Part shown: piece after piece, positions 1 to 64,000 of the stretch
How the letters are laid out: the number at the start of each line of letters is the position of its first letter
How positions within the stretch are numbered: position 1 is the stretch's first letter
Origin: a bacterium
GTDB lineage: Bacteria > ARS69
Reading direction: 5' to 3'
DNA length: 64,000 nucleotides
Assembly: GCA_025774805.1 (NCBI GenBank)
Contig: JALGZR010000001.1
Coordinates: forward strand, 9,989-73,988
Notes under the pieces: model-generated
What the model was told of the DNA's origin: nothing
Seen by the model: the letters and a program-made list of their open reading frames with translations, nothing else
Database searches by the model: none
Made by a program: the position numbers and the translations under genes

Positions 1-1077
1 GTCGGAGGGCGGAGGTCGGCCCACGAGGTCGAGCAGGGTCGGCAGGATGTCGATCGTTCGGACATAGGATTCGACGGCGCGTCCGGCGGGAATCCCGGGA
101 GCGACGAGGATGAGGGGCACCTGAATCACCTCGCGATGCAGGCTGTGACCGTGCTCGGTCATCCCGTGCTCGCCGATCGCCTCCCCGTGATCCGAGGTGA
201 ACACGACGATCGACCGCTCGAGTCCCACCTGCTCTTCGATCGTTCGGACGACCTCCCCGATCATCGCGTCGACGGTGCGGATCTCCCCGTCGTACAGCTC
301 CGAGTCGCTCACGAGAGTGGGATTCGCCACCGCCTCGGGCGGCATGAACCTCCGGGGGGGCACGTAGGGGAGATGGGGCGTGAGAAGATGCAGAAAGACG
401 AACACCCGCCGCTCGCGGTGTCGGCTCAGCCAGCGCTCGAACTCCTCCACGAGGCAGGAGTCGATGTGCGCCGCGAAGGACAGGAACGGAGGCCAGCGGC
501 CGGGCGGCAGCGTTTGCGTGGGATCGTGCTCACGAATCTCGGTCGGACTGGCGGGATAGAACCAGTCGGTGAATCCCTGGAAGAAGCCGCCTCGGGCGTT
601 GAGTCCCGGTTGGTTCACGAATCCCGCCGCCCGATATCCCGACTCGCGGAGCATCTCCGCGAGAGTCGAGGCGTGGTCGGGGATCGTGTACTCGAGCTGG
701 ACTCGCGCCTCGCGCCACTCGAGTCGGGTCTCGGGCGGCACGGGCTTCTCGACGAGACCCATCTGGCCGGGATAGAGCGACGTCAGCATCGCTCCCATGC
801 TCGGAATCGTCCAGCTCGCGACCGAATGGGCTTCCGTGAAGCGGGTGCCGAGCGCCGCCAGCCGGTCGATGTTCGTCGTCTCGTGCTCGTCGTATCCGTA
901 GCACGACAGGCGATCCGGCCGGAGAGTGTCGACCACCACGAGGAAGACGGCCCGAGGGGAGTCGTCCCCTCCTCGGCCGCACGACGCGGTGCCCAGAAGA
1001 ACCCCTATCCACAGAGCCGTCCGGAGGGCCAGGGCGGCCCCGGGCGTCGTCCGGGGGAGCCGCATTGGTTCGGTCAT
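1..1077 (-). CDS. Sulfatase/alkaline-phosphatase superfamily lipoprotein (3' end outside window)
   Basis: The gene runs off the left edge of the window, so the C-terminus is missing (about 359 codons seen). ATG at 1077 is followed by MTEPMRLP, a hydrophobic stretch and a possible lipidation Cys at residue 33 (context GTASC, a weak lipobox). The metal-binding start VVVDTLRPDRLS (Asp50) and a downstream SDHGEAIGEHG block (around residue 295) are typical of the sulfatase fold. At the nucleophile position the sequence is SWTIPSM, so Thr90 sits where true sulfatases have Cys or Ser that becomes formylglycine. The enzyme may therefore be a phosphatase- or phosphotransferase-like member rather than a classical sulfatase. 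It is divergent from the GT2-TPR gene at 1353. Two sulfotransferase genes elsewhere in the window make a role in sulfated glycan metabolism plausible but unproven. Confidence 0.85.
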   Translation of the reverse strand, partial: MTEPMRLPRTTPGAALALRTALWIGVLLGTASCGRGGDDSPRAVFLVVVDTLRPDRLSCYGYDEHETTNIDRLAALGTRFTEAHSVASWTIPSMGAMLTSLYPGQMGLVEKPVPPETRLEWREARVQLEYTIPDHASTLAEMLRESGYRAAGFVNQPGLNARGGFFQGFTDWFYPASPTEIREHDPTQTLPPGRWPPFLSFAAHIDSCLVEEFERWLSRHRERRVFVFLHLLTPHLPYVPPRRFMPPEAVANPTLVSDSELYDGEIRTVDAMIGEVVRTIEEQVGLERSIVVFTSDHGEAIGEHGMTEHGHSLHREVIQVPLILVAPGIPAGRAVESYVRTIDILPTLLDLVGRPPPSD

Positions 1078-1352
1078 CGCGATCTCCGGCGTGGTCGGGA
1101 TCGCCATGGTACCGGAGGCGCCCGAGGCGAGGTACCCCCCAGGCAGGAGGGGGGCGACGGGGCCCGGTGGCGGCGTGCTTGTCAATCTCGACAAGAACCG
1201 GCCAGCTTCGCTCGCTTTCCGCGAAACCTCTCGCCGGCCGGTGCCGATGTGGAAGGGGTGAAGAGATCGGGACCGGGCCGCCCGGTCTCGGGGTGACGCG
1301 GGACGTGACCGCGTCGCGATTCCGGCGCGGTTCCGCCGGAGGAGGTCCCTCG

Positions 1353-2903
1353 ATGGCGACTCCGGGGTTGACGGTCACCTTGATCGCGCGTGACGAGAGA
1401 GAGAATCTCGAGGAGCTGCTCCCGGTGCTGGTGGCCGGCGCGGACGAGGTCGTCGTCGTCGATACGGGATCGCGGGACGGATCCCCCGAGACGGCGCGCC
1501 GGCTCGGGGCCCGGGTCGTCGAGCACCCTTGGGAGGACCACTTCGCGCGGGCGCGCAATCGCGGCCTCGACGAGACCCACACCTCCCACGCGATGTGGGT
1601 GGACGCGGACGACCGTATCAACGTGACGGACCTGCGCACCGTCCGCCGGGAGGCGCTGCGGCGGGGAGACGTCGGCCTGATGCTCCGTCTCGTGAGCGAG
1701 AACCCGAACCCGGACTTCGTGAGCAGCTGTCATCAGCTTCGCGTCTTTCCCGCCCGCCCGGAGCACCGCTTCGCGGGTCGCATCCACGAGCAGATCCAGC
1801 CGTCGCTGGCCGCCAGTGGAACGAGGATCGAGCGCCTGGACGTTCCGATCCGCCACCTGGGGTACTCCAGCGAGGCGGAAGTGGCCCGGAAATCGCGGCG
1901 GAATCTCGAGCTCTGCCGGCGGGAGTACGAGGAAGGACGGCGCGGAATCGCTTCCGTCTACCACTACGTCAAGGCGGCGTCGCTCTGCGGGGAGCTCGAC
2001 GAGGGCCTCCGGGTCGCCCGCGCCTGCGTCGAGAATCCGCCCCCCGACTCCTCGCCCGACATCCTCCAGAATGTCCGGGTGACGCTCGGGCGGATGGAGT
2101 GGCAGCGCGGTCGGCACGGCGAGGCGGAGCTCGTCTACCGGGCGGCCGTGCAGGCGGTCCCGACAGATCCGTTCGCGCGGCTCTTCCTCGGAGAGCTCTT
2201 GCTCCGCGACGGACGGGTCGAGGAAGCGGTCGAGCACCTGGAGCTCGCACGGGTCTCGCCGCTCTACGGCACCCGCGTCCCCATGCCCGAGGCGGGGTTG
2301 CGGCGCGCCGCCCGGCAGGAGCTCGGGGCGGCGCTCGAGCAGCTCGGCCGACCCGCGGAGGCGGTGGCGGTCTATCGCGAAGGACGCGGGCGGCGCCCGG
2401 ACGACCCGACTCTCGGCCTGCGGCTCGCGCGCGCGCTGCTCGCCACGGGCGAGACGGCCGAGGCGCGGCAGGTGCTCGCGGAGATCCCCCGGGGGGAGGC
2501 GGATGGTTCGGAGTCCGTGCGGCTGCGCGCGCATCTGGCCTTCCTGGAGGCCCGGGACGACGAGGCGGAGACGCTGTACGACCGGGTCGCCGCCGCTTTT
2601 CCGAGCGCTCCCATCGTCGCGTTGCGGCGCGGCCTGATCGCGCGGCGGAGCGGACGGGCGGACGAGGCGCGGACCCTGCTCCTGCAGGCGCTCGACGCCT
2701 ACGACGACCGGCTCCGGCGGGGCGGACCCGACCCGGGGGTCCTGACACGGCTCGCCGACTGCTACCGCGGCCTCGGAGAGCCGCAAGCCGCCCGGCTCGG
2801 TTACGAAGAGGCGCTCCGGTGCGCCCCCGGCTTCCCGGAGGCCGTGCGGGCCCTGGAGGAGCTGAATCGCGGCCAACCCTTGCGGGTCGCTCACGGGCGC
2901 TGA
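1353..2903 (+). CDS. Family 2 glycosyltransferase with C-terminal TPR repeats
   Basis: A 516-residue protein. ATG at 1353 is chosen because GGAGGAGG lies just upstream and the encoded N-terminus enters directly into the first beta strand (LTVTLIARDE). The GT-A nucleotide-binding segment VVVDTGSRDGS is at residues 34-44 and the DxD-type metal site WVDADDR at 82-88, as in the SunS/WcaA-like group of family 2 enzymes. From about residue 220 to the end the protein is helical repeats with the TPR pattern (for example LGRMEWQRGRHGEAELVYR). GT2-TPR fusions of this kind are cytoplasmic and glycosylate peptides or build glycans; the acceptor cannot be read here. The open frame extends upstream to 1065, but that part overlaps the divergent sulfatase start and has no good ribosome site. 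Confidence 0.85.
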   Translation: MATPGLTVTLIARDERENLEELLPVLVAGADEVVVVDTGSRDGSPETARRLGARVVEHPWEDHFARARNRGLDETHTSHAMWVDADDRINVTDLRTVRREALRRGDVGLMLRLVSENPNPDFVSSCHQLRVFPARPEHRFAGRIHEQIQPSLAASGTRIERLDVPIRHLGYSSEAEVARKSRRNLELCRREYEEGRRGIASVYHYVKAASLCGELDEGLRVARACVENPPPDSSPDILQNVRVTLGRMEWQRGRHGEAELVYRAAVQAVPTDPFARLFLGELLLRDGRVEEAVEHLELARVSPLYGTRVPMPEAGLRRAARQELGAALEQLGRPAEAVAVYREGRGRRPDDPTLGLRLARALLATGETAEARQVLAEIPRGEADGSESVRLRAHLAFLEARDDEAETLYDRVAAAFPSAPIVALRRGLIARRSGRADEARTLLLQALDAYDDRLRRGGPDPGVLTRLADCYRGLGEPQAARLGYEEALRCAPGFPEAVRALEELNRGQPLRVAHGR

Positions 2904-2964
2904 TACTCTCTTCTTTCGGCCGTCTCGACAGAGATCGAATAGCGCCCGCGCAGGGGAGAATTCC

Positions 2965-4059
2965 ATGCGACAGCGTTCGGATCGCATTTTCGAGGCTCTC
3001 GATCAGGAGCTCGACGCGATCGTTTTGATGAACGGCGAGGCCCACCTCGTGGACAGCACGTTCAAGTACGTCTCCGGGGTCACTCGAGGCGGTTACGAGG
3101 GGTGCGCGGCGGTCCTGCGACCGGGGAAGCAGCCGACGCTCGTGGTCTCCAATCTCGAGGAGGAGAGCGCGCACACCGCGCACGACTGCGAGATCCTGGC
3201 CTACGAGACCTCGGCCGCCCGCCACGAGATCCTCTCGGTGGTCCTTGGCGAACCGAAGCGGATCGGGGTGAACGAGCGGGCGATCGTGTTGTCCAAGGTC
3301 CGCGTGCTGGAGAGGCTCTTTCCGGGCGCGGAGATCGTCGAAGTCGGCGACGCCATCATCGAGGCTCGCCTGGTCAAGGACGAGCACGAGATCGAGCGGG
3401 TGCGGCGCGCCTGTCAGGTCACGAGTGACGTCGCGGCCGAGATCCCGTCGATGCTGCGGGAAGGGATGACCGAGATCGAGCTCGCTGCCGAGATCGCCCA
3501 CGCGATCCAGAGGCGCGGCGGCAAGGTCGCCTTCGATACGATCGTGTGCTTCGGCCCGAACGGATCGGAGCCGCACTACTCGCCGGGGGATACCACCCTG
3601 ATCGCCGGCCACATGGTCCTCGTCGACTTCGGGACCATGCTCAGCGACTACTGCTCCGACATCACGCGGATGTACATGTACGGAGATGCGACCCCCGAGC
3701 AGAGAACCATGTTCGACGTGGTTCGCAAGGCCCAGAGGCACGCCCTGTCGCTGACGCGATCCGGCACCGCCGCCCGCGATCTCCATCGCGAGACGGTCGC
3801 GGTCATCGACGCCTCGGAGTTCGCGGGGCGCTTCATTCACGGAACGGGTCACACGATCGGTCTCGACGTGCACGACGGCGGCGGCATCAACGAGGCGTCG
3901 GAGCTCACCCTCGCACCGGGCATGATCCTGACCGTGGAGCCGGGCGTATACGTGCCGGGGGTCGGAGGCGTTCGAATCGAAGACACAGTGCTCGTGACGG
4001 AGGGCGATCCGGAGATCCTCACGCCGGTGACGAAGGATCTGGTGGAGGTTCCCGTTTGA
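2965..4059 (+). CDS. M24-family Xaa-Pro aminopeptidase
   Basis: A 364-residue protein with the creatinase-like N-terminal domain (about 1-130) and the pita-bread catalytic domain of M24 metallopeptidases. All five metal ligands are present: Asp221 in VLVDFG, Asp232 in CSDITR, His296 in GTGHTIG, Glu325 in TVEPGVY and Glu339 in RIEDT. It is predicted to be a cytoplasmic enzyme removing N-terminal residues before proline from peptides. Upstream GGGGAG gives a reasonable ribosome site before ATG 2965. The stop codon overlaps the TTG start of the next gene (TTGA), which suggests translational coupling. Confidence 0.92.
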   Translation: MRQRSDRIFEALDQELDAIVLMNGEAHLVDSTFKYVSGVTRGGYEGCAAVLRPGKQPTLVVSNLEEESAHTAHDCEILAYETSAARHEILSVVLGEPKRIGVNERAIVLSKVRVLERLFPGAEIVEVGDAIIEARLVKDEHEIERVRRACQVTSDVAAEIPSMLREGMTEIELAAEIAHAIQRRGGKVAFDTIVCFGPNGSEPHYSPGDTTLIAGHMVLVDFGTMLSDYCSDITRMYMYGDATPEQRTMFDVVRKAQRHALSLTRSGTAARDLHRETVAVIDASEFAGRFIHGTGHTIGLDVHDGGGINEASELTLAPGMILTVEPGVYVPGVGGVRIEDTVLVTEGDPEILTPVTKDLVEVPV

Positions 4060-5513
4060 CGGAGCTCGAGGCGATTCCGCTTCGCGCCCGTGTGAATGAC
4101 TTCTTCCGCCCGGCACGTCTCTATGCCGGGATCGACGCCCAGCCGAACTTCGTTCTTCCGGTGTTCCTGTTCATCGCCTGCGTGATGATCTACTCGCAGA
4201 CAGCGGTGGGGACCGCTCTCCCGCGAATCGTCCCGTCGCTCCTGGAACGCTCCCAGTCGACCGAGACCGACCTCGTCCGCGCCTATCGCCTCCTGGTCCT
4301 GGTGGTCTCGTTCCTGGCGCCGGTTCTCTTCGTGGCCCTCACCGCGACCGTGAGCTGGCTCGTCCTCCGGTTCGGCGCCGCCCGCACTCCGTATCCACTC
4401 CTCGTGTCCCTGGTCGCGTACGCCTCCCTCTGGGTCGGCGTGAACTTCCTGGTCAAGGCGGCGCTCGTCCTGGTCACGGATCGGCCGGAGCCTCCCCTCA
4501 ACCTCTCGCTACTGTTCCGCCCGCGGGGGCATCTCGACCGCGCCGTTCTCTCGCTCACGAACCCCTTCCTCCTGTTGGCCGCGGTGTGGGTGATGCGCGG
4601 CCTTCGATCCTGGGGGGTGGGATGGAAGGAGGGTCTCCTCGGCGGTGCGGTGCCGTGGCTCGCCTGGATGGTCGTTCTGGCACTGGCGTCGGGAGGATCG
4701 ACGCGCTTCGCCCCCTCGGGTCCGGTCTCCCAGGAGGGATGGCGGGTGATCGAGAACGATCTGGTCGTGCTGAAGCACCCGCGGGCCTCCCGGATGATGG
4801 CCGAGGAGCTGGCCACGGTCATCGACGGCTTCTCCCGAACGCTCGGGGAGCGATTCGGGTTCGAGCCCCGAAAACTCCGCGTGCGCCTGTACCGGGATCA
4901 CGCCGAGCTGGAGCGCGCCACCGGCGAGTTCCTCCACGTGCAGGTCACCGGCTCGATCCGCGGCCAGGAACTCCTCTACCTCGAGACTCCGGGCCGGAGC
5001 CTGGCGCTGCCGCAGGAGGCCGGAATGCGCGACGCCCTGCGCTACGTCGCGATCATGCAGCTCGCGCCGGTGGCGACGGAGACCCCGCGCTGGTTCACGC
5101 ACGGGATCGCCTACGCCATCACGCAGCCCTCCGGGCCGGAGCTCGAGCGAAGGCTGCGCGAGACTCTCCTCGAGCGGGGCGTTCCCACGTACGAGGACAT
5201 GCTCGATCCGAAGCTCTTCCGGACTCCTCAGGGGCCGATCCTCGCCGCCTCGCTGGCCGAGTTCATCACCGCGATCCACGGCCGGGAAGGGCTCGAGGGG
5301 GTGATGCGGGACGCCGTCGCGGGAACTCCCTTCCGCGACGCGCTCTTCGCCCGAACGAGAATGACCACCACGACCCTCGAGACCCGCTGGCAGGCGAGAT
5401 TGGACGCAATCCGGGAGGGGAGGAAGGCGGAGGCGGATTCGGTCGGGTTGCGGGCGCCCGCCGAGGCGGAAGAGGACGTGTTCGCGACCGAGCGGGAGGG
5501 GGAAGGTTCCTGA
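4056..5513 (+). CDS. Yip1-domain membrane protein fused to a degenerate gluzincin-like domain
   Basis: About 485 residues if translation begins at TTG 4056, which overlaps the stop of the M24 gene; the open frame continues further upstream inside that gene, but the Yip1-like sequence begins right here. Residues 1 to about 225 resemble the Yip1 family: a start with NDFFRPARLYAG followed by about five hydrophobic helices. Residues from about 240 onward resemble the peptidase MA-like (M1/M48-type) domain, including the helix PRWFTHGIAYAI that normally follows the active site. The HExxH zinc motif expected before it is replaced by DALRYVAIMQL, so this is probably a non-catalytic or substrate-binding version. 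The tail (about 460-485) is acidic and low complexity. No experimentally assigned function is known to me. Confidence 0.7.
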   Translation: MTELEAIPLRARVNDFFRPARLYAGIDAQPNFVLPVFLFIACVMIYSQTAVGTALPRIVPSLLERSQSTETDLVRAYRLLVLVVSFLAPVLFVALTATVSWLVLRFGAARTPYPLLVSLVAYASLWVGVNFLVKAALVLVTDRPEPPLNLSLLFRPRGHLDRAVLSLTNPFLLLAAVWVMRGLRSWGVGWKEGLLGGAVPWLAWMVVLALASGGSTRFAPSGPVSQEGWRVIENDLVVLKHPRASRMMAEELATVIDGFSRTLGERFGFEPRKLRVRLYRDHAELERATGEFLHVQVTGSIRGQELLYLETPGRSLALPQEAGMRDALRYVAIMQLAPVATETPRWFTHGIAYAITQPSGPELERRLRETLLERGVPTYEDMLDPKLFRTPQGPILAASLAEFITAIHGREGLEGVMRDAVAGTPFRDALFARTRMTTTTLETRWQARLDAIREGRKAEADSVGLRAPAEAEEDVFATEREGEGS

Positions 5514-5557
5514 AACACGGAACCGGCCGGGGTCCGGAGGCCCTGAGAACCGATCAC

Positions 5558-7000
5558 CTACCGGATCCGCAGCATCTTTCGGCTCACCGTACGTCCGTCG
5601 AACTCGAGCCGGCAAAAGTACACGCCGGACGGAAGCGCTCGGCCGAGCCCGTCCCGGCCGTCCCAGGAGACGGCGTGGCTTCCGGCCGACAGAGCCCCGT
5701 CCACGAGCCGGACCTGCCGGCGCCCGGTCACGTCGAAGACCTGAAGGGTCGCGTGTCCGTCCGCTTCCAGCCGGAAGGGAATCGTCGTCGCCGCCAGGAA
5801 CGGGTTCGGTCGGTTGGGAAGGAGCGAGATCGACGCTGCGACCGACACGACCGGCGACGGCGGCGCGGAGGTGGCCTCCCGGACGAGCGGATCGAGCCCC
5901 ATGAACCCCAGGTACGCGGTGACCCAGGCCTGATCCTCCGTGTCGAGGTCGGCGGGATTCGCCATGATCCCGCCGTCCTGGTCGGTGTCGTCGAACGCGA
6001 GAAGGTAGTTCGTCAGCGACTCGTGACGGTCCCCCCAGATCGGATCTCCCGTCGACTCCTCGAGCCTCTTCTCCCCCAGGGCGTACCACCCCTGCCAGGC
6101 GTTCTCCCAGCTGCCCGGATCGGCCACGGTATCCATGTCGGCGGCGTACGTCGCCACCCAGCTCGCCTCTTCGGCCGGATTCGCGTCGAAGTACGACTCG
6201 AGCAGGCCCCACATGACGGCACCCCCCGACATCGCCCACCTCTCGGTGCCCAGGATCGTCGGATCCGCCTCGACCCACTCCCTCGCGCGGTTCCCCCGGT
6301 TCGCTCCCCTCGCCGACCAGAGCGAGTCCGATTCGATGACTCCGTACCTCCGGAGGTTCGCGGCGCCCCAGGCGAGCACCGGAGGATTCACGTCTTGATT
6401 GAAATCGTCCCCGTCGAGATTGAGAGTGTGGGTGGCCAGGTAGCTGGCACAGGAGTCCACGTACGCCTTGTACGTCAGATCCGAGAAAACCTGTTCGTAC
6501 TTCATGCCGGCGCGCACGGCCCAGCCGCAGTTGTAGTAGCGGTAGTACCCGATCGCGGGAAAGGACGAGCCCTCCTCGTCGTACGCGGGGTGGTTCATGA
6601 CGTAGATCCAGGACGCATTGAGGTGCGAGAGGATCGCCGCGTCGCCGCTCAACTCGTAGTAGCGGGAGAACATCCAGATGGATTCGGACGTGTTGTCGGT
6701 CTGGATGACGTCCGGGAGATGCTCGCCCTCCCGAATTCCGCCGTAGTCGGGACTGAGCGAATCGGCGACCTGCATCGAGACGATGAACCAAGTGGCGGCG
6801 TAGAGATCGGTAAGGTAGTTCGAGCGGTCCCGCTGGGGCGGGAGAATCGGTAGCTCGGGTCGTTCGCCGACCTCGAAGGCCTCACGAGCTCTCCGGTCAT
6901 CGTCGGCCGTCCAGTAGGGTGTGGCGGACGCCGGCGAGTGCCAGCACCCGAGCAGGATGGCGGCCAGGGCCGCGATCACGGAAGGAATTCGACGCAACAA
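5558..7000 (-). CDS. Secreted protein of unknown function with FlgD-like C-terminal sorting domain
   Basis: A 480-residue protein. The start is taken as TTG at 7000 (followed by a second TTG) because GAGGAGGT lies five to eight bases upstream; longer frames lack such a site. The N-terminus RRIPSVIAALAAILLG ending in SPASA is a clear signal peptide. The middle (about residues 35-390) is largely helical and rich in aromatic and acidic residues, reminiscent of alpha/alpha-barrel sugar-active proteins, but I cannot assign a family. The last 80 residues contain LPNRPNPF and VFDVTGRR, then SGVYFCRLE and a final basic RKMLRIR, as in FlgD-Ig/type IX-like C-terminal domains. The gene converges on the Yip1 fusion gene. 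Confidence 0.75.
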   Translation of the reverse strand: MLRRIPSVIAALAAILLGCWHSPASATPYWTADDDRRAREAFEVGERPELPILPPQRDRSNYLTDLYAATWFIVSMQVADSLSPDYGGIREGEHLPDVIQTDNTSESIWMFSRYYELSGDAAILSHLNASWIYVMNHPAYDEEGSSFPAIGYYRYYNCGWAVRAGMKYEQVFSDLTYKAYVDSCASYLATHTLNLDGDDFNQDVNPPVLAWGAANLRRYGVIESDSLWSARGANRGNRAREWVEADPTILGTERWAMSGGAVMWGLLESYFDANPAEEASWVATYAADMDTVADPGSWENAWQGWYALGEKRLEESTGDPIWGDRHESLTNYLLAFDDTDQDGGIMANPADLDTEDQAWVTAYLGFMGLDPLVREATSAPPSPVVSVAASISLLPNRPNPFLAATTIPFRLEADGHATLQVFDVTGRRQVRLVDGALSAGSHAVSWDGRDGLGRALPSGVYFCRLEFDGRTVSRKMLRIR

Positions 7001-7207
7001 GACGCACCTCCTCGTCAGACACGACGATCCACAGTCTCGCGACGAGCCGGGTGAGAAAAGCGGGCCAGAGGTCCTCCCCCAGCATACATCCGCCGGGCGA
7101 GCCGATTCCAGGCGAGAGAGATCCGACGGTCCGGTCGGCCCGACGTGAGCCGCCGCTACGGACCCGGAAACCGGCGGCAATCAGAGGGGGAGGTAGAGAA
7201 CGCCTCT

Positions 7208-7975
7208 TCAGACCCTGCCGCGGATCCGGTACCAGGCGATGCCGAGCCACTCGTGGGTGACCCGACCCACGTCCGTCGCGGCTCGGGAGCTGGGCAGGAA
7301 ATCGGACAGCCGCCAGGACCGGCGGGTGGCCCGGTGGTTCGTACCCGCGAGGGCCGGCTCGAACCCCTGCCTCCGAAAGCAGAGATCCGCGCGGAGCAGA
7401 TCGATCGCGTCGGTCACCAGCACGATCCGGTCGATTCCGCGTTCGCGCAGAATCTTGGCGCTCTCGACGGCGTTCTCGTAAGTGTTTCGTGAACGCTCCT
7501 CGAGGATCAGGTCGTTTCCCGCCACGCCGATTTTTCGGAGGAAGTCGTGCATCGACCGCGCCAGCGTGGGACCGGAACGGCTCGCATCGACGTCGCCCCC
7601 ACTGACCAAAACGGGACAGGGGGAACCGGCCCGGTAGAGCCGCGCCGCGTGCAGACAGCGGTAGATGCTCTCTCGTCCCAGTTCGGCCTCGAGTCGCACG
7701 TCGTTGGCCGGGAGGAGCTCGCCGCCGAACACCACGATCGCCTGCGCGTCGGCCGGACGGTCATTCAGCGGCTCGTAGCGCCACTCCAGCGATCCGGCGG
7801 CGAAGTACGAGACCACCGGGAGACAGACCACCGCGAGGCCGAGGAAGGAAACGGTCACCCACTTCAACCGTCGACGCGATTCCGCCGGCCCGCTCCAGAG
7901 GCGGACCAGGGCCAGGGCCGTCAGCACGAAGAAGATCAGAAGCGGATCAAGCGCCTCGGTCAGGAGCCGAACCAT
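7208..7975 (-). CDS. ElyC/SanA/YdcF-like DUF218 membrane protein
   Basis: A 255-residue protein; ATG at 7975 has GGGAG upstream and starts right before the first hydrophobic helix, giving the same length as E. coli ElyC. Two N-terminal membrane helices (about residues 8-28 and 40-62) are followed by the DUF218 domain with its signature AIVVFGGEL, LVSGGD and SRNTYENAVESAKIL. In characterised members this domain faces the periplasm and affects envelope polysaccharide or peptidoglycan lipid-carrier metabolism. That fits the neighbouring exopolysaccharide genes, though direct involvement is inferred only. Confidence 0.88.
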   Translation of the reverse strand: MVRLLTEALDPLLIFFVLTALALVRLWSGPAESRRRLKWVTVSFLGLAVVCLPVVSYFAAGSLEWRYEPLNDRPADAQAIVVFGGELLPANDVRLEAELGRESIYRCLHAARLYRAGSPCPVLVSGGDVDASRSGPTLARSMHDFLRKIGVAGNDLILEERSRNTYENAVESAKILRERGIDRIVLVTDAIDLLRADLCFRRQGFEPALAGTNHRATRRSWRLSDFLPSSRAATDVGRVTHEWLGIAWYRIRGRV

Positions 7976-8574
7976 GGGGCTCCCGTCTTCCGACCCGCCG
8001 TAACCCGGGGCGGCGCGCAAGTGGTGGGCCCGCCATGAGCCTCGAGCCGACGAAGCCACCCTGACATCGCGCACCTCCTCGACCGGACGGGTCCCTCCGA
8101 TTCGGAAGAACATCCGACGTGACCACCGCGAGCTTACCTCCCCCCAGGGACTCCGAGCCAGTACGGAGCCGACCTGGTTCTCCCCCGTTCACCGGCCCCG
8201 TTCGCCAACGCGGATTCTCGAGAACTCGCACGTCGTCCACCCCTTCGTCGCGTGAATCGGCTGAAGACACGAATCCGAAAGAGGGGTCGAAGTAGAGAAG
8301 GAGGGAAATCCTCCGCCGATCCTCGACGCTCCGGCTTCCCGACGACGAACGGGCGATTCCGGATCGCCCCCTCGGCTTCCTCCCGGACTCGCAGCGGAAT
8401 AGTCCTTGATCTCGTCGACAAAGAGGACGTTCTTATCCTCGGGAGCGAGCGGTAGCAGATGTAGCAGATAGAGCATTTCCCGTGCTACCTTGAAGCTGCC
8501 GGATCAGGTCTCCGTCTTTCGGACTCTCGGATTTGCGCCCGCCCGGGCCGGACGGATCACGGCAGGAGCCGACC
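7976..8574. other. Divergent intergenic region
   Basis: About 600 bases between the DUF218 gene and the ligase gene. I see no convincing gene. A tandem 9-mer GTAGCAGAT is repeated at 8452-8469, and GGTAGCA (8451-8457) can pair with TGCTACC (8483-8489), which could be an operator or leader structure for the ligase operon. Confidence 0.4.
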
Positions 8575-10143
8575 GTGAGCGGAAGTGAAGGGCATCTCCA
8601 GGGGCCTCGCCCCGAGGAAAGACTCCGCGGTCCGTCCTCGGCCGGCCGGAGATCCGCGACCGAGGCCGACTGGCTTCTGGAGAGGCGCCGCTTCGGCCAG
8701 ATCGAACCCCTGAGCCCGTTCCGCTTCCACCGTGTGCCCCGGGTAATCATTTCCCGGACGCTCGTGGTGCCGGCCGCAGCGGCCGGCCTCGCGGTCGTCT
8801 CCGCCTGGCTCGCGCTCAATTACGACCTCCGGCCGGCCCTGGCGATCTTCGCGTCCATGCTCGGCGGGATCGTGGTCCTCGCCGAGCCGTACATCGGGGT
8901 CGTGGGCTACTACTTCATGGCGTTCATACGCCCTCAGGAGACGTTTTGGGGATTCAAGGAGGCGCGGTTCACCCTCCTCATCTCGGTCGCAACTCTGGTT
9001 GCCGCGGGATTGCAGTATGCGGTCCGTCCCGACTTCGGCTTCCTGATGCGCCGGCAGAATTTTTTCATTCTGCTGCTCTGGCTCTCGATCTTCCTGTCCA
9101 CGCTCTACGGCGACTTCGGAGGACCCGAGCCGAAGTGGATGGACTACTACAACAAGATGTTCATCATGTACTTCATGCTGATCGGACTGACGACGTCGGA
9201 GAAGAAGCTCTACTGGTTGGCATGGGTGCTGATCGTCTCGATCGGGTACCTGGGCTGGTGGGGGAACGAGAGGTATTTCCTCGACGGATGGAACATCGTG
9301 CACGGGCCGGGGATGCCGGGAGCCGCCTTCTACGACGAGAACGCCTTCAGCATGGTCATCGTCATGGGTGTCCCTTTCGTCTGGTACATGATGCGCACCA
9401 CGCGCAGCCGATTCATCCAGATCGGACTGATCGGGCTGATTCCGATCATGGCCCACACCGTCATGCTGACGTTCTCGCGGGGAGGGTTTCTCGGTCTGGC
9501 CGCGACCATGGCGATCATCGCCCTGCGCGAGCGAAACCGGAAGCTCGGCGGCGCCATCATCGCGTGTGGGCTCGTCTTCTTCGCGCTCCTCGCGGGGGAG
9601 GAGTACAAGAACCGCATCGGGAGCATCGAGAACTACGAGCGAGACCGGTCGGCGGAGGGCCGCCTCGAGTCATGGGAGGCCGGGATCAAAATGGCCGTGC
9701 ACAATCCGTTCTTCGGCGTCGGGTTGAATCGCTACCTGGAGGCGTTCCCCTACTACTCCGTCCACCAGCCGCGGGTGGCACACAACTCCTGGGTCCAAAT
9801 CGGGGCCGAGTGCGGTCTGGCCGCCGTGGCCAGCTACGGATTCCTCGTGCTCTTCACGATGACCGCGATCCGGAGAATACGAAAACGGATTCCCCTTCTC
9901 CCGGAGGAGAGCGCCCGTTACGCGGAGATGCTGGCCAACGCGTATCTGGTGTCGATGATCGGCTATCTCGTCTGCGGGTTCTTCCTCTCGATGGAGGATT
10001 TCGAGTTCTTCTATCTTCTCGTCGGAATGGTCCAGATCCTCGATCGGGTGACGGAGACTCGTGTCCGGGAGGCCTTGGTGAGAAGGGCGACCGCGCCGCC
10101 GGTCGAGCCGAGGAAATCCGAGCCGGAGATGGTGCCGGCGTGA
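8575..10143 (+). CDS. O-antigen ligase-like protein, XrtA-associated O-glycosylation ligase type
   Basis: A 522-residue polytopic inner-membrane protein. GTG at 8575 is preferred over TTG 8533 because CAGGAG lies seven bases upstream. After a polar 55-residue leader there are about 12 hydrophobic helices. The segment around residues 90-125 (GVVGYYFMAFIRPQETFWGF) resembles the DUF5935 N-terminal region of the exosortase-A-associated ligase family, and residues around 380-420 contain the Wzy/WaaL periplasmic loop with GVGLNRY and a conserved His in VAHNSWVQ. Family members transfer undecaprenyl-linked polysaccharide to an acceptor or polymerise repeat units. It heads a co-directional run of polysaccharide genes up to 15233. 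Confidence 0.85.
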   Translation: MSGSEGHLQGPRPEERLRGPSSAGRRSATEADWLLERRRFGQIEPLSPFRFHRVPRVIISRTLVVPAAAAGLAVVSAWLALNYDLRPALAIFASMLGGIVVLAEPYIGVVGYYFMAFIRPQETFWGFKEARFTLLISVATLVAAGLQYAVRPDFGFLMRRQNFFILLLWLSIFLSTLYGDFGGPEPKWMDYYNKMFIMYFMLIGLTTSEKKLYWLAWVLIVSIGYLGWWGNERYFLDGWNIVHGPGMPGAAFYDENAFSMVIVMGVPFVWYMMRTTRSRFIQIGLIGLIPIMAHTVMLTFSRGGFLGLAATMAIIALRERNRKLGGAIIACGLVFFALLAGEEYKNRIGSIENYERDRSAEGRLESWEAGIKMAVHNPFFGVGLNRYLEAFPYYSVHQPRVAHNSWVQIGAECGLAAVASYGFLVLFTMTAIRRIRKRIPLLPEESARYAEMLANAYLVSMIGYLVCGFFLSMEDFEFFYLLVGMVQILDRVTETRVREALVRRATAPPVEPRKSEPEMVPA

Positions 10144-10231
10144 ACCGGAGCCGACCGCGGCTCGGAGATGTCTTCCTCTCGTTCGGGGTTGCGGGGACCG
10201 ATCACCGGACGTTTCCGGCGGAAGGAAGAGC

Positions 10232-11404
10232 ATGATCCGAGGCCAGGCTTTCATCGTCTTCTCCGACGACTGGGGACGCCATCCCTCGAGCTGCCAGCAC
10301 CTGTTCCGGAGAATCGCTCCCGCCAACCGGGTGCTTTGGATCAACACCGTCGGGACACGGACGCCCACGCTCTCCCGCGCCGATCTCGGTCGGGCCGCGG
10401 GCAAGCTGCGGGAGTGGTTGAGCCGCGGCCAGGCCCCGGAGGGGAGGGCGGAGGACGATTCGCCGGTCGAGGTCCTGCGTCCGGTGATGACCCCCTTCGA
10501 TCGCTGGCGGCCGTTCCGTCGGCTCAACACGCGGATTCTCGTAGAGAAGATCCGAGGGGCCCTCGGCAATCGGGGGCTCTCGGATCCGCTCCTGGTGACG
10601 ACGATACCCAATGCCGCCGGTGTCGTGGGAAGGCTGGGAGAGGCTGCGACCATCTACTACTGCGTCGACGAGTTCTCCGAGTGGCCGGGGGCGGACCGGG
10701 CCGCGATGCTCGAGATGGAGGGAGAGCTGCTCGAGAACGTGGATCTCGTGATCACGTCGTCTTCCGCCCTCTTCGATGCGAAGTCGGAGAGGCATCCCCG
10801 GGTGCGTCTCCTCCGCCACGGAGTCGACTGGGAGAGCTTCCGCCAGGGCACGGGGCAGGTTCCCGACGTGCTGGCCCGGGCCCCCCGCCCCATCGCCGGA
10901 TTCACCGGCCTCGCGGATGCACGCCTGGACGTCGAGTTGCTCGCGGCACTCGCGGAAAGGCGCCCCGACGTCACTTTCGTGTTCGTCGGCCCGCGTCAGT
11001 TGCCGCCCGGACCGCTCGACGAACGCCCCAACCTCCGCTTCCTTCCGCCGGTCCCCTACCCCGACGTTCCGGCGGTGGTGCGCGCGTTCGACGTGGCGAT
11101 GCTCCCGTACCTCGAGTCGACCCTGACGAATCGCATCAACCCGCTGAAGCTGCGGGAGTATCTGGCCTCGGGCGGACCCGTCGTGGCGACCGGGATTCCC
11201 GAGGTCCGTCCGTATCGGCCGTGGGTCCGCGTCGCGCGCGGGATCGACGAATGGCTCTCCGCGCTCGCCGAGGCGCTGGCCGAAGGGGACTCGCGTCGCG
11301 CCGAACGGGCGGCCTCGGTGCGCGAGGAGGGGTGGGACCACAAAGCGGAGGAGTTTTCGGCGCTCTGCCGGGAAGCGCTCACGGAACGGAGCGCCGTGAG
11401 ATGA
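10232..11404 (+). CDS. GT4-like glycosyltransferase
   Basis: A 390-residue protein starting at ATG 10232 behind GGAAGGAAG. It has the two Rossmann-like halves of GT-B enzymes: an N-terminal acceptor half (to about residue 195) and a C-terminal donor half with AGFTGLADARLD, VTFVFVGP and the later NRINPLKLREYLASG segment, in which the acidic residue of the usual donor-binding ExxxxxE motif is only partly kept. The N-terminal YYCVDEFSEW is like that of group 1 enzymes active in exopolysaccharide clusters. It is cytoplasmic or membrane-peripheral. Its stop overlaps the next start (ATGA at 11401-11404), so the two are probably translated together. Confidence 0.85.
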   Translation: MIRGQAFIVFSDDWGRHPSSCQHLFRRIAPANRVLWINTVGTRTPTLSRADLGRAAGKLREWLSRGQAPEGRAEDDSPVEVLRPVMTPFDRWRPFRRLNTRILVEKIRGALGNRGLSDPLLVTTIPNAAGVVGRLGEAATIYYCVDEFSEWPGADRAAMLEMEGELLENVDLVITSSSALFDAKSERHPRVRLLRHGVDWESFRQGTGQVPDVLARAPRPIAGFTGLADARLDVELLAALAERRPDVTFVFVGPRQLPPGPLDERPNLRFLPPVPYPDVPAVVRAFDVAMLPYLESTLTNRINPLKLREYLASGGPVVATGIPEVRPYRPWVRVARGIDEWLSALAEALAEGDSRRAERAASVREEGWDHKAEEFSALCREALTERSAVR

Positions 11405-12612
11405 AGGTCCTGTCCATCGCGACGCTCTATCCGAACTCTCGTCAGCCCGTGCACGCCGTGTTCGTGGAGCAGCGAATTCGGGCGATGGCGAAGCGCTTCC
11501 CGGTGGTGGTGATTTGTCCGATCCCATGGTTTCCTCTCGCCGGCCGGCTGGCCCGCTACCGCCACCGCGCCACGATTCCCCGCCGTGAGACCCGCCACGG
11601 CATCCCGGTCCACTACCCCCGCTTTCTGTCGATCCCCCGCTTCCTCAAGCCGCTGGACGGGGCCTTCCTCTTTCTCACCTGCTGGTGGCTGGCGCGGCAA
11701 CTCCGGCGGACGTTTCCCTTCGATCGCCTCGACGCCCATCTCGCCTTCCCCGACGGCTGGGGGGCGATCCTCCTCGGGCGGCTGCTGAACGTGCCCGTGG
11801 CCGTGACGCTTCGGGGCCACGACATCAGCGATCTCCCCCGCTATCCGGTTCGCCGACGGCAGGTGGCCTGGACCGTGCGCCAGGCAGATGCCGTGTTCGC
11901 CGTCGCCGACGCCCTGCGCGAGAAGGCGATCGCTCTCGGCGCCGATCCGGAGCGCACGATCACCGTCGGCAACGGAGTCGACGCGGAGCGCTTCCGGCGG
12001 CGTGACCCCGGCAAGGCCCGCCGGCGCGTCGGCCTGCCGGAGGACGGGAAGGTGGTTCTCTCGGTCGGTCACATCGTCGAGCGGAAGGGATTCCACCACG
12101 TGATCCGGGCCTGGCCGCGGGTGCGCGAAGCACATCCGGGAGCGAGGCTCGTGATCGTCGGCGCCCCGGGCGAAGAGGGGAACTTCACGAACGGCATTCG
12201 CCGCGCGATGGCGGAGGCGGGCGTCGGGGAGGCCGTGCAGCTCACCGGCGCGGTGCCGCACGAAGAGCTGGGGACCTGGTACTCCGCAGCCGACGCCTTC
12301 TGCCTGGCCAGCGAGAAGGAGGGGCGTGCAAACGTCCTCCTCGAGGCGCTGGCCAGCGGGACTCCGGTCGTGGCCACCCGGGTCTGGGGCACCCCGGAGA
12401 TCGTCTCGAGCGACGACGTCGGAATCCTCGTCCCGGACGTGGCGCCCGCGACGCTCGCGGGGGCGATCGCCGAAGCCCTCTCGAGGGAGTGGGACCGGGA
12501 CGCGATCTCGGCGGAAGGCCGTCGATTCTCATGGGAAAGGACGGCCGAACTGGTGGAGGATTCCCTGCGGAGGATGATCCCCCCGCCGGGGAAGGGAGGC
12601 TCGAACGCGTGA
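11401..12612 (+). CDS. GT4 family glycosyltransferase
   Basis: A 403-residue GT-B enzyme. The N-terminal half carries LRGHDISDLPRYPV and the C-terminal half has VLSVGHIVERKGFHHVI and the donor-binding ASEKEGRANVLLEALASG with both glutamates (E..R..V..E pattern). Start ATG overlaps the stop of the previous gene by four bases and the stop overlaps the GTG of the next gene. Its place inside a tight polysaccharide operon implies a sugar transfer step in repeat-unit assembly; donor and linkage cannot be read from sequence. Confidence 0.92.
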   Translation: MKVLSIATLYPNSRQPVHAVFVEQRIRAMAKRFPVVVICPIPWFPLAGRLARYRHRATIPRRETRHGIPVHYPRFLSIPRFLKPLDGAFLFLTCWWLARQLRRTFPFDRLDAHLAFPDGWGAILLGRLLNVPVAVTLRGHDISDLPRYPVRRRQVAWTVRQADAVFAVADALREKAIALGADPERTITVGNGVDAERFRRRDPGKARRRVGLPEDGKVVLSVGHIVERKGFHHVIRAWPRVREAHPGARLVIVGAPGEEGNFTNGIRRAMAEAGVGEAVQLTGAVPHEELGTWYSAADAFCLASEKEGRANVLLEALASGTPVVATRVWGTPEIVSSDDVGILVPDVAPATLAGAIAEALSREWDRDAISAEGRRFSWERTAELVEDSLRRMIPPPGKGGSNA

Positions 12613-13247
12613 AGGAGCTGGCCAAGGCGATCCTGCGCGGCGCCACGCGATTGCTCGCGCTGCCCCCCTGGGCGATGTGGCGGCTGCTCGCCCTCTTCGT
12701 CGACGCGGACAAGGCGTTCCACGGCGCGAGTCAGGCCGTGTCGCTCTGGCCCGGATTCCTGGGCGAGTACGTGCGCCGGGAGTTCTACCGGCTCTCGCTC
12801 GACGAGTGCTCGGACGACTGCTGCATCTCCTTCGGGACGATCTTCTCGAAGCGAGGCGCCCGGATCGGGAGGCGGGTCTACATCGGAACGAATTGTACGC
12901 TGGGGCTCGTCACGATCGAGGACGACGTCCTGATCGCGTCCAACGTGGACGTGCTCTCGGGGTCGAGTCAGCACCGCTACGACGACCCGCGTCTCCCCAT
13001 CCGCGAGCAGGGAGGTTCCTTCACGCGGGTCACGGTCGGTGCCGACAGCTGGATCGGAAACCGCACCGTCGTCATGGCCGACGTGGGAGCCGGTTCGGTG
13101 ATCGGGGCGGGCAGCGTCGTCACGAAGGCGATTCCGCCACGTTCGCTCGCGGTCGGGGCGCCCGCCCGGCCCGTGGGCCGTCGAGACGCGGATCGGGTCG
13201 AAGCGGGTGCGGACGCCGGGGTCGACCCGGCGAGGAGAGAGGCTTGA
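12609..13247 (+). CDS. Left-handed beta-helix (hexapeptide) acyltransferase, WbbJ-like
   Basis: A 212-residue protein starting at GTG 12609, which overlaps the previous TGA. From about residue 70 it shows hexapeptide repeats with short hydrophobic residues every six positions (for example RIGRRVYIGTN, VTIEDDVLIASNV, VTVGADSWIGN, AGSVIGAGSVVTK) and ends with the usual AVGAPARPVG loop of the maltose/galactoside acetyltransferase group. Such enzymes O-acetylate sugars using acetyl-CoA as trimers. It is likely to decorate the polysaccharide made by its neighbours. The last 20 residues are an Asp/Ala-rich extension. Confidence 0.88.
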   Translation: MKELAKAILRGATRLLALPPWAMWRLLALFVDADKAFHGASQAVSLWPGFLGEYVRREFYRLSLDECSDDCCISFGTIFSKRGARIGRRVYIGTNCTLGLVTIEDDVLIASNVDVLSGSSQHRYDDPRLPIREQGGSFTRVTVGADSWIGNRTVVMADVGAGSVIGAGSVVTKAIPPRSLAVGAPARPVGRRDADRVEAGADAGVDPARREA

Positions 13248-14335
13248 GCGAGGTGAACGTGGCGCCGCCGGAGTCCGCGCAGACGGGGAAGACGGAGGCC
13301 GTCCGGGTCGAGGCGCTGACGCCCGCGACGGAAGCGGAGTGGGACGCGTTTGTTGCGTCGCGCCCGGGTGCCTCTCACTACCACCGGAGCGGGTGGGGTC
13401 GGGTCATCCACGAGGCCTTTCGCCAGCGCCCCCTCTACCGGATCGCCCGATCGAACGCGGGAATCGAGGGGGTATTGCCGCTCGTCGCCTTCGCGAACCC
13501 GGTCTTCGGCCGGTACCTCGTCTCGGTCCCCTTCTTGAACCGCGGCGGTCTCCTGACCGCGACCGACCGGGCGCGGGATGCGCTTCTCGAAGATGCGCGC
13601 GCCCTGGTCGCCGAGACGCGATCGACCTTTTGCGAGCTCCGTCACGTAGAGGGGGTCGATCCCGATCTCCCGGCTCGCGAAACGAAGGTCTCGATGTCGA
13701 TGGCGGTGGACTGCGAAGAGGAGGAGCTCTGGAAGGCGATCGGCGCCAAGGTACGGAACCTCGTGCGCAAGGCGGAGAAGGGGGGTCTCACCGTTCGCGA
13801 GGGCAATCCGGTCACCGAGCTCGACCGTTTCTACGACGTGTTCGCGCGCAACATGCGTGATCTCGGAACGCCGGTCTACGACCGCGCGTTCTTTCGTGAG
13901 ATCTTTCGTGAGTTCCCCGAGGACGCCCGTCTGACTCTGGTGGAGGCGGAGGGAAAGGTCGTGGCGGCGGCCGGGATCTGCGTGGCCGGGCCGGCACTGA
14001 CGGAGATCCACTGGGCGGCCTCCCGCCGGGAGTTTCTCCGCCAGTCGCCGAACATGCTCCTCTACTGGGAGGCCATCTCCCATGCCGCCCGACAGGGCGT
14101 GAAGGAGTTCTGCTTCGGCCGCTCGACGAAGGGCTCGGGACCCTACCGGTTCAAGAAGCAGTGGGGGGCGGTGGCGACGCGGCTTCGCTGGGAGTACCTG
14201 CTCCCGGAGGGCGGGAGTCTTCCCGGCCTGAATCCCGACAATCCGAAGTTCCGTCTGGCCGTGGGCCTCTGGAAGAAGCTGCCGCTCCCCCTGACCCGCC
14301 TGCTGGGACCCCCGATCGTCCGCCACCTGCCGTAA
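13244..14335 (+). CDS. FemAB/GNAT-like protein, XrtA-associated type
   Basis: A 363-residue protein beginning at TTG 13244, overlapping the previous stop (TTGA) with GAGGAGAG upstream. It has the double-GNAT layout of FemAB proteins: SHYHRSGWGRVI near residue 45, KVRNLVRKAEKGGLTVRE near 170, and the C-terminal GNAT with FCFGRSTKGSGPYRFKKQWG. The latter matches the TIGR03019 group that accompanies exosortase A loci (FemAB family, PEP-CTERM system associated). FemAB proteins use aminoacyl-tRNA or acyl donors; the reaction of this subgroup is unknown. Its presence here ties the cluster to XrtA-type polysaccharide systems. Confidence 0.82.
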   Translation: MSEVNVAPPESAQTGKTEAVRVEALTPATEAEWDAFVASRPGASHYHRSGWGRVIHEAFRQRPLYRIARSNAGIEGVLPLVAFANPVFGRYLVSVPFLNRGGLLTATDRARDALLEDARALVAETRSTFCELRHVEGVDPDLPARETKVSMSMAVDCEEEELWKAIGAKVRNLVRKAEKGGLTVREGNPVTELDRFYDVFARNMRDLGTPVYDRAFFREIFREFPEDARLTLVEAEGKVVAAAGICVAGPALTEIHWAASRREFLRQSPNMLLYWEAISHAARQGVKEFCFGRSTKGSGPYRFKKQWGAVATRLRWEYLLPEGGSLPGLNPDNPKFRLAVGLWKKLPLPLTRLLGPPIVRHLP

Positions 14336-14363
14336 AGTGAAGACAGCGGGAGCAGAGTGAGCG

Positions 14364-15233
14364 ATGAACCCTCTCGTGAGCGTCATCATCCCGGCGCACA
14401 ACGCCGCACCGTTCGTGGCGGCGACGCTGGACAGCGCACTAGCTCAAACGTTGGACGATCTGGAGATCATCGTCGTGGACGACGGATCCACGGACGGGAC
14501 CGCCGAGGTGCTGACCGGCTACCGGGACAGGATTCGGGTCCTGCATCAGGAGCCGTCGGGGCCGAGCAGCGCACGAAACCGGGGTGCGGAGGTCGCTCGC
14601 GGGGAGTGGCTCGCGTTTCTGGACGCCGACGACCTCTGGCGCGAGGAGAAGCTCGAGCGCCAGCTCGAGATCGCCGGTGAAGACATCGACCTGGTTCATA
14701 CGGGGACCGAGATCTTCGGCGACTCGTCCTCGCGCGATAGGTACCGCAGTGTGGTGACCGATAGAGGCTGTCTGTTCGAGTCTCTGCTGCGCAGGAATTT
14801 CGTGACGACCTCCAGCGTCATCCTCCGCACCGACCGGTTTCGTCAACTGGGAGGGTTTGAAGAAGACCTGCGCTATTGCGAGGACTGGGACCTCTGGCTG
14901 CGGTTCTCGGCCGGGGGTGGAGTCATGGTCGGTCTCACCGAGCCTCTCACGCTCTACCGCGTTCATCCGTGGCAGACCGAGAAGAACTACCGGCAAATGA
15001 AGGATGGCGCACTCCGGGTTCTCAAACGAGCTCTCGCCCACCCGCGCGCCCGCGACCTCGATCGAGCGGTCGCTCGACGGGCAATCGCCAAGGTCTGGGA
15101 AACGATGGCCTGGCGGGCGAAACCGGTTGCTCGATGGACGGCGCTCGGGTGGTATGCACGTTCCCTGTGGCACGATCCGACGCTGATGCACTGCTACCGC
15201 GAGCTGTTCAAGTGCGCACTGGGCGTGGACTGA
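14364..15233 (+). CDS. Family 2 glycosyltransferase
   Basis: A 289-residue GT-A enzyme. N-terminal VSVIIPAHNAAPFV and IIVVDDGSTDGT, then SSARNRGAEVARGEWLAFLDADD with the DxD metal site (near residue 90), and CEDWDLWLR near 175 as the catalytic ED motif. These are the classic features of family 2 inverting transferases. No C-terminal membrane helices are seen, so it is probably cytosolic. It is the last gene of the rightward run and converges on the next glycosyltransferase, leaving about 30 bases between the stops. Confidence 0.92.
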   Translation: MNPLVSVIIPAHNAAPFVAATLDSALAQTLDDLEIIVVDDGSTDGTAEVLTGYRDRIRVLHQEPSGPSSARNRGAEVARGEWLAFLDADDLWREEKLERQLEIAGEDIDLVHTGTEIFGDSSSRDRYRSVVTDRGCLFESLLRRNFVTTSSVILRTDRFRQLGGFEEDLRYCEDWDLWLRFSAGGGVMVGLTEPLTLYRVHPWQTEKNYRQMKDGALRVLKRALAHPRARDLDRAVARRAIAKVWETMAWRAKPVARWTALGWYARSLWHDPTLMHCYRELFKCALGVD

Positions 15234-15266
15234 CGCCCCGGCAGGCAGGGGACGCACTGCCCGGCC

Positions 15267-16445
15267 TCATGTCATTCCAACGACACTTTCGTAGAGGTCC
15301 AGATGCCTCTCGGCAGACCTTTCCCAGGTGAACTCAGCCGCTCGACACAGCCCACGGGCAACGGCCTCCGACCACTCCTGGGGAGAGGAGAGAAGCCGTG
15401 CGATTCCCGCGGCCGCTCCCGAACTGTCGTCCGGAGCAACGGCAACGGCGGCGGCCCCTCCGGCGATCTCGGTAAGCGAGGCGACGTTCGAGCTGACCAC
15501 CGGCGTTCCGCACGCCATGGCCTCTATGACGGGGAAACCGAATCCCTCCTCCCGGGACAGGAACAGGAGCGCTGCCGCCTCCTGCAGCTCGCGCACCAGC
15601 TGTTCATTGTCGATCCAACCCGTGACCGTCACCTCTTCCCCGAGTCCAAGCTCCACCAGGGCGGCTGACAATGGCGAGTTCTCTCGACCACGAAACCCGA
15701 CGATTCGCAGCGGGAAGCGACGTCTCAACTCCTCCGGAACGGCCGCCCAAGCGCGGAGGGCCCCTGCCGGGTTCTTCTGATAGCTGTCGCCACCGAACAT
15801 GAGGCAGTGACGGCGCGAGGGGAGCGTCCCCCCATCCGAGTCCGCCCTCGGCCGGAAGTGAGGCTCAAGCCCGTGGTGGATCGCCTCGACCCGGTCCGGC
15901 GGAATCCGGAGCACTTCTACCACGTCGCGTCGCGAGCTGTCCGAGACCGTGATGACGCGAGCCGCGCGGTGAAAACCCCGACGGTAGGTCCACCTGATAT
16001 ACGCGCGCCAACGCCAGAAGTAGGCCCGGGTCCTCAGGTCGGCCCCGGGCGGTGCGGTCTGCTCTCGTCGCATGTACCTCAGTTCCATCACGTCGTGCAC
16101 GGTCGTCACTACCGGTACCCCCGCCCTGAACGCAATTCGATTCGCCGGCATGTGGAGAACGTCGATGCCCAGTTTTCGGACTGCACGCGGCAGCCGGACC
16201 TGTTCCCACCAGACTTCCCCCTCGCTGTTCATGTTCACGAGCTCGACGTTCGGGGGGTCTGCGAGAGCCTCGATCCTCTCATCGTAAGCCGCCGGGGAGT
16301 CGTTGTGGAGGTACTCCCGATTGATGAAGAGGGTGAACCGGTGGTCGGGACGCAGAGCCGGCATGTGACGGCAAATCCCGAGGACATAGTGTGGCATACC
16401 GCGGAGCGGACGGAGGACCATCCGGGCGTCGATGCCGATTCTCAC
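15267..16445 (-). CDS. GT4 family glycosyltransferase
   Basis: A 392-residue GT-B enzyme read leftward. The start is GTG at 16445, overlapping the TGA of the upstream pyruvyl transferase (GTGA); the protein then begins with the expected first strand MRIGIDARMVLRPLRGMPHY. It has VTTVHDVMELRY, VITVSDSSRRDVVEVL, HHGLEPHF and the donor-site FLSREEGFGFPVIEAMACG with both glutamates. It closely resembles mannosyl- or rhamnosyl-transferases of the WbaZ/MtfB type, but the sugar is not determinable. It forms a coupled trio with the pyruvyl transferase and the flippase. Confidence 0.92.
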   Translation of the reverse strand: MRIGIDARMVLRPLRGMPHYVLGICRHMPALRPDHRFTLFINREYLHNDSPAAYDERIEALADPPNVELVNMNSEGEVWWEQVRLPRAVRKLGIDVLHMPANRIAFRAGVPVVTTVHDVMELRYMRREQTAPPGADLRTRAYFWRWRAYIRWTYRRGFHRAARVITVSDSSRRDVVEVLRIPPDRVEAIHHGLEPHFRPRADSDGGTLPSRRHCLMFGGDSYQKNPAGALRAWAAVPEELRRRFPLRIVGFRGRENSPLSAALVELGLGEEVTVTGWIDNEQLVRELQEAAALLFLSREEGFGFPVIEAMACGTPVVSSNVASLTEIAGGAAAVAVAPDDSSGAAAGIARLLSSPQEWSEAVARGLCRAAEFTWERSAERHLDLYESVVGMT

Positions 16446-17524
16446 GACGCGGCCTGCCACGCTTTCGTCATGATCTGCCTCCGGATCCATTCACCCCGCT
16501 CGGTGTTCCGTCGCACCTCCCGTTCGAGATAGTCACGGTTATCCGACGTGGACGCGTTCAGCGTTGCGCGAATCACATCGCGGAGCGCCTCGCGCCTGTG
16601 TAATGCTTCGATCTCCACGGCCTTGATCGCCGGGCAATGCGTATGTAGGAAGGCCTCGATCTTCTCGTCACAGCGAAGGGGAACGAAGGGAATCCCCGTC
16701 GCATAGCTGATGATGCAACCGTGCAGCCGGCTGGAAAGAACTACGCGCGCTGTCCGGTACCGTTTCAAGACCGCCTCCACGTCGGCGCTCATGTTGTCCT
16801 CTTCAACGTAGGACAGCTCGAGTTCTCGGGCGATCGCGCGGGCGCTCTCGCGTGCTCTATCGAGATCACCGTGGGCCATACGAAGGTCCGAGGGGTGCAC
16901 GACATGCAGCAGGACGTTTCCCGATCTCGACTCCTCTCGCCAGTGACCGGGGAACAGCGCGCTCGTGGCCGGGCACAGGCCCACGGGAACCTCCTCTCGT
17001 ACCCCGCACTTCGCGATGGTCTCGCGGGTCATCGTGTCCCGGACGTAGATAAAGGCAGCTCGACGAACAATGGTCTCCAGAAGGCCGGCGTCTGTGATGC
17101 TCCGTTGATCCCCGAGCCGGTTCGCCCCGACCCCGACGATTGCATAAGGGAGTCCACTCGCGAGAATGACCTGCCAAAACTCGCCAAAGCACTCCTGGAA
17201 CAGCCCCCCACCTCCGATGACAAGGACCCGGTACCTGGCGCGGAAGCGCGACCCGACCAGGGCTTTCGAGAGCTCCCGGTTGCCGGGCTGACCGGCGAGA
17301 AGCTCCAGTCCCGGCAGCCCGACGATGGATCGCACGCCGAGATGCGAGAGGTAGTCACCCGCGTTCCCGCGCCCCGCGTAGAGGTAGACCACGTTGGATC
17401 GACCAAGCAGGCGCCGGTTCCGGAGCTTCCGCGCGATGAACAGCGGCAAGGACCCGTGGAGGTCCAAGGCGGGAACTACATGCTCCCGATATCGCCAGCC
17501 GAGTGCACCCCGCAGGTCAGGCAT
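16442..17524 (-). CDS. Polysaccharide pyruvyl transferase family protein
   Basis: A 360-residue protein; ATG 17524 overlaps the flippase stop by eight bases. It shows the family features: NVVYLYAGRGNAGDYLSHLGV near the N-terminus, VLVIGGGGLFQECFGEFW near residue 105, YVRDTMTRETIAKCG near 165 and the C-terminal VVLSSRLHGCIISYATGIPFV near 275 (conserved Arg-Leu-His). Family members transfer pyruvate from phosphoenolpyruvate to sugar hydroxyls, giving a negatively charged ketal. Together with sulfotransferases in the window this points to an acidic polysaccharide. Confidence 0.88.
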   Translation of the reverse strand: MPDLRGALGWRYREHVVPALDLHGSLPLFIARKLRNRRLLGRSNVVYLYAGRGNAGDYLSHLGVRSIVGLPGLELLAGQPGNRELSKALVGSRFRARYRVLVIGGGGLFQECFGEFWQVILASGLPYAIVGVGANRLGDQRSITDAGLLETIVRRAAFIYVRDTMTRETIAKCGVREEVPVGLCPATSALFPGHWREESRSGNVLLHVVHPSDLRMAHGDLDRARESARAIARELELSYVEEDNMSADVEAVLKRYRTARVVLSSRLHGCIISYATGIPFVPLRCDEKIEAFLHTHCPAIKAVEIEALHRREALRDVIRATLNASTSDNRDYLEREVRRNTERGEWIRRQIMTKAWQAAS

Positions 17525-19022
17525 TGCGTATTCTCAGCCGCCGCAACAAGCCGCGCCGTATCGACACCACGTCGGGATCCCGGACGAAAGACACGAAGAT
17601 CACGTACAGGACCACCCCGACAGCCGTCTTCACCGCGAGAGTCGCGGCGTCGCCGCTGATCCCCAGCGCGCTCGTGGGAAGGCCGAGGACCGCCGCGGCC
17701 ATGGCGACACTGAGGAGCAGAGGGAGGCGAAACACGCCCACGAACTCCACCACGGCGATCCCGACAATTCCATGCGCGAGACGGTACACCGTGAACATGT
17801 AAACGACGATCGCGAGCAGGATTCCGTAGGATACTCCGAGCAGCCCGAAGCGCGACCCAATGAGCACGCCGGCGATGACCGCGAGCGAGTAGACCACCTG
17901 TAGGATGATGATGGCTCGGCGCCTCTCGAAGGCGATGAGGATCACACTGAACAGGGCGGTCAGCACATAACACACTCCCCCGAACAACATGATCTTGAGA
18001 GGGGCCACCGCACGCAGCCACTTTTCCCCATAAACCACGAGGATGAAACCGTCGGCCACGGCGAGGAGTCCGAGCAGCGCGGGAAGGCATACGTATGCGA
18101 CGAGCTTGATCTTGGCCAGGGTGAGGCGCTTGACGTCCTCGGGGTTCCGCCGGATCTCCGTCAGGCTGGGCAGAAAGACGCGGGCCACCACTTCCATCAC
18201 CTTGTCCTTGGGGAGGGTGGCCAAATCGTAGGCGCGCTTGTAGATGCCCAGCACCTCGGTCCCCAAGAGGCGTCCGATCAGCAGATAGTCCAGGTGACGG
18301 GACAGGTGGTTCATGAGCGAGGCTGCGGTCAACGTCGTTCCGAAGCGACGGATCGACGACACGTGTTCCCGATCCCAAGCCAAGGTCGGCACCCGTCTTG
18401 CGGCCACCGAGGATCCAACTGCCTGAAACAGAATGGCAGCGATCGGGCCCGCCACGAGGGCCCAAACGCCGTAGCCGGCCGCGGCCGTTGCGACCGAGAC
18501 GATGCCGTACGCGGCCGATGAGCCGATTTCGATCCCCGAAATCAAATGGAACTTCATCTGTCGTGTCAGGATCGCGGTGGGAACCTGAGTGAAGCTGGTC
18601 AGGATGAAGGCGAAACTCAGCACGTGCAAGAGGCTCCGTAGTTGCGGCTGCTGGGCGAACTGGGAGATCGTGCCCGCAAGAGCGCTCAGGAGCGCGAACA
18701 GGCCGAGACCCATGAGCAGACTGATGCTCTGGGCGGTGTCGAGGTAGGGCCGGGTTACGCGCTCCCGTTGCACGATGACGTTCGAGAGACCGAACGTGGA
18801 CACGACTTGGCACAGTCCGTAGAAGACCAGCGCGAGGGCGAACAGGCCGAAGTCGCTGGGCGCCAGCAGGCGCGCCAAGGCGACACTGACCCCGAATTCC
18901 CAGGGGTTCTTGATGAGCTGTGCGAGCGACAGCCACCCGAGGCTTTTCCGGATCACCGTTCGGCGATCCGGCCCGTTCTGGCTCTCTGCGTCGGTCGGGG
19001 GTCTCGATTCCGGGATCGACAT
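17517..19022 (-). CDS. Wzx-type polysaccharide flippase (MOP superfamily)
   Basis: A 501-residue membrane protein with about 12-14 hydrophobic helices and the typical early motif ALARLLAPSDFGLFALALVF. The region around residues 235-275 (RHLDYLLIGRLLGTEVLGIYKRAY) and LPSLTEIRRNPEDVKR are hallmarks of the MOP/PST oligosaccharide transporters that flip lipid-linked repeat units across the inner membrane. It begins the leftward operon with the pyruvyl transferase and GT4 gene. The polymerase and length regulator are not next to it, but the ligase/polymerase-like protein at 8575 may serve the same pathway. Confidence 0.9.
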   Translation of the reverse strand: MSIPESRPPTDAESQNGPDRRTVIRKSLGWLSLAQLIKNPWEFGVSVALARLLAPSDFGLFALALVFYGLCQVVSTFGLSNVIVQRERVTRPYLDTAQSISLLMGLGLFALLSALAGTISQFAQQPQLRSLLHVLSFAFILTSFTQVPTAILTRQMKFHLISGIEIGSSAAYGIVSVATAAAGYGVWALVAGPIAAILFQAVGSSVAARRVPTLAWDREHVSSIRRFGTTLTAASLMNHLSRHLDYLLIGRLLGTEVLGIYKRAYDLATLPKDKVMEVVARVFLPSLTEIRRNPEDVKRLTLAKIKLVAYVCLPALLGLLAVADGFILVVYGEKWLRAVAPLKIMLFGGVCYVLTALFSVILIAFERRRAIIILQVVYSLAVIAGVLIGSRFGLLGVSYGILLAIVVYMFTVYRLAHGIVGIAVVEFVGVFRLPLLLSVAMAAAVLGLPTSALGISGDAATLAVKTAVGVVLYVIFVSFVRDPDVVSIRRGLLRRLRIRNA

Positions 19023-19235
19023 CGCACCCTACGCCAGCGGCCGGCGGCCGGTGTGGGCGTGTGCGCGGCCAAGAGGAACTCGATGTGATTCCCCCCGACT
19101 CACGACAGAAACCACCGATCGCCGATCGGTTCCCGACAGGGGGGTCCGCGTCGGTGCGGGGGTCCAATCGGACACGATTCTACCTCTCGAATGTTGGGCT
19201 GTACACTCAGCAGCGCCCGCGACTATGTGAAGCCC

Positions 19236-21158
19236 TCACCCTTGGGGGGAGACCACGAGCACGTCCGATTCGGACGCTGTTCTGCGCGCCCAGAGCTCGA
19301 TCATCCAGGCCGCCCACAGGGGATAGGAGCGGTCCGCGCGTCTCAGGCGATGGTCCTCGAACCAACGACTCAGGACCTTTTGATCGAGCAGGCCGGCAAT
19401 TCTTGCCCCCGGACCCAACACCTCATCCCGGTAACGATCCGCGAAGGCGCCGACCATCCACCGACCGATCGGAGCGGTGAAGCCGTGCTTCGGGAGGCCG
19501 AGGTTCTCGGGCGGCAGCCGGATCTCCGCGAGACGGTGGAGCAGATGTTTCGCTCGGAGTCGGGGCATCTTGCGCTCCGTCGGCACCCGAAAGGCCGCCT
19601 CCACGACCTGCCTCTCCAGAATGGGACAGCGCACCTCGAGGCTGTGCTGCATGCTCATCCGATCGACCTTCACGAGAACATCATTCGGCAGGTAGATCTT
19701 CAAGTCTGCGTACTGTGCCCTTTGAAGCGGACTCGGCGAGGGACAGCTCATGTACGGCTCCGTGACCGCGGCGTACCCCGCGCCGCGGCGCGGGTCCCGG
19801 GCCGGATCTTGCCCGAGAACGAGACGCGCGTCGTGCGACTTTAGAAACGTGAGGTCCGCGTAGTAGGCGTCCTCTGGGGATCTGCCCACGTTCTCGAGTA
19901 GCGTTCCGATTCGCAGCGGTCGGGGGAGCCTTGGAGATCGCGGCCAGTGCTTTCCGAGCCACCGCGCGAGGCTCCGGCCGGGCGTTCCGGGCAGAAAGCG
20001 TCGCACTCCGCACTCGAGGGCGTGGGGGACGTAGCGAAAGTCGTAGCCACCGAAGGTCTCGTCGCCTCCGTCGCCGCTGAGGCAGACGGTCACGTGCCGC
20101 CGCGCCGCGCCGCACACGAAGAACGTGGGGATCGCCGACGAGTCGGCGAAGGGCTCGTCAAATGCGTCGACGATCTGCTCGAGGATGCCGTCGAGCCGCG
20201 GTTCGAGCGTGATCGCGTGGTGCCTCGTCGCGAATCGCTGCGCGACCCGACCCGCGGCGTCGAGCTCGTTGTGCTCGGCATCTTCGAATCCGACCGAGAC
20301 CGTCAGGGGGCTCTGGCGGAGGGAAGCCGCCATCCAGGACACCACGAGCCCCGAGTCGATTCCGCCCGATAGAAAAGCCCCGAGCGGCACCTCGCTCTCC
20401 AGCCGAGCGGCGACCGCCTGCCCCAGGGACTCCTCCAGATCCGTGAGAATGGCGCTCTCGTGCCGCCCGTCCGTGTCGAATTCGGTGACGTCCCAGTAGC
20501 GCCGTATCCGGAAGGCTCCGTCCCGCAGGAGAAGGGTATGGCCGGGCTCGAGCTTGTGCACGTGGCGATAGATCGTGCGGGGCGCGAGGATGTAACCGAG
20601 CGGCATGTACATCTCGAGCGCCGCCGGGTCGATCTCACCGTCCCAGGCCGGGCTCTGCCGCAGCGCTTTGATCTCACTCGCGAAGTGGACGGCTCCGCCG
20701 AGGGCCGCGTAGAACAGCGGCTTCTTGCCCAGGCGATCCCGCGCCAGGAAGAGGTCGCCTCTGCGCCCGTCGTAGATCGCGAAGGCGAACATGCCCTCAA
20801 GATGCTCCACACACGACTCGCCGTACTCCTCGTACGCGTGGACGATCGCCTCGGTATCCGAGTGGGTCCGGAAGCGATGTCCGCGGGCGGTCAGTTTCCG
20901 TCGGAGGTCCTGGTGATTGTAGACCTCACCGTTGAACACGATCCAAACGGACCCGTCCTCGTTCGCGAGAGGCTGCTGCCCGCCCGCGCGGTCGATGATT
21001 GAGAGCCGGCGGTGACCGAGCGCGGCACGTTCGTCTTGATGGAATCCGTCCTCGTCGGGGCCCCGGTGGGAGAGAGTGCTCGTCATGGCCGGAAGCGCGG
21101 CATGAATCTCGGGATCGAGTGTCCCCTCGACGGCTACCGCACCGCAGATTCCGCACAT
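19236..21158 (-). CDS. asnB: Glutamine-dependent asparagine synthase-like amidotransferase, XrtA type
   Basis: A 640-residue protein; ATG 21158 is chosen so that Cys2 (MCGICGAV) becomes the N-terminal nucleophile of the class II glutaminase domain (1 to about 210). The synthetase domain has the pyrophosphate loop AFLSGGIDSGLV near residue 270 and CLSGDGGDETFGGYDF, with KVDRMSMQHSLEVRCPIL later. Length and this last block match the exosortase-A-associated amidotransferases (TIGR03108-like) more than housekeeping AsnB. It would transfer amide nitrogen from glutamine to a carboxyl, possibly of an uronic acid in the polysaccharide. The upstream neighbour is a GT4 gene in the same direction. Confidence 0.88.
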   Translation of the reverse strand: MCGICGAVAVEGTLDPEIHAALPAMTSTLSHRGPDEDGFHQDERAALGHRRLSIIDRAGGQQPLANEDGSVWIVFNGEVYNHQDLRRKLTARGHRFRTHSDTEAIVHAYEEYGESCVEHLEGMFAFAIYDGRRGDLFLARDRLGKKPLFYAALGGAVHFASEIKALRQSPAWDGEIDPAALEMYMPLGYILAPRTIYRHVHKLEPGHTLLLRDGAFRIRRYWDVTEFDTDGRHESAILTDLEESLGQAVAARLESEVPLGAFLSGGIDSGLVVSWMAASLRQSPLTVSVGFEDAEHNELDAAGRVAQRFATRHHAITLEPRLDGILEQIVDAFDEPFADSSAIPTFFVCGAARRHVTVCLSGDGGDETFGGYDFRYVPHALECGVRRFLPGTPGRSLARWLGKHWPRSPRLPRPLRIGTLLENVGRSPEDAYYADLTFLKSHDARLVLGQDPARDPRRGAGYAAVTEPYMSCPSPSPLQRAQYADLKIYLPNDVLVKVDRMSMQHSLEVRCPILERQVVEAAFRVPTERKMPRLRAKHLLHRLAEIRLPPENLGLPKHGFTAPIGRWMVGAFADRYRDEVLGPGARIAGLLDQKVLSRWFEDHRLRRADRSYPLWAAWMIELWARRTASESDVLVVSPQG

Positions 21159-21174
21159 GGTCCTCGCTCCGGGT

Positions 21175-22359
21175 TCAACGGTGGTCGAGATAGGCGGCGA
21201 TGTAGAGGTCCAGCATCCGATTGAAGCTGAAACGCTCTTCGACCACACGACGTGCCGCGGCACCCCAAGCTCGACGCCGCTCCTCGTTCTCCGCCAGGGA
21301 GCGAATCGCCCGCGCCAGGGCTCCCGCATCCCGCGCCGGCACGAGAACTCCGGTAAGTCCGTCCAGAACGACTTCCGGATTCCCTCCTACCCGCGTCGCG
21401 ACGACCGGCAGGGACGCGGCCATCGCCTCGATGATCGTCAGGGAGACACCCTCAGTGAGCGAGCTGTTCACGTAGAGATCGAGGGCCGGCAACAGATCCC
21501 TCACGTCCGTGCGATGCCCGCTGAACACGACCGAATCGCATAGATCCCGCGCCCGGACGAGCTCCTCCAGGTGTGTTCGCTCCGGCCCTTCCCCCACGAC
21601 GAGGAGGACGGCACCGGGGGCCTCCCGCTCCAGGATGGTGAAACCCTCGATCAGGGTGGAAAGGTCCTTGACCGGATCGAGACGCCCCACGGTCCCGACT
21701 GCAAAGCGATCCTCCCCGATTCCGAGCTGGCGCCGGGCCTCCTTCCGAGCCCCCTCGCCGGCCGGCGGTCCAGGATCGACACCATTGTACGCCACCTCCA
21801 GGCGGCTCCCCGGAAACCCTTCGGCCAGTAGGAATCCCCTCAACTCCTGGCAGACCGCGAAGCTCCTTTCGGGAATCCGCCCCAGAAACGGATTCACGAG
21901 CCGGCGCTTCCAGGAAATCGGCGCGTCGGTGAGGCGCCCGTGCTCCGTGAAAACGAGCCGTGTGCCCGGGCGGAGGAGCTTCGCCAGAGAGCCATACACG
22001 AAAGGCGTGTACTGGTGGCAGTGCATTGCATGGATTCCATGACAATCGATCAAGCGAGCGATCCGCCAGCCCAGCGAGGGTCGAAACCCGGGCCGGCGCC
22101 GAAGCGGGATCACCGGAATCGCCTCGGGTACAAGCTCCTCGGCCCAGGCGCCGGGATTATCAAGACAGCAGACGAGGGAGACGAAGGGGGCGGGAAGACG
22201 CTTCACGATCTCGAGGACAAGCCTCTCCGTTCCCCCCGGCTCGAGGCTCAGCACGAGCTGAAGGACCCGTACCGGCCGGCCATCCGGTGGGGGACGCCCG
22301 CCCTGCCCGACGCCTCGGCAGGGAAGCCTGCCGGAGGCTCGGTCGCTCTCAGTCTGCAA
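21175..22359 (-). CDS. GT4 family glycosyltransferase
   Basis: A 394-residue GT-B enzyme. I place the start at TTG 22359 because GGGAGA lies about seven bases upstream; no other start codon with a ribosome site lies between there and the first beta strand VRVLQLVLSLEPGGTERL. It has VFTEHGRLTDAP, YNGVDPGPP, VGTVGRLDPVKDLSTLI and NSSLTEGVSLTIIEAMAASLP, resembling the XrtA-associated GT4 group (Stp2-like). Gap to the asnB-type gene is 16 bases, so they are likely co-transcribed. Confidence 0.88.
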   Translation of the reverse strand: MQTESDRASGRLPCRGVGQGGRPPPDGRPVRVLQLVLSLEPGGTERLVLEIVKRLPAPFVSLVCCLDNPGAWAEELVPEAIPVIPLRRRPGFRPSLGWRIARLIDCHGIHAMHCHQYTPFVYGSLAKLLRPGTRLVFTEHGRLTDAPISWKRRLVNPFLGRIPERSFAVCQELRGFLLAEGFPGSRLEVAYNGVDPGPPAGEGARKEARRQLGIGEDRFAVGTVGRLDPVKDLSTLIEGFTILEREAPGAVLLVVGEGPERTHLEELVRARDLCDSVVFSGHRTDVRDLLPALDLYVNSSLTEGVSLTIIEAMAASLPVVATRVGGNPEVVLDGLTGVLVPARDAGALARAIRSLAENEERRRAWGAAARRVVEERFSFNRMLDLYIAAYLDHR

Positions 22360-22743
22360 TGTTGTTCTCCCGGGATCTTGTGGGGGAAGACGATAGCATG
22401 CGTATTCGCCTTGAGCACGGTGTATGACGAGACGCGATCGCGGCAGGCTCGGCTCCTCTCGGAGGTGCTCTGAGCGTGCTTCACCCTTGCTGAGGGGAGT
22501 TATCGGTGCAAGGTGAATCCGAGCTGAACCCTCAGCCGGAGGATGAACGTGAGGAAGGGTGAGTGGGGCAACCGGATTCGGCGAGCCGTTCACCGCCCGG
22601 CTCGATTGCCGCAGCGCCGCACGTTTCGTCATCCCGCCGTGCCTAAACCCCTTATCGGTTCGGGTCGATTAGCCTACTATCCCGAGCGACTGGCGACCCC
22701 GAGCCCGCCGTCATCCCTCCCCACGAAAGAGCAGGAGCTGCCT
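22360..22743. other. Divergent intergenic region
   Basis: About 385 bases between the leftward GT4 gene and the rightward beta-helix gene. It should hold both promoters; I see no motif strong enough to mark and no gene. Confidence 0.3.
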
Positions 22744-24000
22744 GTGAGAACGCGCACCGTGATTCCGGAGACCGTCGGGAGCATCCTTGGGACAGCACTT
22801 CTACTGGGGGGTGGCTTCGCGGAGTCCTCCGCCCAGCAGATCGTGACGACGGTCGGTCAGCTGTACTCGGCCATCGACAACGCGAACAGCGGGACGGGAG
22901 ACTCGACCATTCTCGTCGCGGATGGAACGTACACCCTGGACTCCGGGGCTCTCATCATCCGCGCGGACGGAGTCACCGTCCGTGGAATGAGCGGCTCCCG
23001 CGACGCCGTGATCATCGAGGGACAGGGGATGTACAACTCGGCGGTGACCCAGGCGTTCCAGATCGCCGCGGACGACGTGACCCTCGAGACTCTGACCATC
23101 CGCCTTGTCAGCACCCATGCCGTGCAGGTCCACGGGGAGCCTCCCTTCGACGCGGACCGGGTCGTGCTCCGAGACCTGCGGATCCAGGACGCCGGTGAGC
23201 AGCTGGTGAAGGTGAGCTCCGACTACAGCGGGGGCTTCTCCGAGGACGGCTTGGTCGAGGGTTGCGAGCTCGAATACACGGCGGGAATCGGGCCGCAGTG
23301 GTACATCGGCGGAGTCGACGCCCTTTTTGCCCGGAATTGGACGGTGAGAGGAAACACCTTCCGGGGAATCCGCAGCCCCGAGTCGAGGGTGGCGGGACAT
23401 GCGATCCAGTTCTGGACGAGTAGCGAATACACCCTCGCCGAGAGGAACATCATCATCAACTGCGATCGGGGGATCGGATACGGCCTGGGAGACCGCGGAC
23501 ACGTGGGCGGAGTCATCCGCAACAACATGATCTACCACGATGGAAGCCGCGGCGACGTCGGGATCGAGCTCGAGAACGCACCCGGCGCAAAGGTGTACCA
23601 CAACACGATCTACCAGGAGCACGGCTTCCCGGCCGCCATATCCTACCGATGGCCCGGAACGACGGACGTGCACATCTCGAACAACCTGATTCTCAAGAAC
23701 GGCGGTCTCTCGGACGCCATCCATTCGAGGGATGGCGGCAGCGCACTCGTGGAGGTCAACTACATCGGCTCCCTCAGCGACTGGTTCGTTAACCCCGCAG
23801 AAGGTGATCTCCACCTGGCCGGCCAGGGAATTCCCCAAGTGGTCAACCAAGGGATCGCGCTGCCCGAGGTGACGGACGACTTCGACGGCGAGCTGCGGCC
23901 GCTGGGAAGCGGGATCGAGCTCGGAGCGGACGAGATCGCAGCCGGGCCGTCTCCCGTTCTGAAAAGGTCGTGGGGGGCCCTCAAGGGGATCTACCGTTGA
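22744..24000 (+). CDS. Secreted right-handed beta-helix protein ending in SWGxLKxIYR tail
   Basis: A 418-residue protein starting at GTG 22744 with AGGAG six bases upstream; the upstream part of the open frame has no coding character. A signal peptide ends near residue 30 (GGGFAESSA). The body is a parallel beta-helix of the pectate lyase/poly-D-mannuronate lyase type: DSTILVADGTYTL, a GVTVRGMSGS turn, and stacked repeats such as IRNNMIYHDGS, VYHNTIYQ, ISNNLILKN. It ends LRPLGSGIELGADE followed by a short unstructured stretch and the tail SWGALKGIYR. The same tail occurs on the unrelated protein at 44755. Function could be polysaccharide binding or lysis; no catalytic residues can be assigned. 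Confidence 0.8.
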   Translation: MRTRTVIPETVGSILGTALLLGGGFAESSAQQIVTTVGQLYSAIDNANSGTGDSTILVADGTYTLDSGALIIRADGVTVRGMSGSRDAVIIEGQGMYNSAVTQAFQIAADDVTLETLTIRLVSTHAVQVHGEPPFDADRVVLRDLRIQDAGEQLVKVSSDYSGGFSEDGLVEGCELEYTAGIGPQWYIGGVDALFARNWTVRGNTFRGIRSPESRVAGHAIQFWTSSEYTLAERNIIINCDRGIGYGLGDRGHVGGVIRNNMIYHDGSRGDVGIELENAPGAKVYHNTIYQEHGFPAAISYRWPGTTDVHISNNLILKNGGLSDAIHSRDGGSALVEVNYIGSLSDWFVNPAEGDLHLAGQGIPQVVNQGIALPEVTDDFDGELRPLGSGIELGADEIAAGPSPVLKRSWGALKGIYR

Positions 24001-24130
24001 GGTGTTCGTCGCGGCTCGAGATCGGATTCGTATGCGGGATGGCGGCAATTGCCTACCGGATCGGTCGATTCTGCATCAGTCCGCTTGACGTTTCCGACTT
24101 GGGTTTCCAAAATCAACAAGTGAGCGGCCG

Positions 24131-24186
24131 GGATCCCTGAGTTGCTGTTGCTAACGGCATGGTCCCGCACGGTGACTCAGGGATCC
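24131..24186. repeat. 12-bp perfect inverted repeat
   Basis: GGATCCCTGAGT at 24131-24142 is matched exactly by ACTCAGGGATCC at 24175-24186, with a 32-base spacer. There is no T-run after it, so it is not a typical intrinsic terminator. It could be a protein-binding operator or an RNA hairpin at the 3' end of the beta-helix transcript. Confidence 0.6.
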
Positions 24187-24509
24187 TGTTCATGATCTGA
24201 AAACCTTGATGCCGGCACGGGGACTGGGTGCCTCCTGGGAGGAGCCGGCACGGAATCCTCGGTTCCGCTGACGCCCGACCGCTGTTCAATCACATCACAG
24301 GCTTGTGCGCAAACGAAACAGCCCGCGCGAGAGGCGTCTCTGCGATCTCCCGCCGCGGGGGATCGGGAAGCACCTCGAATGGGAGAGATCGCCCCCGTTT
24401 ACCGCAATGCCGGTTCGAGCGGCGCCGATTCTCGGTTTTCGGGCACCTCACAATTCGCACGCGAGCACTCACAGGCCCCGCGGGGCCGGGGTGCAACGGG
24501 TGCCAGGGA

Positions 24510-24525
24510 GGGCATGTTTTTTGCA
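24510..24525 (+). promoter_or_regulatory. Sigma-54 (-24/-12) promoter
   Basis: GGGCATGTTTTTTGCA fits the consensus TGGCACG-N4-TTGCA with two mismatches. The invariant GG (24511-24512) and GC (24523-24524) are exactly ten bases apart. It lies about 128 bases before the GTG of the FN3 protein, giving a predicted leader near 117 bases. The sigma-54 activator at 33989 is a candidate regulator. Confidence 0.65.
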
Positions 24526-24652
24526 CTCGGATGCGGGGACTCGTAGCTCGGAGGCGGACGGGAACCTCCGCAGTCCACAACTCAACAGAGGATTCGCAGG
24601 ATTGGCACGGCGAGGACGCGTCGAGCCGTGCGGATTCTCGGAGGTCGGTATC

Positions 24653-27600
24653 GTGCATCTCTGTGCCTGGCGATATCGGAGAGCTCTCGGGCTCTCTCTC
24701 CTGATCGCCTCGATGACAATGCTGGGACACGCGACGAGTGCGACAGCCCAGAGCGAGCTGCTGCAACCCCAGGACATGGAGTATCTTGGCGCGTTTCTGC
24801 TCCCTTCGGGGCGTGAATTCACCTATACCAAGGGGGTGAAGGCTTACAGACCGGACGGAGATCCCCAGGGACCGGACGACGGGTTTCCCGGGTCTTTGTT
24901 CGGGACCGGTCACGTTCACCACCCGTTGGTCTGGGAGGTGAACATCCCGGTACCGGTGAACTCCCGAGACCCCGACGATTTGCACAGTGCCGAAATACTG
25001 CAGGAACCGGAAGACATCATCACCTGGGACATCGAGTTGAAGGGTCTCGAGTACCTTCCTCCCCAAGGTGCCCAAACGACCCCGAAGCTTCACTATGCCA
25101 CCGGTACGCACTTTCAGTACGATCTCAACGCGTACCACGGCTGGTTCGAGACAAATCTCAGCTCCCCCCAGCGGGCAGGATCATGGTTCGTCGGTGACCC
25201 TAACGAGATCAATCCCCTCAACACGAATGAGTACATCTTCACGATTCCGCAGGAATGGGCGGACCAGTACGTTCCGGGCAAGCGGCTTGCGTGTGGTCGG
25301 TTCCGGGGAGGTCAGTGGTCGAGCGGACCGACCATCATCGCCTTCGGACCCTGGAACCACGGCAACCCCCCGCCCGAGGACTACAACCTCGACGCCACCC
25401 CGCTCTTGCTGTACGAGTACCTCGCGTGCCTCTGCGAGAGTTGCGAAGGCGGAGGCAACGGCGGTAATTGTCTCGAGGGCCACTGCGAGGACGACGAGTG
25501 GAGGGGAGGGGCTTGGATTCACGGGGAGAGGACGGCCGTTGCCATCGTCGGTGTAAAGGGATATGGCGACTGCTGGTACGGCTATGCCGACGGAACCATC
25601 TACAGTGAGTGCGCGCCGAACTGTCCTGAGCTCGGAAGTCGTGGCTATTGGTCCTCTTACTACAAGTCGGTGATACTTCTGTACAATCCCGATGACCTCG
25701 CTGCTGTGGCACGGGGTGAGCTGAACGCCGATCTACCGCAGCCGTACGAAGTCGTCGATATAGGTCCCTACCTGTTCGGGTACGACGGAGAACTGGACCG
25801 AGGCAAGATCAAGGTGGCCGGCACGGCCTACGACAGCGAGCGCGGCTATCTCTACATCACCGAGATGTATGGATACGACCCCCGTCCGGTCGTTCACGTG
25901 TGGAGCGTCGGCGGATCCCCGTCCGAGCCGGACTCGATTCCGCCCGATCCGGTCACCGATCTCGGAGCAACTCCGGGAGCGACGGGAGAGGTCGAGTTGA
26001 CATGGACGGCCCCCGGCGACGACGGCTCGTCGGGACGGGCGATCATGTACCTCGTCCGCCGCTCGGATTCGACCATTGACGACGAGGGCGCCTGGAGCGA
26101 CGCCACTCCGGTGACGGGAGCACCGTCTCCTCAGACGGCCGGTTCCTCGGAGTCTATGACGGTCACGGGACTCCAGCCCGAGACCACCTACTACTTCTCG
26201 GTTCGAGCGCGAGACGACGCGTTGAACGTCGGGGACCTGTCCAACTCCCCGTCCGTGACGACGGCCGCCGATGAGGACCCACCGATCCTGATCAATGTCT
26301 CGGTCGAGGAGTCGGAACCCGGAACGCTCCGCTTCACCTGGTCGACGAACGAACCGGCCACCTCGGAGGTCCGGTGGGATGCTGATTACCCGGGCTCCGG
26401 ACCGCTCGCCAACACTCTGAGCGATCCGCTGCTCACGATCGAGCACGATCTGGAGCTCAGCGGTCTCTCCGCGGGGTCACGGATCCACTATCAGGTGAGC
26501 TCGACCGACGCCGCGGGCAACACGCTGACGGATGCGATCGACTACATCGACATCCAGAGCACCGACACGACGCCGCCCGGCATCATCGCCGGTCCCTCCG
26601 TCTCGGTCGACTCCTCGGCCACCATGGCGCTGATCTCGTGGCGAACGGACGAGCCGGCCGTCGGGTGGGTCGAGTGGGGTATGACACCGTCCTTCGGCCG
26701 GGGCACGGACGAGACCACCGAGTATTCCACCAGTCACAATCACCGGCTGGTCGGGATCTCCCACGGCCAGATCATCCACTTTCGCGTGCACGTCACGGAC
26801 GGGTCCGGCAACACGACCGTCAGCGACGCCGACTCGTTTCTGGTCGAGACCGACTTCGATCCTCCCGTGGTCACGGATCCGGTCATCGTCAGCACCTCCT
26901 CGCAGACGCTGCTGACCTTCTACACGGACGAGCCGTCTTTCGGAACCCTCGATTGGGGGGTCGATCCGAACGATCTGTCGAATTCCATCCCGCTGGCCTC
27001 CGCCGATCAGCCGGCGATCATGCACCTGGCGCTGCTCGAGGGATTGTCCGCCTCAACGACCTACTACTGGCGGCTCTCACTGAGTGACCTGAGCGGAAAC
27101 GTCACCGAGACCGAGGGGGACTTCCTGTTCTCCGACGGCACCCCGTTGGACTCGACGGCCCCGCTCGCGCCGGACGGGCTCTACATCGCGAACTTCGACG
27201 AGGAGTTCGGTGTCGCCCTCCAGTGGATGCCGAACTCGGAGAACGATCTCGCCGGCTACGAGGTGCACCGTCGCCCGATCGGTGAAGACGGGGAACCGAC
27301 CGGGGCATGGTATACGATCAACCACGGGTTGCTCACCGAAACGGCGTTTCTCGACGACGGCGTCGGAATCGGATTGAGCTACGAGTACGAAGTGGTCGCC
27401 CGGGACGTCAGCTCCAATGAGAGTCCACCGTCGGAGAGCGTGGAGTTCGATCCCGAATACTGGATGTCGTTGCAGAATCTTCTGGGCACCCCACACCCCA
27501 ATCCCGTTCCCGGAGGAGATGTCACGAGGATCGACTTCCGGGCGCCCGCCGTGCTCGGAGCCGAGTCGGTCCGGGCCGAGATGATGGTCTACGACGTTAC

Positions 27601-27775
27601 CGGCCGCAGCGTGAGGGGGCTCTTCCGGGGGCTCATGACGCCGGGCCAGATCCGGACGGCACACTGGAACGGCCGCGATCGTTTCGGCGAGCTGGTCGGG
27701 AACGGGATCTACTTCGTGCGGTTGCAGATCGCGGATCGCCCCGCCGTGACCCGGAAGGTCACGGTTCTGCGGTAG
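24653..27775 (+). CDS. Large secreted protein with fibronectin-III-like domains and FlgD-like sorting tail
   Basis: A 1040-residue protein. GTG 24653 is preferred: GGAGGT lies seven bases upstream and it is followed at once by a signal peptide (RRALGLSLLIAS ... SATAQ). Residues about 35-420 form a unique domain rich in Trp, Tyr and Cys (for example LACLCESCEGGG and GDCWYGYADG) that I do not recognise. From about 431 there are fibronectin-III and purple-acid-phosphatase-like Ig domains (VTDLGATPGATGEVELTW, LQPETTYYFSVRARD and three more units), and the last about 95 residues are a FlgD/type IX-like module (NPVPGG, VYDVTGRSV, NGIYFVRLQ) ending RKVTVLR. It is probably a surface or extracellular protein; transcription is likely sigma-54 dependent. 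Confidence 0.85.
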   Translation: MHLCAWRYRRALGLSLLIASMTMLGHATSATAQSELLQPQDMEYLGAFLLPSGREFTYTKGVKAYRPDGDPQGPDDGFPGSLFGTGHVHHPLVWEVNIPVPVNSRDPDDLHSAEILQEPEDIITWDIELKGLEYLPPQGAQTTPKLHYATGTHFQYDLNAYHGWFETNLSSPQRAGSWFVGDPNEINPLNTNEYIFTIPQEWADQYVPGKRLACGRFRGGQWSSGPTIIAFGPWNHGNPPPEDYNLDATPLLLYEYLACLCESCEGGGNGGNCLEGHCEDDEWRGGAWIHGERTAVAIVGVKGYGDCWYGYADGTIYSECAPNCPELGSRGYWSSYYKSVILLYNPDDLAAVARGELNADLPQPYEVVDIGPYLFGYDGELDRGKIKVAGTAYDSERGYLYITEMYGYDPRPVVHVWSVGGSPSEPDSIPPDPVTDLGATPGATGEVELTWTAPGDDGSSGRAIMYLVRRSDSTIDDEGAWSDATPVTGAPSPQTAGSSESMTVTGLQPETTYYFSVRARDDALNVGDLSNSPSVTTAADEDPPILINVSVEESEPGTLRFTWSTNEPATSEVRWDADYPGSGPLANTLSDPLLTIEHDLELSGLSAGSRIHYQVSSTDAAGNTLTDAIDYIDIQSTDTTPPGIIAGPSVSVDSSATMALISWRTDEPAVGWVEWGMTPSFGRGTDETTEYSTSHNHRLVGISHGQIIHFRVHVTDGSGNTTVSDADSFLVETDFDPPVVTDPVIVSTSSQTLLTFYTDEPSFGTLDWGVDPNDLSNSIPLASADQPAIMHLALLEGLSASTTYYWRLSLSDLSGNVTETEGDFLFSDGTPLDSTAPLAPDGLYIANFDEEFGVALQWMPNSENDLAGYEVHRRPIGEDGEPTGAWYTINHGLLTETAFLDDGVGIGLSYEYEVVARDVSSNESPPSESVEFDPEYWMSLQNLLGTPHPNPVPGGDVTRIDFRAPAVLGAESVRAEMMVYDVTGRSVRGLFRGLMTPGQIRTAHWNGRDRFGELVGNGIYFVRLQIADRPAVTRKVTVLR

Positions 27776-28872
27776 ACCGGAACGGCACAATTCGAGCGGT
27801 CCGGAAGGAGGGATTCCGACGATGGACATCCTCCCGGACCCCGATCGATGGCGCCTCGGCTTGGCCGGGGCGCCACCGTCATGATGCCCCGTACGAATCC
27901 ATGGAGCTTGGAGGAGAAGGCGACGAAGGAACTATACGGGTGCTCTCCCGGGCCGAGCCGGGGCTCCTTCCTAGGGAGCCGGTGCCGGCCTTTCCGGCGA
28001 TCGAGGCGGCCTTCGTAGGTCGGGCCTGCCGTCCCCGTTGGAGAATCGAGTCTCGCCCCCCCCCATTGCACACCCCGTCGCCGGGACACACTTCCTCCCG
28101 GTCGGCGGGGCCTTGTCCGGCGTGACTCGGAGTTGTGACCAATCGGCGAGAACCAATCCAATATCGTCACCATGGTCATTCCGTATCGTCGCAGGTCGGT
28201 GTTCGGGTCCGGCCGGGCACCACCGGAAGCACTGAGGCGCGCTGCCGTGGCGATCGTCGAGTGGGGCGAAACGTTACGATCATTCTCCGGAGTGCGTCCG
28301 GCACCGGTTCGAGCTTACCGGAACCGGGCGTCCCGAGAATCGGACGCAGCCGGAGGAGACCGAGGGTACCGCTCTGGAGGAGGAGGCGATCCCGGTCGGC
28401 ATCGAAGAAGCCTCATCCCTGGCCCTGATCGAGCCACGGTGCTATGTTCCGGCGAATTGGGAGGGGAGCATTGGGCGCGATGAGGGCCGGCGGCCGGGCC
28501 TGGGGAGCGACTTCCGGCGGCATCGGACACTTCGGCCGGTGACGGGGCTGGGGGCGGGACAACGCCAGGACAGCCGTTTCCAGAGATACCCGCAACGGCA
28601 GGAGAGCCGCCTCCATCGCCGGTTTACCCGTGACCGAACCATCGGTACCTGCCGCCGCGAGCTATTCCCCGATCCGGACGACACCACGATCAACGACGAC
28701 GTCGCCGTTCCTCCGGGAATTCTCTCCCGTGGCGCCCCCGTCACCTTCGAGTTCCTCGCTATCGCCAGCTCCCTCTGGCGGCCATTGTATATGACAGTCG
28801 CAGCGGTCCAGGATGAGGTGGGCGATCTCATCATCGTCCGACACTTGCCCTGAACCTAGACCAGGAGGAACC
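27776..28872. other. Long intergenic region
   Basis: About 1.1 kb between the FN3 gene and the SGNH hydrolase gene. No frame in it shows recognisable protein features or a good ribosome site. A strong hairpin near its left end (27849-27875) is listed separately. It might be decayed coding sequence. Confidence 0.35.
27849..27875 (+). terminator. Hairpin downstream of the FN3 gene
   Basis: TGGCGCC (27849-27855) pairs with GGCGCCA (27869-27875), and inside it CGGC pairs with GCCG around a three-base loop, giving an 11-bp stem with one bulged mismatch. It lies about 75 bases after the FN3 stop. There is no U-tract, so it may stabilise the transcript end or act with Rho. Confidence 0.4.
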
Positions 28873-29937
28873 GTGACTCAGCGCAAGACGTTCCTGGCGG
28901 ACACCGCGCTCTTTGCGGGAACCCTGATCGTATGCCTCGTCGTTGCCGAGGTCGTGCTTCGGGCGGTCGGGATCTACGGCATACGGATCGGCAAGATCGA
29001 TCACATAGAGCCCGTCGACGATCCTATTCTTGATTTCCGGCTAGTTCCCGGCTCCGAGTGGGTGTACAACGGAATCCCCTATCGCATCAACGCCCACGGC
29101 TGGCGCGACCACGGCCACGAGTACGAGAAGCCAGACAGTACGGTACGGCTCGTCATCCTCGGTGACTCCGTCCTCAACGGTCACGGCGTGAAGATGGAGG
29201 AGGTCTGGGCGAAGCAGCTCGAATACCGACTGAATGAAGGCGGTGGCACCCCGCACTTCGAGGTCATCATGCTGGCCATCGGGGCGCTCAACACCAAACA
29301 GGAGGCCCATCTCTTGGAGGTCGAGGGGATGAAGTACGACCCGGATCTGATCCTGGTGGGCTACGTCCTTAACGACCCCGAACCGGGCATGAGCTCCCAG
29401 GGCGCACGCGAACGCCGCGAGCACATGGGCGCTTTCCACAAGTTTAAGCAAATGCTCAAGTTGTCAAGCGTCGTTTTCCACTCCGTCCGATTGATCGACA
29501 GTCTGATCTGGCGATTGCAGGTGGCGATCGGCAGGAATGACAGCTCGCACTACATCGACCGCGACTACTTCGGCGTTCTCCATGAAAGCGATGAGCAGTG
29601 GGCCGACGTCGTCGCGGCATTCGGCAAGATCCGTGAGCTCGCCGATCCCGAATGCACTCCCGTTGGCCTGGTGATCTTCCCTGTGATCTTCCAGCTCGAC
29701 AACTACCCCTGGGAGGACGTGCACTCTCAGGTGCGCGAGGCCGCGGCCGCCGTAGGATTCCGGGTCCTGGACCTGCTAGAGACGTACCGGGCTTACCCGG
29801 AAGCTGATACGCGCATCGGACGCGGAGACCATGTGCACCCAAACGCTCTCGGGCACCGGATCGCCGGCGACGCGGTCGCGAAGTGGCTCGTGGCCGAGAA
29901 CCTCTTGCCCGCGGACTCCCTTCGGCTCGCCCGGTGA
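28873..29937 (+). CDS. Membrane-anchored SGNH-fold hydrolase/acyltransferase-like protein
   Basis: A 354-residue protein. GTG 28873 follows AGGAGG directly. One N-terminal hydrophobic helix (about residues 10-32) would anchor it with the catalytic domain outside. SGNH blocks are visible: block I LVILGDSVLNG with Ser99, a block III-like VGYVLNDPEPG with Asn, and block V GDHVHPN with Asp319 and His322. Such proteins include AlgX/AlgJ-like O-acetyl transfer enzymes and lipases; near an exopolysaccharide locus a polysaccharide de- or acetylation role is plausible but inferred. Confidence 0.82.
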   Translation: MTQRKTFLADTALFAGTLIVCLVVAEVVLRAVGIYGIRIGKIDHIEPVDDPILDFRLVPGSEWVYNGIPYRINAHGWRDHGHEYEKPDSTVRLVILGDSVLNGHGVKMEEVWAKQLEYRLNEGGGTPHFEVIMLAIGALNTKQEAHLLEVEGMKYDPDLILVGYVLNDPEPGMSSQGARERREHMGAFHKFKQMLKLSSVVFHSVRLIDSLIWRLQVAIGRNDSSHYIDRDYFGVLHESDEQWADVVAAFGKIRELADPECTPVGLVIFPVIFQLDNYPWEDVHSQVREAAAAVGFRVLDLLETYRAYPEADTRIGRGDHVHPNALGHRIAGDAVAKWLVAENLLPADSLRLAR

Positions 29938-30555
29938 CCCTGTAGTAATCCGCAGATTCTCGAATCCCTCGAGGGTCGCCTTTCCCCTGTGACACGTCCG
30001 GCGCAAGGAGGCCGAGCGATGGGTGATTCTCTCCCGCGGCTGAGCGCCTCGATTCGGCGCCATCAGTCGGGTCGAAGTCATCAGACGGTTCGTTGCCGAG
30101 AAGCCCGCAAGTGTCCAGATGTCTTCTCAGTGACAGGGCGAAATCCTGAACGTCGGGCCCACGGAGAGAGCTCTCGACCACGTGGGGAAACCTCTGCAAC
30201 GATCGGAGGTGCCCGGACAACGTCATTGAGGTGGTCCGCCCCCCCCTTGCCGAACTCCTCAAAGTTCTCTCGGGTTACCTCGTCCGTGTGACGTTTCTGG
30301 TGCGATTCTGATTCTCCAGAGACGCGCGAGGTCTCGGCTCCGGTCCGGCGGTCGACCGGAAGCCGTTGGGTGTTCGCCAGGAAGGCACCGGGCCTTTTGG
30401 CGTGCAGAGATGGCTCCTCGTTCACGAGTCTTCACGACCTTGCACGCCGGTCGGAACGTCGAACCATCCGCTCGCTTTGACACTTGAGCTCGAGGAACAG
30501 GCGTGGTACCGATATGAGATGTAGCAATGTCCCATATCAACCGAAAGGTTGTGCC
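29938..30555. other. Intergenic region
   Basis: About 620 bases with no recognised gene. Open frames here have no ribosome site and no recognisable motif. The promoter of the following amidotransferase-like gene should lie at the right end. Confidence 0.35.
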
Positions 30556-32382
30556 ATGCCCGGATTGGCCGGCATATCCGTGGGGGACCACCGTCACGAT
30601 CTTCCCGAGCTTCTCGCCCGAATGACGGGCACCATGACCTACAACAAGTCCGACGACCGCGACGCCTACGTCGATATCGATCGGGGGGTGGCTTTCGGAA
30701 GAGTGCACGTCGGGATCTTCAACTCGTACCCACAGCCGGTCGAAACTTCAGAGGGCGAACTCCTGGTGATGATCGACGGCGAGCTCTACGACAATACAAC
30801 CGGCCACACCGACGCCCGGTATCTCTCCACACTCTACCAGGAGAGCGGAGAGAGATTCGTTGAGCGAGTGAACGGGGTTTTCAACTGCTTGGTCTATGAC
30901 GTCCGAGAAGAGGTGCTCAAGATCTTCAACGACCGCTTCGCCCTCGTCCCGCTCTACTATTCCTTGACCGGCAAGAACCTCGCCTTTTGTACCGAGGTCA
31001 AGGGAATCCTCGAGGTCCCCGGTGTTGACAGGACTCGGGATGATGCCGCCATCGCTGACTGCCTCACTTACGGCTTCCCTCTTGGAGACAAGTGCCTCTT
31101 CCGATCGATACGCCTCCTGCCCCCGGGATCGGTACTGCGCTTCGACCTGCGAGGACGCAGACTCGTCATATCCAGATACTGGGACTACCACGACCTCTTC
31201 GTGCCCAGGGGGGCCTATGACACTCAAGTGTCCGACGATGAAGTCGTAGACCGGCTTGTGGAGGCCGTACGGAAACGCGCCGTCAGCCATCGCGACGTCC
31301 TCGGCCTCTCCCTCTCGGGGGGCTTGGACACTCGTTCCATTCTCGCTGCGCTCGAGGGCGACGCCAAGGGCCTCGACTCGTACACTCTTGGGCTCAAGGG
31401 ATGCCAGGACGAGCTCTTGGCCTCTCGTATCGCCAGGGTTGCAGGAACCCGCCACGAGTTCGTCGAGCTCGGAGCTCACTATCTCGGCGATTACCATACC
31501 ATCGCGAACGACATGATCAGGCTCAGCGACGGCATGTTTGTTCCTGTCGAGGGCACTGAAATGCTCGCATGTGAGTACTTCCGAAAAGGAAGATTCAAGG
31601 TCCTCCTCCGTGGGCACGGCGGCGAGATGGCCAAGGCTTCTCTGGCCTTCCCCTCAATGGTAAACGGACTCACCGCCGGTTTGACCCGACGATACGAGAT
31701 ACTGACAGATCTGTTCTACAAGACCAACCTGGTGACGCCGGATGTCAATTGGAAAGACCTCTTCTCCCCCGCTTACTTTCCTTTGGTCAAGGACGCTGCT
31801 TTTCATTCCCTGGAGGAGACGTGTGGTCGAGCAGTTGACACTATGGCCGCCCCCGACGCGTTCCTGTACTTCTATCTCGACTCGTACATCCGCAGGTTCT
31901 CGGTTCTGTCCCTGACCATCTTCAAGAGTCAGGTCGAGATCCGGATGCCATTTGTGGACTACGATTTCCTGTCTGCATTGCTACGAATCCCGCCCAAAAG
32001 GCGCTGGAGGGGAGAGATCCAGCGCAAGCTTGTCACCCGATGCCAGCCCTCCATGGTCAAGGTCCCCGACTCGAACACCGGGGCGCCACTGGACGCGAAT
32101 CCTCTGCGGGTCTTCGTCATCGCCAAGGCGACCGCGGTCCTGCGGAGGCTCAGTGTCCCTGGGTTCCGTCACTACACTGAGTTTCGAGACTGGCAAAGGA
32201 ATCAGTTCAAAGAAGCCATCGAGGAGATCATCTTCAGTAGGCGGGCCGTAGAGCGAGATATTTTCAACATGACCGAGCTGCGGAGGGTCTTCCGAGAGCA
32301 CGTCGGAGGGGCAAAGGATCACGCGCATCTCCTCGGCGTGGCGGTGGGGATTGAATTGTGGCATCGCCAGTTCATGGACTGA
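30556..32382 (+). CDS. Asparagine synthase-like protein without the glutaminase cysteine
   Basis: A 608-residue protein with the two-domain layout of asparagine synthases. ATG 30556 gives MPGLAGISV, aligned with the MCGIAG start of the family, so the catalytic Cys2 is Pro. The glutaminase-like domain is otherwise kept (VNGVFNCLVYD, NDRFALVPLYY), so it probably cannot release ammonia from glutamine. The synthetase domain has LGLSLSGGLDTRS (pyrophosphate loop) and the later VEIRMPFVDYDFL. It could use free ammonia or perform another adenylation-amidation, as beta-lactam synthetase and lasso-peptide cyclases do. Codon choice is less GC-biased than in the cluster to its left, which may mean transfer. 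Confidence 0.8.
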   Translation: MPGLAGISVGDHRHDLPELLARMTGTMTYNKSDDRDAYVDIDRGVAFGRVHVGIFNSYPQPVETSEGELLVMIDGELYDNTTGHTDARYLSTLYQESGERFVERVNGVFNCLVYDVREEVLKIFNDRFALVPLYYSLTGKNLAFCTEVKGILEVPGVDRTRDDAAIADCLTYGFPLGDKCLFRSIRLLPPGSVLRFDLRGRRLVISRYWDYHDLFVPRGAYDTQVSDDEVVDRLVEAVRKRAVSHRDVLGLSLSGGLDTRSILAALEGDAKGLDSYTLGLKGCQDELLASRIARVAGTRHEFVELGAHYLGDYHTIANDMIRLSDGMFVPVEGTEMLACEYFRKGRFKVLLRGHGGEMAKASLAFPSMVNGLTAGLTRRYEILTDLFYKTNLVTPDVNWKDLFSPAYFPLVKDAAFHSLEETCGRAVDTMAAPDAFLYFYLDSYIRRFSVLSLTIFKSQVEIRMPFVDYDFLSALLRIPPKRRWRGEIQRKLVTRCQPSMVKVPDSNTGAPLDANPLRVFVIAKATAVLRRLSVPGFRHYTEFRDWQRNQFKEAIEEIIFSRRAVERDIFNMTELRRVFREHVGGAKDHAHLLGVAVGIELWHRQFMD

Positions 32383-32708
32383 GGTCCCGGGAAATGCCCA
32401 AGGGTTTGGGTCATTCAGGGTGTCCTGTTTGCCGATACCGCAGCGGGATGCGGGTCTACCTGGTGGGCGCTGGCATGGCAGACCGTTGTCCTCTTGAGAG
32501 GCTCTCGCGTCCTCGGAAGAGCCAGCTCGCCCCGGTAACAGGAGAGCCCGGCGCACCAATGTCTCGTCCTTTCGGTTGCAGGTCGTGCTTCGTGCGGTTC
32601 GGCACTTCAAGACCATGATGCCGCGACCGAAGACTTTCGGCATCAGATTCTCGAACCGATTCTGGACAGTTGTGACCCGAACATTGCGGACGAAACAGCG
32701 GCTCGATC
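32383..32708. other. Convergent intergenic region
   Basis: About 325 bases between two convergent stops. I see no gene and no clear terminator hairpin. Confidence 0.3.
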
Positions 32709-33689
32709 TCACCCGGCGTGGGGCTCGCCCCATTGCCTCCAGTCGGCGTGGGATTCGTAGCCGAATTCCACGAGGAGGTCTCCGGCGAGACGGCTGAACT
32801 GCTCCTTCTGCTCGTCGGAGAAGTGGTTGATCCAGTCCCCCGCAATACCCTTACGATAGAAGTCGCTCGAACTCCCTTTGCCCTCACTGCGGCGAGTAAC
32901 GAACCGGAAGGAAGAGCGGTGGATCATATCGTTGAGTACGGGTTCCGCGATGGGCAACTCGAGAAAGTCCAAGAGCCGCGCGACGACCTCGCGGGGTCGC
33001 TGTTTCATGTTCTCGTACGATATCGATAAGATTCCGTAAGAGTTGGCATACTCCGCCTCGAGCTCCATGGCCCGCCGCCACTTGAGGACCCTGTCCTCGA
33101 ACGCTTCCGTCCTGTCATACGTGCGCTTGAGATGGAACTCGTCGGATACCACGACGTCGCGACCGTCCCGGTGCACCACGATGAGCTTGGCTTTCGGAAA
33201 CAGCTCACGAATCTTCGGGATGTAGGGGACGTTCGTCGGCGTCTTGTCCACGAGATAGGCGCGTGGGCGCAGCCGGTCGAAAACGAAGGAATAGAACGTA
33301 CGAATCGTCTCTTCGGCTGAGTCGCACGCCAGAAGCCGACGCCGGAGTGCGCCTTGATCCCAGAGGGACAGGTCGTGGACGTCAGTCGGTCGCTCCGCCG
33401 CACTCAGCGACGACTGGCCCCGCGCCAGGCCGAGCGCTTTGCGCAGCGGTCGCGTCCACTTTGCAGCTCGGTGCCGGGGCAGCATTCGCCATCCTCCCCC
33501 CGCCCAGGCAACCTTGCGGAACAGGGCGTGGGTCGCGGCCTGAGGGCCCTCTTCCAGCGCGTACCGGAGCACGTGGGTCTCGGTCAGCCCGCGAAGATCC
33601 GGATGTAGGCTGAGAAGGTTCACGAGCCAGGTGGTCCCGCTCTTGTACTGACCGACAATGAATGCGAGCTGACGACCGTCTGCTTCCAT
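32709..33689 (-). CDS. Sulfotransferase
   Basis: A 326-residue protein. ATG 33689 has GAGGAA five bases upstream; a further in-frame ATG at 33728 lacks a ribosome site. The 5'-phosphosulfate loop QYKSGTTWLVNLL is at about residues 13-25 and the 3'-phosphate-binding strand KLIVVHRDGRDVVVS near 185-200, both diagnostic of PAPS-dependent sulfotransferases. The protein likely sulfates sugar hydroxyls of the local polysaccharide. It is divergent from the sigma-54 activator gene, with about 300 bases between them. Confidence 0.9.
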   Translation of the reverse strand: MEADGRQLAFIVGQYKSGTTWLVNLLSLHPDLRGLTETHVLRYALEEGPQAATHALFRKVAWAGGGWRMLPRHRAAKWTRPLRKALGLARGQSSLSAAERPTDVHDLSLWDQGALRRRLLACDSAEETIRTFYSFVFDRLRPRAYLVDKTPTNVPYIPKIRELFPKAKLIVVHRDGRDVVVSDEFHLKRTYDRTEAFEDRVLKWRRAMELEAEYANSYGILSISYENMKQRPREVVARLLDFLELPIAEPVLNDMIHRSSFRFVTRRSEGKGSSSDFYRKGIAGDWINHFSDEQKEQFSRLAGDLLVEFGYESHADWRQWGEPHAG

Positions 33690-33921
33690 CGGATTCCTCG
33701 GAGGGAAAGACCTGGGTTCTCGCGACATTATATGATGTCCGGATCCGCGGTCATCCGCAAGGATCGGATTCGCGGCTCGCGGGTAGCCTACCCCGCCCGC
33801 CTCGCGGACTGCACACCATTCCGGTTGCACAATGCGAGAGGGTGCACGAAAGCCCTTTGCGCACCGTGGGCGAATCGGAGCGATTGCCGGCAAATCTGAT
33901 CGACTCTGGTCTGCGTTTGCG

Positions 33922-33937
33922 TGGCACGGAAACTGCA
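33922..33937 (+). promoter_or_regulatory. Sigma-54 (-24/-12) promoter of the activator gene
   Basis: TGGCACGGAAACTGCA differs from the consensus TGGCACG-N4-TTGCA at one position. GG (33923-33924) and GC (33935-33936) are exactly ten bases apart. The predicted start of transcription near 33948 leaves a leader of about 40 bases before ATG 33989, suggesting that the activator gene is itself sigma-54 dependent and possibly autoregulated. Confidence 0.7.
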
Positions 33938-33988
33938 CAGCTTGGTCGCGTCGGTTCGGTTTCGGCCGGAGTCCGGGAGAGGCGCCCC

Positions 33989-35413
33989 ATGCAGAACATC
34001 TTGATCATCGAGCCCGACGCTCGCTATCGATCTCGCGCTCGGGGAGCGTTGGAGAGCCTCTCCTGCCAGGTGCGCGAGTCCGCCTCGATGGAGGAGGGGC
34101 TGCGCGCCATGCTCGAGACCCCCCCCTCCCTCGTCATCGCCGGAAGCAACGAGCCCGAGGCCGCCGACCTGAAGCTCCTGCGCGTCGCGCGCCAGGGAAC
34201 GCGACCTGTGCCCGTTCTCGTGCTGGCGTCGTCGGGGACGACGGAGGGCGCCATCGGCTTCATGGACGGCGGCGCGTACGACTACATCGCGAAGCCCGTT
34301 AACCCCTCCGAGCTCTTGGCGGTCGTGCAGGACATCTTGCGGCTCGCCGGCGACGCGTCTCGGCCCCTGCGAATAGCTCCCCCCGCGGATGGCATGTCCT
34401 CGCGGAGCTCAATCATCGGGCGCAGTCCCGAGATGATCGAGATCTTCAAGATGGTCGGCCGGATCGCAAAGTCCGATGCGGCCGTGCTCGTCCAGGGCGA
34501 GAGCGGCACGGGCAAGGAGCTCGTCGCGAGAACGATCCACGAGAACAGCCGGCGCGCGGGGAAGCCCTTTCTGGCCGTGAACTGCGCCGCCATCCCGGAG
34601 ACCCTGCTGGAGAGCGAGCTCTTCGGGCACGAAAAGGGCGCGTTCACCGGAGCGGCCTACTCGCGCAAGGGGAAGTTCGAGCTCTGCCACGGAGGCACGA
34701 TCCTTCTCGACGAGGTCGGAGACATGAGCCTCGCCACCCAGTCGAAGATCCTGCGCGTGCTCCAAGAGCACACGTTCGAGAGGGTCGGTGGGGAGCAGAC
34801 GCTGAGCTCCGACACACGAATCATCGCCGCCACGAACAAGAGTCTCGTCGAGGCGATCGAGCGCAGCGAGTTCCGGGTCGATCTCTTCTATCGTCTCAAG
34901 GTGGTCTCTGTCTTTCTGCCCCCGCTCCACAAGCGGCCCGGCGACCTGCCGCTCCTCATCGATCACTTCGTGAAGAAGTACTCGCATCAGGCCAAAGTCG
35001 AGATCCGGGGCATCTCGCGGCGCGCGCAGGCGCTCCTCGAGGCGCAGACCTGGACGGGCAACGTTCGAGAGCTGGAGAACGCGATCCAGACGGCCGTGGT
35101 GTTGAACCGGACGGGGACTCTCGACCTCGAGGACTTCCCGTTCCTGCAGTCGGCCGGTCGAACGGGGGCCGACGACGTCCGCCGCTCCGTGCTCGTGGAT
35201 TTGCGCGGAGCGGCGAAGAGGGCCGCGCGCGTGCTGCTCGCCGAAGACTCCCCCACGTCCCCCGCCGGGATCTACTATGGGTGCCTCAGCGCCGTGGAGA
35301 CGGCGGTCGTCGAGGCGGCGCTCGAGTCCTACGGTGGGAACCAGGTGCAGGCGGCCCGCGCCCTGGGCATCAGCCGCAACACCCTGCGCAGCAAGATGCG
35401 CATCTCCTCCTGA
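33989..35413 (+). CDS. Sigma-54-dependent response regulator with degenerate receiver
   Basis: A 474-residue NtrC-type activator. ATG 33989 follows GGGAGA. Residues 1-118 have the receiver fold, with ILIIEPD at the acidic pocket and the conserved Lys in IAKPVN (102), but the phosphoacceptor strand reads LVIAGSNEP, so Gly52 stands where Asp is needed. The AAA+ domain (about 142-370) has Walker A GESGTGKE (170-177), the sigma-54-contacting GAFTGA loop (217-222), Walker B TILLDEVGDM and an arginine-finger region. The C-terminal Fis-type helix-turn-helix is GNQVQAARALGISRNTLRSKM. Control is therefore probably not by ordinary phosphorylation. A -24/-12 promoter precedes it. Confidence 0.93.
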   Translation: MQNILIIEPDARYRSRARGALESLSCQVRESASMEEGLRAMLETPPSLVIAGSNEPEAADLKLLRVARQGTRPVPVLVLASSGTTEGAIGFMDGGAYDYIAKPVNPSELLAVVQDILRLAGDASRPLRIAPPADGMSSRSSIIGRSPEMIEIFKMVGRIAKSDAAVLVQGESGTGKELVARTIHENSRRAGKPFLAVNCAAIPETLLESELFGHEKGAFTGAAYSRKGKFELCHGGTILLDEVGDMSLATQSKILRVLQEHTFERVGGEQTLSSDTRIIAATNKSLVEAIERSEFRVDLFYRLKVVSVFLPPLHKRPGDLPLLIDHFVKKYSHQAKVEIRGISRRAQALLEAQTWTGNVRELENAIQTAVVLNRTGTLDLEDFPFLQSAGRTGADDVRRSVLVDLRGAAKRAARVLLAEDSPTSPAGIYYGCLSAVETAVVEAALESYGGNQVQAARALGISRNTLRSKMRISS

Positions 35414-35465
35414 TTCGGCATCCCCTTCAGGGGGGTGGCGGTGCATCGGGAAGCGGTTCGGGACA

Positions 35466-35643
35466 AGCCCGCATTTCTCACCAGGCTCGTCGCGAGGCAG
35501 CGGATCGTCGTTTCTGGCGAGGAGATGGCGTGATTTCGCCGAGGCGGGGCCGTAGCCCCGTCCCAGGGCGGAAGGGTGCCGACGACGAAGCCGAGAGCGG
35601 CTCGGCCGCAGCAGCAGCAGAGACCTGGTGAGATATGTGGGCT
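35466..35643. repeat. 178-bp element with 20-bp terminal inverted repeats (MITE/REP-like)
   Basis: The left end AGCCCGCATTTCTCACCAGG (35466-35485) and the reverse complement of the right end (35624-35643) match at 18 of 20 positions. The interior is rich in small palindromes, for example CGGGGCCGTAGCCCCG. The left end continues as a 33-bp block (35466-35498) that recurs at 41144-41176 with one mismatch. It encodes no protein. It lies between the sigma-54 activator stop and the TIGR03087-like gene. Confidence 0.65.
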
Positions 35644-35681
35644 AGACTTCCTCCTGCCGCCCCGGACCCGCGAGGAGCCGA

Positions 35682-36896
35682 TTGAACATCCTCTTCCTCT
35701 CCCCGAGGATCCCCGAGCCTCCGAACAAAGGCGACAAGATCCGCTCGCACCATTTCATGCGGCGAATCGCCTCGCGTCACGAGGTCCACTTGGCGTGTCT
35801 CCTCGACGACGAGTCGGAGATCGTGCACGTCGAGGCGGCCGAGAGGTGGGCGGCCTCCGTGACCTGGCGACTCCGGAGTGCGGGCGAGAGCGCCCTACGC
35901 GGTGCCGTCTGCGCGTTGACGGGGAGACCCCTTTCCGCCGGGTGGTTCCGCAGCGGCGGGTTGAGGGGCGCCATCCGGCGGCTCCGCCGCGAGCGGCGGT
36001 TCGACGTGGCGGTCGCCTACTGCTCTTCCATGGCTCCCTATCTTCACGACTGGAGGAGCCCCCGGGTCGTCGATCTCGTCGACGTCGATTCGGAGAAGTG
36101 GCGGCAGTACGCCGACCGAAGCCGGGGCCCGAAGCGAGTCGTCTATGCACTCGAGCACCGCCTTCTCCGCGGATACGAGGCCCGGGTGGTGCGCGAGTTC
36201 GATCGCATCGTGATCATCTCCCTCGGTGAGCGCGAGATCCTGGGGCGGTTCGCCGACGCGTCGAGAGTCGACGTGGTGACGAACGGCGTGGACGTGGATG
36301 CGTTCGCGCGACCCGGTCCGCGCGGCCGGGAGCCGGTGCTCGTCTTCGTGGGAGCGCTCGACTACTTCGCAAACGCCGAGGGGATCGCGCACTTCGTCCG
36401 AGAGGCCTGGCCGGACGTCCGGGAGCGCGTCCCGGGGACGCGCCTGCGGATCGTGGGGCGCAGGCCGGGATCCGACGTGCGATCCCTGGGGAGCGTCGCC
36501 GGCGTCGACGTCGTCGGCGAGGTCGACGACGTCCGACCCGAGCTCTGGCGCGCGTCCCTCGCCGTCGTGCCCCTGCGAATCGCGCAGGGGCTCCAGAACA
36601 AGGTGCTCGAGGCGATGGCGGCCGGCTTGCCCGTCCTGACCTCTCCCGCCGCCGTGCGCGGCGTGGAGGGCGAGGCTCCGGTCCACTTCCGCGTCGCGGA
36701 GACCCCGAAGGAGTGGGCGGACGGGGCGGAGCTCCTGCTCCGGAATCGGGAGGCGGCGGAAGCCACCGCCGGCCGCGCTCTCGAGCTCGTCCGATCCCGG
36801 TACTCGTGGGACCGAAAGGCCGGGGAGTACGAGCGGATCCTCGCCGAGGCGGCGGGGATGCCCGTCCCCCCTGTCCGGGCGGGGGCAACCGACTGA
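35682..36896 (+). CDS. XrtA-associated GT4 glycosyltransferase (TIGR03087-like)
   Basis: A 404-residue protein beginning at TTG 35682 behind GAGGAG. It opens with NILFLSPRIPEPPNKGDKIR and carries the very characteristic VVDLVDVDSEKWRQYA (near residues 127-142), the block I associate with the exosortase-A-linked sugar transferase family TIGR03087. The donor half has LVFVGALDYFANAEGI and RIAQGLQNKVLEAMAAGLPV. It is predicted to be a cytoplasmic GT-B enzyme adding a sugar to the XrtA-associated exopolysaccharide. Confidence 0.88.
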   Translation: MNILFLSPRIPEPPNKGDKIRSHHFMRRIASRHEVHLACLLDDESEIVHVEAAERWAASVTWRLRSAGESALRGAVCALTGRPLSAGWFRSGGLRGAIRRLRRERRFDVAVAYCSSMAPYLHDWRSPRVVDLVDVDSEKWRQYADRSRGPKRVVYALEHRLLRGYEARVVREFDRIVIISLGEREILGRFADASRVDVVTNGVDVDAFARPGPRGREPVLVFVGALDYFANAEGIAHFVREAWPDVRERVPGTRLRIVGRRPGSDVRSLGSVAGVDVVGEVDDVRPELWRASLAVVPLRIAQGLQNKVLEAMAAGLPVLTSPAAVRGVEGEAPVHFRVAETPKEWADGAELLLRNREAAEATAGRALELVRSRYSWDRKAGEYERILAEAAGMPVPPVRAGATD

Positions 36897-37350
36897 ACGC
36901 GCTCGTTCACTCCGGCGCCGAACAGAGCGCGACCTCCGGCGGGCCATCTCTCCAAGTCACCTTGGAATAAGCGATTGCCTAACCAGGTCGCGGCTGGCAC
37001 GGACCGTGCGGACGGACTCGGTCGGACGGCCCGGACCCTCGGGGTTCCTTCCAGCTGCCGGCCTCGTTTCCGGGGGTTTCGGGCCGAAGTCATCGGCCGG
37101 CGATGACCCCTTCTCCGGGCGGCGCCGTCTTCGAAACGGCGGGGCGGCGCACCCCCGGCTTTGCCCGGGGCCGCCAAATCTCCCTCAAGTCGGCCAATCC
37201 TGCTCACGATAACCGAGAGAAGGCCTCGGAGCCCGGACCAGGTCGGTGCGTCGGAGGTCCGTCGGAGCGGGTGGCGGGAGGTGCCGGGAAGGGAGCCCGC
37301 GTCGCCGCGCCGGTGGAGTCGGCTTCGTACGGGCCGGGGAGGAGAGCGTC
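36897..37350. other. Intergenic region
   Basis: About 450 bases with no recognised gene. It includes a possible -24/-12 element (36995-37010). Open frames reading through to the sulfotransferase lack ribosome sites upstream of GTG 37351. Confidence 0.4.
36995..37010 (+). promoter_or_regulatory. Possible sigma-54 promoter
   Basis: TGGCACGGACCGTGCG keeps the perfect TGGCACG half, with GG and GC ten bases apart, but the -12 half is GTGCG rather than TTGCA. It lies about 340 bases before the sulfotransferase start, an unusually long leader, so this call is tentative. Confidence 0.35.
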
Positions 37351-38127
37351 GTGCAGATCCGTTTGAGGCGGCGTCCGGTGTTCGTGATCGGGACGGGCCG
37401 CTGCGGGACGACGCTTCTCACCGATCTGATCCAGGGTCCGCGAATCGACTGCCTCAAGGAGCGGGCGGTCCGCAGCCGGTTTCCGGCGTTCGGGAACCAG
37501 CACATCTTCAATCTTCTCTACCGCGGCGACCTGCCCGAGGGGACCTTCCTCCAGTACTTCCGCTCGGTCCGCGAGAAGCTTCTCGAGAGGCACCCCCCGG
37601 AGAACGTCTACTGCGAGAAGATCCCGCACGGTCAGTGGGCGGTCGAGTCGATCCGCCGCGTCTTCCCCGAGGCCCGGTTCATCGAGATCTACCGGGATGG
37701 CCGGGACACGGTCCAGTCGATGCTTCACGTGAGCTGGTACGCGCCGGACGACACGCGGCCCCGCTGGATCCCTCGGGGGGACCTGGCGGAGTGGAAGCGG
37801 TCGTCGCAGTTCGAGAAGTGCTGTACGCGACTCCATCGCACGATCCCGTTCACCATCCTCAACCGTCTCTCTTACGACTCCGACGTCTACCTCTCTTTCG
37901 CGTACGAGGAGCTCATGGCGGAGACCGAGACCGTGATCCAACGGATCGAGGAGTTCGCCGGCACGGATCTCTACCGGGATCGCGTCCAGATTCGCCCGTC
38001 CCTCGGAAACTGGCGGCGCTGGAGTATCGAGCAGACGGAGACGTACGACCGGATCCTGGGGGAGGACGGCTGGAGGGCCCAGCGCTTCCTCGGCTACGAG
38101 AGAGAGGCGGCCGTCCGCGTCTTCTGA
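37351..38127 (+). CDS. Sulfotransferase
   Basis: A 258-residue protein from GTG 37351, preceded by GGGGAGGAG. The PAPS 5'-phosphosulfate loop is VFVIGTGRCGTTLL (about residues 9-22), and the 3'-phosphate motif is FIEIYRDGRDTVQSML near residue 110. It belongs to the same superfamily as the protein at 32709 but is only distantly similar. It is followed closely by a GT2 gene in the same direction, suggesting a sugar transfer and sulfation pair. Confidence 0.88.
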   Translation: MQIRLRRRPVFVIGTGRCGTTLLTDLIQGPRIDCLKERAVRSRFPAFGNQHIFNLLYRGDLPEGTFLQYFRSVREKLLERHPPENVYCEKIPHGQWAVESIRRVFPEARFIEIYRDGRDTVQSMLHVSWYAPDDTRPRWIPRGDLAEWKRSSQFEKCCTRLHRTIPFTILNRLSYDSDVYLSFAYEELMAETETVIQRIEEFAGTDLYRDRVQIRPSLGNWRRWSIEQTETYDRILGEDGWRAQRFLGYEREAAVRVF

Positions 38128-38138
38128 GGAAATCGAGA

Positions 38139-38921
38139 GTGGTCGACATCTTCCTGCTCGTGAAGGACCGGTGGGAGTTCACGGAGATCGTCCTGTCCTT
38201 CCTCCACGAGTTCACCGACTTCTCCCGCGTGCACCGTCTGGTCTTCGTGAACGACGGCTCCACCGACGGTGTGGACGACGTCTGTCATACGTGGATCCGC
38301 CGGACGGGGATCGGAGAGGTCGTGAGCATACGGGGCGGGTCGGTCACGAACGCTCTCTACCTCGGCACTCATCCCTACCGGAACGATCCGGTGCGCTGGG
38401 TTGTCAAGCTGGACAACGATCTCGTCCTCTGCGAGGACTGGCTCACGAAGGTGCTCGTGCCGGCCGAGGCCTCCCGCGATCGGTACGACGTGTTCGGGTT
38501 CACGACGGTGAACGAGTTCTTCCCCTCGACCCCGGAAGAGATCTGGGCCGATCGGCCGGCCTCGGACTACGGCCTGCAGACGGTGCCCTACACCGGGGGA
38601 AACTTCCTGATGCGGTGGGACGCCTTTCTCCGCACCCGTCACCTCGGCGTGACCCGGGATCCCCGGAACTACATCACCGGGTCGATCAGCGAGCTCCATC
38701 GCGCCCTGTCCGCACGGGGCGTCCTCCGGATTGCGACCGTTCGCCCGCACCTCCCGGTGTTCAAGCTCGACAAGGTCGCCGTCTCCGCCTTCGACCGGTA
38801 CGGGTTCTTCGAGCGGCGCGGTCTCGACCGCTCTCGGATCGAGTCCCTCGTGGAGAGGTACCACCGCGAAGGCGTGTGCCGGAAGCGGATCGTCGAGGAC
38901 CGCGTCGTGAACCGCTTCTGA
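38139..38921 (+). CDS. Family 2-like glycosyltransferase
   Basis: A 260-residue protein starting at GTG 38139, 11 bases after the sulfotransferase stop. The N-terminus VDIFLLVKDRWEFTEIVLSF and LVFVNDGSTDG are the GT-A nucleotide site, and WVVKLDNDLVLCEDW gives the DxD metal ligand (near residue 90). VPYTGGNFLMRWDAFL is the acceptor-region loop typical of family 2. No membrane segment is seen. It probably extends the polysaccharide sulfated by its neighbour. Confidence 0.82.
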   Translation: MVDIFLLVKDRWEFTEIVLSFLHEFTDFSRVHRLVFVNDGSTDGVDDVCHTWIRRTGIGEVVSIRGGSVTNALYLGTHPYRNDPVRWVVKLDNDLVLCEDWLTKVLVPAEASRDRYDVFGFTTVNEFFPSTPEEIWADRPASDYGLQTVPYTGGNFLMRWDAFLRTRHLGVTRDPRNYITGSISELHRALSARGVLRIATVRPHLPVFKLDKVAVSAFDRYGFFERRGLDRSRIESLVERYHREGVCRKRIVEDRVVNRF

Positions 38922-39098
38922 GAGGCCGGCCCGCGCGAAGATCGTGAACGCCGTCTCCTCGGAGAGGCCCCGATCGCGATGGACCCGGTACAGATCCTCG
39001 AGGTCCGCGGCGAGCTCCAGGAGGATCCTCGACTTCGCGGGCCGGGGAAGATCGAGACGATCACGAGTCTGCCGCAGGACGTCGGCGAATCGGGTCAC
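38922..39098 (-). pseudogene. Possible remnant of a HAAS/permease-prefix-type domain
   Basis: From GTG 39098 leftward the frame reads LPRPAKSRILLELAADLEDL and then HRDRGLSEETAF, close to the helical prefix domain (R..I..EL..DLEDL...RGLSEEEA) found before MacB-like permeases and in PadR-linked HAAS proteins. The remaining frame is simply antisense to the GT2 gene. I infer a truncated remnant; it could also be a short real gene. Its left boundary is approximate. Confidence 0.35.
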
Positions 39099-39243
39099 GA
39101 CGCCAAGGGGCGCGACCCGGAGGGGGGACCGGCGGGGGGCCTCCGGGCCGGCCGCCGCGGGAGCCCCGACTTCCGCAATCCTTGACGTGAGCGGTAGGTT
39201 TCCGGACTCTGGCCGGAGTCATTCCCAGGAGGTGGCGGCGCCC

Positions 39244-41145
39244 ATGACGGAATCCCCCGACCGGCCGAATCCGGGCCAGGTCGATCAACTGGAGCAGGAA
39301 GAGCGGAACTGGCTCGAGGGTGTCTACCGGGGCGACCGGCTGCCCGAGCTCTCCCTACGGGTCGTCCTGGTCGGCCTGGTGCTGAGCGTTCTCACCATCG
39401 TGTTCAACGTCTACATGGGGTTGAAGACCGGCTGGGGCGAAGGCGGCGCGATCATCAGCGTGATCCTGGGCTTCACGATCATGAAGCTGTTCGGTCAGGT
39501 CGACCGGAAGGATCGGCCCTTCAGCGAGCTCGAGAACAACATCAGCCAGACCATGGCTTCCGCGTCGGGATCCCTGGGCAACATCGTGAACGTGATTCCG
39601 GCGATGTTTCTCCTCGCGTCGGCGGGCATCATCGCACGGGCTCCGACGACCCTCGACATCATTCTCTGGTGCTTCTTCACGTCGCTGCTCGGCGTCGTCT
39701 TCGCCATTCCCCTCCGCAAGCAGATCGTCGTCGTGGAGAAGCTCGTATTCCCCACCGGGACGGCGGCCGCGAAGACGATCCAGGCGGTGCACGCTCACGG
39801 AGAGGAGGCTCTCAGCAAGGCGAAAACGCTGTTCCGCGTCGCGGTGCCGTCGTTCCTGATCACTTGGTTCCGAGACGGATGGATCGGTCCGCTCCCGCAC
39901 CTCCCGGCCTCCTGGTATCCGTTCACCGGCATGATTCCGGGGGTCGGAGCGGCGCAGACGTACATGGCGGGGCTGTCCATCTCCCCGTTCATGTTGACCG
40001 GGGGCTTCCTGTTCGGCCCGCGCGTGGGGACGAGCCTCCTGATCGGGGGAGTGATCGCCTGGCTCGTCGCGGCCCCCCGCCTCATGGCGAACGGCGTGCT
40101 GGAGACCATCGCGAACGACTTCGGCGAGCGCTACATCAACTTCCTGGAGACGGGGTACATCTTCCCGATCCTCGTGAAGTGGACGATGTGGCCCGCCATC
40201 GGGGTGATGGTCTCCGCCGGCATCACGATGACCGCCATCCGGTGGCCGGTGATCAAGCGGGCGTTCGCCTCGATGATCGCGGGGACGAAGACCGGCGGGA
40301 AGGGGGCGATCTCCCACCTCGAGCTCTCCTTCAAGTGGCTGGGGCTCGTGTTCCTCTTCGCGATGGCCGGCATCCTGTACATGCTCACGGTCCGGTTCGG
40401 GGTCCCGTGGTGGATCGGAATCCTGACTCCGATCATGGCCTTCGCGCTCTCGCTCATCGCCGTGCGCGCCACCGGCGAGACCGACATCAACCCTGTGGGC
40501 ACCATGGGCTCCATCACGCAGATCGCCTTCGGTCTCGCGCAGCAGGGAGCGACCACGAACCTCATGGCGGGAGGGATCTCCGCGTCCGTCGCATCCGAGT
40601 CGGCCGACATGATGCAGGACCTCAAGACCGGTTGGCTCCTCGGCTCGACGCCCCGTAAACTGGTGATCGGTCAGCTTCTCGGCGTGACCGCCGGGGCCGT
40701 GTTCGCCGCGGTCGTGTTCAACATCATGATCGCCGCCCACGACATCGGATCGGCGACGCTTCCCGCCCCCGCGGCGATCACCTGGGAGGGGCTTGCCCGA
40801 ATGATGGAGAAGGGGGCGGGTGCCCTGCCTCCCGGCGCCGGCCCGGCGCTGCTCATCGGCATTCTGGTGGGGACGGTGCTGACCTACCTCGACGGGAAGA
40901 AGCTCGTGCCGAAGAAGTACCTGCCGAGCGCGATCTCGGTCGGACTCGCCATGATCGTTCCCTTCGACTTCGTCGTCGCGATGTTCCTGGGAGGCATCGC
41001 GATGCTCATCACGACGCGCCGGAATCCTGCCTGGGCGGCCGAGCACGCGGCTCTCATCGGTTCGGGGGGAATCGTGGGTGAGGGGCTGGCGGGGGTTCTC
41101 GCCGCGATCACGATTCTGGCGACCGGCGGGGGTGCGGGTCACTAG
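39244..41145 (+). CDS. OPT-family oligopeptide transporter
   Basis: A 633-residue inner-membrane protein with about 15 hydrophobic helices. It shows the OPT hallmarks: LTIVFNVYMGLKTGWGEGGAI in the first helices, ENNISQTMASASGSLGN (the conserved NxxQT-type motif), FPTGTAAAKTIQ, and GDIxPxxT-like ETDINPVGTMGS later. Family members take up oligopeptides or metal chelates with protons. ATG 39244 is preceded by AGGAGGT at a somewhat long distance (11-13 bases); an in-frame GTG at 39232 is an alternative. A 33-bp repeat begins exactly at its stop codon. Confidence 0.92.
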   Translation: MTESPDRPNPGQVDQLEQEERNWLEGVYRGDRLPELSLRVVLVGLVLSVLTIVFNVYMGLKTGWGEGGAIISVILGFTIMKLFGQVDRKDRPFSELENNISQTMASASGSLGNIVNVIPAMFLLASAGIIARAPTTLDIILWCFFTSLLGVVFAIPLRKQIVVVEKLVFPTGTAAAKTIQAVHAHGEEALSKAKTLFRVAVPSFLITWFRDGWIGPLPHLPASWYPFTGMIPGVGAAQTYMAGLSISPFMLTGGFLFGPRVGTSLLIGGVIAWLVAAPRLMANGVLETIANDFGERYINFLETGYIFPILVKWTMWPAIGVMVSAGITMTAIRWPVIKRAFASMIAGTKTGGKGAISHLELSFKWLGLVFLFAMAGILYMLTVRFGVPWWIGILTPIMAFALSLIAVRATGETDINPVGTMGSITQIAFGLAQQGATTNLMAGGISASVASESADMMQDLKTGWLLGSTPRKLVIGQLLGVTAGAVFAAVVFNIMIAAHDIGSATLPAPAAITWEGLARMMEKGAGALPPGAGPALLIGILVGTVLTYLDGKKLVPKKYLPSAISVGLAMIVPFDFVVAMFLGGIAMLITTRRNPAWAAEHAALIGSGGIVGEGLAGVLAAITILATGGGAGH

Positions 41146-41176
41146 CCCGCATATCTCACCAGGCTCGTCGCGAGGC
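41144..41176. repeat. 33-bp copy of the repeat end found at 35466
   Basis: AGCCCGCATATCTCACCAGG and the 13 bases after it match 35466-35498 with one mismatch. The block starts inside the TAG stop of the OPT gene and lies in the convergent gap with the outer-membrane protein gene. No matching right end is seen nearby, so this is a solo end. A GC-rich hairpin (41174-41180 with 41200-41206) follows. Confidence 0.6.
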
Positions 41177-41223
41177 CCCGGGCCCCCGGTGGCGGGTCTC
41201 GGGGCCGATCTCCGATCGACCCG

Positions 41224-42477
41224 CTACCAGTCCCCCTCCTCTTCCTCTTCCGGGCTGCGCCGCCGGGTCCACTTCTCGACCCCGGTGAGGGTCAGCCCGA
41301 AGCGGACGAACTGCTCGTAATACTCGGTGTCATCCTTCGTGCCGCGCCAGCCGTACTCGAAAAACGCGTCGATCGTCCCCCGCCCGCCCGCGAAGCCGAA
41401 GCCCGATCCGGCGGTCAGCACGTGCTCCCGAACCTCCCGGCTCTCGTTGTCGAGCACGTGAAGGAGCTCGGTCCGCCATCCGCCTCGAATCGGCAGAGAA
41501 GGACCGCGTCCCCGGGCGGAGAGAACCCACTCGAAGCCCGCCGCAAACCGGTTCACGTCGACCAGCTCGTCGATCGGGCTGAGCCCGTCCGTCCCTTCCC
41601 AGGCCTCGTGCACCCAATCGGCGGTCAGGAGCACGTCCTCGAGGGGACGGATCTCCAATCCGAGGCCGTATCGCTCCGCCACCTCGCCCTCGCGATCGAG
41701 CTTGACCTCTTCCGACCCGCCGAGGACGTCGACGTTCTCCAGTCGGCGGCTTCCACTCAGCTCCGAGGGCAGAGAGATCCACGCCCCCGCGGCGACGCGC
41801 GATCCGAGCGACTTCCGCACCCCGGCGCGGAAGGCGACGCCCCAGAGGCTGAGCCTGTCGAAGTCGCGGCTGTCGCCGAAGCCGGATTCCGCGGGAAAGT
41901 CGTTCTCCCAGAGCACCTCTTGGTTGAGCAGCAGTACATCGAGTCCCGTCCCGAACTGCGTCCCCCATCGCTCGTGGGCGAAGAGGACCGGGATGCGGAG
42001 CACGTTCCCGGTCGCCTCGAAGACCTGACGGTAGCTCTGTCCGTCCACCGTCGTGGTGTCCCTCGCGATCGTGCCCCCCTTGCGTCTTCCGACCAGGAGG
42101 CCGGTACCGAGACGCAACCCCCTCGGCAGCGGGTAGACGAGGGAGAGATTCGGGATGAGGTTGTCGTACTCCTTGCGGACCTTCTGGCCCCCGGCGCCGA
42201 GGGGCTCCTGGGTCCGGATCCATTCGGTCTCGTAGCTGCCGGTGAATCGGGTCTCCAGGGCGAAGGCCAGACTGGCCGGGTTGCCGGCCAGGCTCGGCGT
42301 CGAGCCCGCCGCCTCCGCTCCTCCCCGGCCCCGCACGGATGCCTCCGACGAGAGGACCGGCTCTCCGAAGCCGCGCACCGAATAGCCGGAATCGGCATCG
42401 ACGATCGAGGCGAAGGCGATCGTGAGGACGAGCCCGGCGACGCCAGCCCCCCCGGTTCGGCTCACGCAGGGGCTCAC
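41224..42477 (-). CDS. Predicted outer-membrane beta-barrel protein
   Basis: A 417-residue protein starting at GTG 42477, which overlaps the stop of the upstream lipoprotein gene (GTGA). A signal sequence (GGAGVAGLVLTIAFASIVDA) is followed by alternating polar/hydrophobic strands with Tyr, Trp and Gly girdle residues, for example LRLGTGLLVGRRKGG and RYGLGLEIRPLEDVLLTADWV, like FadL/PorV-type barrels. The C-terminus is acidic (SPEEEEEGDW), unlike the usual terminal Phe of porins. Translational coupling to the lipoprotein suggests the two form an envelope pair. Substrate unknown. Confidence 0.7.
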   Translation of the reverse strand: MSPCVSRTGGAGVAGLVLTIAFASIVDADSGYSVRGFGEPVLSSEASVRGRGGAEAAGSTPSLAGNPASLAFALETRFTGSYETEWIRTQEPLGAGGQKVRKEYDNLIPNLSLVYPLPRGLRLGTGLLVGRRKGGTIARDTTTVDGQSYRQVFEATGNVLRIPVLFAHERWGTQFGTGLDVLLLNQEVLWENDFPAESGFGDSRDFDRLSLWGVAFRAGVRKSLGSRVAAGAWISLPSELSGSRRLENVDVLGGSEEVKLDREGEVAERYGLGLEIRPLEDVLLTADWVHEAWEGTDGLSPIDELVDVNRFAAGFEWVLSARGRGPSLPIRGGWRTELLHVLDNESREVREHVLTAGSGFGFAGGRGTIDAFFEYGWRGTKDDTEYYEQFVRFGLTLTGVEKWTRRRSPEEEEEGDW

Positions 42478-43715
42478 GGTTCGTCCCCCTGATCCCCGGG
42501 CGTATACCAGATGTGGAGCACCGGTCGCCTCGCGGAATCGTCGGAGTCGTGGGCGTGGAAGCGGATGTAATCGGTATCTGGCCGCTCATCGAGGGCGCGG
42601 ACCTGGAATCCGTGGTTCTCTTCCCCTTCGACGAAGAGCTCCGCGAGGAGACCGAAAACGTCGATCGAGACGCTGTCGACCTCGGTCACCGCATCGTTCA
42701 CGCCGTAGAGAGAGTTGTCGACATCGGTGCCGTCGCCGGCCCACGGCTCGGCCAGCACTCGCTGCGCTCCCACCCCGACTCGGCGAAAGCTGGAGAGAGC
42801 CGGATCGATGTAGAGGATGAGCGCGGCGCGGTTCACCGTGCTCCGAATCCACAGCTCGGGCAACGAGTCCCGATCGGGAATCCCGAAGCGGAGGAGGGCG
42901 CGGCCCGGAACTCCGCGGGCCACCGTGACTCTCTTCGATTGACCGGAGAGGGTCACGAAGTCGGGGGTCGTCTCGAGCAAGAACGTGTCGTCGTCCGATG
43001 CGAGAGAGATCGACGTGTCCACGCCACCGTCCGACCAGTGGACGTCCAGGACGGGGGGATCGGTGGTCTGTCGGGATCCGAGTTCGATCTGGGAGGCGGT
43101 TCCGGCGAGAGGGGACAGCAGGAATCCGAAGTTCGAGTCGGGAGCATCGACCCAGAAGCGCGCGAGATCGGTGACGGGGATCGCCACCGTATCTCCCCCC
43201 GCCGCGAGCGCGAACGTGACCGTATCGACCGGTTCGGGAAGAAATGCCGGCAGCGTGCTGTCGGCCAGCGAGAAGTTCTCTGTCCAGGGGGCGGTGATCC
43301 GGTGAAGGGCCACCGGAAGAGGGTCGGTGTCCCCGATTCCGTCCAGGTATTCGAAGCGAACGAAGGCGCTGTCGACCACGGTCCCGGAGTCGGGAAACGC
43401 CTCGGAGCCGAAGCGCACGAGAGCACGCGACCGGTAACCGGAACGCATTCCGACGAGGACCACGCTGGAGAACCCGGGGGAGACCGCGGGACGAGAGAGC
43501 TGATAGTCGACCGAGGTGTCCGGCGGGCTCACGGCTAGGAAGCGGACCGCTTTGAGCTCTCCCTGATTCTCGATGAACCCGACCCCGAGCGTGTTGTCCT
43601 CTTTCGTCGCACACGCGGCGAACGGCAGCCAGAGCGCCAACGTAAGTGGTAGAAGAGCCGAACGAAACGGTGACCGACCGTATCGGTCTCCCGTCACTCG
43701 AATCGGAAGCGGCAC
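42474..43715 (-). CDS. DNRLRE-like secreted lipoprotein
   Basis: A 413-residue protein. The N-terminal signal ends in LPFAACATKEDN, a good lipobox with the lipidated Cys near residue 35. Several beta-rich segments with patterns such as RALVRFGSEAFPDSGTVVDSAFVRF and RALLRFGIP resemble DNRLRE/carbohydrate-binding-type domains present in surface proteins. No catalytic motif is visible. It is coupled to the barrel protein gene (overlap at 42474-42477). Confidence 0.7.
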   Translation of the reverse strand: MPLPIRVTGDRYGRSPFRSALLPLTLALWLPFAACATKEDNTLGVGFIENQGELKAVRFLAVSPPDTSVDYQLSRPAVSPGFSSVVLVGMRSGYRSRALVRFGSEAFPDSGTVVDSAFVRFEYLDGIGDTDPLPVALHRITAPWTENFSLADSTLPAFLPEPVDTVTFALAAGGDTVAIPVTDLARFWVDAPDSNFGFLLSPLAGTASQIELGSRQTTDPPVLDVHWSDGGVDTSISLASDDDTFLLETTPDFVTLSGQSKRVTVARGVPGRALLRFGIPDRDSLPELWIRSTVNRAALILYIDPALSSFRRVGVGAQRVLAEPWAGDGTDVDNSLYGVNDAVTEVDSVSIDVFGLLAELFVEGEENHGFQVRALDERPDTDYIRFHAHDSDDSARRPVLHIWYTPGDQGDEP

Positions 43716-44287
43716 GACGGCGGATTTCCTTCTCGGAGGGTCTTACGAGGCCGGGAGTCTAGCAGCCCTCAGCTCAACACGCCAGCGGGCGAAGTCGCCG
43801 AGTTGACGTTTGCCGAAACCGTTCGGAAAGTGGGTCACACGAGGATGACGGAAGGAGAAATCGGGTCGTGCCCCCCAAGTGAGACACCCGGCCGACCCCG
43901 CTTCCAGCTCGATCCCTTCCGCTCTTCGTAACTCCGGGACTTGCATCGCGCTCAGAGCAGACATCGGTAGGGCCGGGGTATCACGTGGGACCCCGGAGAC
44001 GCGATGGTTCCGGCAGGAGGCCGCGCCGAGTCCTTCGACCCCCAGCCCCTGGCCCCGGTTCTGGGACGGCCCGGGAGAGCCAGGACGGGGCTAGATTCGA
44101 CTCCGGCGCGGTCCTCTTCCGGGAGGGGCGACCGGATACCGCAGTGTACCCCAACTGCTTCCGGCTTCGAACCCTTCCCGCTTGAGGGGGGACGTGAGAT
44201 CCGTGATCCCACTCCCCCCGATTCCCCCTCCTTGACACACCCCAGCGCCGCTCGTACTGTCTTTGCCGCGTCTTCGGACGTCCGCGC
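43716..44287. other. Intergenic region upstream of tRNA-Met
   Basis: About 570 bases with no recognised gene; the tRNA promoter lies at the right end (44232-44260). Confidence 0.4.
44232..44260 (+). promoter_or_regulatory. Sigma-70-type promoter of the tRNA gene
   Basis: A perfect -35 TTGACA (44232-44237) is followed after 17 bases by TACTGT (44255-44260) as -10. The tRNA begins 27 bases after the -10 element. The -10 element is weak in sequence, but spacing and -35 are ideal. Confidence 0.55.
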
Positions 44288-44364
44288 GGCGGTGTAGCTC
44301 AGCTGGTTAGAGCAGCGGAATCATAATCCGCGTGTCCGGGGTTCGAGTCCCTGCACCGCTACCA
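44288..44364 (+). tRNA. tRNA-Met (anticodon CAT)
   Basis: The 77 bases fold into a standard cloverleaf: acceptor stem GGCGGTG/CACCGCT (first pair G-U), D arm GCTC/GAGC, anticodon stem GCGGA/TCCGC with loop ATCATAA (anticodon CAT), five-base variable region, T arm CGGGG/CCCTG with TTCGAGT. The CCA end is encoded. Anticodon CAT also fits tRNA-Ile2, but the sequence looks like elongator Met. The 3' 26 bases are copied at 55421. Confidence 0.95.
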
Positions 44365-44440
44365 TTTTGGGGCCTGGAAGTCGTTGATTTCCGGGCCCTT
44401 GCCCGTTCGGGCCTGACCGCGGTCAGCCCGTCTCCAATAT
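44339..44440 (+). repeat. Left copy of tRNA-end direct repeat (att-like site)
   Basis: From the T arm of tRNA-Met to CCGTCTCCAATAT this segment is imperfectly repeated at 55421-55524. The 26-base tRNA part differs at one position. Downstream, GGAAGTCGTTGATTTCC, TTGCCCGTTCGGGCC and CCGTCTCCAATAT are shared. Such duplicated tRNA 3' ends are the usual footprint of integrase-mediated insertion. Confidence 0.8.
44370..44398 (+). terminator. Hairpin after tRNA-Met
   Basis: GGGCC-T-GGAA (44370-44379) pairs with TTCC-G-GGCCC (44389-44398) around a nine-base loop, five bases after the CCA end. There is no strong U-tract, but the location suggests a transcript-end hairpin. Confidence 0.4.
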
Positions 44441-44521
44441 CTCTCCAAAAACTTGGGCGGAATCGGGCGGGTCCAGGAGGCGGATCGCCTCCTCGATCAC
44501 CCTCGGGCTGAGGTGCATGTA
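44423..44521 (-). pseudogene. C-terminal remnant of a tyrosine-type integrase
   Basis: Read leftward from 44521, about 32 codons give YMHLSPRVIEEAIRLLDP and end ...VFGEILETG before TGA at 44425. Tyr-x-His-Leu-Ser-Pro followed by a short helix is the classic end of tyrosine recombinases, with the first Tyr being the catalytic nucleophile. The rest of the gene is gone, replaced by an IS3-type fragment. Lying next to the tRNA 3' end, it marks the integration module of the island. Confidence 0.65.
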
Positions 44522-44580
44522 CCCTCGGCCTCCTTCAGGATCCGGACGATGTGCTCCTCAGTGAATCGGGATCGCTTCAT
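44522..44580 (-). mobile_element. 5' fragment of an IS3-family orfA
   Basis: From ATG 44580, with a GGAGG ribosome site upstream, the frame reads MKRSRFTEEHIVRILKEAE, the typical N-terminus of IS3-family OrfA helix-turn-helix proteins. It then joins abruptly to the integrase tail. Only about 19 codons remain; the ends of the IS are not visible. Confidence 0.7.
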
Positions 44581-44754
44581 CTTGAGCCTCCTGGTTGCAG
44601 AATTCCTCCAGAAAGCTCTACTTCCAGGCGATCTACGTAGAGGGCGACCTCACGCCACCGGTCCATCCGAGGTCGAAAGGCCATCGGAGCCGTTCAGGGA
44701 ATCTGCGGACTCCGAGTCCCATCCTCAGGGCCGTGAAGAGCCACAGCTCTCACG

Positions 44755-45336
44755 TCAGCGATAGATGCTCTTGATCCTACCCCAGCTACCGTCCTCCACC
44801 GCAACCGGCTGCTTAAGGCAACCGTCGAACTTCTTATTGCAGGGTGGATTGTCATCGTTCGAGTATCCGATCCACTGAATCGGCCATATCTCCGGAACCG
44901 GCTCCTGGCAGTCCACTGCTTGCTTCCACCCGTTCATGGATGACGGAGCGAAACAGTACTGCCCCGGTACAGTACTAAAGACATGGATATCCATGACGTT
45001 AATGGGAGCATACGCACACTCACCCACTTGGAGTAAGAGAGTGGTCCCGCTGCCGTGGTTGACGAAACCGCTCTTTTCAACGAACTCGAGAATCACATTG
45101 TTTGGATTCATCGAAACGATATCGAACTCGGCCCCCAGCGTTCCATCGTTTTCGTCACAGGCGTACCAGAGCTTCAGAATCAGCAGACCGAAACTGAAGG
45201 AACCCCAGTTCATATACGGATCTGTGTTACTCGCACTAATCGTCCAACCGTAGACGGGATGCTCCGCAGACGCGCTCGGCGCCATGGTTGCGACAAACAG
45301 GGACAGAGCGGCTAGAACCGTCACAAAGCGCTTCAT
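44755..45336 (-). CDS. Small secreted protein ending in SWGxIKxIYR tail
   Basis: A 193-residue protein. ATG 45336 has GGAGG seven bases upstream and is followed by a signal peptide (KRFVTVLAALSLFVATMAPSASA). The mature part is about 170 residues with four or more cysteines (YACDEND, GECAYAP, YCFAPSS, NPPCNKKFDGC), probably disulfide-bonded. No known domain. The last residues, SWGRIKSIYR, match the tail of the beta-helix protein at 22744. Base composition is less GC-rich than most of the window, in keeping with its place on the tRNA island. Confidence 0.75.
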   Translation of the reverse strand: MKRFVTVLAALSLFVATMAPSASAEHPVYGWTISASNTDPYMNWGSFSFGLLILKLWYACDENDGTLGAEFDIVSMNPNNVILEFVEKSGFVNHGSGTTLLLQVGECAYAPINVMDIHVFSTVPGQYCFAPSSMNGWKQAVDCQEPVPEIWPIQWIGYSNDDNPPCNKKFDGCLKQPVAVEDGSWGRIKSIYR

Positions 45337-45892
45337 CGTTTGCCTCCATTCCTCTTCTTGCCACATACAAGAGGGGGTACGGTCGCGCATGGCCCCTCTC
45401 CTGTAAATGCTGTGAATTTCGAAGATGGCGGGTTAAGGTGGTACCTCCCGAGTCTGTGATCCCCTGCCATCCGATCGATCGTCGCCCCGGGGGGGCTTCG
45501 CGGTCTCGTTTTCGCTGACGGTGGGGACCCAACTCGATCACGGCCCCGATGGCTCGATCCGACTCCACCGCCATCGAGGGAGCGTCGCCCTTTTGCTCTC
45601 TCGAAGCATCGCTTAGACCAGTTACGACAGCGCCCTTCCCTCCCCTCTTCCTCACCGGTGATCGGGCCGCTGCTGCTAGACGGCGATCGCTCATCGGAAC
45701 CGATTCCTCCTGATGGCCTGCGTCGCCTGCTCCGTCGTGACCGGGCCGCCGGGAAAGGGGCCGGTACTCTCCACATGTGTTTTGCATACGCCTCCTCCCG
45801 TTCGAATCGGCGTCGGGATAACGTCAGCTCTCCCCACCGCCATGTTAGTGCTCACCGCCCGCGTCCGTCATCTCGACCCACGGCGTGACCTG
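45337..45892. other. Intergenic region
   Basis: About 555 bases between the C10 protease stop and the small secreted protein start. No gene recognised; the promoter of the small protein should be near its left end. Confidence 0.35.
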
Positions 45893-48800
45893 CTATCTGA
45901 GCAACGTCATCTTGCGGGTGTCATCGAACCCGCTTCCCTCCAGGCGATAGAAATAGACACCGCTCGCTACGGATCGACCCGCCTCATCCCGGCCGTTCCA
46001 CTTCACCACGTATTCGCCGGGAGTCTGCCGAGTATCCACGAGCCGGCGAACCACTCGACCCGTCACCGAATAGACGACCAGGGTGACATTCCCGGTGGTC
46101 GGGATGGCGTAACGGATCGAGGTTTCGGGGCTGAACGGGTTGGGTGCATTGGGCTCGAGGGCGAATCGCATCGGCACCACATCCAGGCCACCCGGCGCAA
46201 CGGAGGTGGGGACCACGTCCGACGACCACTCGGAAACCATGAATCCCGAGTCGATCGCGCGCACGCCCCAGTGGTAACCAGCAGCCGGGATATCGACCAC
46301 GACTTCCGTTCCCTGGCCGACGTTCCCCATGAGGGGAGTGCCGTATGTGCCGGAGAGGATATTGTTCGCCCCCGGTGTAGTCCCGATGCGCAGGCAATAG
46401 TAGTGGCCCGAGGTCGGGGTTTCGCTGTCGACCGCGGCGTTCCAGGTGAAGTGGAGCCCGCTGGGTGACAGGCCGACAAAAATATCCGTCGGGCTTGATG
46501 GCGCACTATTGGGAAAGCCGCCGATCTTGTCATAGAGCTTGGCATGAGGGGGAACGCCCGCTCCCGTGACGAAAAGGTCGAGCCGCCCATCCCGATCCAC
46601 GTCGGCCCAGCTCAGCGATCCGTCGTAGGTGCCGTAGTCAATACCTTGGAAGTAGAAGTCTTGCTCGACAAAGCCACTGCCGGTGTATTCACAGACCTTG
46701 AGGTACTCTCTGGAACTACCCGAGGACGTGTCCTCGGCACAGCCGCAGAAGACAATGTCAAGGTCCCCGTCGTTGTCATAATCGCCCCATGCGCACGAAC
46801 TCGTGAAGGTATCGCTCGCATAAGGGAATTCAATGAGGTCGAAAACTTCGGAGAATTCGCCCGCCCCATCGTTCTCGTAGATTCTGGCGAGAGAGGACTC
46901 AGGGTGGTCCGTCAAGCCGGTAAGGGCCAAATCGAGATCGCCATCACCATCGTAATCGCCGAAGGCAGCATCCGACCAGTACACCCCGGGGAGCCCGTGG
47001 TCGCCATCCGCGGTTAGTGTTCCCACAGGGTCGTTTTTATAGAAGATCGTGCCCGTATTTCCGCCGGCCCCCGTGGTCAGGAGATCAACGTCCCCGTCCC
47101 CGTCCCAGTCACCCCAGTCCCCGGAACCGCCGACAAGCCCCGTCAGGGAAACGGTTGTATCCGGTGCCAGCAGCCCCAGAGGGTCATTCCTGTAGAGAGT
47201 CCCTACAAGATACTCCCCAGTCGGTGCTCCGTAGTCCCAGCCCGTCAGTGCCAGGTCGAGATCCCCGTCGCTATCGTAGTCGCCCCAGGCGACAGACGCA
47301 TGTACGAGTCCCTGCAGGACGTTCGCCGTGTCCCACGTGAGATTCCCGTTCCCATCGTTCTCATAGACGCGGGCGATCTGATCAGCCGTATCCGGGACGG
47401 CGTCGTAGTACGCAATTCCCGCGATCGCCAGATCCAGATCGCCGTCTGCATCATAGTCTCCCCAGGCCAGATGATCACTGCCCCGGCCATAGACCCCGTC
47501 AAGAGTTTGGCGCTCCACCAGTGTTCCTGCCTGGTTCTCGTAGGTGCGCACGGTGCCGTCCCAACTGCCGGAAAGGGCGCCGCAGAGTGCCAAGTCGAGA
47601 TCATCATCTCCATCGAAATCGCCCCACTTGGCCTCTCCCCAGTGGAGGCCGGGCAATTCCTGCTTGAGAGCAAAGCCGTCAGGGGATGCGCATCCTACCG
47701 GGCAGGCTCCGATGAGCCCACAATCATCGCCGTCCGGATGATTGCCGGCCACGCACGGGGACTCGCTGTGGATCTCGAAGTTCCCGGTGTCCGGATAGCA
47801 GAACTCCGGGTCGAGGCCGAAGTTGCCCGTGCCCCCGAGGACGCCGGACCATCCCTGAATGCAGTTGTAACTGATCAGAGAAGACTGCGAGAGACCGTTG
47901 ATCTGATCCGATTCAGTTCCAGTGCCGTTGCCCCAAAGAATGCAGTTGCTGATCTCGGACATCCAGGGAGAGTTAAAAAGCAGACCTTCCGCCGAGTTCC
48001 CATAGATAGTACAGTTGGTCAGAAGTGCGTGTCCGTCGACGATGCCGATTCCAACGTCGTTGGAGGCAAATATGCAGTTCCTGATAGTGGGTGAGGATTC
48101 TAAGATGACTGCTCCCCCCCAGCTGTTCACAACACTCACACCCTCCAGCACGGCGCGGGGCGTTTCGTGCGAATCAAAGACGAAACCGTATCCTGCATCC
48201 TCGCAATCAACGATGCAATTTTGAGAATTTCCACTAGCCGAGCGAATGGTGATGCTCTTGCCTTCGTAGCGGATGCCTCGGTTTCCTTCACCCGTGAACC
48301 TCCCGTCCGCAAGCCAGATTGTCCAACCGTAGGTGGATTCATCAATCGCGTCCTGGATCGTGGGGAAGTCGCCAGTCTCATCCGGCATCACATACCATTC
48401 CCCCCAGTCAGGTGTTTCAGGCATGACATTGCAAATGACGTAGTCGGAATCTGGGACCGCGGAGTGGTGGAGCGAGTCCGCCCCACTCCAGCCATCCCCG
48501 AACCAGCCATTGTATCCATACTCCCAACCGTAGTTCGCGTGAATATACCTTGTCCCGTCTATGATGGACCAGCCATCGACAACGAGAGCGTGCCACAAGT
48601 AGTTCATCCGAGTGTTGTAGAGCATCGGGCGGCCCTGTTCGACCTCATCCCGTATGAGGGTCCACCATTCAAGGTCCGTATGGCCTACTCTCCTCACTTT
48701 GACCATGCTGTCCGCGTAGTCGAAGAACTGGGGCATGATCGTCCTCGCGTCCTCCAGGTACGCCGAGGAAGCGCACACACCGTAGTCCATCTCGAAGGCC

Positions 48801-49807
48801 ACGCCGATTTCGTAGCAGAGTCCGGCGACCGCGTCCTCCTCCCACTGCGGAGATTGTGCCGTGAGACTGTCCGGCATGCTTGCCCAGTCGTAGGGATCGG
48901 AGAAATCGGCCTCCAGGTAGAGTTCTGGTGTGATGCTGTCACAGGAGGTGTCGCCCGGCCACGAGTAGCCGTGGCCGCCCACACCTTGCAGCGGCCATTG
49001 GTAGTAGTTCATGACCTGAGCTACCGCCGTGGCGACGCAGCCGACATAGGTTCTCGGGAGAGTCGGGTCCTCGTAGCCGTAGAGCTCACAGGTCACACAT
49101 CCCTCGTCGCCTACGGGGCAGTACTTGTTGTATGGCGGTTTCTGGTGCCAGGCTGTCATCAACAGCGGCCAGCGCATTTCATCTGGCAGAGATCGCGCCC
49201 CGCCCTCGAGGAGCCGATCCCATTGCCCCCTGTGAGACTGCCCAGGCAGGGTGTCGTCTCGGGGCGCCATCCGATCCGGGCGACCATGGGTCTCGGTGAA
49301 ATAGCGTACAGCCTGGTGAAGCGATTCTTTGAGAAGCAGCGCCATCCCCCCGCCCGCGCGGATGTCGAGGTTGCTCTCGTCGGAAAAGGCCCGGATGGGC
49401 GCCATCTCCTTGAGAATCGACACCACCACATGACCGTGGGGGGAGATGTTGTAGTTGCGGCCGACAAGCGTGCCGTCCACAACGATGTCCTGGACACCGA
49501 CCACGCTGGGCTCGCGGCTTCCTCCCCAATGCCCCGTGTGGTTCACGATGTGGGTGAGCCAGTTCTCGCACACCTGTTCCATCTCCCCAGGCGTGGCCCT
49601 CTCGGCACGTGCCTCGCAAGGAGTGAGAAGCCACGGGATGAGAGCGCAGGCGATTGTGAGAGGGATCAACAAGCGTATCGGGAAGTGTGTCTCCGCGTTT
49701 CCCCGATGGGAAGTGCTACACCGGGCTGGGTATCCCTGCGGCCACGGATTGTGCCGCGAACTGCTCGGAACGCTCCGATCTAGCGAGTTCAGGTCCTGCC
49801 TTTTCAT
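45893..49807 (-). CDS. Secreted C10-family (streptopain-like) cysteine protease with beta-helix, FG-GAP repeats and FlgD-like tail
   Basis: A 1304-residue protein; ATG 49807 follows AGGAGGAGGT. A long N-region (about 44 residues) precedes a hydrophobic signal (RLLIPLTIACALIPWLL). The protease domain (about 70-450) has catalytic Cys257 in YVGCVATAVAQVMNYY, His406 in YLWHALVVDGW and Asn425 in HANYGW, as in streptopain/C10 peptidases. Next come a short right-handed beta-helix (about 480-690), then seven or so FG-GAP/VCBS repeats of the form WGDYDxDGDLDLAxxG (about 730-1090) that usually bind calcium, an FN3-like domain, and a FlgD/type IX-like end (NPFSPETSIRY, GVYFYRLEGS, RKMTLLR). It is an extracellular adhesin-protease. 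Confidence 0.9.
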   Translation of the reverse strand: MKRQDLNSLDRSVPSSSRHNPWPQGYPARCSTSHRGNAETHFPIRLLIPLTIACALIPWLLTPCEARAERATPGEMEQVCENWLTHIVNHTGHWGGSREPSVVGVQDIVVDGTLVGRNYNISPHGHVVVSILKEMAPIRAFSDESNLDIRAGGGMALLLKESLHQAVRYFTETHGRPDRMAPRDDTLPGQSHRGQWDRLLEGGARSLPDEMRWPLLMTAWHQKPPYNKYCPVGDEGCVTCELYGYEDPTLPRTYVGCVATAVAQVMNYYQWPLQGVGGHGYSWPGDTSCDSITPELYLEADFSDPYDWASMPDSLTAQSPQWEEDAVAGLCYEIGVAFEMDYGVCASSAYLEDARTIMPQFFDYADSMVKVRRVGHTDLEWWTLIRDEVEQGRPMLYNTRMNYLWHALVVDGWSIIDGTRYIHANYGWEYGYNGWFGDGWSGADSLHHSAVPDSDYVICNVMPETPDWGEWYVMPDETGDFPTIQDAIDESTYGWTIWLADGRFTGEGNRGIRYEGKSITIRSASGNSQNCIVDCEDAGYGFVFDSHETPRAVLEGVSVVNSWGGAVILESSPTIRNCIFASNDVGIGIVDGHALLTNCTIYGNSAEGLLFNSPWMSEISNCILWGNGTGTESDQINGLSQSSLISYNCIQGWSGVLGGTGNFGLDPEFCYPDTGNFEIHSESPCVAGNHPDGDDCGLIGACPVGCASPDGFALKQELPGLHWGEAKWGDFDGDDDLDLALCGALSGSWDGTVRTYENQAGTLVERQTLDGVYGRGSDHLAWGDYDADGDLDLAIAGIAYYDAVPDTADQIARVYENDGNGNLTWDTANVLQGLVHASVAWGDYDSDGDLDLALTGWDYGAPTGEYLVGTLYRNDPLGLLAPDTTVSLTGLVGGSGDWGDWDGDGDVDLLTTGAGGNTGTIFYKNDPVGTLTADGDHGLPGVYWSDAAFGDYDGDGDLDLALTGLTDHPESSLARIYENDGAGEFSEVFDLIEFPYASDTFTSSCAWGDYDNDGDLDIVFCGCAEDTSSGSSREYLKVCEYTGSGFVEQDFYFQGIDYGTYDGSLSWADVDRDGRLDLFVTGAGVPPHAKLYDKIGGFPNSAPSSPTDIFVGLSPSGLHFTWNAAVDSETPTSGHYYCLRIGTTPGANNILSGTYGTPLMGNVGQGTEVVVDIPAAGYHWGVRAIDSGFMVSEWSSDVVPTSVAPGGLDVVPMRFALEPNAPNPFSPETSIRYAIPTTGNVTLVVYSVTGRVVRRLVDTRQTPGEYVVKWNGRDEAGRSVASGVYFYRLEGSGFDDTRKMTLLR

Positions 49808-50256
49808 GGCTACCTCCTCCTGCAAGCGGGATCCGACGTGTTCTTCGGGGTCTACTTCTCCGTCGGGACAGGGGGGCAAGACATAACAGACTTTCCGTCA
49901 AAAACAGGACCAACCTGACATCCTGGTGAGTCCGAAGCCTGTCGAGCTGGAGGCTCTGGAGCGGGTCTCCTGGTTCAACAGCACGCGCCTTTTCGAGCCG
50001 ATCGGAAATATCCTGCCGACCAAGTAAGAGGAGGAGTACTATCGAGGTCAGGAGACTTCAGCCGAGGCCGCGGGAGTCAGATAGAAACATCTCCGGAGAG
50101 CCCGGCGCGGTTCAGGTGCCGGGCCGGCGGCCCTTTGGATCATGGGGATGTGACGGTGCCAGGTGACCAGATTGACCACTTCACCCGCGCCTGGTCTGAT
50201 GCCTTGCGCGCTGTAGGCGGCTCACACTGACGGGCCGCACGCACGATTGGGGAGTC
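49808..50256. other. Intergenic region with IS3 remnant
   Basis: About 450 bases between divergent genes. It includes the start-side region of the protease gene and the decayed IS3 transposase end (49935-50129); nothing else is recognised. Confidence 0.5.
49935..50129 (+). mobile_element. Decayed 3' end of an IS3-family transposase (OrfB)
   Basis: In one frame the sequence reads ELEALERVSWFNSTRLFEPI, GNILPTK, a stop, then EEEYYRGQETSAEAAGV and another stop, which follows the C-terminus of IS3-family OrfB (...EWVDWFNxxRLxEPIGNIPPAExEExYY). Two in-frame stops show it is dead. It ends about 130 bases before the first sigma-factor gene. Confidence 0.75.
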
Positions 50257-51030
50257 ATGACCACCTCCCACTCTGGAAGCCCCCAGTGGCCCGAGCGCTT
50301 CCAGGCTCTATGCTGGGAGATGTGCCATCCCCGGGATGCGCAGTCGCGCGATGATGCCCGGGGTCGTGTCTGGATGCTCGTCAACTCTCTCATTTCCGAG
50401 GCCTTGCGGTATCACGCCGGCGGCCAAAGCCGGGTGACCCGTGAGGATTTGGAGGACATCGCCGCGGAAAAATCGTTACAAGTGATGCGGAAGATCGAGT
50501 TAGGAGAGTGGGAGGTGGCCGATCGGCAGCCAGCCGAGGTCAGGGGCTACCTTTCCAAAGTGGCCCGAAACGGTCTGGTCGACTGGCTGCGAGCGGTCCG
50601 CCGGTTTGTCGAACCATCGAAGGATGAGCCGCGCGAGTGGCCTGCGGAGACAGCGGATCCTGAACGCGTGGCCGGCGTGATGAGCACGCCGGTCCCACCT
50701 GACGACCTCGTGGAGGGGACGGAGTTCATCCAAGCCCTGAGGGCGTGCGCCGGCAGGCTGGAACCACGTAGCCGGCTGGTCTGGTTTCTGAGAGTCCTCT
50801 GCGGCATGTCCGGCAAGGAGATCGCCACCCATCCGCGGGTCTCTCTCAGGGCCGGACACGTGAATGTCCTCCTGCAACGAACTCGCGAGAAGATGAGGCA
50901 GTGCATGAAGGCGAAGGGACATGAGCCGCGAGACATGCCGGTAGGAGCCTTCGTCAGAATCTGGGAGATTTGTCAGTTTGATGAGATCCCTAGTCTCGGG
51001 GAGCTAGAACATGAATCACCCACAGGGTAG
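50257..51030 (+). CDS. ECF-type RNA polymerase sigma factor (cassette 1)
   Basis: A 257-residue protein from ATG 50257 with GGGGAG just upstream. Region 2 (about residues 40-118) has VTREDLEDIAAEKSLQVM and RGYLSKVARNGLVDWLRAVRR, the -10 recognition and core-binding pattern of sigma-70 proteins. Region 4 (about 160-222) has RLEPRSRLVWFLRVLCGMSGKEIATHPR followed by a helix-turn-helix. A C-terminal extension of about 35 residues is present. The gene overlaps the next one, a transmembrane anti-sigma factor, by 20 bases, as is normal for ECF sigma/anti-sigma pairs. Its targets are unknown; the cassette itself is a likely one. Confidence 0.85.
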   Translation: MTTSHSGSPQWPERFQALCWEMCHPRDAQSRDDARGRVWMLVNSLISEALRYHAGGQSRVTREDLEDIAAEKSLQVMRKIELGEWEVADRQPAEVRGYLSKVARNGLVDWLRAVRRFVEPSKDEPREWPAETADPERVAGVMSTPVPPDDLVEGTEFIQALRACAGRLEPRSRLVWFLRVLCGMSGKEIATHPRVSLRAGHVNVLLQRTREKMRQCMKAKGHEPRDMPVGAFVRIWEICQFDEIPSLGELEHESPTG

Positions 51031-51889
51031 GGGCGGGGATACCAGCGAACCGATTCCCCACATCGATGGGGATCTCTGTCGGGATCTGTTGAACGGTTTC
51101 CTGTCGTCCCACGAAAGGGAAAGGGCCCTGACGCACATTGCCGGTTGTTCGACGTGCGAGAAGTTGTTCGCCGAGGGGGTCGTCGAGCGGGAGCGCCTGC
51201 GTGCCGTGAGACGGCTTCGCTCCGAACCCGGCGGCGAATTGGTGATCGAGAAGCTCGGGGAAACCGGCCCGGAACGGGGTCTCCCGCTGATCGGGCAAAC
51301 TCCTGAAGACGTGGCCGGCAAGCATGTCCCCCTGCCGGAGATCTGGACCCGGTTGAGGGACCGTGTTCGAGCGGGTTGGCGACGGCCAAGGTACGAGATC
51401 GTTGCCGGTCTGGCGACCGCCGCCGCGGTTCTGTTCGTGATTCTCTGGCCTCATCAGCCTAGAGACCTCGAGAACGACCGGCTCCGCTGGTTGCCCTTCT
51501 TCTTCGACGACCTCCAGGTAAGGGCGGAGGCCGGGAGGGATGTCAGCGAAGATCTGATCGCCGCATTCGATGCGTACGCCGATCATGATGCACCGACGGC
51601 CACCCGTCTGCTGCGGGGGACCGAGGCTACCGGGCAGCTGGAAACGCTCCGCAAGATCTATCTCGGCAGCGCCCTGGCCTGGGAAGGGAATTACGACGAA
51701 GCCGTCGCCGTCCTCCACGGCGTGCGGGCGCAGACGCTGCCCGATCCCTGGGGAAGTGAGACCCGGTGGACACTCTTCGTGGCGTTGAGAGCGTCGGGCC
51801 AGGACGGGGCGGCCGACTCACTTCTTGCCGTATTGGCCGGAGAACGTGGTGAGGTCGCTGAGCGAGCGCGCCGCCTGAGGCAGCGATAG
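51011..51889 (+). CDS. Zinc-finger transmembrane anti-sigma factor with TPR-like outer domain (cassette 1)
   Basis: A 292-residue protein starting at ATG 51011, overlapping the sigma gene. The N-terminal zf-HC2 motif HIAGCSTC (His42, Cys46, Cys49) is the hallmark of anti-sigma domains. A single membrane helix lies at about residues 128-146 (YEIVAGLATAAAVLFVILW), so the sigma-binding part is cytoplasmic. The outer part (about 150-292) is helical and includes LEREALRKIYLGSALAW-like repeat units (actual text ETLRKIYLGSALAWEGNYDEA) resembling TPRs. Such anti-sigmas are normally inactivated by proteolysis; the neighbouring CHAT protease is a candidate. Confidence 0.82.
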   Translation: MNHPQGRGGDTSEPIPHIDGDLCRDLLNGFLSSHERERALTHIAGCSTCEKLFAEGVVERERLRAVRRLRSEPGGELVIEKLGETGPERGLPLIGQTPEDVAGKHVPLPEIWTRLRDRVRAGWRRPRYEIVAGLATAAAVLFVILWPHQPRDLENDRLRWLPFFFDDLQVRAEAGRDVSEDLIAAFDAYADHDAPTATRLLRGTEATGQLETLRKIYLGSALAWEGNYDEAVAVLHGVRAQTLPDPWGSETRWTLFVALRASGQDGAADSLLAVLAGERGEVAERARRLRQR

Positions 51890-51961
51890 CTGACACTGCG
51901 CCGCGCGGGCATCGGTCGCGTCGGTCCGCAGGAGAAGGGACAGAGAGAAGCGGGTGCCGAG

Positions 51962-54900
51962 ATGACCTCACGGATCACCGAGGACGCGCACCGATCCCCT
52001 CTGGGGCTCCACGTTGTCACGCCGTTGATCACCGTTGCCTCGCTTGTCTGCTTCCTGCTGATGAGTGCGTCGTGGGGCGTGCCCTTCTCCGTGCAAATCG
52101 AGCGCTTACGGGCCGAGGGCAAGCATGCCGAGGCTCTGGAGGTGGCTCTCGATTTCCTCCAACTGGACGAGGACCCGGGTGTCTACCCCGCAAGTATCGC
52201 CATCATGAAAGTGCGAGTCGCCACCCTGAGATTCATACTGAGCCTTCCGGAATCGGCCCGGCGCGAGATGACGGAAGCGGATTCCCTCTTCCTGGCGATG
52301 GATCATCAGTGGCAGGCGGGAAACTTCTCCACCGCCGAAGCCCTGGCTCGTCGGCGCCTCGAGCTTCAGCGCCGTCACCTGCCGCAGCCTCACGATGAGG
52401 TGGCTTGGACCCTCTATCATTTGGCGAACTGCGTGGCTCCGGCGGGTGACCTTGCCCAAGCCGAAACGCTCCTCCACCAAGCCCTGGAGATGCAGTTGGA
52501 GGTTCTCGGGCCGGAGAACGCCCCCGTGGGAATCACCCTGGAGCACCTGGGCATGGTGCGCGCCGCCCAGGGCGACTTCGCTCAGGCAGAAGGATTCTAT
52601 CGGCAGGCGTTGGAGACATACTGGCTGATCACGGGGGAGAACCGTGACTGTTTCTCGGGCGACGAAAACGTCCTTCGTACCTGGAGGAGAATGGCGAAGC
52701 TCCACGTCATCCAGGGTGACTACGCCCGAGCCATCCCCATACTCCGCCGGGCCGAGGCGGGCGCTCGCCGGTTTGAAGCCAGACGAAACCTCGACGATAG
52801 ATACTGGTTGACGGCAACGCTCTTGAATGACCTGGCGGTTGTTCTCGAGAGGCAGGGTGACTACTCAGCGGCGGAGCCTCTTTACCGGGAGGCTCTTGCC
52901 ATTCGCCGGCGAGCGCTCGGAGAGGAACATCCTCACGTGATCGGTTGTCTCACTGCGCTGGGAGAGGTGCTCTGTCGTAGCCACCAGGCCGAGGCCGCGC
53001 GCCCCTTGTTGCAGGAAGCGCTCGCAAGGAGCCGGAGGTCACTCGGGAACGAGGATCCACAGACCGCCGCCGTTTTCCTCAGCCTGGCCACCCTCATGCG
53101 CTCGACCGGCCACTTCGCGGTGGCGGAGTCGCTGGCCCACGAGGCGCTGACCATTCAGCGTCTCGCTCTGGGCGAAGAGCATCTGGACGTGGCCAAGTGT
53201 CTGTCTCATTTGGCCCATACCTGTGTGGCCCGGGGAGAGCCGGACGAGGCCGAGGATCACTTCCGGCAGGCTCTTTCCTTGTACGAGAATCTCCTCGACA
53301 ATGAGCATCCCCTGCTGCTCCGGACTACCCACGAGCTCGCCCGCAGCCTGTTGGCGCAACGGGAGCCCTCGGCGGCGGAGTCGCTTCTCTCTCACTCAGC
53401 CACGGCCTTCGAGACCGCGCGGCTGCGAGCGGGAAGCGGATACAGTCGGGCGACGTTTCAGACTTCGCCTTATACCGCACTCGCCGCCTCCCGGCTGGTT
53501 TCAGGAAAGGAGAATGAAGCCTGGCCGGCGGCCGAGAGGGCCCTCGGCCGGGTTTTGGCAGATCTCATCGTCACCGCAGGACACCAACGCCTGAGCTCCC
53601 GTGAGATTGCAGTGCGGGATTCTCTGGCGCGGGTTCTGGGGCGATTGGAAAATCAGCTCTCGGCACTCCGTGAGGCAACGCGCACGAACAGATCCGACCA
53701 GGTTGCCGAAGATTCGCGCACGTTGCGCGTCCGCCTCGCGGAAGCCGAATCGGCTTGGTCTGCCTTTCAAAGGGAAATCGTTTCCCGGCATCCGGGATCC
53801 GAGGGGCACGCCTTCCCCCTGGAGCGCGTCCAAAACGCGCTGACGGAGAGGACGGCTCTCATGGGATGGGTGCACCTGTGGCTGAGCCCGGGCGAGCTGC
53901 TTTCGTGGGGATACGTCATCCGCCGAGACGGAGCGGTTCGCTGGGTCCGGTTGGACGACTCGATCACCGAGGATGCAGCCGGCGCGGGAACCGTAACAGC
54001 CGGTGAGCTTCGGGAAGCCCTGGCCGTCGCCGCATCATGGTTCGTCCGCCCCATCGACGTTGCCCGATTGGACGGGATGGCGGCAGAGCTCTGGGAGCGA
54101 TGGGTTGCCCCCGCGACCGCACATCTCGACGGAGTGGACCACCTCGTGGTGGTTCCATCGGGACCTCTTTTGGGGATCCCTCTCGAGTCGCTGGTGGATT
54201 CGACAGGCACGTATCTGGCCGACCGCTACGCCATCTCCTACGCTCCCTCCGCCACCCTGTACGCCTGGCTGCGCGAGCAGGGTAGTCAGGCGGATCGGGC
54301 TGGGAGCGAGGCCCGCCGAGCCCTGTTGGCAGGCGACCCTCCCTTCACCGCCGATCACCTGACGGCCATGGAATCAGGGAGAGAAGAAGCATCAGGATCG
54401 GATGAGCTCCTCGCCCTGGCGCCGCCTCGCATCGAGACGACCACCGTGCGGAGCGCTCTCGCGGGGAATCAGAACGCCTTGGCGAATCTCCCGCGTCTGC
54501 CGCAGACGCGGGAGGAGGTGGAACGCATCGCTCGGGTGATTCCCGAGGCGACCGTCCTTCTGGGCGCGGAAGCATCCGAGCAGCGTTTGGTGGATCTGGC
54601 GGCGTCGGATGAGCTGCGGGAATTCGATACCATTCATCTGGCTACGCACGCCCTCATGGACGACCGGTTCCCCGAGCGCAGCGCCCTCGTCTTGTCCCGG
54701 GTAGGTCTACCGGACTCCTACGAGGCTGCCATGTCAGGGGAGCGCATCTATGACGGACTTCTCACGGCGAAGGAGATCGTTCGGGAATGGCAGCTGGAGG
54801 CGGATCTCGTCACCTTGAGCGGCTGCCAGACCGGCTTGGGGAAGGAGGCGGCCGGTGAAGGCTACATCGGCCTCGCCCACGCGTTTCTGGAGGCGGGAGC

Positions 54901-55165
54901 CCGAAGTGTTCTGGTGAGCTTGTGGAAGGTGGAGGACCGGGCGACGGCCATGCTCATGCAACGATTCTACCAGAACCTCACCGGTACTTACGATGATGAC
55001 CGCGTCGGCAAGCGTCACGAAACGATGTCAAAGGCCGAAGCCCTGCGTGAGGCCAAGTACTGGCTCCGCACCTACGTGGAACGATCGGGACTCCACGGCG
55101 AGGCAAGTCAGCCGTTTGTTCACCCGGGCTACTGGTCGGGCTTCGTGCTGATCGGCGAATCATGA
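51962..55165 (+). CDS. Exported TPR-CHAT caspase-like protease (cassette 1)
   Basis: A 1067-residue protein. Its N-terminus has one hydrophobic segment (about residues 16-42), acting as signal or anchor, so the rest should be extracytoplasmic. Residues about 100-500 are tetratricopeptide repeats of the NPHC/kinesin-light-chain type (for example AEPLYREALAIRRRALGEEH). Residues about 690-1065 are a CHAT peptidase: His896 in IHLATHALMDD and Cys955 in LVTLSGCQTGLGKEAAGEG form the catalytic dyad, with SYAPSATLYAWL upstream. CHAT proteases cleave specific partner proteins. Being encoded 70 bases after the anti-sigma gene, the anti-sigma is the obvious candidate substrate (inference). Confidence 0.88.
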   Translation: MTSRITEDAHRSPLGLHVVTPLITVASLVCFLLMSASWGVPFSVQIERLRAEGKHAEALEVALDFLQLDEDPGVYPASIAIMKVRVATLRFILSLPESARREMTEADSLFLAMDHQWQAGNFSTAEALARRRLELQRRHLPQPHDEVAWTLYHLANCVAPAGDLAQAETLLHQALEMQLEVLGPENAPVGITLEHLGMVRAAQGDFAQAEGFYRQALETYWLITGENRDCFSGDENVLRTWRRMAKLHVIQGDYARAIPILRRAEAGARRFEARRNLDDRYWLTATLLNDLAVVLERQGDYSAAEPLYREALAIRRRALGEEHPHVIGCLTALGEVLCRSHQAEAARPLLQEALARSRRSLGNEDPQTAAVFLSLATLMRSTGHFAVAESLAHEALTIQRLALGEEHLDVAKCLSHLAHTCVARGEPDEAEDHFRQALSLYENLLDNEHPLLLRTTHELARSLLAQREPSAAESLLSHSATAFETARLRAGSGYSRATFQTSPYTALAASRLVSGKENEAWPAAERALGRVLADLIVTAGHQRLSSREIAVRDSLARVLGRLENQLSALREATRTNRSDQVAEDSRTLRVRLAEAESAWSAFQREIVSRHPGSEGHAFPLERVQNALTERTALMGWVHLWLSPGELLSWGYVIRRDGAVRWVRLDDSITEDAAGAGTVTAGELREALAVAASWFVRPIDVARLDGMAAELWERWVAPATAHLDGVDHLVVVPSGPLLGIPLESLVDSTGTYLADRYAISYAPSATLYAWLREQGSQADRAGSEARRALLAGDPPFTADHLTAMESGREEASGSDELLALAPPRIETTTVRSALAGNQNALANLPRLPQTREEVERIARVIPEATVLLGAEASEQRLVDLAASDELREFDTIHLATHALMDDRFPERSALVLSRVGLPDSYEAAMSGERIYDGLLTAKEIVREWQLEADLVTLSGCQTGLGKEAAGEGYIGLAHAFLEAGARSVLVSLWKVEDRATAMLMQRFYQNLTGTYDDDRVGKRHETMSKAEALREAKYWLRTYVERSGLHGEASQPFVHPGYWSGFVLIGES

Positions 55166-55270
55166 TGTGACGCGCATTTCGTCCTCCACGAGATGACGGT
55201 GTCTTCATGTAGCCCGGCCTATGCCCTGGGGAGGATGATCCGGGCCCGGGACCGGCGCCGGCCCACGTCG

Positions 55271-55310
55271 CCGTCTCCAAAACCTCTCCAAAACCAGGGC
55301 AGACCTGGGT
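55271..55310 (-). pseudogene. Possible second integrase C-terminal remnant
   Basis: CCGTCTCCAAAACCTCTCCAAAA resembles CCGTCTCCAATATCTCTCCAAAA at 44428-44450; read leftward it gives FGEVLET, compared with FGEILET in the integrase tail at 44423. Only these few codons align, so this is a weak but suggestive remnant of a related integrase gene. Confidence 0.4.
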
Positions 55311-55345
55311 GGACTCCAGTCGAATCCAGTGGACTCCAGACGAAT
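55310..55345 (+). repeat. Tandem 16-17-bp direct repeat
   Basis: GTGGACTCCAGTCGAAT and GTGGACTCCAGACGAAT lie side by side (one mismatch) with a period of about 19-20 bases, near the integrase remnant. They could be arm-type recombinase binding sites or residual repeats. Confidence 0.4.
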
Positions 55346-55420
55346 GCCCAAGTCCTTGGGAACAGGAAGGCAAACGCCGAAAGCCGTGCACCATCACCGG
55401 TTAGGATGGATGGCCTGGCA

Positions 55421-55524
55421 GGGTTCGAGTCCATGCACCGCTACCAGTATCGGGTCTGGAAGTCGTTGATTTCCTGGCCATTGCCCGTTCGGGCCATTCC
55501 CCCCGATCGGCCCGTCTCCAATAT
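55421..55524 (+). repeat. Right copy of the tRNA-Met 3' end (att-like site)
   Basis: GGGTTCGAGTCCATGCACCG and the next six bases match the last 26 bases of tRNA-Met with one mismatch, and similarity continues to CCGTCTCCAATAT, after which the copies diverge. No 5' part of a tRNA precedes it. This marks the end of an inserted segment of about 11 kb (44365-55420) or the join of two tandem insertions. Confidence 0.8.
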
Positions 55525-55637
55525 GGATCCATGAAGCGACCCTCAGGGCGAGCTTCCGGGTGACTCTCGGGAAAAGGAGACCTGTGATGCGATGCGTCGC
55601 CCTGGATGCGGACCGGAGACACTCGACCTACTTCCTG

Positions 55638-55950
55638 CTGGCTCACCGAGGCGGGGATCGAGTCGCCGCTGGGCAGCATCGGTGACTCCTAGGACGACGC
55701 GCTGGACGAGTCGGTCCTCGGCCGGTTCAGGAAGGAGATGATCCGGTGTCGCGGGCTGTGGGCAGCCTCAAAAGTGTCGAGTTCGCGACACGGGAGTGAG
55801 TCGCTGGGTTCAGCAATCCTTGCCGGGTCGAGCCGATCGGATATGTTCCGCCGCCGAGTACGAAGAGGAGTATTATCGTGGTCGGGAGGCTCGGGCCGAT
55901 CCGGTCGGAGTCAACAGAGGTGGCCTCCGGAGAACCCGGGGCGGTTCAAG
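55638..55950 (+). mobile_element. Decayed IS3-family transposase (OrfB) 3' part
   Basis: Across frames the sequence gives WLTEAGIESPLGSIGDS, a stop, DDALDESVLGRFRKEMIRCRG, then SVEFATRE, a stop, and EYEEEYYRGREARADPVGVN, matching in order the catalytic C-terminal region of IS3-family OrfB (EAGIxPSVGSVGDSYDNALAES ... EFATLEWVDWFN ... EYEEEYY). Frameshifts and stops show it is inactive. It runs into the start region of the second sigma gene. Confidence 0.75.
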
Positions 55951-55961
55951 GTGCCCAAAAA

Positions 55962-56486
55962 GTGCAGCAGGTCCTCCGATCAGGGATCATCGAAGCGGCT
56001 CGGCGGGGTGAGTCCTGGGCGGAGGAGGCCATCACAAGGGAGATCCGGACGTTAGCCCACCGGATTTGCGGGGGGGGCGGACCCACAGGATCATCCGATT
56101 TCGACTGGGAAGATGTCGCTCAGGAGGCCGGGTGGAGGTTCTTCACAGCGGGGATTCGCCAGTACCGGGGTGAGGGACAAGAAAGGACTTACGTGTACAC
56201 TATCGTCAAGGCGACGTTGATTCAGCTCGCTCGAAGCGCATCGCGCCGCAAGCGACGGGAAGAGACAGCAGACCTGAAGGCGAGTCCGGCTCCTGATCCC
56301 GATTCGGCGATCGACGTGCGGAACCTCCTGAGCCGCCTTGACAAAGCCTGTCAGGAGCTGCTTCGACGAGCGTTCCTGGATGGGGCTTCCTACGCGGATC
56401 TTTCGGCTGAACTCGGGCTTGCCGAATCGTCGATTCGGGCCAAGGTAAGTCGCTGCATCCGCAAGGCGCGGACGTTTGCCGTCTAG
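55962..56486 (+). CDS. ECF-type RNA polymerase sigma factor (cassette 2)
   Basis: About 174 residues if GTG 55962 is the start; the open frame continues to GTG 55878, but that part is antiparallel-free debris of the IS3 remnant in another frame. Region 2 is represented by SSDFDWEDVAQEAGWRFF and RTYVYTIVKATLIQLARSASRRKRR, region 4 by LSRLDKACQELLRRAFLDGASYADLSAELGL and SSIRAKVSRCIRKAR. It is shorter than the paralog at 50257. The start is uncertain because the IS3 remnant overlaps the normal upstream region, which may have changed its promoter. Confidence 0.78.
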   Translation: MQQVLRSGIIEAARRGESWAEEAITREIRTLAHRICGGGGPTGSSDFDWEDVAQEAGWRFFTAGIRQYRGEGQERTYVYTIVKATLIQLARSASRRKRREETADLKASPAPDPDSAIDVRNLLSRLDKACQELLRRAFLDGASYADLSAELGLAESSIRAKVSRCIRKARTFAV

Positions 56487-56738
56487 GACTCAGGCTCCAC
56501 TCCGGCTCCGCAGCCTCTGCTCGTAGGGATCTTCGGGGACTTTTCCATCACTTGGACACCCAGGAGGGGACGTCACCACGGTCCGCAGCGAGGCGGGGGC
56601 CGGTGGCGTCTTTAGTATGTGGGGAGAGTGTGCCCCCCCGGCTTCCCAGCGGAAAAGCGAGATTCTGGATCCTTGAAAAGGCTTCTCAGGCCACGATATC
56701 GTGGCTGACGCAGGGGGTCGATCAGGAGGGGATAGAGG

Positions 56739-57716
56739 GTGAACCCCCCCAAAGCAGAGAACAAGAAACATGTGACTGACGACATCCTGGACTACCTGGA
56801 GGGCCGCTTAACGCCTGAGCGCGTCGGGGAGATCCAGGCGCATCTGAAGCAATGTCCTGATTGTGCTCAGGATTACGCTTGGGCTGAGGCGGTCCATCTA
56901 GGCATCCAGAGCCAGGACCTCCGCCATCTTCGACCCGAACGGATCGTTACGCTCGCGGACGGATCCGCCGGGCCTGCGACTCCTGCCGAAGAGACTCACC
57001 TTCACTCGTGCAGGCACTGCCGCGAGGAGCTGGGTTGGGCTCAATCGGTCCCTTCCCACGATGAGCTCGAGGAAGGCGCGACACCGCTGTCCGCCGCTGC
57101 TTCTCCTCGAGTCGGAAGGCCACAAGAGATCACGCCTGCCCCTGAAGACGCCGTGGGCAGGCGGGGTCCCGGCCTCCTGGCCAGGATGAGGAGCAGCCTG
57201 GCACCCAGCTGGGGGTGGGCGGCGTTGGCCGCCGCGGTCACTCTGATCGTAGTCGCCACATGGAATCGAGATCGTGGGATGACGACCACCGCAGACCTCG
57301 CTCGTATGGAGCCCCTTCCGGTGCGCGTGCAGCGAGGCCCCGTCGCAACGGACGGCTTCGACGAGACATACCATCAGGCACTAGATCGCTACCGTGCAAG
57401 AGAGTTCAAATCCGCGGAAGCGCTCCTCGCTCAGGCAGCTGCTCTCAATCCCGACCACCCTGAAGTTCACTTGTACCTCGGCTCGGCCCGGCTTCTTTTA
57501 GGACGTCTCGAGGACGCCATGCCGGTCCTTCACCGAGCTGTCGAGGTTGCCCGGACACCGGTACAACTGGAAGAGAGTAAGTGGCAGCTCGCGAACGCGT
57601 ATCTCGCCGCCGACCAGGGAGACATGGCAACCGCTGTACTCCGCGAGGTGGTCAAACTCGACGACAATCGTCGAGAGAAGGCCGAGGAATTGCTTCAGTT
57701 ACTTGATGGACGATAA
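56739..57716 (+). CDS. Anti-sigma factor with two zinc fingers, membrane helix and TPR outer domain (cassette 2)
   Basis: A 325-residue protein from GTG 56739 with AGGAGGGG upstream. Two zf-HC2 motifs are present: HLKQCPDC (His35, Cys39, Cys42) and HLHSCRHC (His87, Cys91, Cys94). A membrane helix spans about residues 157-175 (WGWAALAAAVTLIVVATW). The outer domain (about 205-325) has two or three TPRs (YHQALDRYRAREFKSAEALL, PEVHLYLGSARLLLGRLEDA). It is separated from the sigma gene by about 250 bases and sits 32 bases before the TPR-CHAT gene. A membrane anti-sigma with an outer TPR domain could bind the TPRs of the exported protease. Confidence 0.85.
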   Translation: MNPPKAENKKHVTDDILDYLEGRLTPERVGEIQAHLKQCPDCAQDYAWAEAVHLGIQSQDLRHLRPERIVTLADGSAGPATPAEETHLHSCRHCREELGWAQSVPSHDELEEGATPLSAAASPRVGRPQEITPAPEDAVGRRGPGLLARMRSSLAPSWGWAALAAAVTLIVVATWNRDRGMTTTADLARMEPLPVRVQRGPVATDGFDETYHQALDRYRAREFKSAEALLAQAAALNPDHPEVHLYLGSARLLLGRLEDAMPVLHRAVEVARTPVQLEESKWQLANAYLAADQGDMATAVLREVVKLDDNRREKAEELLQLLDGR

Positions 57717-57748
57717 GCCTACCGAAATGTGAAGCGATCGGATTAAAC

Positions 57749-60700
57749 GTGAGATTCCTCTGGACGGTGCCCCTCTTCCTCACTCTCGCAGACCCTACTT
57801 GCGCTTCTTCCCAAGGTGAAGCAAGTCAACGAGCGGACTCCCTGTCCCAGGTCGTCACGGAACTCGCGCAAACGGCACAGTACGCAGAGGCACTGAACCT
57901 CGCCCAGCAACTTTCTACCTTGCTACGGTCGCAGGAAGAAACGAAGCCATTTGAGCTCGCCGACGCCCGGGAGCTTGTGGAATCTCTGAAACTGGCGGCC
58001 GGCTTACCGAAGCGTGCCCAAGAAGAGCTGGCGGAGTCGGACCGCTTGACGAGCGTCTTAGGGGAGCATCTCACCCGGGGAGAGTACACACAGGGCGTAA
58101 GCATCGGCGAACGCCAGCTCGAGATCCGCAAACGTCTACTCGGAGATACGCGGCCGGAAGTTGGAGAGAGTCTCACGAACCTCGCTGTGCTTCTTCGGTA
58201 TCAGGGGGATCTCAAGCGTGCGGAGGCACTCTGCAGGCAGGGGCTTGAGAACTACCACGCCGTGTACGGAGACGAGCATCCCCAAACTGCCGCGGCAAAG
58301 TTCAATCTCGGAGCGATTCTCCGAGAGCAGGGCAGGTATCCCGAAGCAAAGTCACTCCTGCGCGAGGCGCTGGACATTGACCGCAGGCTCCTCGGGGACG
58401 AGGACATCAACCTCGCCTATGACCACAATGACCTGGGTCGCCTGCTGCAGCTTCAGGCCGATTATGCAGGAGCGGAGGGACACTATCGCCGGGCGATAGC
58501 GATCATGCGGAATCACAAGGGGGAGGACAATCCGGAATTCGCCGGTATTCTCGATAATCTCTCCTCGGTCCTGGCCTCCCAGGGCGACCATGCTCAAGCA
58601 GAGCCGCTCCGGCGAAGATCGCTCGCAGTCCGTCGCAAGATTCTTGGCGAAAATCATCCGCTCGTCGCGGAAAGCCTGAGCAACCTGGGATTCGTCTTGA
58701 TGCGGAAAGGCAACATGGCGAGGGCCGAAGCCTACTTCCGGGAAGCCCTTGTCATCTTCCGCAACCTCTTCGGCGAGGAGCATTTTGCCGTTGCTCAGGT
58801 CGCTCATAACCTTGGTGCCGTGTCCATGGGGCGCGGTGACTATGAAAGCGCAGAGGATCAGTATCTGGCCTCGTTGGCCATCTGGCGCAAGATCGTAGGT
58901 GCGGACCATCCAGAGATCGCCACCACCTTGAGGAATCTGGCACGTCTTTACGAGAGGCGAGGGGATTATGCGCTTGCGGAAACGCACTACCAGGAGTCCC
59001 TCGCCATGTATCAGAAGCTCCTGGGAAGCGAGCATCCACTCGTTGCACTGAACCTCAACAGCCTCGCTGTTCTTTGCCGTAGGCGAGGCAACTATGGAAG
59101 AGCGGAAGGGCTCCACCGACAGGCGTTGGTAATGCAAGAGGGGCTTTTGGGGAAGCAGCATCCGGAGGTCGGCGCGACTCTCCTTCAGATGGCCCACCTC
59201 AGTCGGGATCGGCTCGACTACAAGAGTGCCGAGGAGCTCTATGCGAGGGCGGCAACGATCTTCGAGATCGCGCGCCTGCGATCGACGAGGGGACCCTCCA
59301 AGTCCGCCTATCTCTCCTCTCCATACCCTCAGCTTGCAGCGTCTCGATTGGCTTTGGGGGCGACGTCCGAGGCATGGCCGCCCGTGGAGAAGGGTCTTGG
59401 GCGGTTGCTGGCGGATCTTCTCTCCGCCGCTGAGCGTGGAGCTCTGACCCAGGCGGAGTCCGCCCTGCAAGACTCGCTGCTCAGGACGCTGGGGGGTCTG
59501 GAGAGTCAGCTCACGGCGTATAGAAAAGCCGCCCGAAGTGATTCCAGCCAGGCCCTCAAGACAAGAATCCTCGAAGCCAGGAATCGTCTGCTCCTCACCG
59601 AAGCCGATTGGGGGGAGTTCCAACGTGAGGTAGCGTCAAAGCATCCTATCCCCGGGAGGCACGCATATTCGCTGAGGCGAGTGCAGAATGCCCTTCGGGA
59701 GCGGACTGCAATCCTCGGCTGGCTGGATGCTCATGAGGGAAAGGGCAGCCCGGTGACGTGGGGGTACGTCATCAAGCGAACCGGGTCCGTGACATGGGTT
59801 CGGCTCGGCGCTTCCGGGGCCGGTCGTGACTCACAGGGCCGTCAAACAAGAGCTCTACGAGAAGCCTTGGTCGCCCCGGGGGGCTCGACTCTGGGCCCCG
59901 TGTCGACGGCAGAGGTGACCGAGGCTGCCCATGAACTGTGGAAAATGCGCGTGGCGCCTCTCATGGGTTCCTTGGAGGGAATCGAGGACTTAATCGTGAT
60001 TCCTTCCAGCGGCATGCTCGGCGTGCCCGTCGAGGCGCTGGTCGATACCGAAGGAATGTATCTCGGGGACCGACTCAGGATCTCCTACGCTCCCTCCGCA
60101 ACGATCTATGCATCGCTCACCGAGGAGTCCACCAAGCCATACAATCCGGCCACTCGCTCCGGGCTATTCATTGGTGATCCCCCTTATTCCGAGGATCAAC
60201 TGGCTTCGATGGAGCAGAAGGAAGGCCAGAATTCTCCCGAAAACGGAGGCCAGTACACCGCGGAAACAAGCCGCCTGCCCGATGTGAGCCGCCTCCGGAG
60301 CGTGCTCGCGGGTGACGAGGATGCGCTGGCTTCCCTGCCCCGTCTCTATGGCACTAGAGAAGAGATCGCGCACCTGGCATCGTTGTATGAGGAAGCGACA
60401 GTCCTTCTGGGTCCCGACGCCTCCGAGGAGGAAATCACGGGCCTCGCGGAGAGGGACGCGCTCCGCAAGTTCTCCGTGATTCACCTCGCGACGCATGCGC
60501 TTGTCGACGACAAGCAGCCCGAACGTTCGGCGCTGGTCCTCTCACAGGTGGGTGTTCGGGATCAGCTGAAGGCGGCCATGGCGGGAGACCGGATATACGA
60601 TGGCCTCCTGACGACCAAGGAGATTCTCCGGGAGTGGAACCTCGACGCGGATCTCGTGACCCTGAGCGGATGCGAGACGGGCTTGGGGAAAGAGGCAGCG

Positions 60701-60943
60701 GGAGAGGGCTATATTGGCTTCGCGCACGCATTCCTTCAAGCGGGAGCTCGGAGTCTGGTGGTGAGTCTGTGGAACGTCGATGACGATGCAACGTCCCTGC
60801 TCATGCAACGATTTTACGAGAACCGGACAGGCGCAGGGGGCAAGGAGAACCGCGGCACCCGCCACCCCATGACGAAGGCCGAGGCCCTGCGCGAAGCGAA
60901 GCGGTGGCTGCGATCGCATGAGGACGCCGATGGCCGGCGTTAG
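57749..60943 (+). CDS. Exported TPR-CHAT caspase-like protease (cassette 2)
   Basis: A 1064-residue paralog of the protein at 51962. GTG 57749 is followed by a signal peptide (MRFLWTVPLFLTLADPTCAS). About ten TPRs of the kinesin-light-chain/NPHC type fill residues 90-520 (for example AKSLLREALDIDRRLLGDED, AEAYFREALVIFRNLFGEEH). The CHAT domain has His916 in IHLATHALVDD and Cys975 in LVTLSGCETGLGKEAAGEG; the spacing of 59 residues is identical to the paralog (896 to 955). A weak ribosome site precedes it. Substrate is unknown; the adjacent anti-sigma is the leading candidate (inference). Confidence 0.9.
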   Translation: MRFLWTVPLFLTLADPTCASSQGEASQRADSLSQVVTELAQTAQYAEALNLAQQLSTLLRSQEETKPFELADARELVESLKLAAGLPKRAQEELAESDRLTSVLGEHLTRGEYTQGVSIGERQLEIRKRLLGDTRPEVGESLTNLAVLLRYQGDLKRAEALCRQGLENYHAVYGDEHPQTAAAKFNLGAILREQGRYPEAKSLLREALDIDRRLLGDEDINLAYDHNDLGRLLQLQADYAGAEGHYRRAIAIMRNHKGEDNPEFAGILDNLSSVLASQGDHAQAEPLRRRSLAVRRKILGENHPLVAESLSNLGFVLMRKGNMARAEAYFREALVIFRNLFGEEHFAVAQVAHNLGAVSMGRGDYESAEDQYLASLAIWRKIVGADHPEIATTLRNLARLYERRGDYALAETHYQESLAMYQKLLGSEHPLVALNLNSLAVLCRRRGNYGRAEGLHRQALVMQEGLLGKQHPEVGATLLQMAHLSRDRLDYKSAEELYARAATIFEIARLRSTRGPSKSAYLSSPYPQLAASRLALGATSEAWPPVEKGLGRLLADLLSAAERGALTQAESALQDSLLRTLGGLESQLTAYRKAARSDSSQALKTRILEARNRLLLTEADWGEFQREVASKHPIPGRHAYSLRRVQNALRERTAILGWLDAHEGKGSPVTWGYVIKRTGSVTWVRLGASGAGRDSQGRQTRALREALVAPGGSTLGPVSTAEVTEAAHELWKMRVAPLMGSLEGIEDLIVIPSSGMLGVPVEALVDTEGMYLGDRLRISYAPSATIYASLTEESTKPYNPATRSGLFIGDPPYSEDQLASMEQKEGQNSPENGGQYTAETSRLPDVSRLRSVLAGDEDALASLPRLYGTREEIAHLASLYEEATVLLGPDASEEEITGLAERDALRKFSVIHLATHALVDDKQPERSALVLSQVGVRDQLKAAMAGDRIYDGLLTTKEILREWNLDADLVTLSGCETGLGKEAAGEGYIGFAHAFLQAGARSLVVSLWNVDDDATSLLMQRFYENRTGAGGKENRGTRHPMTKAEALREAKRWLRSHEDADGRR

Positions 60944-61236
60944 GAGAGGAGAAGGGAAGACGGCTGAAGGGAATCTACCATGCTCGGCACAGCATTCATG
61001 GTGCAGCGAATTCCGGTCCGGCGACGTCTCTCATATGTGATGCCGAATCCATCCTTCGGCGAGAAGGAATCGCGTCAATCCTGGCTGGATTCAGTATGTC
61101 CCGATTCTCGTCCGCATTCAGGCACGGTGATCATGCCATAGGAACGCATTTCCGAACGAATGACGGCCCTCAGAGCGGCGGTGGCCGAAAGCGCTCCTTT
61201 CTCCCCGCATCTGCATGACATATGGAGGTCCACAAG
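60944..61236. other. Intergenic region
   Basis: About 290 bases with no gene. The promoter of the beta-helix gene should lie here; nothing stands out. Confidence 0.3.
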
Positions 61237-63282
61237 ATGATTGCCAAGCGAAGTCATCCAAAGGGCAGTTTCCCTCTTGGAGAGACAATGGCATTGGTAA
61301 TTGCCCTAGCTGCTGGTACGCCAACCGCGTCCTTGGGCGACGCGTTCAGCGGCCCAATTGTGGCGGACACCACGTGGTCCGGGGATGTGTCTGTCACCGG
61401 GGACGTTGTTGTGGAGCCGGGTGCTGTGCTGACGATTCTCCCTGGGACGACGGTCCTCTTCACCGCGGGTTCCACCTCCTTTGACCACTCGCTCGGCATT
61501 GACGGCCTCTGCGACATGATAGTACGTGGCGCGGTGACCGCGCTGGGCGGACCCGCTAGCTCGGACTCCATACGATTCGATTCAGATGCCGCATCTCCGG
61601 CCCCCGGTGATTGGGGCAAGATTATCGTGTCTGCCCAAGCGACGGATTCGCTCTGCCAGTATCGGTATATGGAAGTTCAGCACGGCACCGTGGGGATCGA
61701 TGTCCAAGGGGATCAGATCTTCATTGACCACTGCCGACTTGCTGGGAATTCCGATGCCGGAATGGAATGGTCGGACCCACCGATCAAGATTTTCTTATCG
61801 AGCATGGTCTTTGAGTCCAACGCAAGTGACGGATTACGCGTGGTCACCGCAGACTCACTGGAGATCACAGATTGTCATTTCCGGGACAACGCTAGTGCCG
61901 GCCTTGCTCTCACGGAATGGAATGTGGCGACGGTCAGTCTGTGCACTTTCGACGGGAATGGTTCAGGCCTGGAGGGTTCTGGAGGTGGCCTCGCAAACCT
62001 TACTAGCTGTTCAGTGACGGGTTCCGTTACGGGTGTGAGTGTATCTGCGGGCGGGAGCGCTGGCGGTTTGCATCTGGAGGGAAGCACGGTATCGGGTGTG
62101 GTGGAGGTGACGGGTAGTGGGACGGTGGAGGTGTTGGGGAATCCCTCGTTGGAGAGTGTGAGTTGTACGGCAACGGACGGAGTTGACTCGCTCGAGGTGT
62201 TCGTGAACGACAATTCCGTGTCGGGTTGGATCAGCTTGCGGAGCGATGGCAGCGAGGCCAGGCTATCCGGGGAGGTCCGACGGAATGTAGTGTCCGGAGT
62301 GAGTTTGTATGCGGGGGGTTATATCAACGGGGACTGGGCGTACATGACGGCGGTGGTTGACAGTAATGTGGTGAGTGGGGGGACGACCGGAATCCGTATT
62401 CAGGCAAGCAAGTACAACATCAACTACAGGTGGTATGGCCGGATTGATGCGACGCTGACGAGGAACGAGATCACAGGGAGTACCTATGGGATCAATGCGT
62501 TCGAGAGTTTGATATATCCACTTTATCTGGGGATTCTGAACCTGACGAGTGCGGAGAATGTGATTACGGGATCGCCGACAGGGATCCGGTTGGACGGGTT
62601 TGATAGCGCCTCATTCGACGGGGATGTGATCACTGCATGTGAGACAGGGATCGACTGCTCCGGTGGAGGCGATCTCACGATGCGCTCGTGCGGGGTGACG
62701 GGAAACGCCGTAAAGGGGCTGATCTTCACAAACAGTCCGGGTGTAGTGCTTGGGGGTTCGTTGGCGGAGGCGAATGATATCTACGCTAACACCGGACAGA
62801 ACGTGGAGACGACGGACCTGGTGGAGGCGGCCTACAACTACTGGGGAACGACCGACGAGGACAGCCTGGTGGCGATGATCACGGGGCCGGTGAACTACTC
62901 GCCCTGGACGGATGCATCGCACACCGGGGTCTACGCCACGACGTACCGGAGCGGGTTGATCACTGGCATAGAGCACTGGAGCGGCGAGGTGAAGGTTGCC
63001 GGGGATGTGCTCGTTCCTTTCGGTTCGAGTCTGACGATAGATCCCGGAATGGGACACGCTGGATGTGACGGCGGGTCGGTGCGACTTGATTGTGGAAGGA
63101 GTACTTCGGATCGAGGGCGGGGTGCTGCCAGGAGACAGCGTGGAGGTTCGTGGCTGGCTGCCGCTCGAGGAGATCGATCCCGTGGGTGGTCAGTGGGGGC
63201 GGGTGATGTTTTTGGGGAGTTCGATGGACAGTTCGTGTGTGGTCGAGCATGCGCGTCTGGAGGGGGCGACGGTAGCGATTGA
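61237..63282 (+). CDS. Secreted beta-helix repeat protein, frameshifted
   Basis: ATG 61237 is chosen because GGAGGT lies seven bases upstream (an ATG at 61222 is less likely). A signal sequence (MALVIALAAGTPTASLGDA) is followed by DTTWSGDVSVTGDVVVEPG and right-handed beta-helix repeats (for example VTADSLEITDCHFRDNASAG, ATVSLCTFDGNGSG). In this frame the protein stops at 63282, but near 63045-63056 it shifts out of the frame that continues the fold: a one-base gain (or two-base loss) turns the expected DPGTTLDVT into DPGMGHAG. Either the gene is disrupted, the shift is real and regulated, or the base call is wrong. Confidence 0.75.
   Translation: MIAKRSHPKGSFPLGETMALVIALAAGTPTASLGDAFSGPIVADTTWSGDVSVTGDVVVEPGAVLTILPGTTVLFTAGSTSFDHSLGIDGLCDMIVRGAVTALGGPASSDSIRFDSDAASPAPGDWGKIIVSAQATDSLCQYRYMEVQHGTVGIDVQGDQIFIDHCRLAGNSDAGMEWSDPPIKIFLSSMVFESNASDGLRVVTADSLEITDCHFRDNASAGLALTEWNVATVSLCTFDGNGSGLEGSGGGLANLTSCSVTGSVTGVSVSAGGSAGGLHLEGSTVSGVVEVTGSGTVEVLGNPSLESVSCTATDGVDSLEVFVNDNSVSGWISLRSDGSEARLSGEVRRNVVSGVSLYAGGYINGDWAYMTAVVDSNVVSGGTTGIRIQASKYNINYRWYGRIDATLTRNEITGSTYGINAFESLIYPLYLGILNLTSAENVITGSPTGIRLDGFDSASFDGDVITACETGIDCSGGGDLTMRSCGVTGNAVKGLIFTNSPGVVLGGSLAEANDIYANTGQNVETTDLVEAAYNYWGTTDEDSLVAMITGPVNYSPWTDASHTGVYATTYRSGLITGIEHWSGEVKVAGDVLVPFGSSLTIDPGMGHAGCDGGSVRLDCGRSTSDRGRGAARRQRGGSWLAAARGDRSRGWSVGAGDVFGEFDGQFVCGRACASGGGDGSD
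62025..62619 (+). repeat. First copy of a large internal repeat in the beta-helix gene
   Basis: This stretch is nearly repeated at 63406-64000 (offset 1381 bases), for example both carry LHLEGSTVSGVVEVTGSG and VLGNPSLESVSCTATDG. The offset is one more than a multiple of three, agreeing with the one-base frameshift near 63050. The repeat continues beyond the window. Confidence 0.85.
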
Positions 63283-64000
63283 CGAGTTTGATGCGTCGCC
63301 GACCGTACGCAATTCGATCTTGCGGGTGACATCGAGTCATGGAGCTTCGGGGGGTGGTGATGGGTATCTGAATATTGAGGACTGCGCGATAACGGAGAGT
63401 GGTTCGGGTACGGGTGTGAGTGTGTCTGCGAGCGGGAGCGCTGGCGGTTTGCATCTTGAGGGGAGCACGGTATCGGGTGTGGTGGAGGTGACGGGTAGTG
63501 GGACGGTGGAAGTATTGGGGAATCCCTCGTTGGAGAGTGTGAGTTGTACGGCGACGGACGGGATTGACTCGCTCGAGGTGTCCGTGAACGACAATTCCGT
63601 TTCAGGTTCGATCGCTCTGAGGAGCGACGGGAGCGAGGCGAGGCTAACCGGAGAGGTGCGGCGGAATACGGCATCCGGAGTAAGTTTGTATGCGGCGGGT
63701 TATATCAACGGAGACTGGGCGTACATGACGGCGGTGGTTGACAGTAATGTGGTCAGTGGGGGTACGACCGGAATATATCTTCAGGCGAGCAAGTACAACA
63801 TCAACTACATTTGGTATGGTCGGATTGACGCGACGGTGACGAGGAATGAGATCACCGGGAGTATCCATGGGATTAATGCGTTCGAAAGCTTAAGGTATTC
63901 GACCCACTTGGGGACTCTGAACCTGGCGAGTGCGGAGAATGTGATTACGGGGTCCCCGACGGGAATCCGGTTGGACGGGTTTGAGACGGCCTCATTCGAC
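63056..64000 (+). CDS. Continuation of the beta-helix protein in the shifted frame (runs off window)
   Basis: From 63056 the +1 frame is open to the window end with no stop and continues the same fold: TLDVTAGRCDLIVEGVLRIE, VMFLGSSMDSSCVVEHARLE, then the second repeat copy. Codon-level agreement with the first copy and the lack of stops over 315 codons make this a genuine continuation rather than chance. The 3' end is outside the window. Confidence 0.75.
63406..64000 (+). repeat. Second copy of the large internal repeat
   Basis: Near-identical to 62025-62619, with scattered substitutions that are mostly conservative at protein level (for example VSGWISLRSDG versus VSGSIALRSDG). Recent duplication or gene conversion within a surface protein gene is likely. 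Confidence 0.85.

Follow-up and report, generated by a model that had tools for sequence, protein, structure and literature searches.

One of the questions raised by this locus is why two proteins with unlike bodies should end in almost the same ten residues. The window, by which we mean the whole 64,000-nucleotide stretch of bacterial DNA that was analyzed, encodes a beta-helix protein and a small protein for which the initial annotation had noted a common ending and had proposed a transferable sorting, anchoring or processing signal of an undescribed kind. In this paper we looked at where the tail occurs, which bodies and genomes carry it and what might read it. The tail is real, widespread and apparently undescribed, and represents a new class of C-terminal tag. 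Very likely it serves as a signal for sorting or targeting in some form.

Two window proteins with one ending

The features discussed here are collected in Table 1. The frame of the beta-helix protein is open from 22543 (22543..24000, +) with the GTG at 22744 as the likely start, and that of the small protein is open to 45390 (44755..45390, -) with ATG 45336 as the likely start. At the N-terminus of each protein there is a hydrophobic stretch that resembles a signal peptide. Their final decapeptides, SWGALKGIYR (23968-23997, +) and SWGRIKSIYR (44758-44787, -), both read SWGxhKxhYR, which confirms the shared tail. The DNA pattern WGx-h-Kx-h-[YF]R-stop occurs at exactly two places in the window, and these are the two tails; shuffles lead one to expect 0.00 such places.

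Table 1. Coordinates of the two tail-bearing genes, their neighbors and the permuted relatives
Feature	Position	Strand	Remarks
Beta-helix protein gene, exported, tail-bearing	22744..24000	+	GTG start 22744 yields signal peptide
C-terminal tail of beta-helix protein, PSPVLKRSWGALKGIYR and stop	23947..24000	+	Profile score 18.9
fn3-domain protein with FlgD-like C-terminal tail	24305..27775	+	Same-strand neighbor of the beta-helix gene
Small exported protein gene, cohesin-like body, tail-bearing	44755..45336	-	ATG 45336, MKRFVTVLAALSLFVATMAPSASA signal peptide
C-terminal tail of small protein, PVAVEDGSWGRIKSIYR and stop	44755..44808	-	Profile score 31.5
Peptidase C10 / FG-GAP protein with T9SS type A sorting domain	45893..49879	-	Neighbors the small tail gene, same strand
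T9SS type A (FlgD-like) sorting domain, residues 1246-1324 of the C10 protein	45908..46144	-	
Three tandem permuted genes	L152:1842-3559 (G003 contig C39)		Compared with window 44758-45336

The body of the first protein is a right-handed beta-helix (Pfam PF13229, E 8.9e-10). For the small protein no Pfam match was found, and its predicted structure (mean pLDDT 81.6) is a cohesin-like beta-sandwich that in the PDB is most similar to cohesins (2xdh, 2ccl and others; E about 2e-4). With a signal-like stretch at each N-terminus and a beta-helix set beside a cohesin-like beta-sandwich, the view that both proteins are exported and have unrelated bodies is upheld.

These cohesin matches raise one possible option, namely that extracellular proteins are linked to each other through the tail, which would act as a docking peptide in the manner of a small dockerin held by cohesin-type partners. 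Yet the other bodies do not have the cohesin fold, the tail does not have the calcium-loop motif of dockerins, and dockerins can be internal while the tails are always at the extreme C-terminus. Moreover, homologous bodies replace the tail by a T9SS-type tail, as described below, and we regard such docking as quite improbable.

The window also encodes an outer-membrane protein with a sub-threshold BamG match (41224-42477, -; E 1e-15, 57.6 bits, cut-off 250), whose gene is adjoined by that of a DNRLRE-domain protein (42474-43715, -). A sigma-54 response regulator (33662-35413, +) has a sub-cut-off match to PEP-CTERM-box regulators (347.7 bits, cut-off 502.6), and an exosortase is also encoded in the genome of the window (G000:C15:28624-29394).

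Sequence and predicted structure of the tail

The consensus over 182 tails is [VT]-P-[VTA]-E-x-[ST]-[ST]-W-G-x-[IV]-K-[AS]-[LMI]-[YF]-R, in which W, G, K, and R are invariant by the design of the search. The motif given in the initial annotation therefore holds as a tail but not in its width, as the consensus extends further upstream than was written: the tail is about 15-17 residues long and the ten-letter end is its core. Ile or Val is preferred over any hydrophobic residue, Tyr is found in 172 of 182 tails, and Ser or Thr stands before the Trp. The final Arg is also the end of the frame in 162 of 179 motif-bearing open frames, while 17 run 1 to 10 residues further, and no internal copy of the motif was found among these 179. 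When 467 further ORFs were scanned with a profile, only a few near variants turned up (e.g., SWGEVKALFGRED and SWGRVKATYR), all of them close to the C-terminus.

A signal peptide near the frame start is predicted for 124 of 154 tail ORFs (about 80%) compared with 117 of 467 control ORFs (25%). When any possible start is allowed, about 90% of the tail ORFs have one, and those without it are mostly short fragments. Three such ORFs are found in the genome of the window (L204, L205, and L206). L205 was considered as a cytoplasmic carrier and rejected, as it contains a frameshift and its signal peptide sits in the other frame. As judged by eye, the body of L204 (G000 contig C11, reverse strand, about 530-1460) resembles Omp28-type proteins. 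A lipobox-like site is present in only 9 of 140 tail proteins (median length 249) and an extra hydrophobic segment in 1 of 140. The initial annotation had let its proposal depend on an enrichment of the motif at the C-termini of exported proteins; this enrichment was found, with no clear cytoplasmic carriers, and together with the lack of internal copies it supports a transferable and undescribed signal.

In the model of the small window protein the tail is loose (pLDDT about 57-62) and includes a short helix at residues 186-192, and in the model of a second, unrelated tail protein (mean pLDDT 64.8) the final 16 residues have a pLDDT below 50. No beta-strands are seen at the tail in these two predicted structures. 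The option that the tail is a part of the body fold is unsupported, as it is unpacked in both of them. On a helical wheel the conserved tail residues lie on one face, with a mean hydrophobic moment of 0.52 over all tails. This moment is unexceptional, since 8% of same-residue shuffles are as high, and the conservation therefore points to specific recognition rather than to greasiness.

The same data bear on another explanation, in which the tail would be an amphipathic helix that anchors the protein in the outer membrane leaflet with no dedicated receptor. Such an anchor fits the amphipathic consensus and the helix predicted at its position, but the conservation goes well beyond hydrophobicity and suits specific recognition, the moment does not stand out from shuffles, and ten residues, two of which are basic, are short for stable anchoring. 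We consider it unlikely.

Bodies and lineages that carry the tail

When the tail was removed, 172 proteins fell into 65 clusters without mutual sequence similarity. Their domains include beta-helix, lamin-tail (LTD), NHL, laminin G, CBM96, FG-GAP, plastocyanin, DNRLRE, and choice-of-anchor J and V, and the commonest domain family matches just 3 of 64 tail proteins. The 'choice-of-anchor' domains of NCBI are named for their occurrence with alternative sorting tails. No Pfam or NCBIfam model for the tail was found with the 64 tail proteins, and a literature search found no paper that describes it. That the tail is tied to one key protein was also considered and rejected, as genomes with only one or two tail genes have differing bodies.

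The family of the small window protein is circularly permuted in another genome (G003; L152), where a 40-residue end segment is now at the front. In these genes the segment CIVPS...NVTVDCDP is N-terminal, while in the window relative it is C-terminal, and the identity is 41-55% (best E 2e-14). The signal peptide and the tail keep both ends. The tail is thus terminal, is carried by many unrelated exported bodies and is independent of both the fold and the order of the body.

Whole-genome tail counts were obtained by DNA pattern searches with the reversed pattern as a control, and the control matches were 0 in every genome set that was scanned. The genome of the window (5.1 Mb) has 23 tail ends and 0 with the reversed pattern. 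In the small phylum to which it belongs the tail is present in all 5 genomes, with 12-24 copies each and no control matches. A scan of public genomes gave at least 111 stretches with the tail; among the matches listed, the labels are mostly Eisenbacteria, Krumholzibacteriia, Latescibacterota, Effluviviaceae, UBP1, and unclassified bacteria. The carriers (Eisenbacteria, Krumholzibacteria, and Latescibacteria) are relatives of the Bacteroidetes about which little is known. In the Krumholzibacteria/Latescibacteria/UBP1 group at least one tail gene is found in 77 of 80 genomes (1 to 34 each, 669 in total), whereas the phylum that includes G006, a genome with the label 'Poribacteria', has the tail in only 2 of 84 genomes. 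From these counts the tail is bound to lineage, and its absence elsewhere serves as a good negative control. Tandem arrays of 2-4 diverged tail paralogs are frequent (L151, L152, L083, L089, L012, L150, L154, and L155).

Chance, or the common descent of one gene family that diverged everywhere except at its end, can practically be dismissed. Tandem duplicates do exist among the carriers (e.g., L151, L152, L083, and L089), but 65 unrelated bodies with differing folds, tail codons that vary synonymously, and the lack of both control matches and internal copies do not fit such an origin.

Exchange with the FlgD-like tail

Some homologs of the tail-bearing bodies do not end in SWG. A FlgD-like T9SS tail is found in 5 of 15 such homologs compared with 31 of 697 proteins overall (Fisher p 2.7e-4), where a regular expression defines the FlgD-like class and the test for swapping consists of these 5 cases. 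This class includes the window protein that is above the curated T9SS type A cut-off. In two of the five swap cases (L037 and L134) the SWG and FlgD-tailed homologous forms adjoin each other. On inspection, most of the remaining ten homologs have either a slightly altered tail or a broken frame.

The two tails are also neighbors. Same-strand neighbors of SWG genes have the FlgD-like tail in 13 of 143 cases compared with 18 of 554 other genes, a three-fold difference (p 0.005; permutation p 0.011), and a same-strand neighbor of this type is found for each of the two tail genes of the window. The neighbor of the small tail gene (45893..49879) matches TIGR04183 with 30 bits (cut-off 23), PF01640, and FlgD_ig with 35.4 bits, over the cut-off. 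The neighbor of the beta-helix gene (24305..27775) is below the curated cut-offs, with a weak T9SS type A match of 17.1 bits (cut-off 23) and a FlgD_ig match of 15.8 (cut-off 27). Among recurrent neighbor families of the tail genes no informative cluster was found. Over 189 tail-gene loci the tail proteins have a median ORF of 278 aa and their FlgD-tail neighbors of 667 aa; the FlgD and SWG tails may split the cargo by size.

Candidate machinery

SprA was found in 23 of 24 tail-bearing genomes, the PorV family in 24 of 24 (6 to 19 copies each, with roughly 11 in the genome of the window) and a PorU-like C25 peptidase also in 24 of 24, although many of the proteases among the C25 matches may be something other than PorU. 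None of the three was above cut-off in 14 control genomes. In the genome of the window a C25 gene is located close to a PorV-family gene on contig C31. Beside the tail genes, a search for PorV-family genes with a crude model, in which two of eight seeds are missing, gave one weak match in 1.07 Mb of flanking DNA. The tail proteins share with T9SS cargo a Sec signal peptide, the C-terminal location of the tag, and a genome with SprA, PorV, and PorU-like proteins.

In the Krumholzibacteria/Latescibacteria/UBP1 group SprA was detected in 67 of 80 genomes, of which the negatives are probably mostly incomplete or missed (G022 at least is a false negative), and the number of tails does not differ with SprA detection (p 0.93). 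SprA-like genes are also present in the nearly tailless 'Poribacteria' phylum, and the T9SS is thus insufficient for the tail. As the tail number is independent of SprA detection and SprA-like genes occur without the tail, the co-occurrence fits a T9SS but is no proof of one, and it could be the result of shared ancestry.

The initial annotation had also suggested a look for a co-occurring membrane protease or sortase-like gene, and no sortase-like gene tied specifically to the tail came to light. Exosortase, the best-known partner of short tails at the C-terminus, is found in 12 of 24 carriers and was undetected in the tail-rich genomes G002, G004, G013, and G014; since only half of the carriers have it, exosortase was rejected as a required partner.

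It is possible, though in our view doubtful, that the tail is a sorting or anchoring signal read outside the T9SS by a dedicated enzyme or adaptor, e.g., an uncharacterized protease or transpeptidase that would recognize WG-x-h-K-x-h-YR and attach the protein to the cell surface. All of the evidence for a transferable tag fits this explanation equally well, and so do the unlikeness of the tail to a T9SS domain and the presence of a T9SS without the tail in the 'Poribacteria' phylum. Yet no candidate enzyme was found other than exosortase, with its patchy occurrence, and both the tail swap and the adjacency point to the FlgD/T9SS class of tails.

The best reading is that the tail is a minimal T9SS cargo signal, i.e., one that is read by the type IX system, although in our judgment the odds for it are evenly balanced. 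For this reading we infer the following export route, including any cleavage of the tail. The tail protein would be exported by Sec and its signal peptide removed. The flexible tail may then form a short amphipathic helix, with Trp, Ile, Leu, and Tyr on one side and Lys and Arg beside them, and in the periplasm the type IX translocon, consisting of SprA with a PorV-family shuttle, would recognize it. The mostly small cargo would be moved to the cell surface, with the tail as a substitute for the ~80-residue FlgD-like type A domain that is found on homologous and on larger proteins of the same genomes. In a possible further step, a PorU-like C25 protease would cleave the tail and link the protein to a surface glycan.

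More generally, it is probable that we are dealing with a new class of export signal: 15-17 residues, probably helical, with neither a transmembrane segment nor a folded domain, spread over several candidate phyla and served either by a T9SS with its own shuttle or by an undescribed surface-sorting machine. The tail offers a simple sequence marker for surface and secreted proteins of several uncultured phyla that are known from genomes only. If the T9SS reads it, a peptide tag suffices in place of a folded domain, which bears on cargo recognition, and a very small export tag is on offer. If the T9SS does not read it, a new sorting machine is still to be found.

Comparison with known sorting signals

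The tail was suggested to differ from PEP-CTERM, LPXTG, and FlgD-like tails, and it does, as their motifs, transmembrane segment and folded domain are absent from it. PEP-CTERM, the exosortase-associated tag, is likewise a short C-terminal tag with a basic end on exported bodies of the 'choice-of-anchor' type, and a further similarity is that E-x-[ST]-W often stands ahead of the tail core. However, PEP-CTERM has a PEP box and a transmembrane helix, whereas the tail has no transmembrane segment and exosortase is missing from half of the carriers. MYXO-CTERM, GlyGly-CTERM, and LPXTG are also transferable C-terminal sorting tags, and body families related to those of the tail bear MYXO-CTERM or rhombosortase tails elsewhere. 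These tags need a transmembrane segment together with Cys-rich, GlyGly or LPXTG motifs, and the tail has neither; the LPXTG motif and its helix are absent from the tails.

The T9SS type A signal (TIGR04183, PF18962; FlgD-like PF13860) has more in common with the tail. It is located at the extreme C-terminus of Sec-exported, unrelated bodies of the surface type, its last residue is basic, it is found in genomes with SprA, PorV, and PorU, and homologous bodies carry either signal. In contrast, type A is an Ig-like beta-sandwich of 70-80 residues while the tail is a short helix or unstructured. TIGR04183, PF18962, PF13860, and PF13585 are absent from 64 tail proteins among the most frequent 25 of 29 and 25 of 32 families. 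In HBP35 the last 22 residues suffice as a T9SS signal and in RgpB the loss of two residues abolishes export (PMC11285876), which sets a precedent for T9SS signals that depend on the extreme C-terminus, as the tail would.

Different shuttles read different classes of T9SS signals (PMC12618676). The short CTDs of Prevotella intermedia, with 40-55 residues, are the shortest described (PMC11969387), and resemble the tail in that one organism uses a shortened signal beside its long counterpart (PMC11969387). They have three beta-strands and the motifs B, D, and E, while the tail is a third as long and has an unrelated consensus. The tail differs from all of these signals in length, sequence and predicted structure, and by structure it stands outside the CTD families described so far, even should its function prove to be similar.

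Follow-up and report, generated by a model that had tools for sequence, protein, structure and literature searches.

Two gene cassettes lying side by side in a 64,000-nucleotide stretch of bacterial DNA (lineage ARS69, contig JALGZR010000001.1; the whole stretch is called the window here) raise the question of what a CHAT-domain protease does beside a sigma factor and its inhibitor. Each cassette (cassette 1, 50257-55165; cassette 2, 55878-60943) encodes a sigma factor, an anti-sigma protein and a TPR-CHAT protein. A preliminary description of the DNA had suggested that the protease releases the sigma factor by cutting the anti-sigma, following a logic known from type III-E CRISPR systems, here without CRISPR. 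The six open reading frames were found in the same order and direction in both cassettes, all on the forward strand (Table 1). Both sigma factors are of the ECF type, scoring above the 42.9-bit cut-off of the NCBIfam model TIGR02937 (sigma70-ECF), and the two large proteins, each close to the 1065 residues first estimated, combine the CHAT domain with many TPR_12/TPR_10 repeats. Codon-level checks confirmed that their His/Cys dyads, His896/Cys955 and His916/Cys975, are intact and 59 residues apart in each protein. The middle gene of each cassette encodes, as had been described, a zinc-finger membrane anti-sigma with an outer TPR part: both products have an HxxxCxxC motif, one transmembrane (TM) helix and TPRs.

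Table 1. Genes and key codons of the two cassettes, with positions in the window.
Feature	Position	Strand	Details
Cassette 1 ECF sigma factor (sigma 1)	50257-51030	+	257 aa; TIGR02937 50.2 bits
Cassette 1 membrane anti-sigma (anti-sigma 1)	51011-51889	+	292 aa; HxxxCxxC, one TM, TPR
Arg171 codon, anti-sigma 1	51521-51523	+	between TM and TPR domain; candidate cut site
Cassette 1 TPR-CHAT protease, predicted to be exported	51962-55165	+	1067 aa; Pfam CHAT 220.6 bits
CHAT domain, cassette 1	about 54080-55159	+	within the TPR-CHAT gene
Catalytic His896 codon, cassette 1 CHAT	54647-54649	+	codon level
Catalytic Cys955 codon, cassette 1 CHAT	54824-54826	+	codon level
Asp992 codon, cassette 1 CHAT	54935-54937	+	putative P1-Arg-holder position of separase, assigned by motif
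Cassette 2 ECF sigma factor (sigma 2)	55878-56486	+	202 aa, start codon uncertain; TIGR02937 51.4 bits
Cassette 2 membrane anti-sigma (anti-sigma 2)	56739-57716	+	325 aa; zf-HC2, TM 154-172, TPRs
Arg199 codon, anti-sigma 2	57333-57335	+	counterpart of Arg171
Cassette 2 TPR-CHAT protease	57749-60943	+	1064 aa; Pfam CHAT 195.6 bits; signal-peptide-like N-terminus
His916 codon, cassette 2 CHAT	60494-60496	+	codon level
Cys975 codon, cassette 2 CHAT	60671-60673	+	codon level
Asp1012 codon, cassette 2 CHAT	60782-60784	+	counterpart of Asp992

The genes for sigma 1 and anti-sigma 1 overlap by 20 bases. In anti-sigma 1, the HxxxCxxC motif occupies residues 42-49 and the predicted TM helix residues 128-146, with RRPR just before it. 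Despite the motif, anti-sigma 1 has no Pfam zinc-finger match of its own; anti-sigma 2 has one above the cut-off (zf-HC2, 31 bits), together with TPR_19 (39.4 bits). An AlphaFold2 model of anti-sigma 1 contains a confident TPR domain (residues 178-292), which is closest to the periplasmic TPRs of YbgF (2xev; Z 14.6, r.m.s.d. 1.9 over 113) and BamD (Z 13.4). The zinc-finger part of each anti-sigma would bind and inhibit the neighbouring sigma factor. In anti-sigma 2, two zinc-finger-like motifs stand in tandem (HLKQCPDC and HLHSCRHC); the same doubling is seen in a relative at locus L198 (G000:C280, 7919-9200, reverse strand), where a cassette-2-like sigma factor and a TPR anti-sigma have no adjacent CHAT gene; this pair is possibly served by a CHAT protein in trans.

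The view that the two cassettes are paralogous held for the CHAT genes, whose products are 41% identical over 1051 amino acids, but not for the other two pairs. Sigma 1 and sigma 2 are not detectably similar (BLASTP E=0.05; 17.7% identity when aligned), and the BLASTP match between the two anti-sigmas is confined to 57 amino acids of TPR (E=0.001). By these comparisons the sigma and anti-sigma pairs stem from different lineages, which rules out a tandem duplication of the whole cassette, so CHAT genes have come to partner more than one ECF lineage. The nearest relatives of sigma 1 are the sigma factors of Ca. Eisenbacteria triads, and that of sigma 2 in the analysed set is the sigma factor of locus L094 (43%).

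The arrangement is not unique to the window. Sigma 1 is the founder of a CHAT-linked sigma subfamily: used as the sole query (E<=1e-15), it retrieved 20 homologues, every one at a triad-type locus, with a membrane anti-sigma in 20/20 and an adjacent TPR-CHAT gene in 18; in the remaining two, an exported TPR gene occupies that place and is cut off by the contig end. Thirteen of these loci came from 22 genomes, where the matches stood out by a wide margin, all adjoined an anti-sigma and all but one, an exported TPR gene at a contig end, had CHAT beside them. The other seven came from 47 genomes of the phylum of the Ca. Eisenbacteria reference, which had not been selected for CHATs; an anti-sigma was present in 7/7 and a CHAT in 6/7, the seventh contig ending inside an exported TPR open reading frame. 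When the anti-sigma was the query, CHAT adjoined most of the better matches. With CHAT as the query, a sigma gene lay within 2.6 kb of 18 of the 41 CHATs with full flanks and both partners were present in 11, where chance would place a sigma gene near CHAT in about a few percent of cases (our estimate, from about 32 sigma-like matches per 5.1 Mb). The triad is therefore one of several CHAT contexts, and many close CHATs have no sigma gene nearby.

Gene order varies among the triads (co-directional, divergent, convergent and CHAT-first), and adjacency is kept throughout. The host genome (5.1 Mb, a draft of 284 contigs) has eight CHAT matches; a third triad of sigma, TM anti-sigma and exported CHAT lies on its contig C51, and a triad with a soluble middle protein on contig C120. 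Additional triads came from a CHAT scan of further named genomes. Used as the sole query, the soluble-type middle protein gave 15 matches, 15 of which adjoin a sigma gene and a TPR-CHAT gene. Complete triads of the window type occur mostly in Ca. Eisenbacteria and Krumholzibacteriota, with single triad-type loci in Myxococcota, Acidobacteriota and Aminicenantes records; a narrow peptide query of viral contigs returned no relatives. This distribution, together with the many lone CHATs, is what a chance neighbourhood or a feature of a single lineage might produce. However, the unbroken linkage from both the sigma and the soluble anti-sigma query, the several gene orders and the loci in other phyla refute a chance neighbourhood at the level of linkage, and the explanation as a whole has practically no probability left.

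Whether CHAT and anti-sigma can meet depends on the compartments to which they are predicted to go. The cassette 1 CHAT protein has a hydrophobic N-terminal signal at residues 18-36. According to our own heuristic, window-type loci have a TM helix in 36/36 anti-sigmas and a signal peptide in 31/36 CHATs, and lipobox-like sequences (LAGC, LSGC) occur on the CHATs of five of the seven loci from the 47 genomes. Of the five CHATs that fail the signal heuristic, three (L082, L087, L025) look hydrophobic near the N-terminus on inspection, the case of L194 is uncertain, and L094 stands as a genuine exception, with a TM anti-sigma and no signal peptide found on its CHAT. At the soluble-type loci (the 15 above and four seen earlier), signals were called in 0/19 CHATs and a TM helix in 1/19 middle proteins. 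An exported CHAT and a TM anti-sigma with an outer TPR domain can therefore meet outside the inner membrane. The compartments of CHAT and anti-sigma co-vary, which is what obligate meeting partners would show; this co-variation rests on two independent changes between window and soluble types in the CHAT tree, a number that puts statistical significance out of reach. One of the two is L187, which lies inside the window-type CHAT clade, yet has neither a TM anti-sigma nor a CHAT signal.

The soluble type might alternatively be a separate system in which CHAT destroys the sigma factor directly, along the lines suggested for ECF54, with the window type as a later variant. In ECF54 (PMC8999054), CHAT genes are conserved near the sigma gene (the tabulated example is Geodermatophilus) and proteolytic control has been proposed, with no anti-sigma. 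The soluble-type middle proteins do give only weak zf-HC2 and CarboxypepD_reg matches, but they keep an H-C-C motif and may therefore be anti-sigmas that the profiles miss. In the window type, moreover, the exported CHAT and the cytoplasmic sigma factor would be on opposite sides of the membrane, and we hold a sigma-degrading origin to be highly improbable. Compared by description, the loci reported here differ from ECF54 in having an anti-sigma and, in the window type, an exported CHAT. At L207 (G091:C8), two soluble-type triads (sigma, zinc-finger protein, TPR-CHAT) stand in tandem, paralleling the tandem pair of the window.

An AlphaFold2 model of the cassette 1 CHAT protein (pLDDT 88.5, pTM 0.87) has the TPR and CHAT fold with the His/Cys dyad. 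It matches eukaryotic separase (5fc3; Z 26.8, r.m.s.d. 3.2 Å over 323 residues), Csx29 (8d9g; Z 26.8 over 512 residues, with an r.m.s.d. of 9.7 that reflects different domain angles) and also 7y9x. The likeness to separase comprises the protease fold, a helical-repeat N-terminal part, the dyad and an Asp close to where the helix that follows the catalytic Cys begins; unlike separase, the proteins described here are bacterial, predicted to be exported and have no cohesin or securin. The catalytic His and Cys are present in 35/35 aligned CHATs, and an S1-type Asp at the Asp992 position in 33/35. In separases, which cleave on the C-terminal side of Arg, the P1-Arg is modelled to be held by a conserved Asp from the helix that follows the catalytic Cys (PMC4626109). 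The corresponding acidic motif reads KVEDxAT in these CHATs versus KVRSNKT in Csx29; the cut that Csx29 makes in Csx30 falls between residues 427 and 429 and requires no particular residue (PMC10028731).

With TPRs in both proteins, CHAT could also work as a binding partner that stabilises or shields the anti-sigma by TPR-TPR contact, its proteolysis removing only itself or other proteins; in cell-surface signalling, a partner protein that protects an anti-sigma has been described (PMC11637429). Pure binding would, however, need neither the dyad nor the S1-type Asp, which are kept in nearly all members, and we consider such a role clearly improbable.

The outer part of the anti-sigmas points to a candidate cut site. 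Across 28 TPR-type anti-sigmas, its only invariant residues are Arg171 and Leu201 (anti-sigma 1 numbering); the 28/28 for Arg171 includes eight proteins outside the alignment that revealed it, and the residue that follows is mostly Gly, Ala or Ser. Taking this invariance together with the S1-type Asp of the CHATs and the preference of separases for Arg, we infer a site-1 cut after Arg171. The two CHATs that lack the Asp belong to a divergent clade, and their anti-sigmas still have the Arg. As a mark of CHAT-linked anti-sigmas only, Arg171 fails: it is also found in TPR anti-sigmas with no visible CHAT (L198, L189 and, at a contig end, L190), and may therefore be structural or cut in trans. Soluble-type middle proteins (L012, L022, L027, L206-L219) have a conserved Arg in an RR.RF-like motif that separates a carboxypeptidase-regulatory-like beta domain from the zinc-finger part; this Arg is perhaps the counterpart of Arg171.

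The repeated adjacency of sigma/anti-sigma genes and an exported protease makes cutting of the anti-sigma probable. We favour, with modest confidence, a transmembrane module in which the exported CHAT cuts the TM anti-sigma as a site-1 protease and thereby frees the ECF sigma factor. On the cytoplasmic side, the zinc-finger part of the anti-sigma would hold the sigma factor; a single TM helix would link that part to the TPR domain outside. The TPR-CHAT protein, exported and in some relatives apparently a lipoprotein, would act as a separase-like cysteine protease and sense a signal through its long, kinesin-light-chain-like TPR array. It would then cut the anti-sigma between the membrane and the TPR domain, most likely after Arg171 (Arg199 in cassette 2), in the manner of DegS on RseA, and a site-2 M50 protease would complete the release of the sigma factor; M50 site-2 protease genes are present in the host genome. 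In the soluble-type relatives, the same protease/anti-sigma pair would act in the cytosol. More tentatively, the triad could be a transferable, CRISPR-independent module shared by five or more phylum-level lineages: a separase-like CHAT, dedicated to this task and specific for Arg, would cut one invariant Arg outside the inner membrane, and the module would have a matched cytosolic version.

The coevolution check between CHAT and anti-sigma that the preliminary description had suggested came out weak. The Mantel correlation was r=0.39, too low to serve as proof of the wiring, and cassette swaps within genomes did as well in 244/1152 cases. For CHAT and sigma, swaps did as well in 4/1152, and the distance matrices of sigma and anti-sigma correlated with r=0.82.

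CHAT may instead be the output of the circuit: the sigma factor would switch on an exported protease for other envelope targets, while signal sensing and cleavage of the anti-sigma would fall to a different protease. ECF factors commonly regulate the operon to which they belong as well as target genes close by, CHAT mostly comes last in co-directional loci, and in L105, L120 and L017 a sigma gene and an exported CHAT have no recognised anti-sigma beside them. Yet an output role gives no reason to expect soluble anti-sigmas to be paired with CHATs that are not exported, and the strict, order-independent linkage in 20/20 loci exceeds the usual pattern of target genes. The upstream regions of ten sigma genes, searched for a common ECF promoter, likewise gave no bipartite motif above shuffled sequences. 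We therefore regard an output role as rather unlikely. L105, L109, L119 and L120 have an exported CHAT with a sigma gene directly upstream; L109 and L119 also have a gene for a TM zinc-finger protein, upstream and on the opposite strand. The anti-sigma outer domains of L109, L119 and L098, all of the window type, are unlike the TPR type.

The tested example of a CHAT protease that cuts a sigma inhibitor and so frees transcription is the type III-E system of Csx29, Csx30 and CASP-sigma (PMC10028731), in which a TPR-CHAT protein of the same fold is linked to an ECF sigma factor and its inhibitor. In the cassettes described here, by contrast, a TM zinc-finger/TPR anti-sigma would be the inhibitor, and the CHATs are predicted to be exported. 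The Csx29 family model NF041237 (NCBIfam) gave 13.0 and 14.6 bits, far under its cut-off of 300, and the 284-contig draft of the host genome had no match to a RAMP-family gene (PF03787; Cas7-11/gRAMP, type III). The recurring gene order and the co-varying compartments thus agree with the earlier idea of CHAT-anti-sigma-sigma control outside CRISPR, but the comparison with Csx29 is a poor guide to topology: Csx29 is cytosolic, and the CHATs described here have predicted signal peptides or lipobox sequences and would face the outer domain of the anti-sigma. The logic is likely closer to DegS/RseA.

With the DegS-RseA-RpoE cascade of Escherichia coli, the proposed module would share a TM anti-sigma, M50 site-2 proteases and an extracytoplasmic site-1 protease. 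Unlike in DegS-type cascades, the candidate site-1 protease is encoded beside its anti-sigma and is a separase/caspase-like cysteine protease with TPRs, not a PDZ serine protease, PrsW or a signal peptidase. CHAT genes near ECF54 were already known; the proposed novelty lies in a candidate site-1 protease of a new class that would cut an anti-sigma. Text searches of a literature set consisting largely of freely available papers, the 2021 ECF classification not among them, returned no account of an exported CHAT with a membrane anti-sigma. If the mechanism is correct, caspase/separase-like proteases would count among the enzymes able to initiate the proteolysis of transmembrane anti-sigmas, and a role would be explained for one class of exported bacterial TPR-CHAT proteins, which are numerous and have mostly not been studied. 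The triads would be CRISPR-free relatives of type III-E Craspase logic and a possible protease switch for synthetic circuits. Because it specifies the substrate, a candidate residue for the cut and the mutants to make, the mechanism can be tested directly.

The G+C content is 60-63% at window positions 48000-64000 (G000 contig C253) versus 66-69% in the genome's other CHAT-bearing contigs; given this offset and an estimated contamination of 5%, the contig may be misbinned or recently acquired. Divergent from cassette 1 lies the gene for a secreted C10-family (streptopain-type) cysteine peptidase (45893-49879, reverse strand), which also has a beta-helix, FG-GAP repeats and a FlgD-type C-terminal domain. 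Genes for secreted FlgD-tailed or beta-helix proteins flank several loci, but were rejected as a guide to the regulon, their density being the same near these loci, soluble-type CHATs and CHATs that stand alone (2.4, 4.0 and 2.3 per 100 kb). Downstream of cassette 2, a beta-helix/NosD-type open reading frame (61222-64000, forward strand) is split into two frames, and similar sequence recurs at 63.0-64.0 kb and past the end of the window; from its sequence, this region probably contains repeated or frame-broken surface protein genes.
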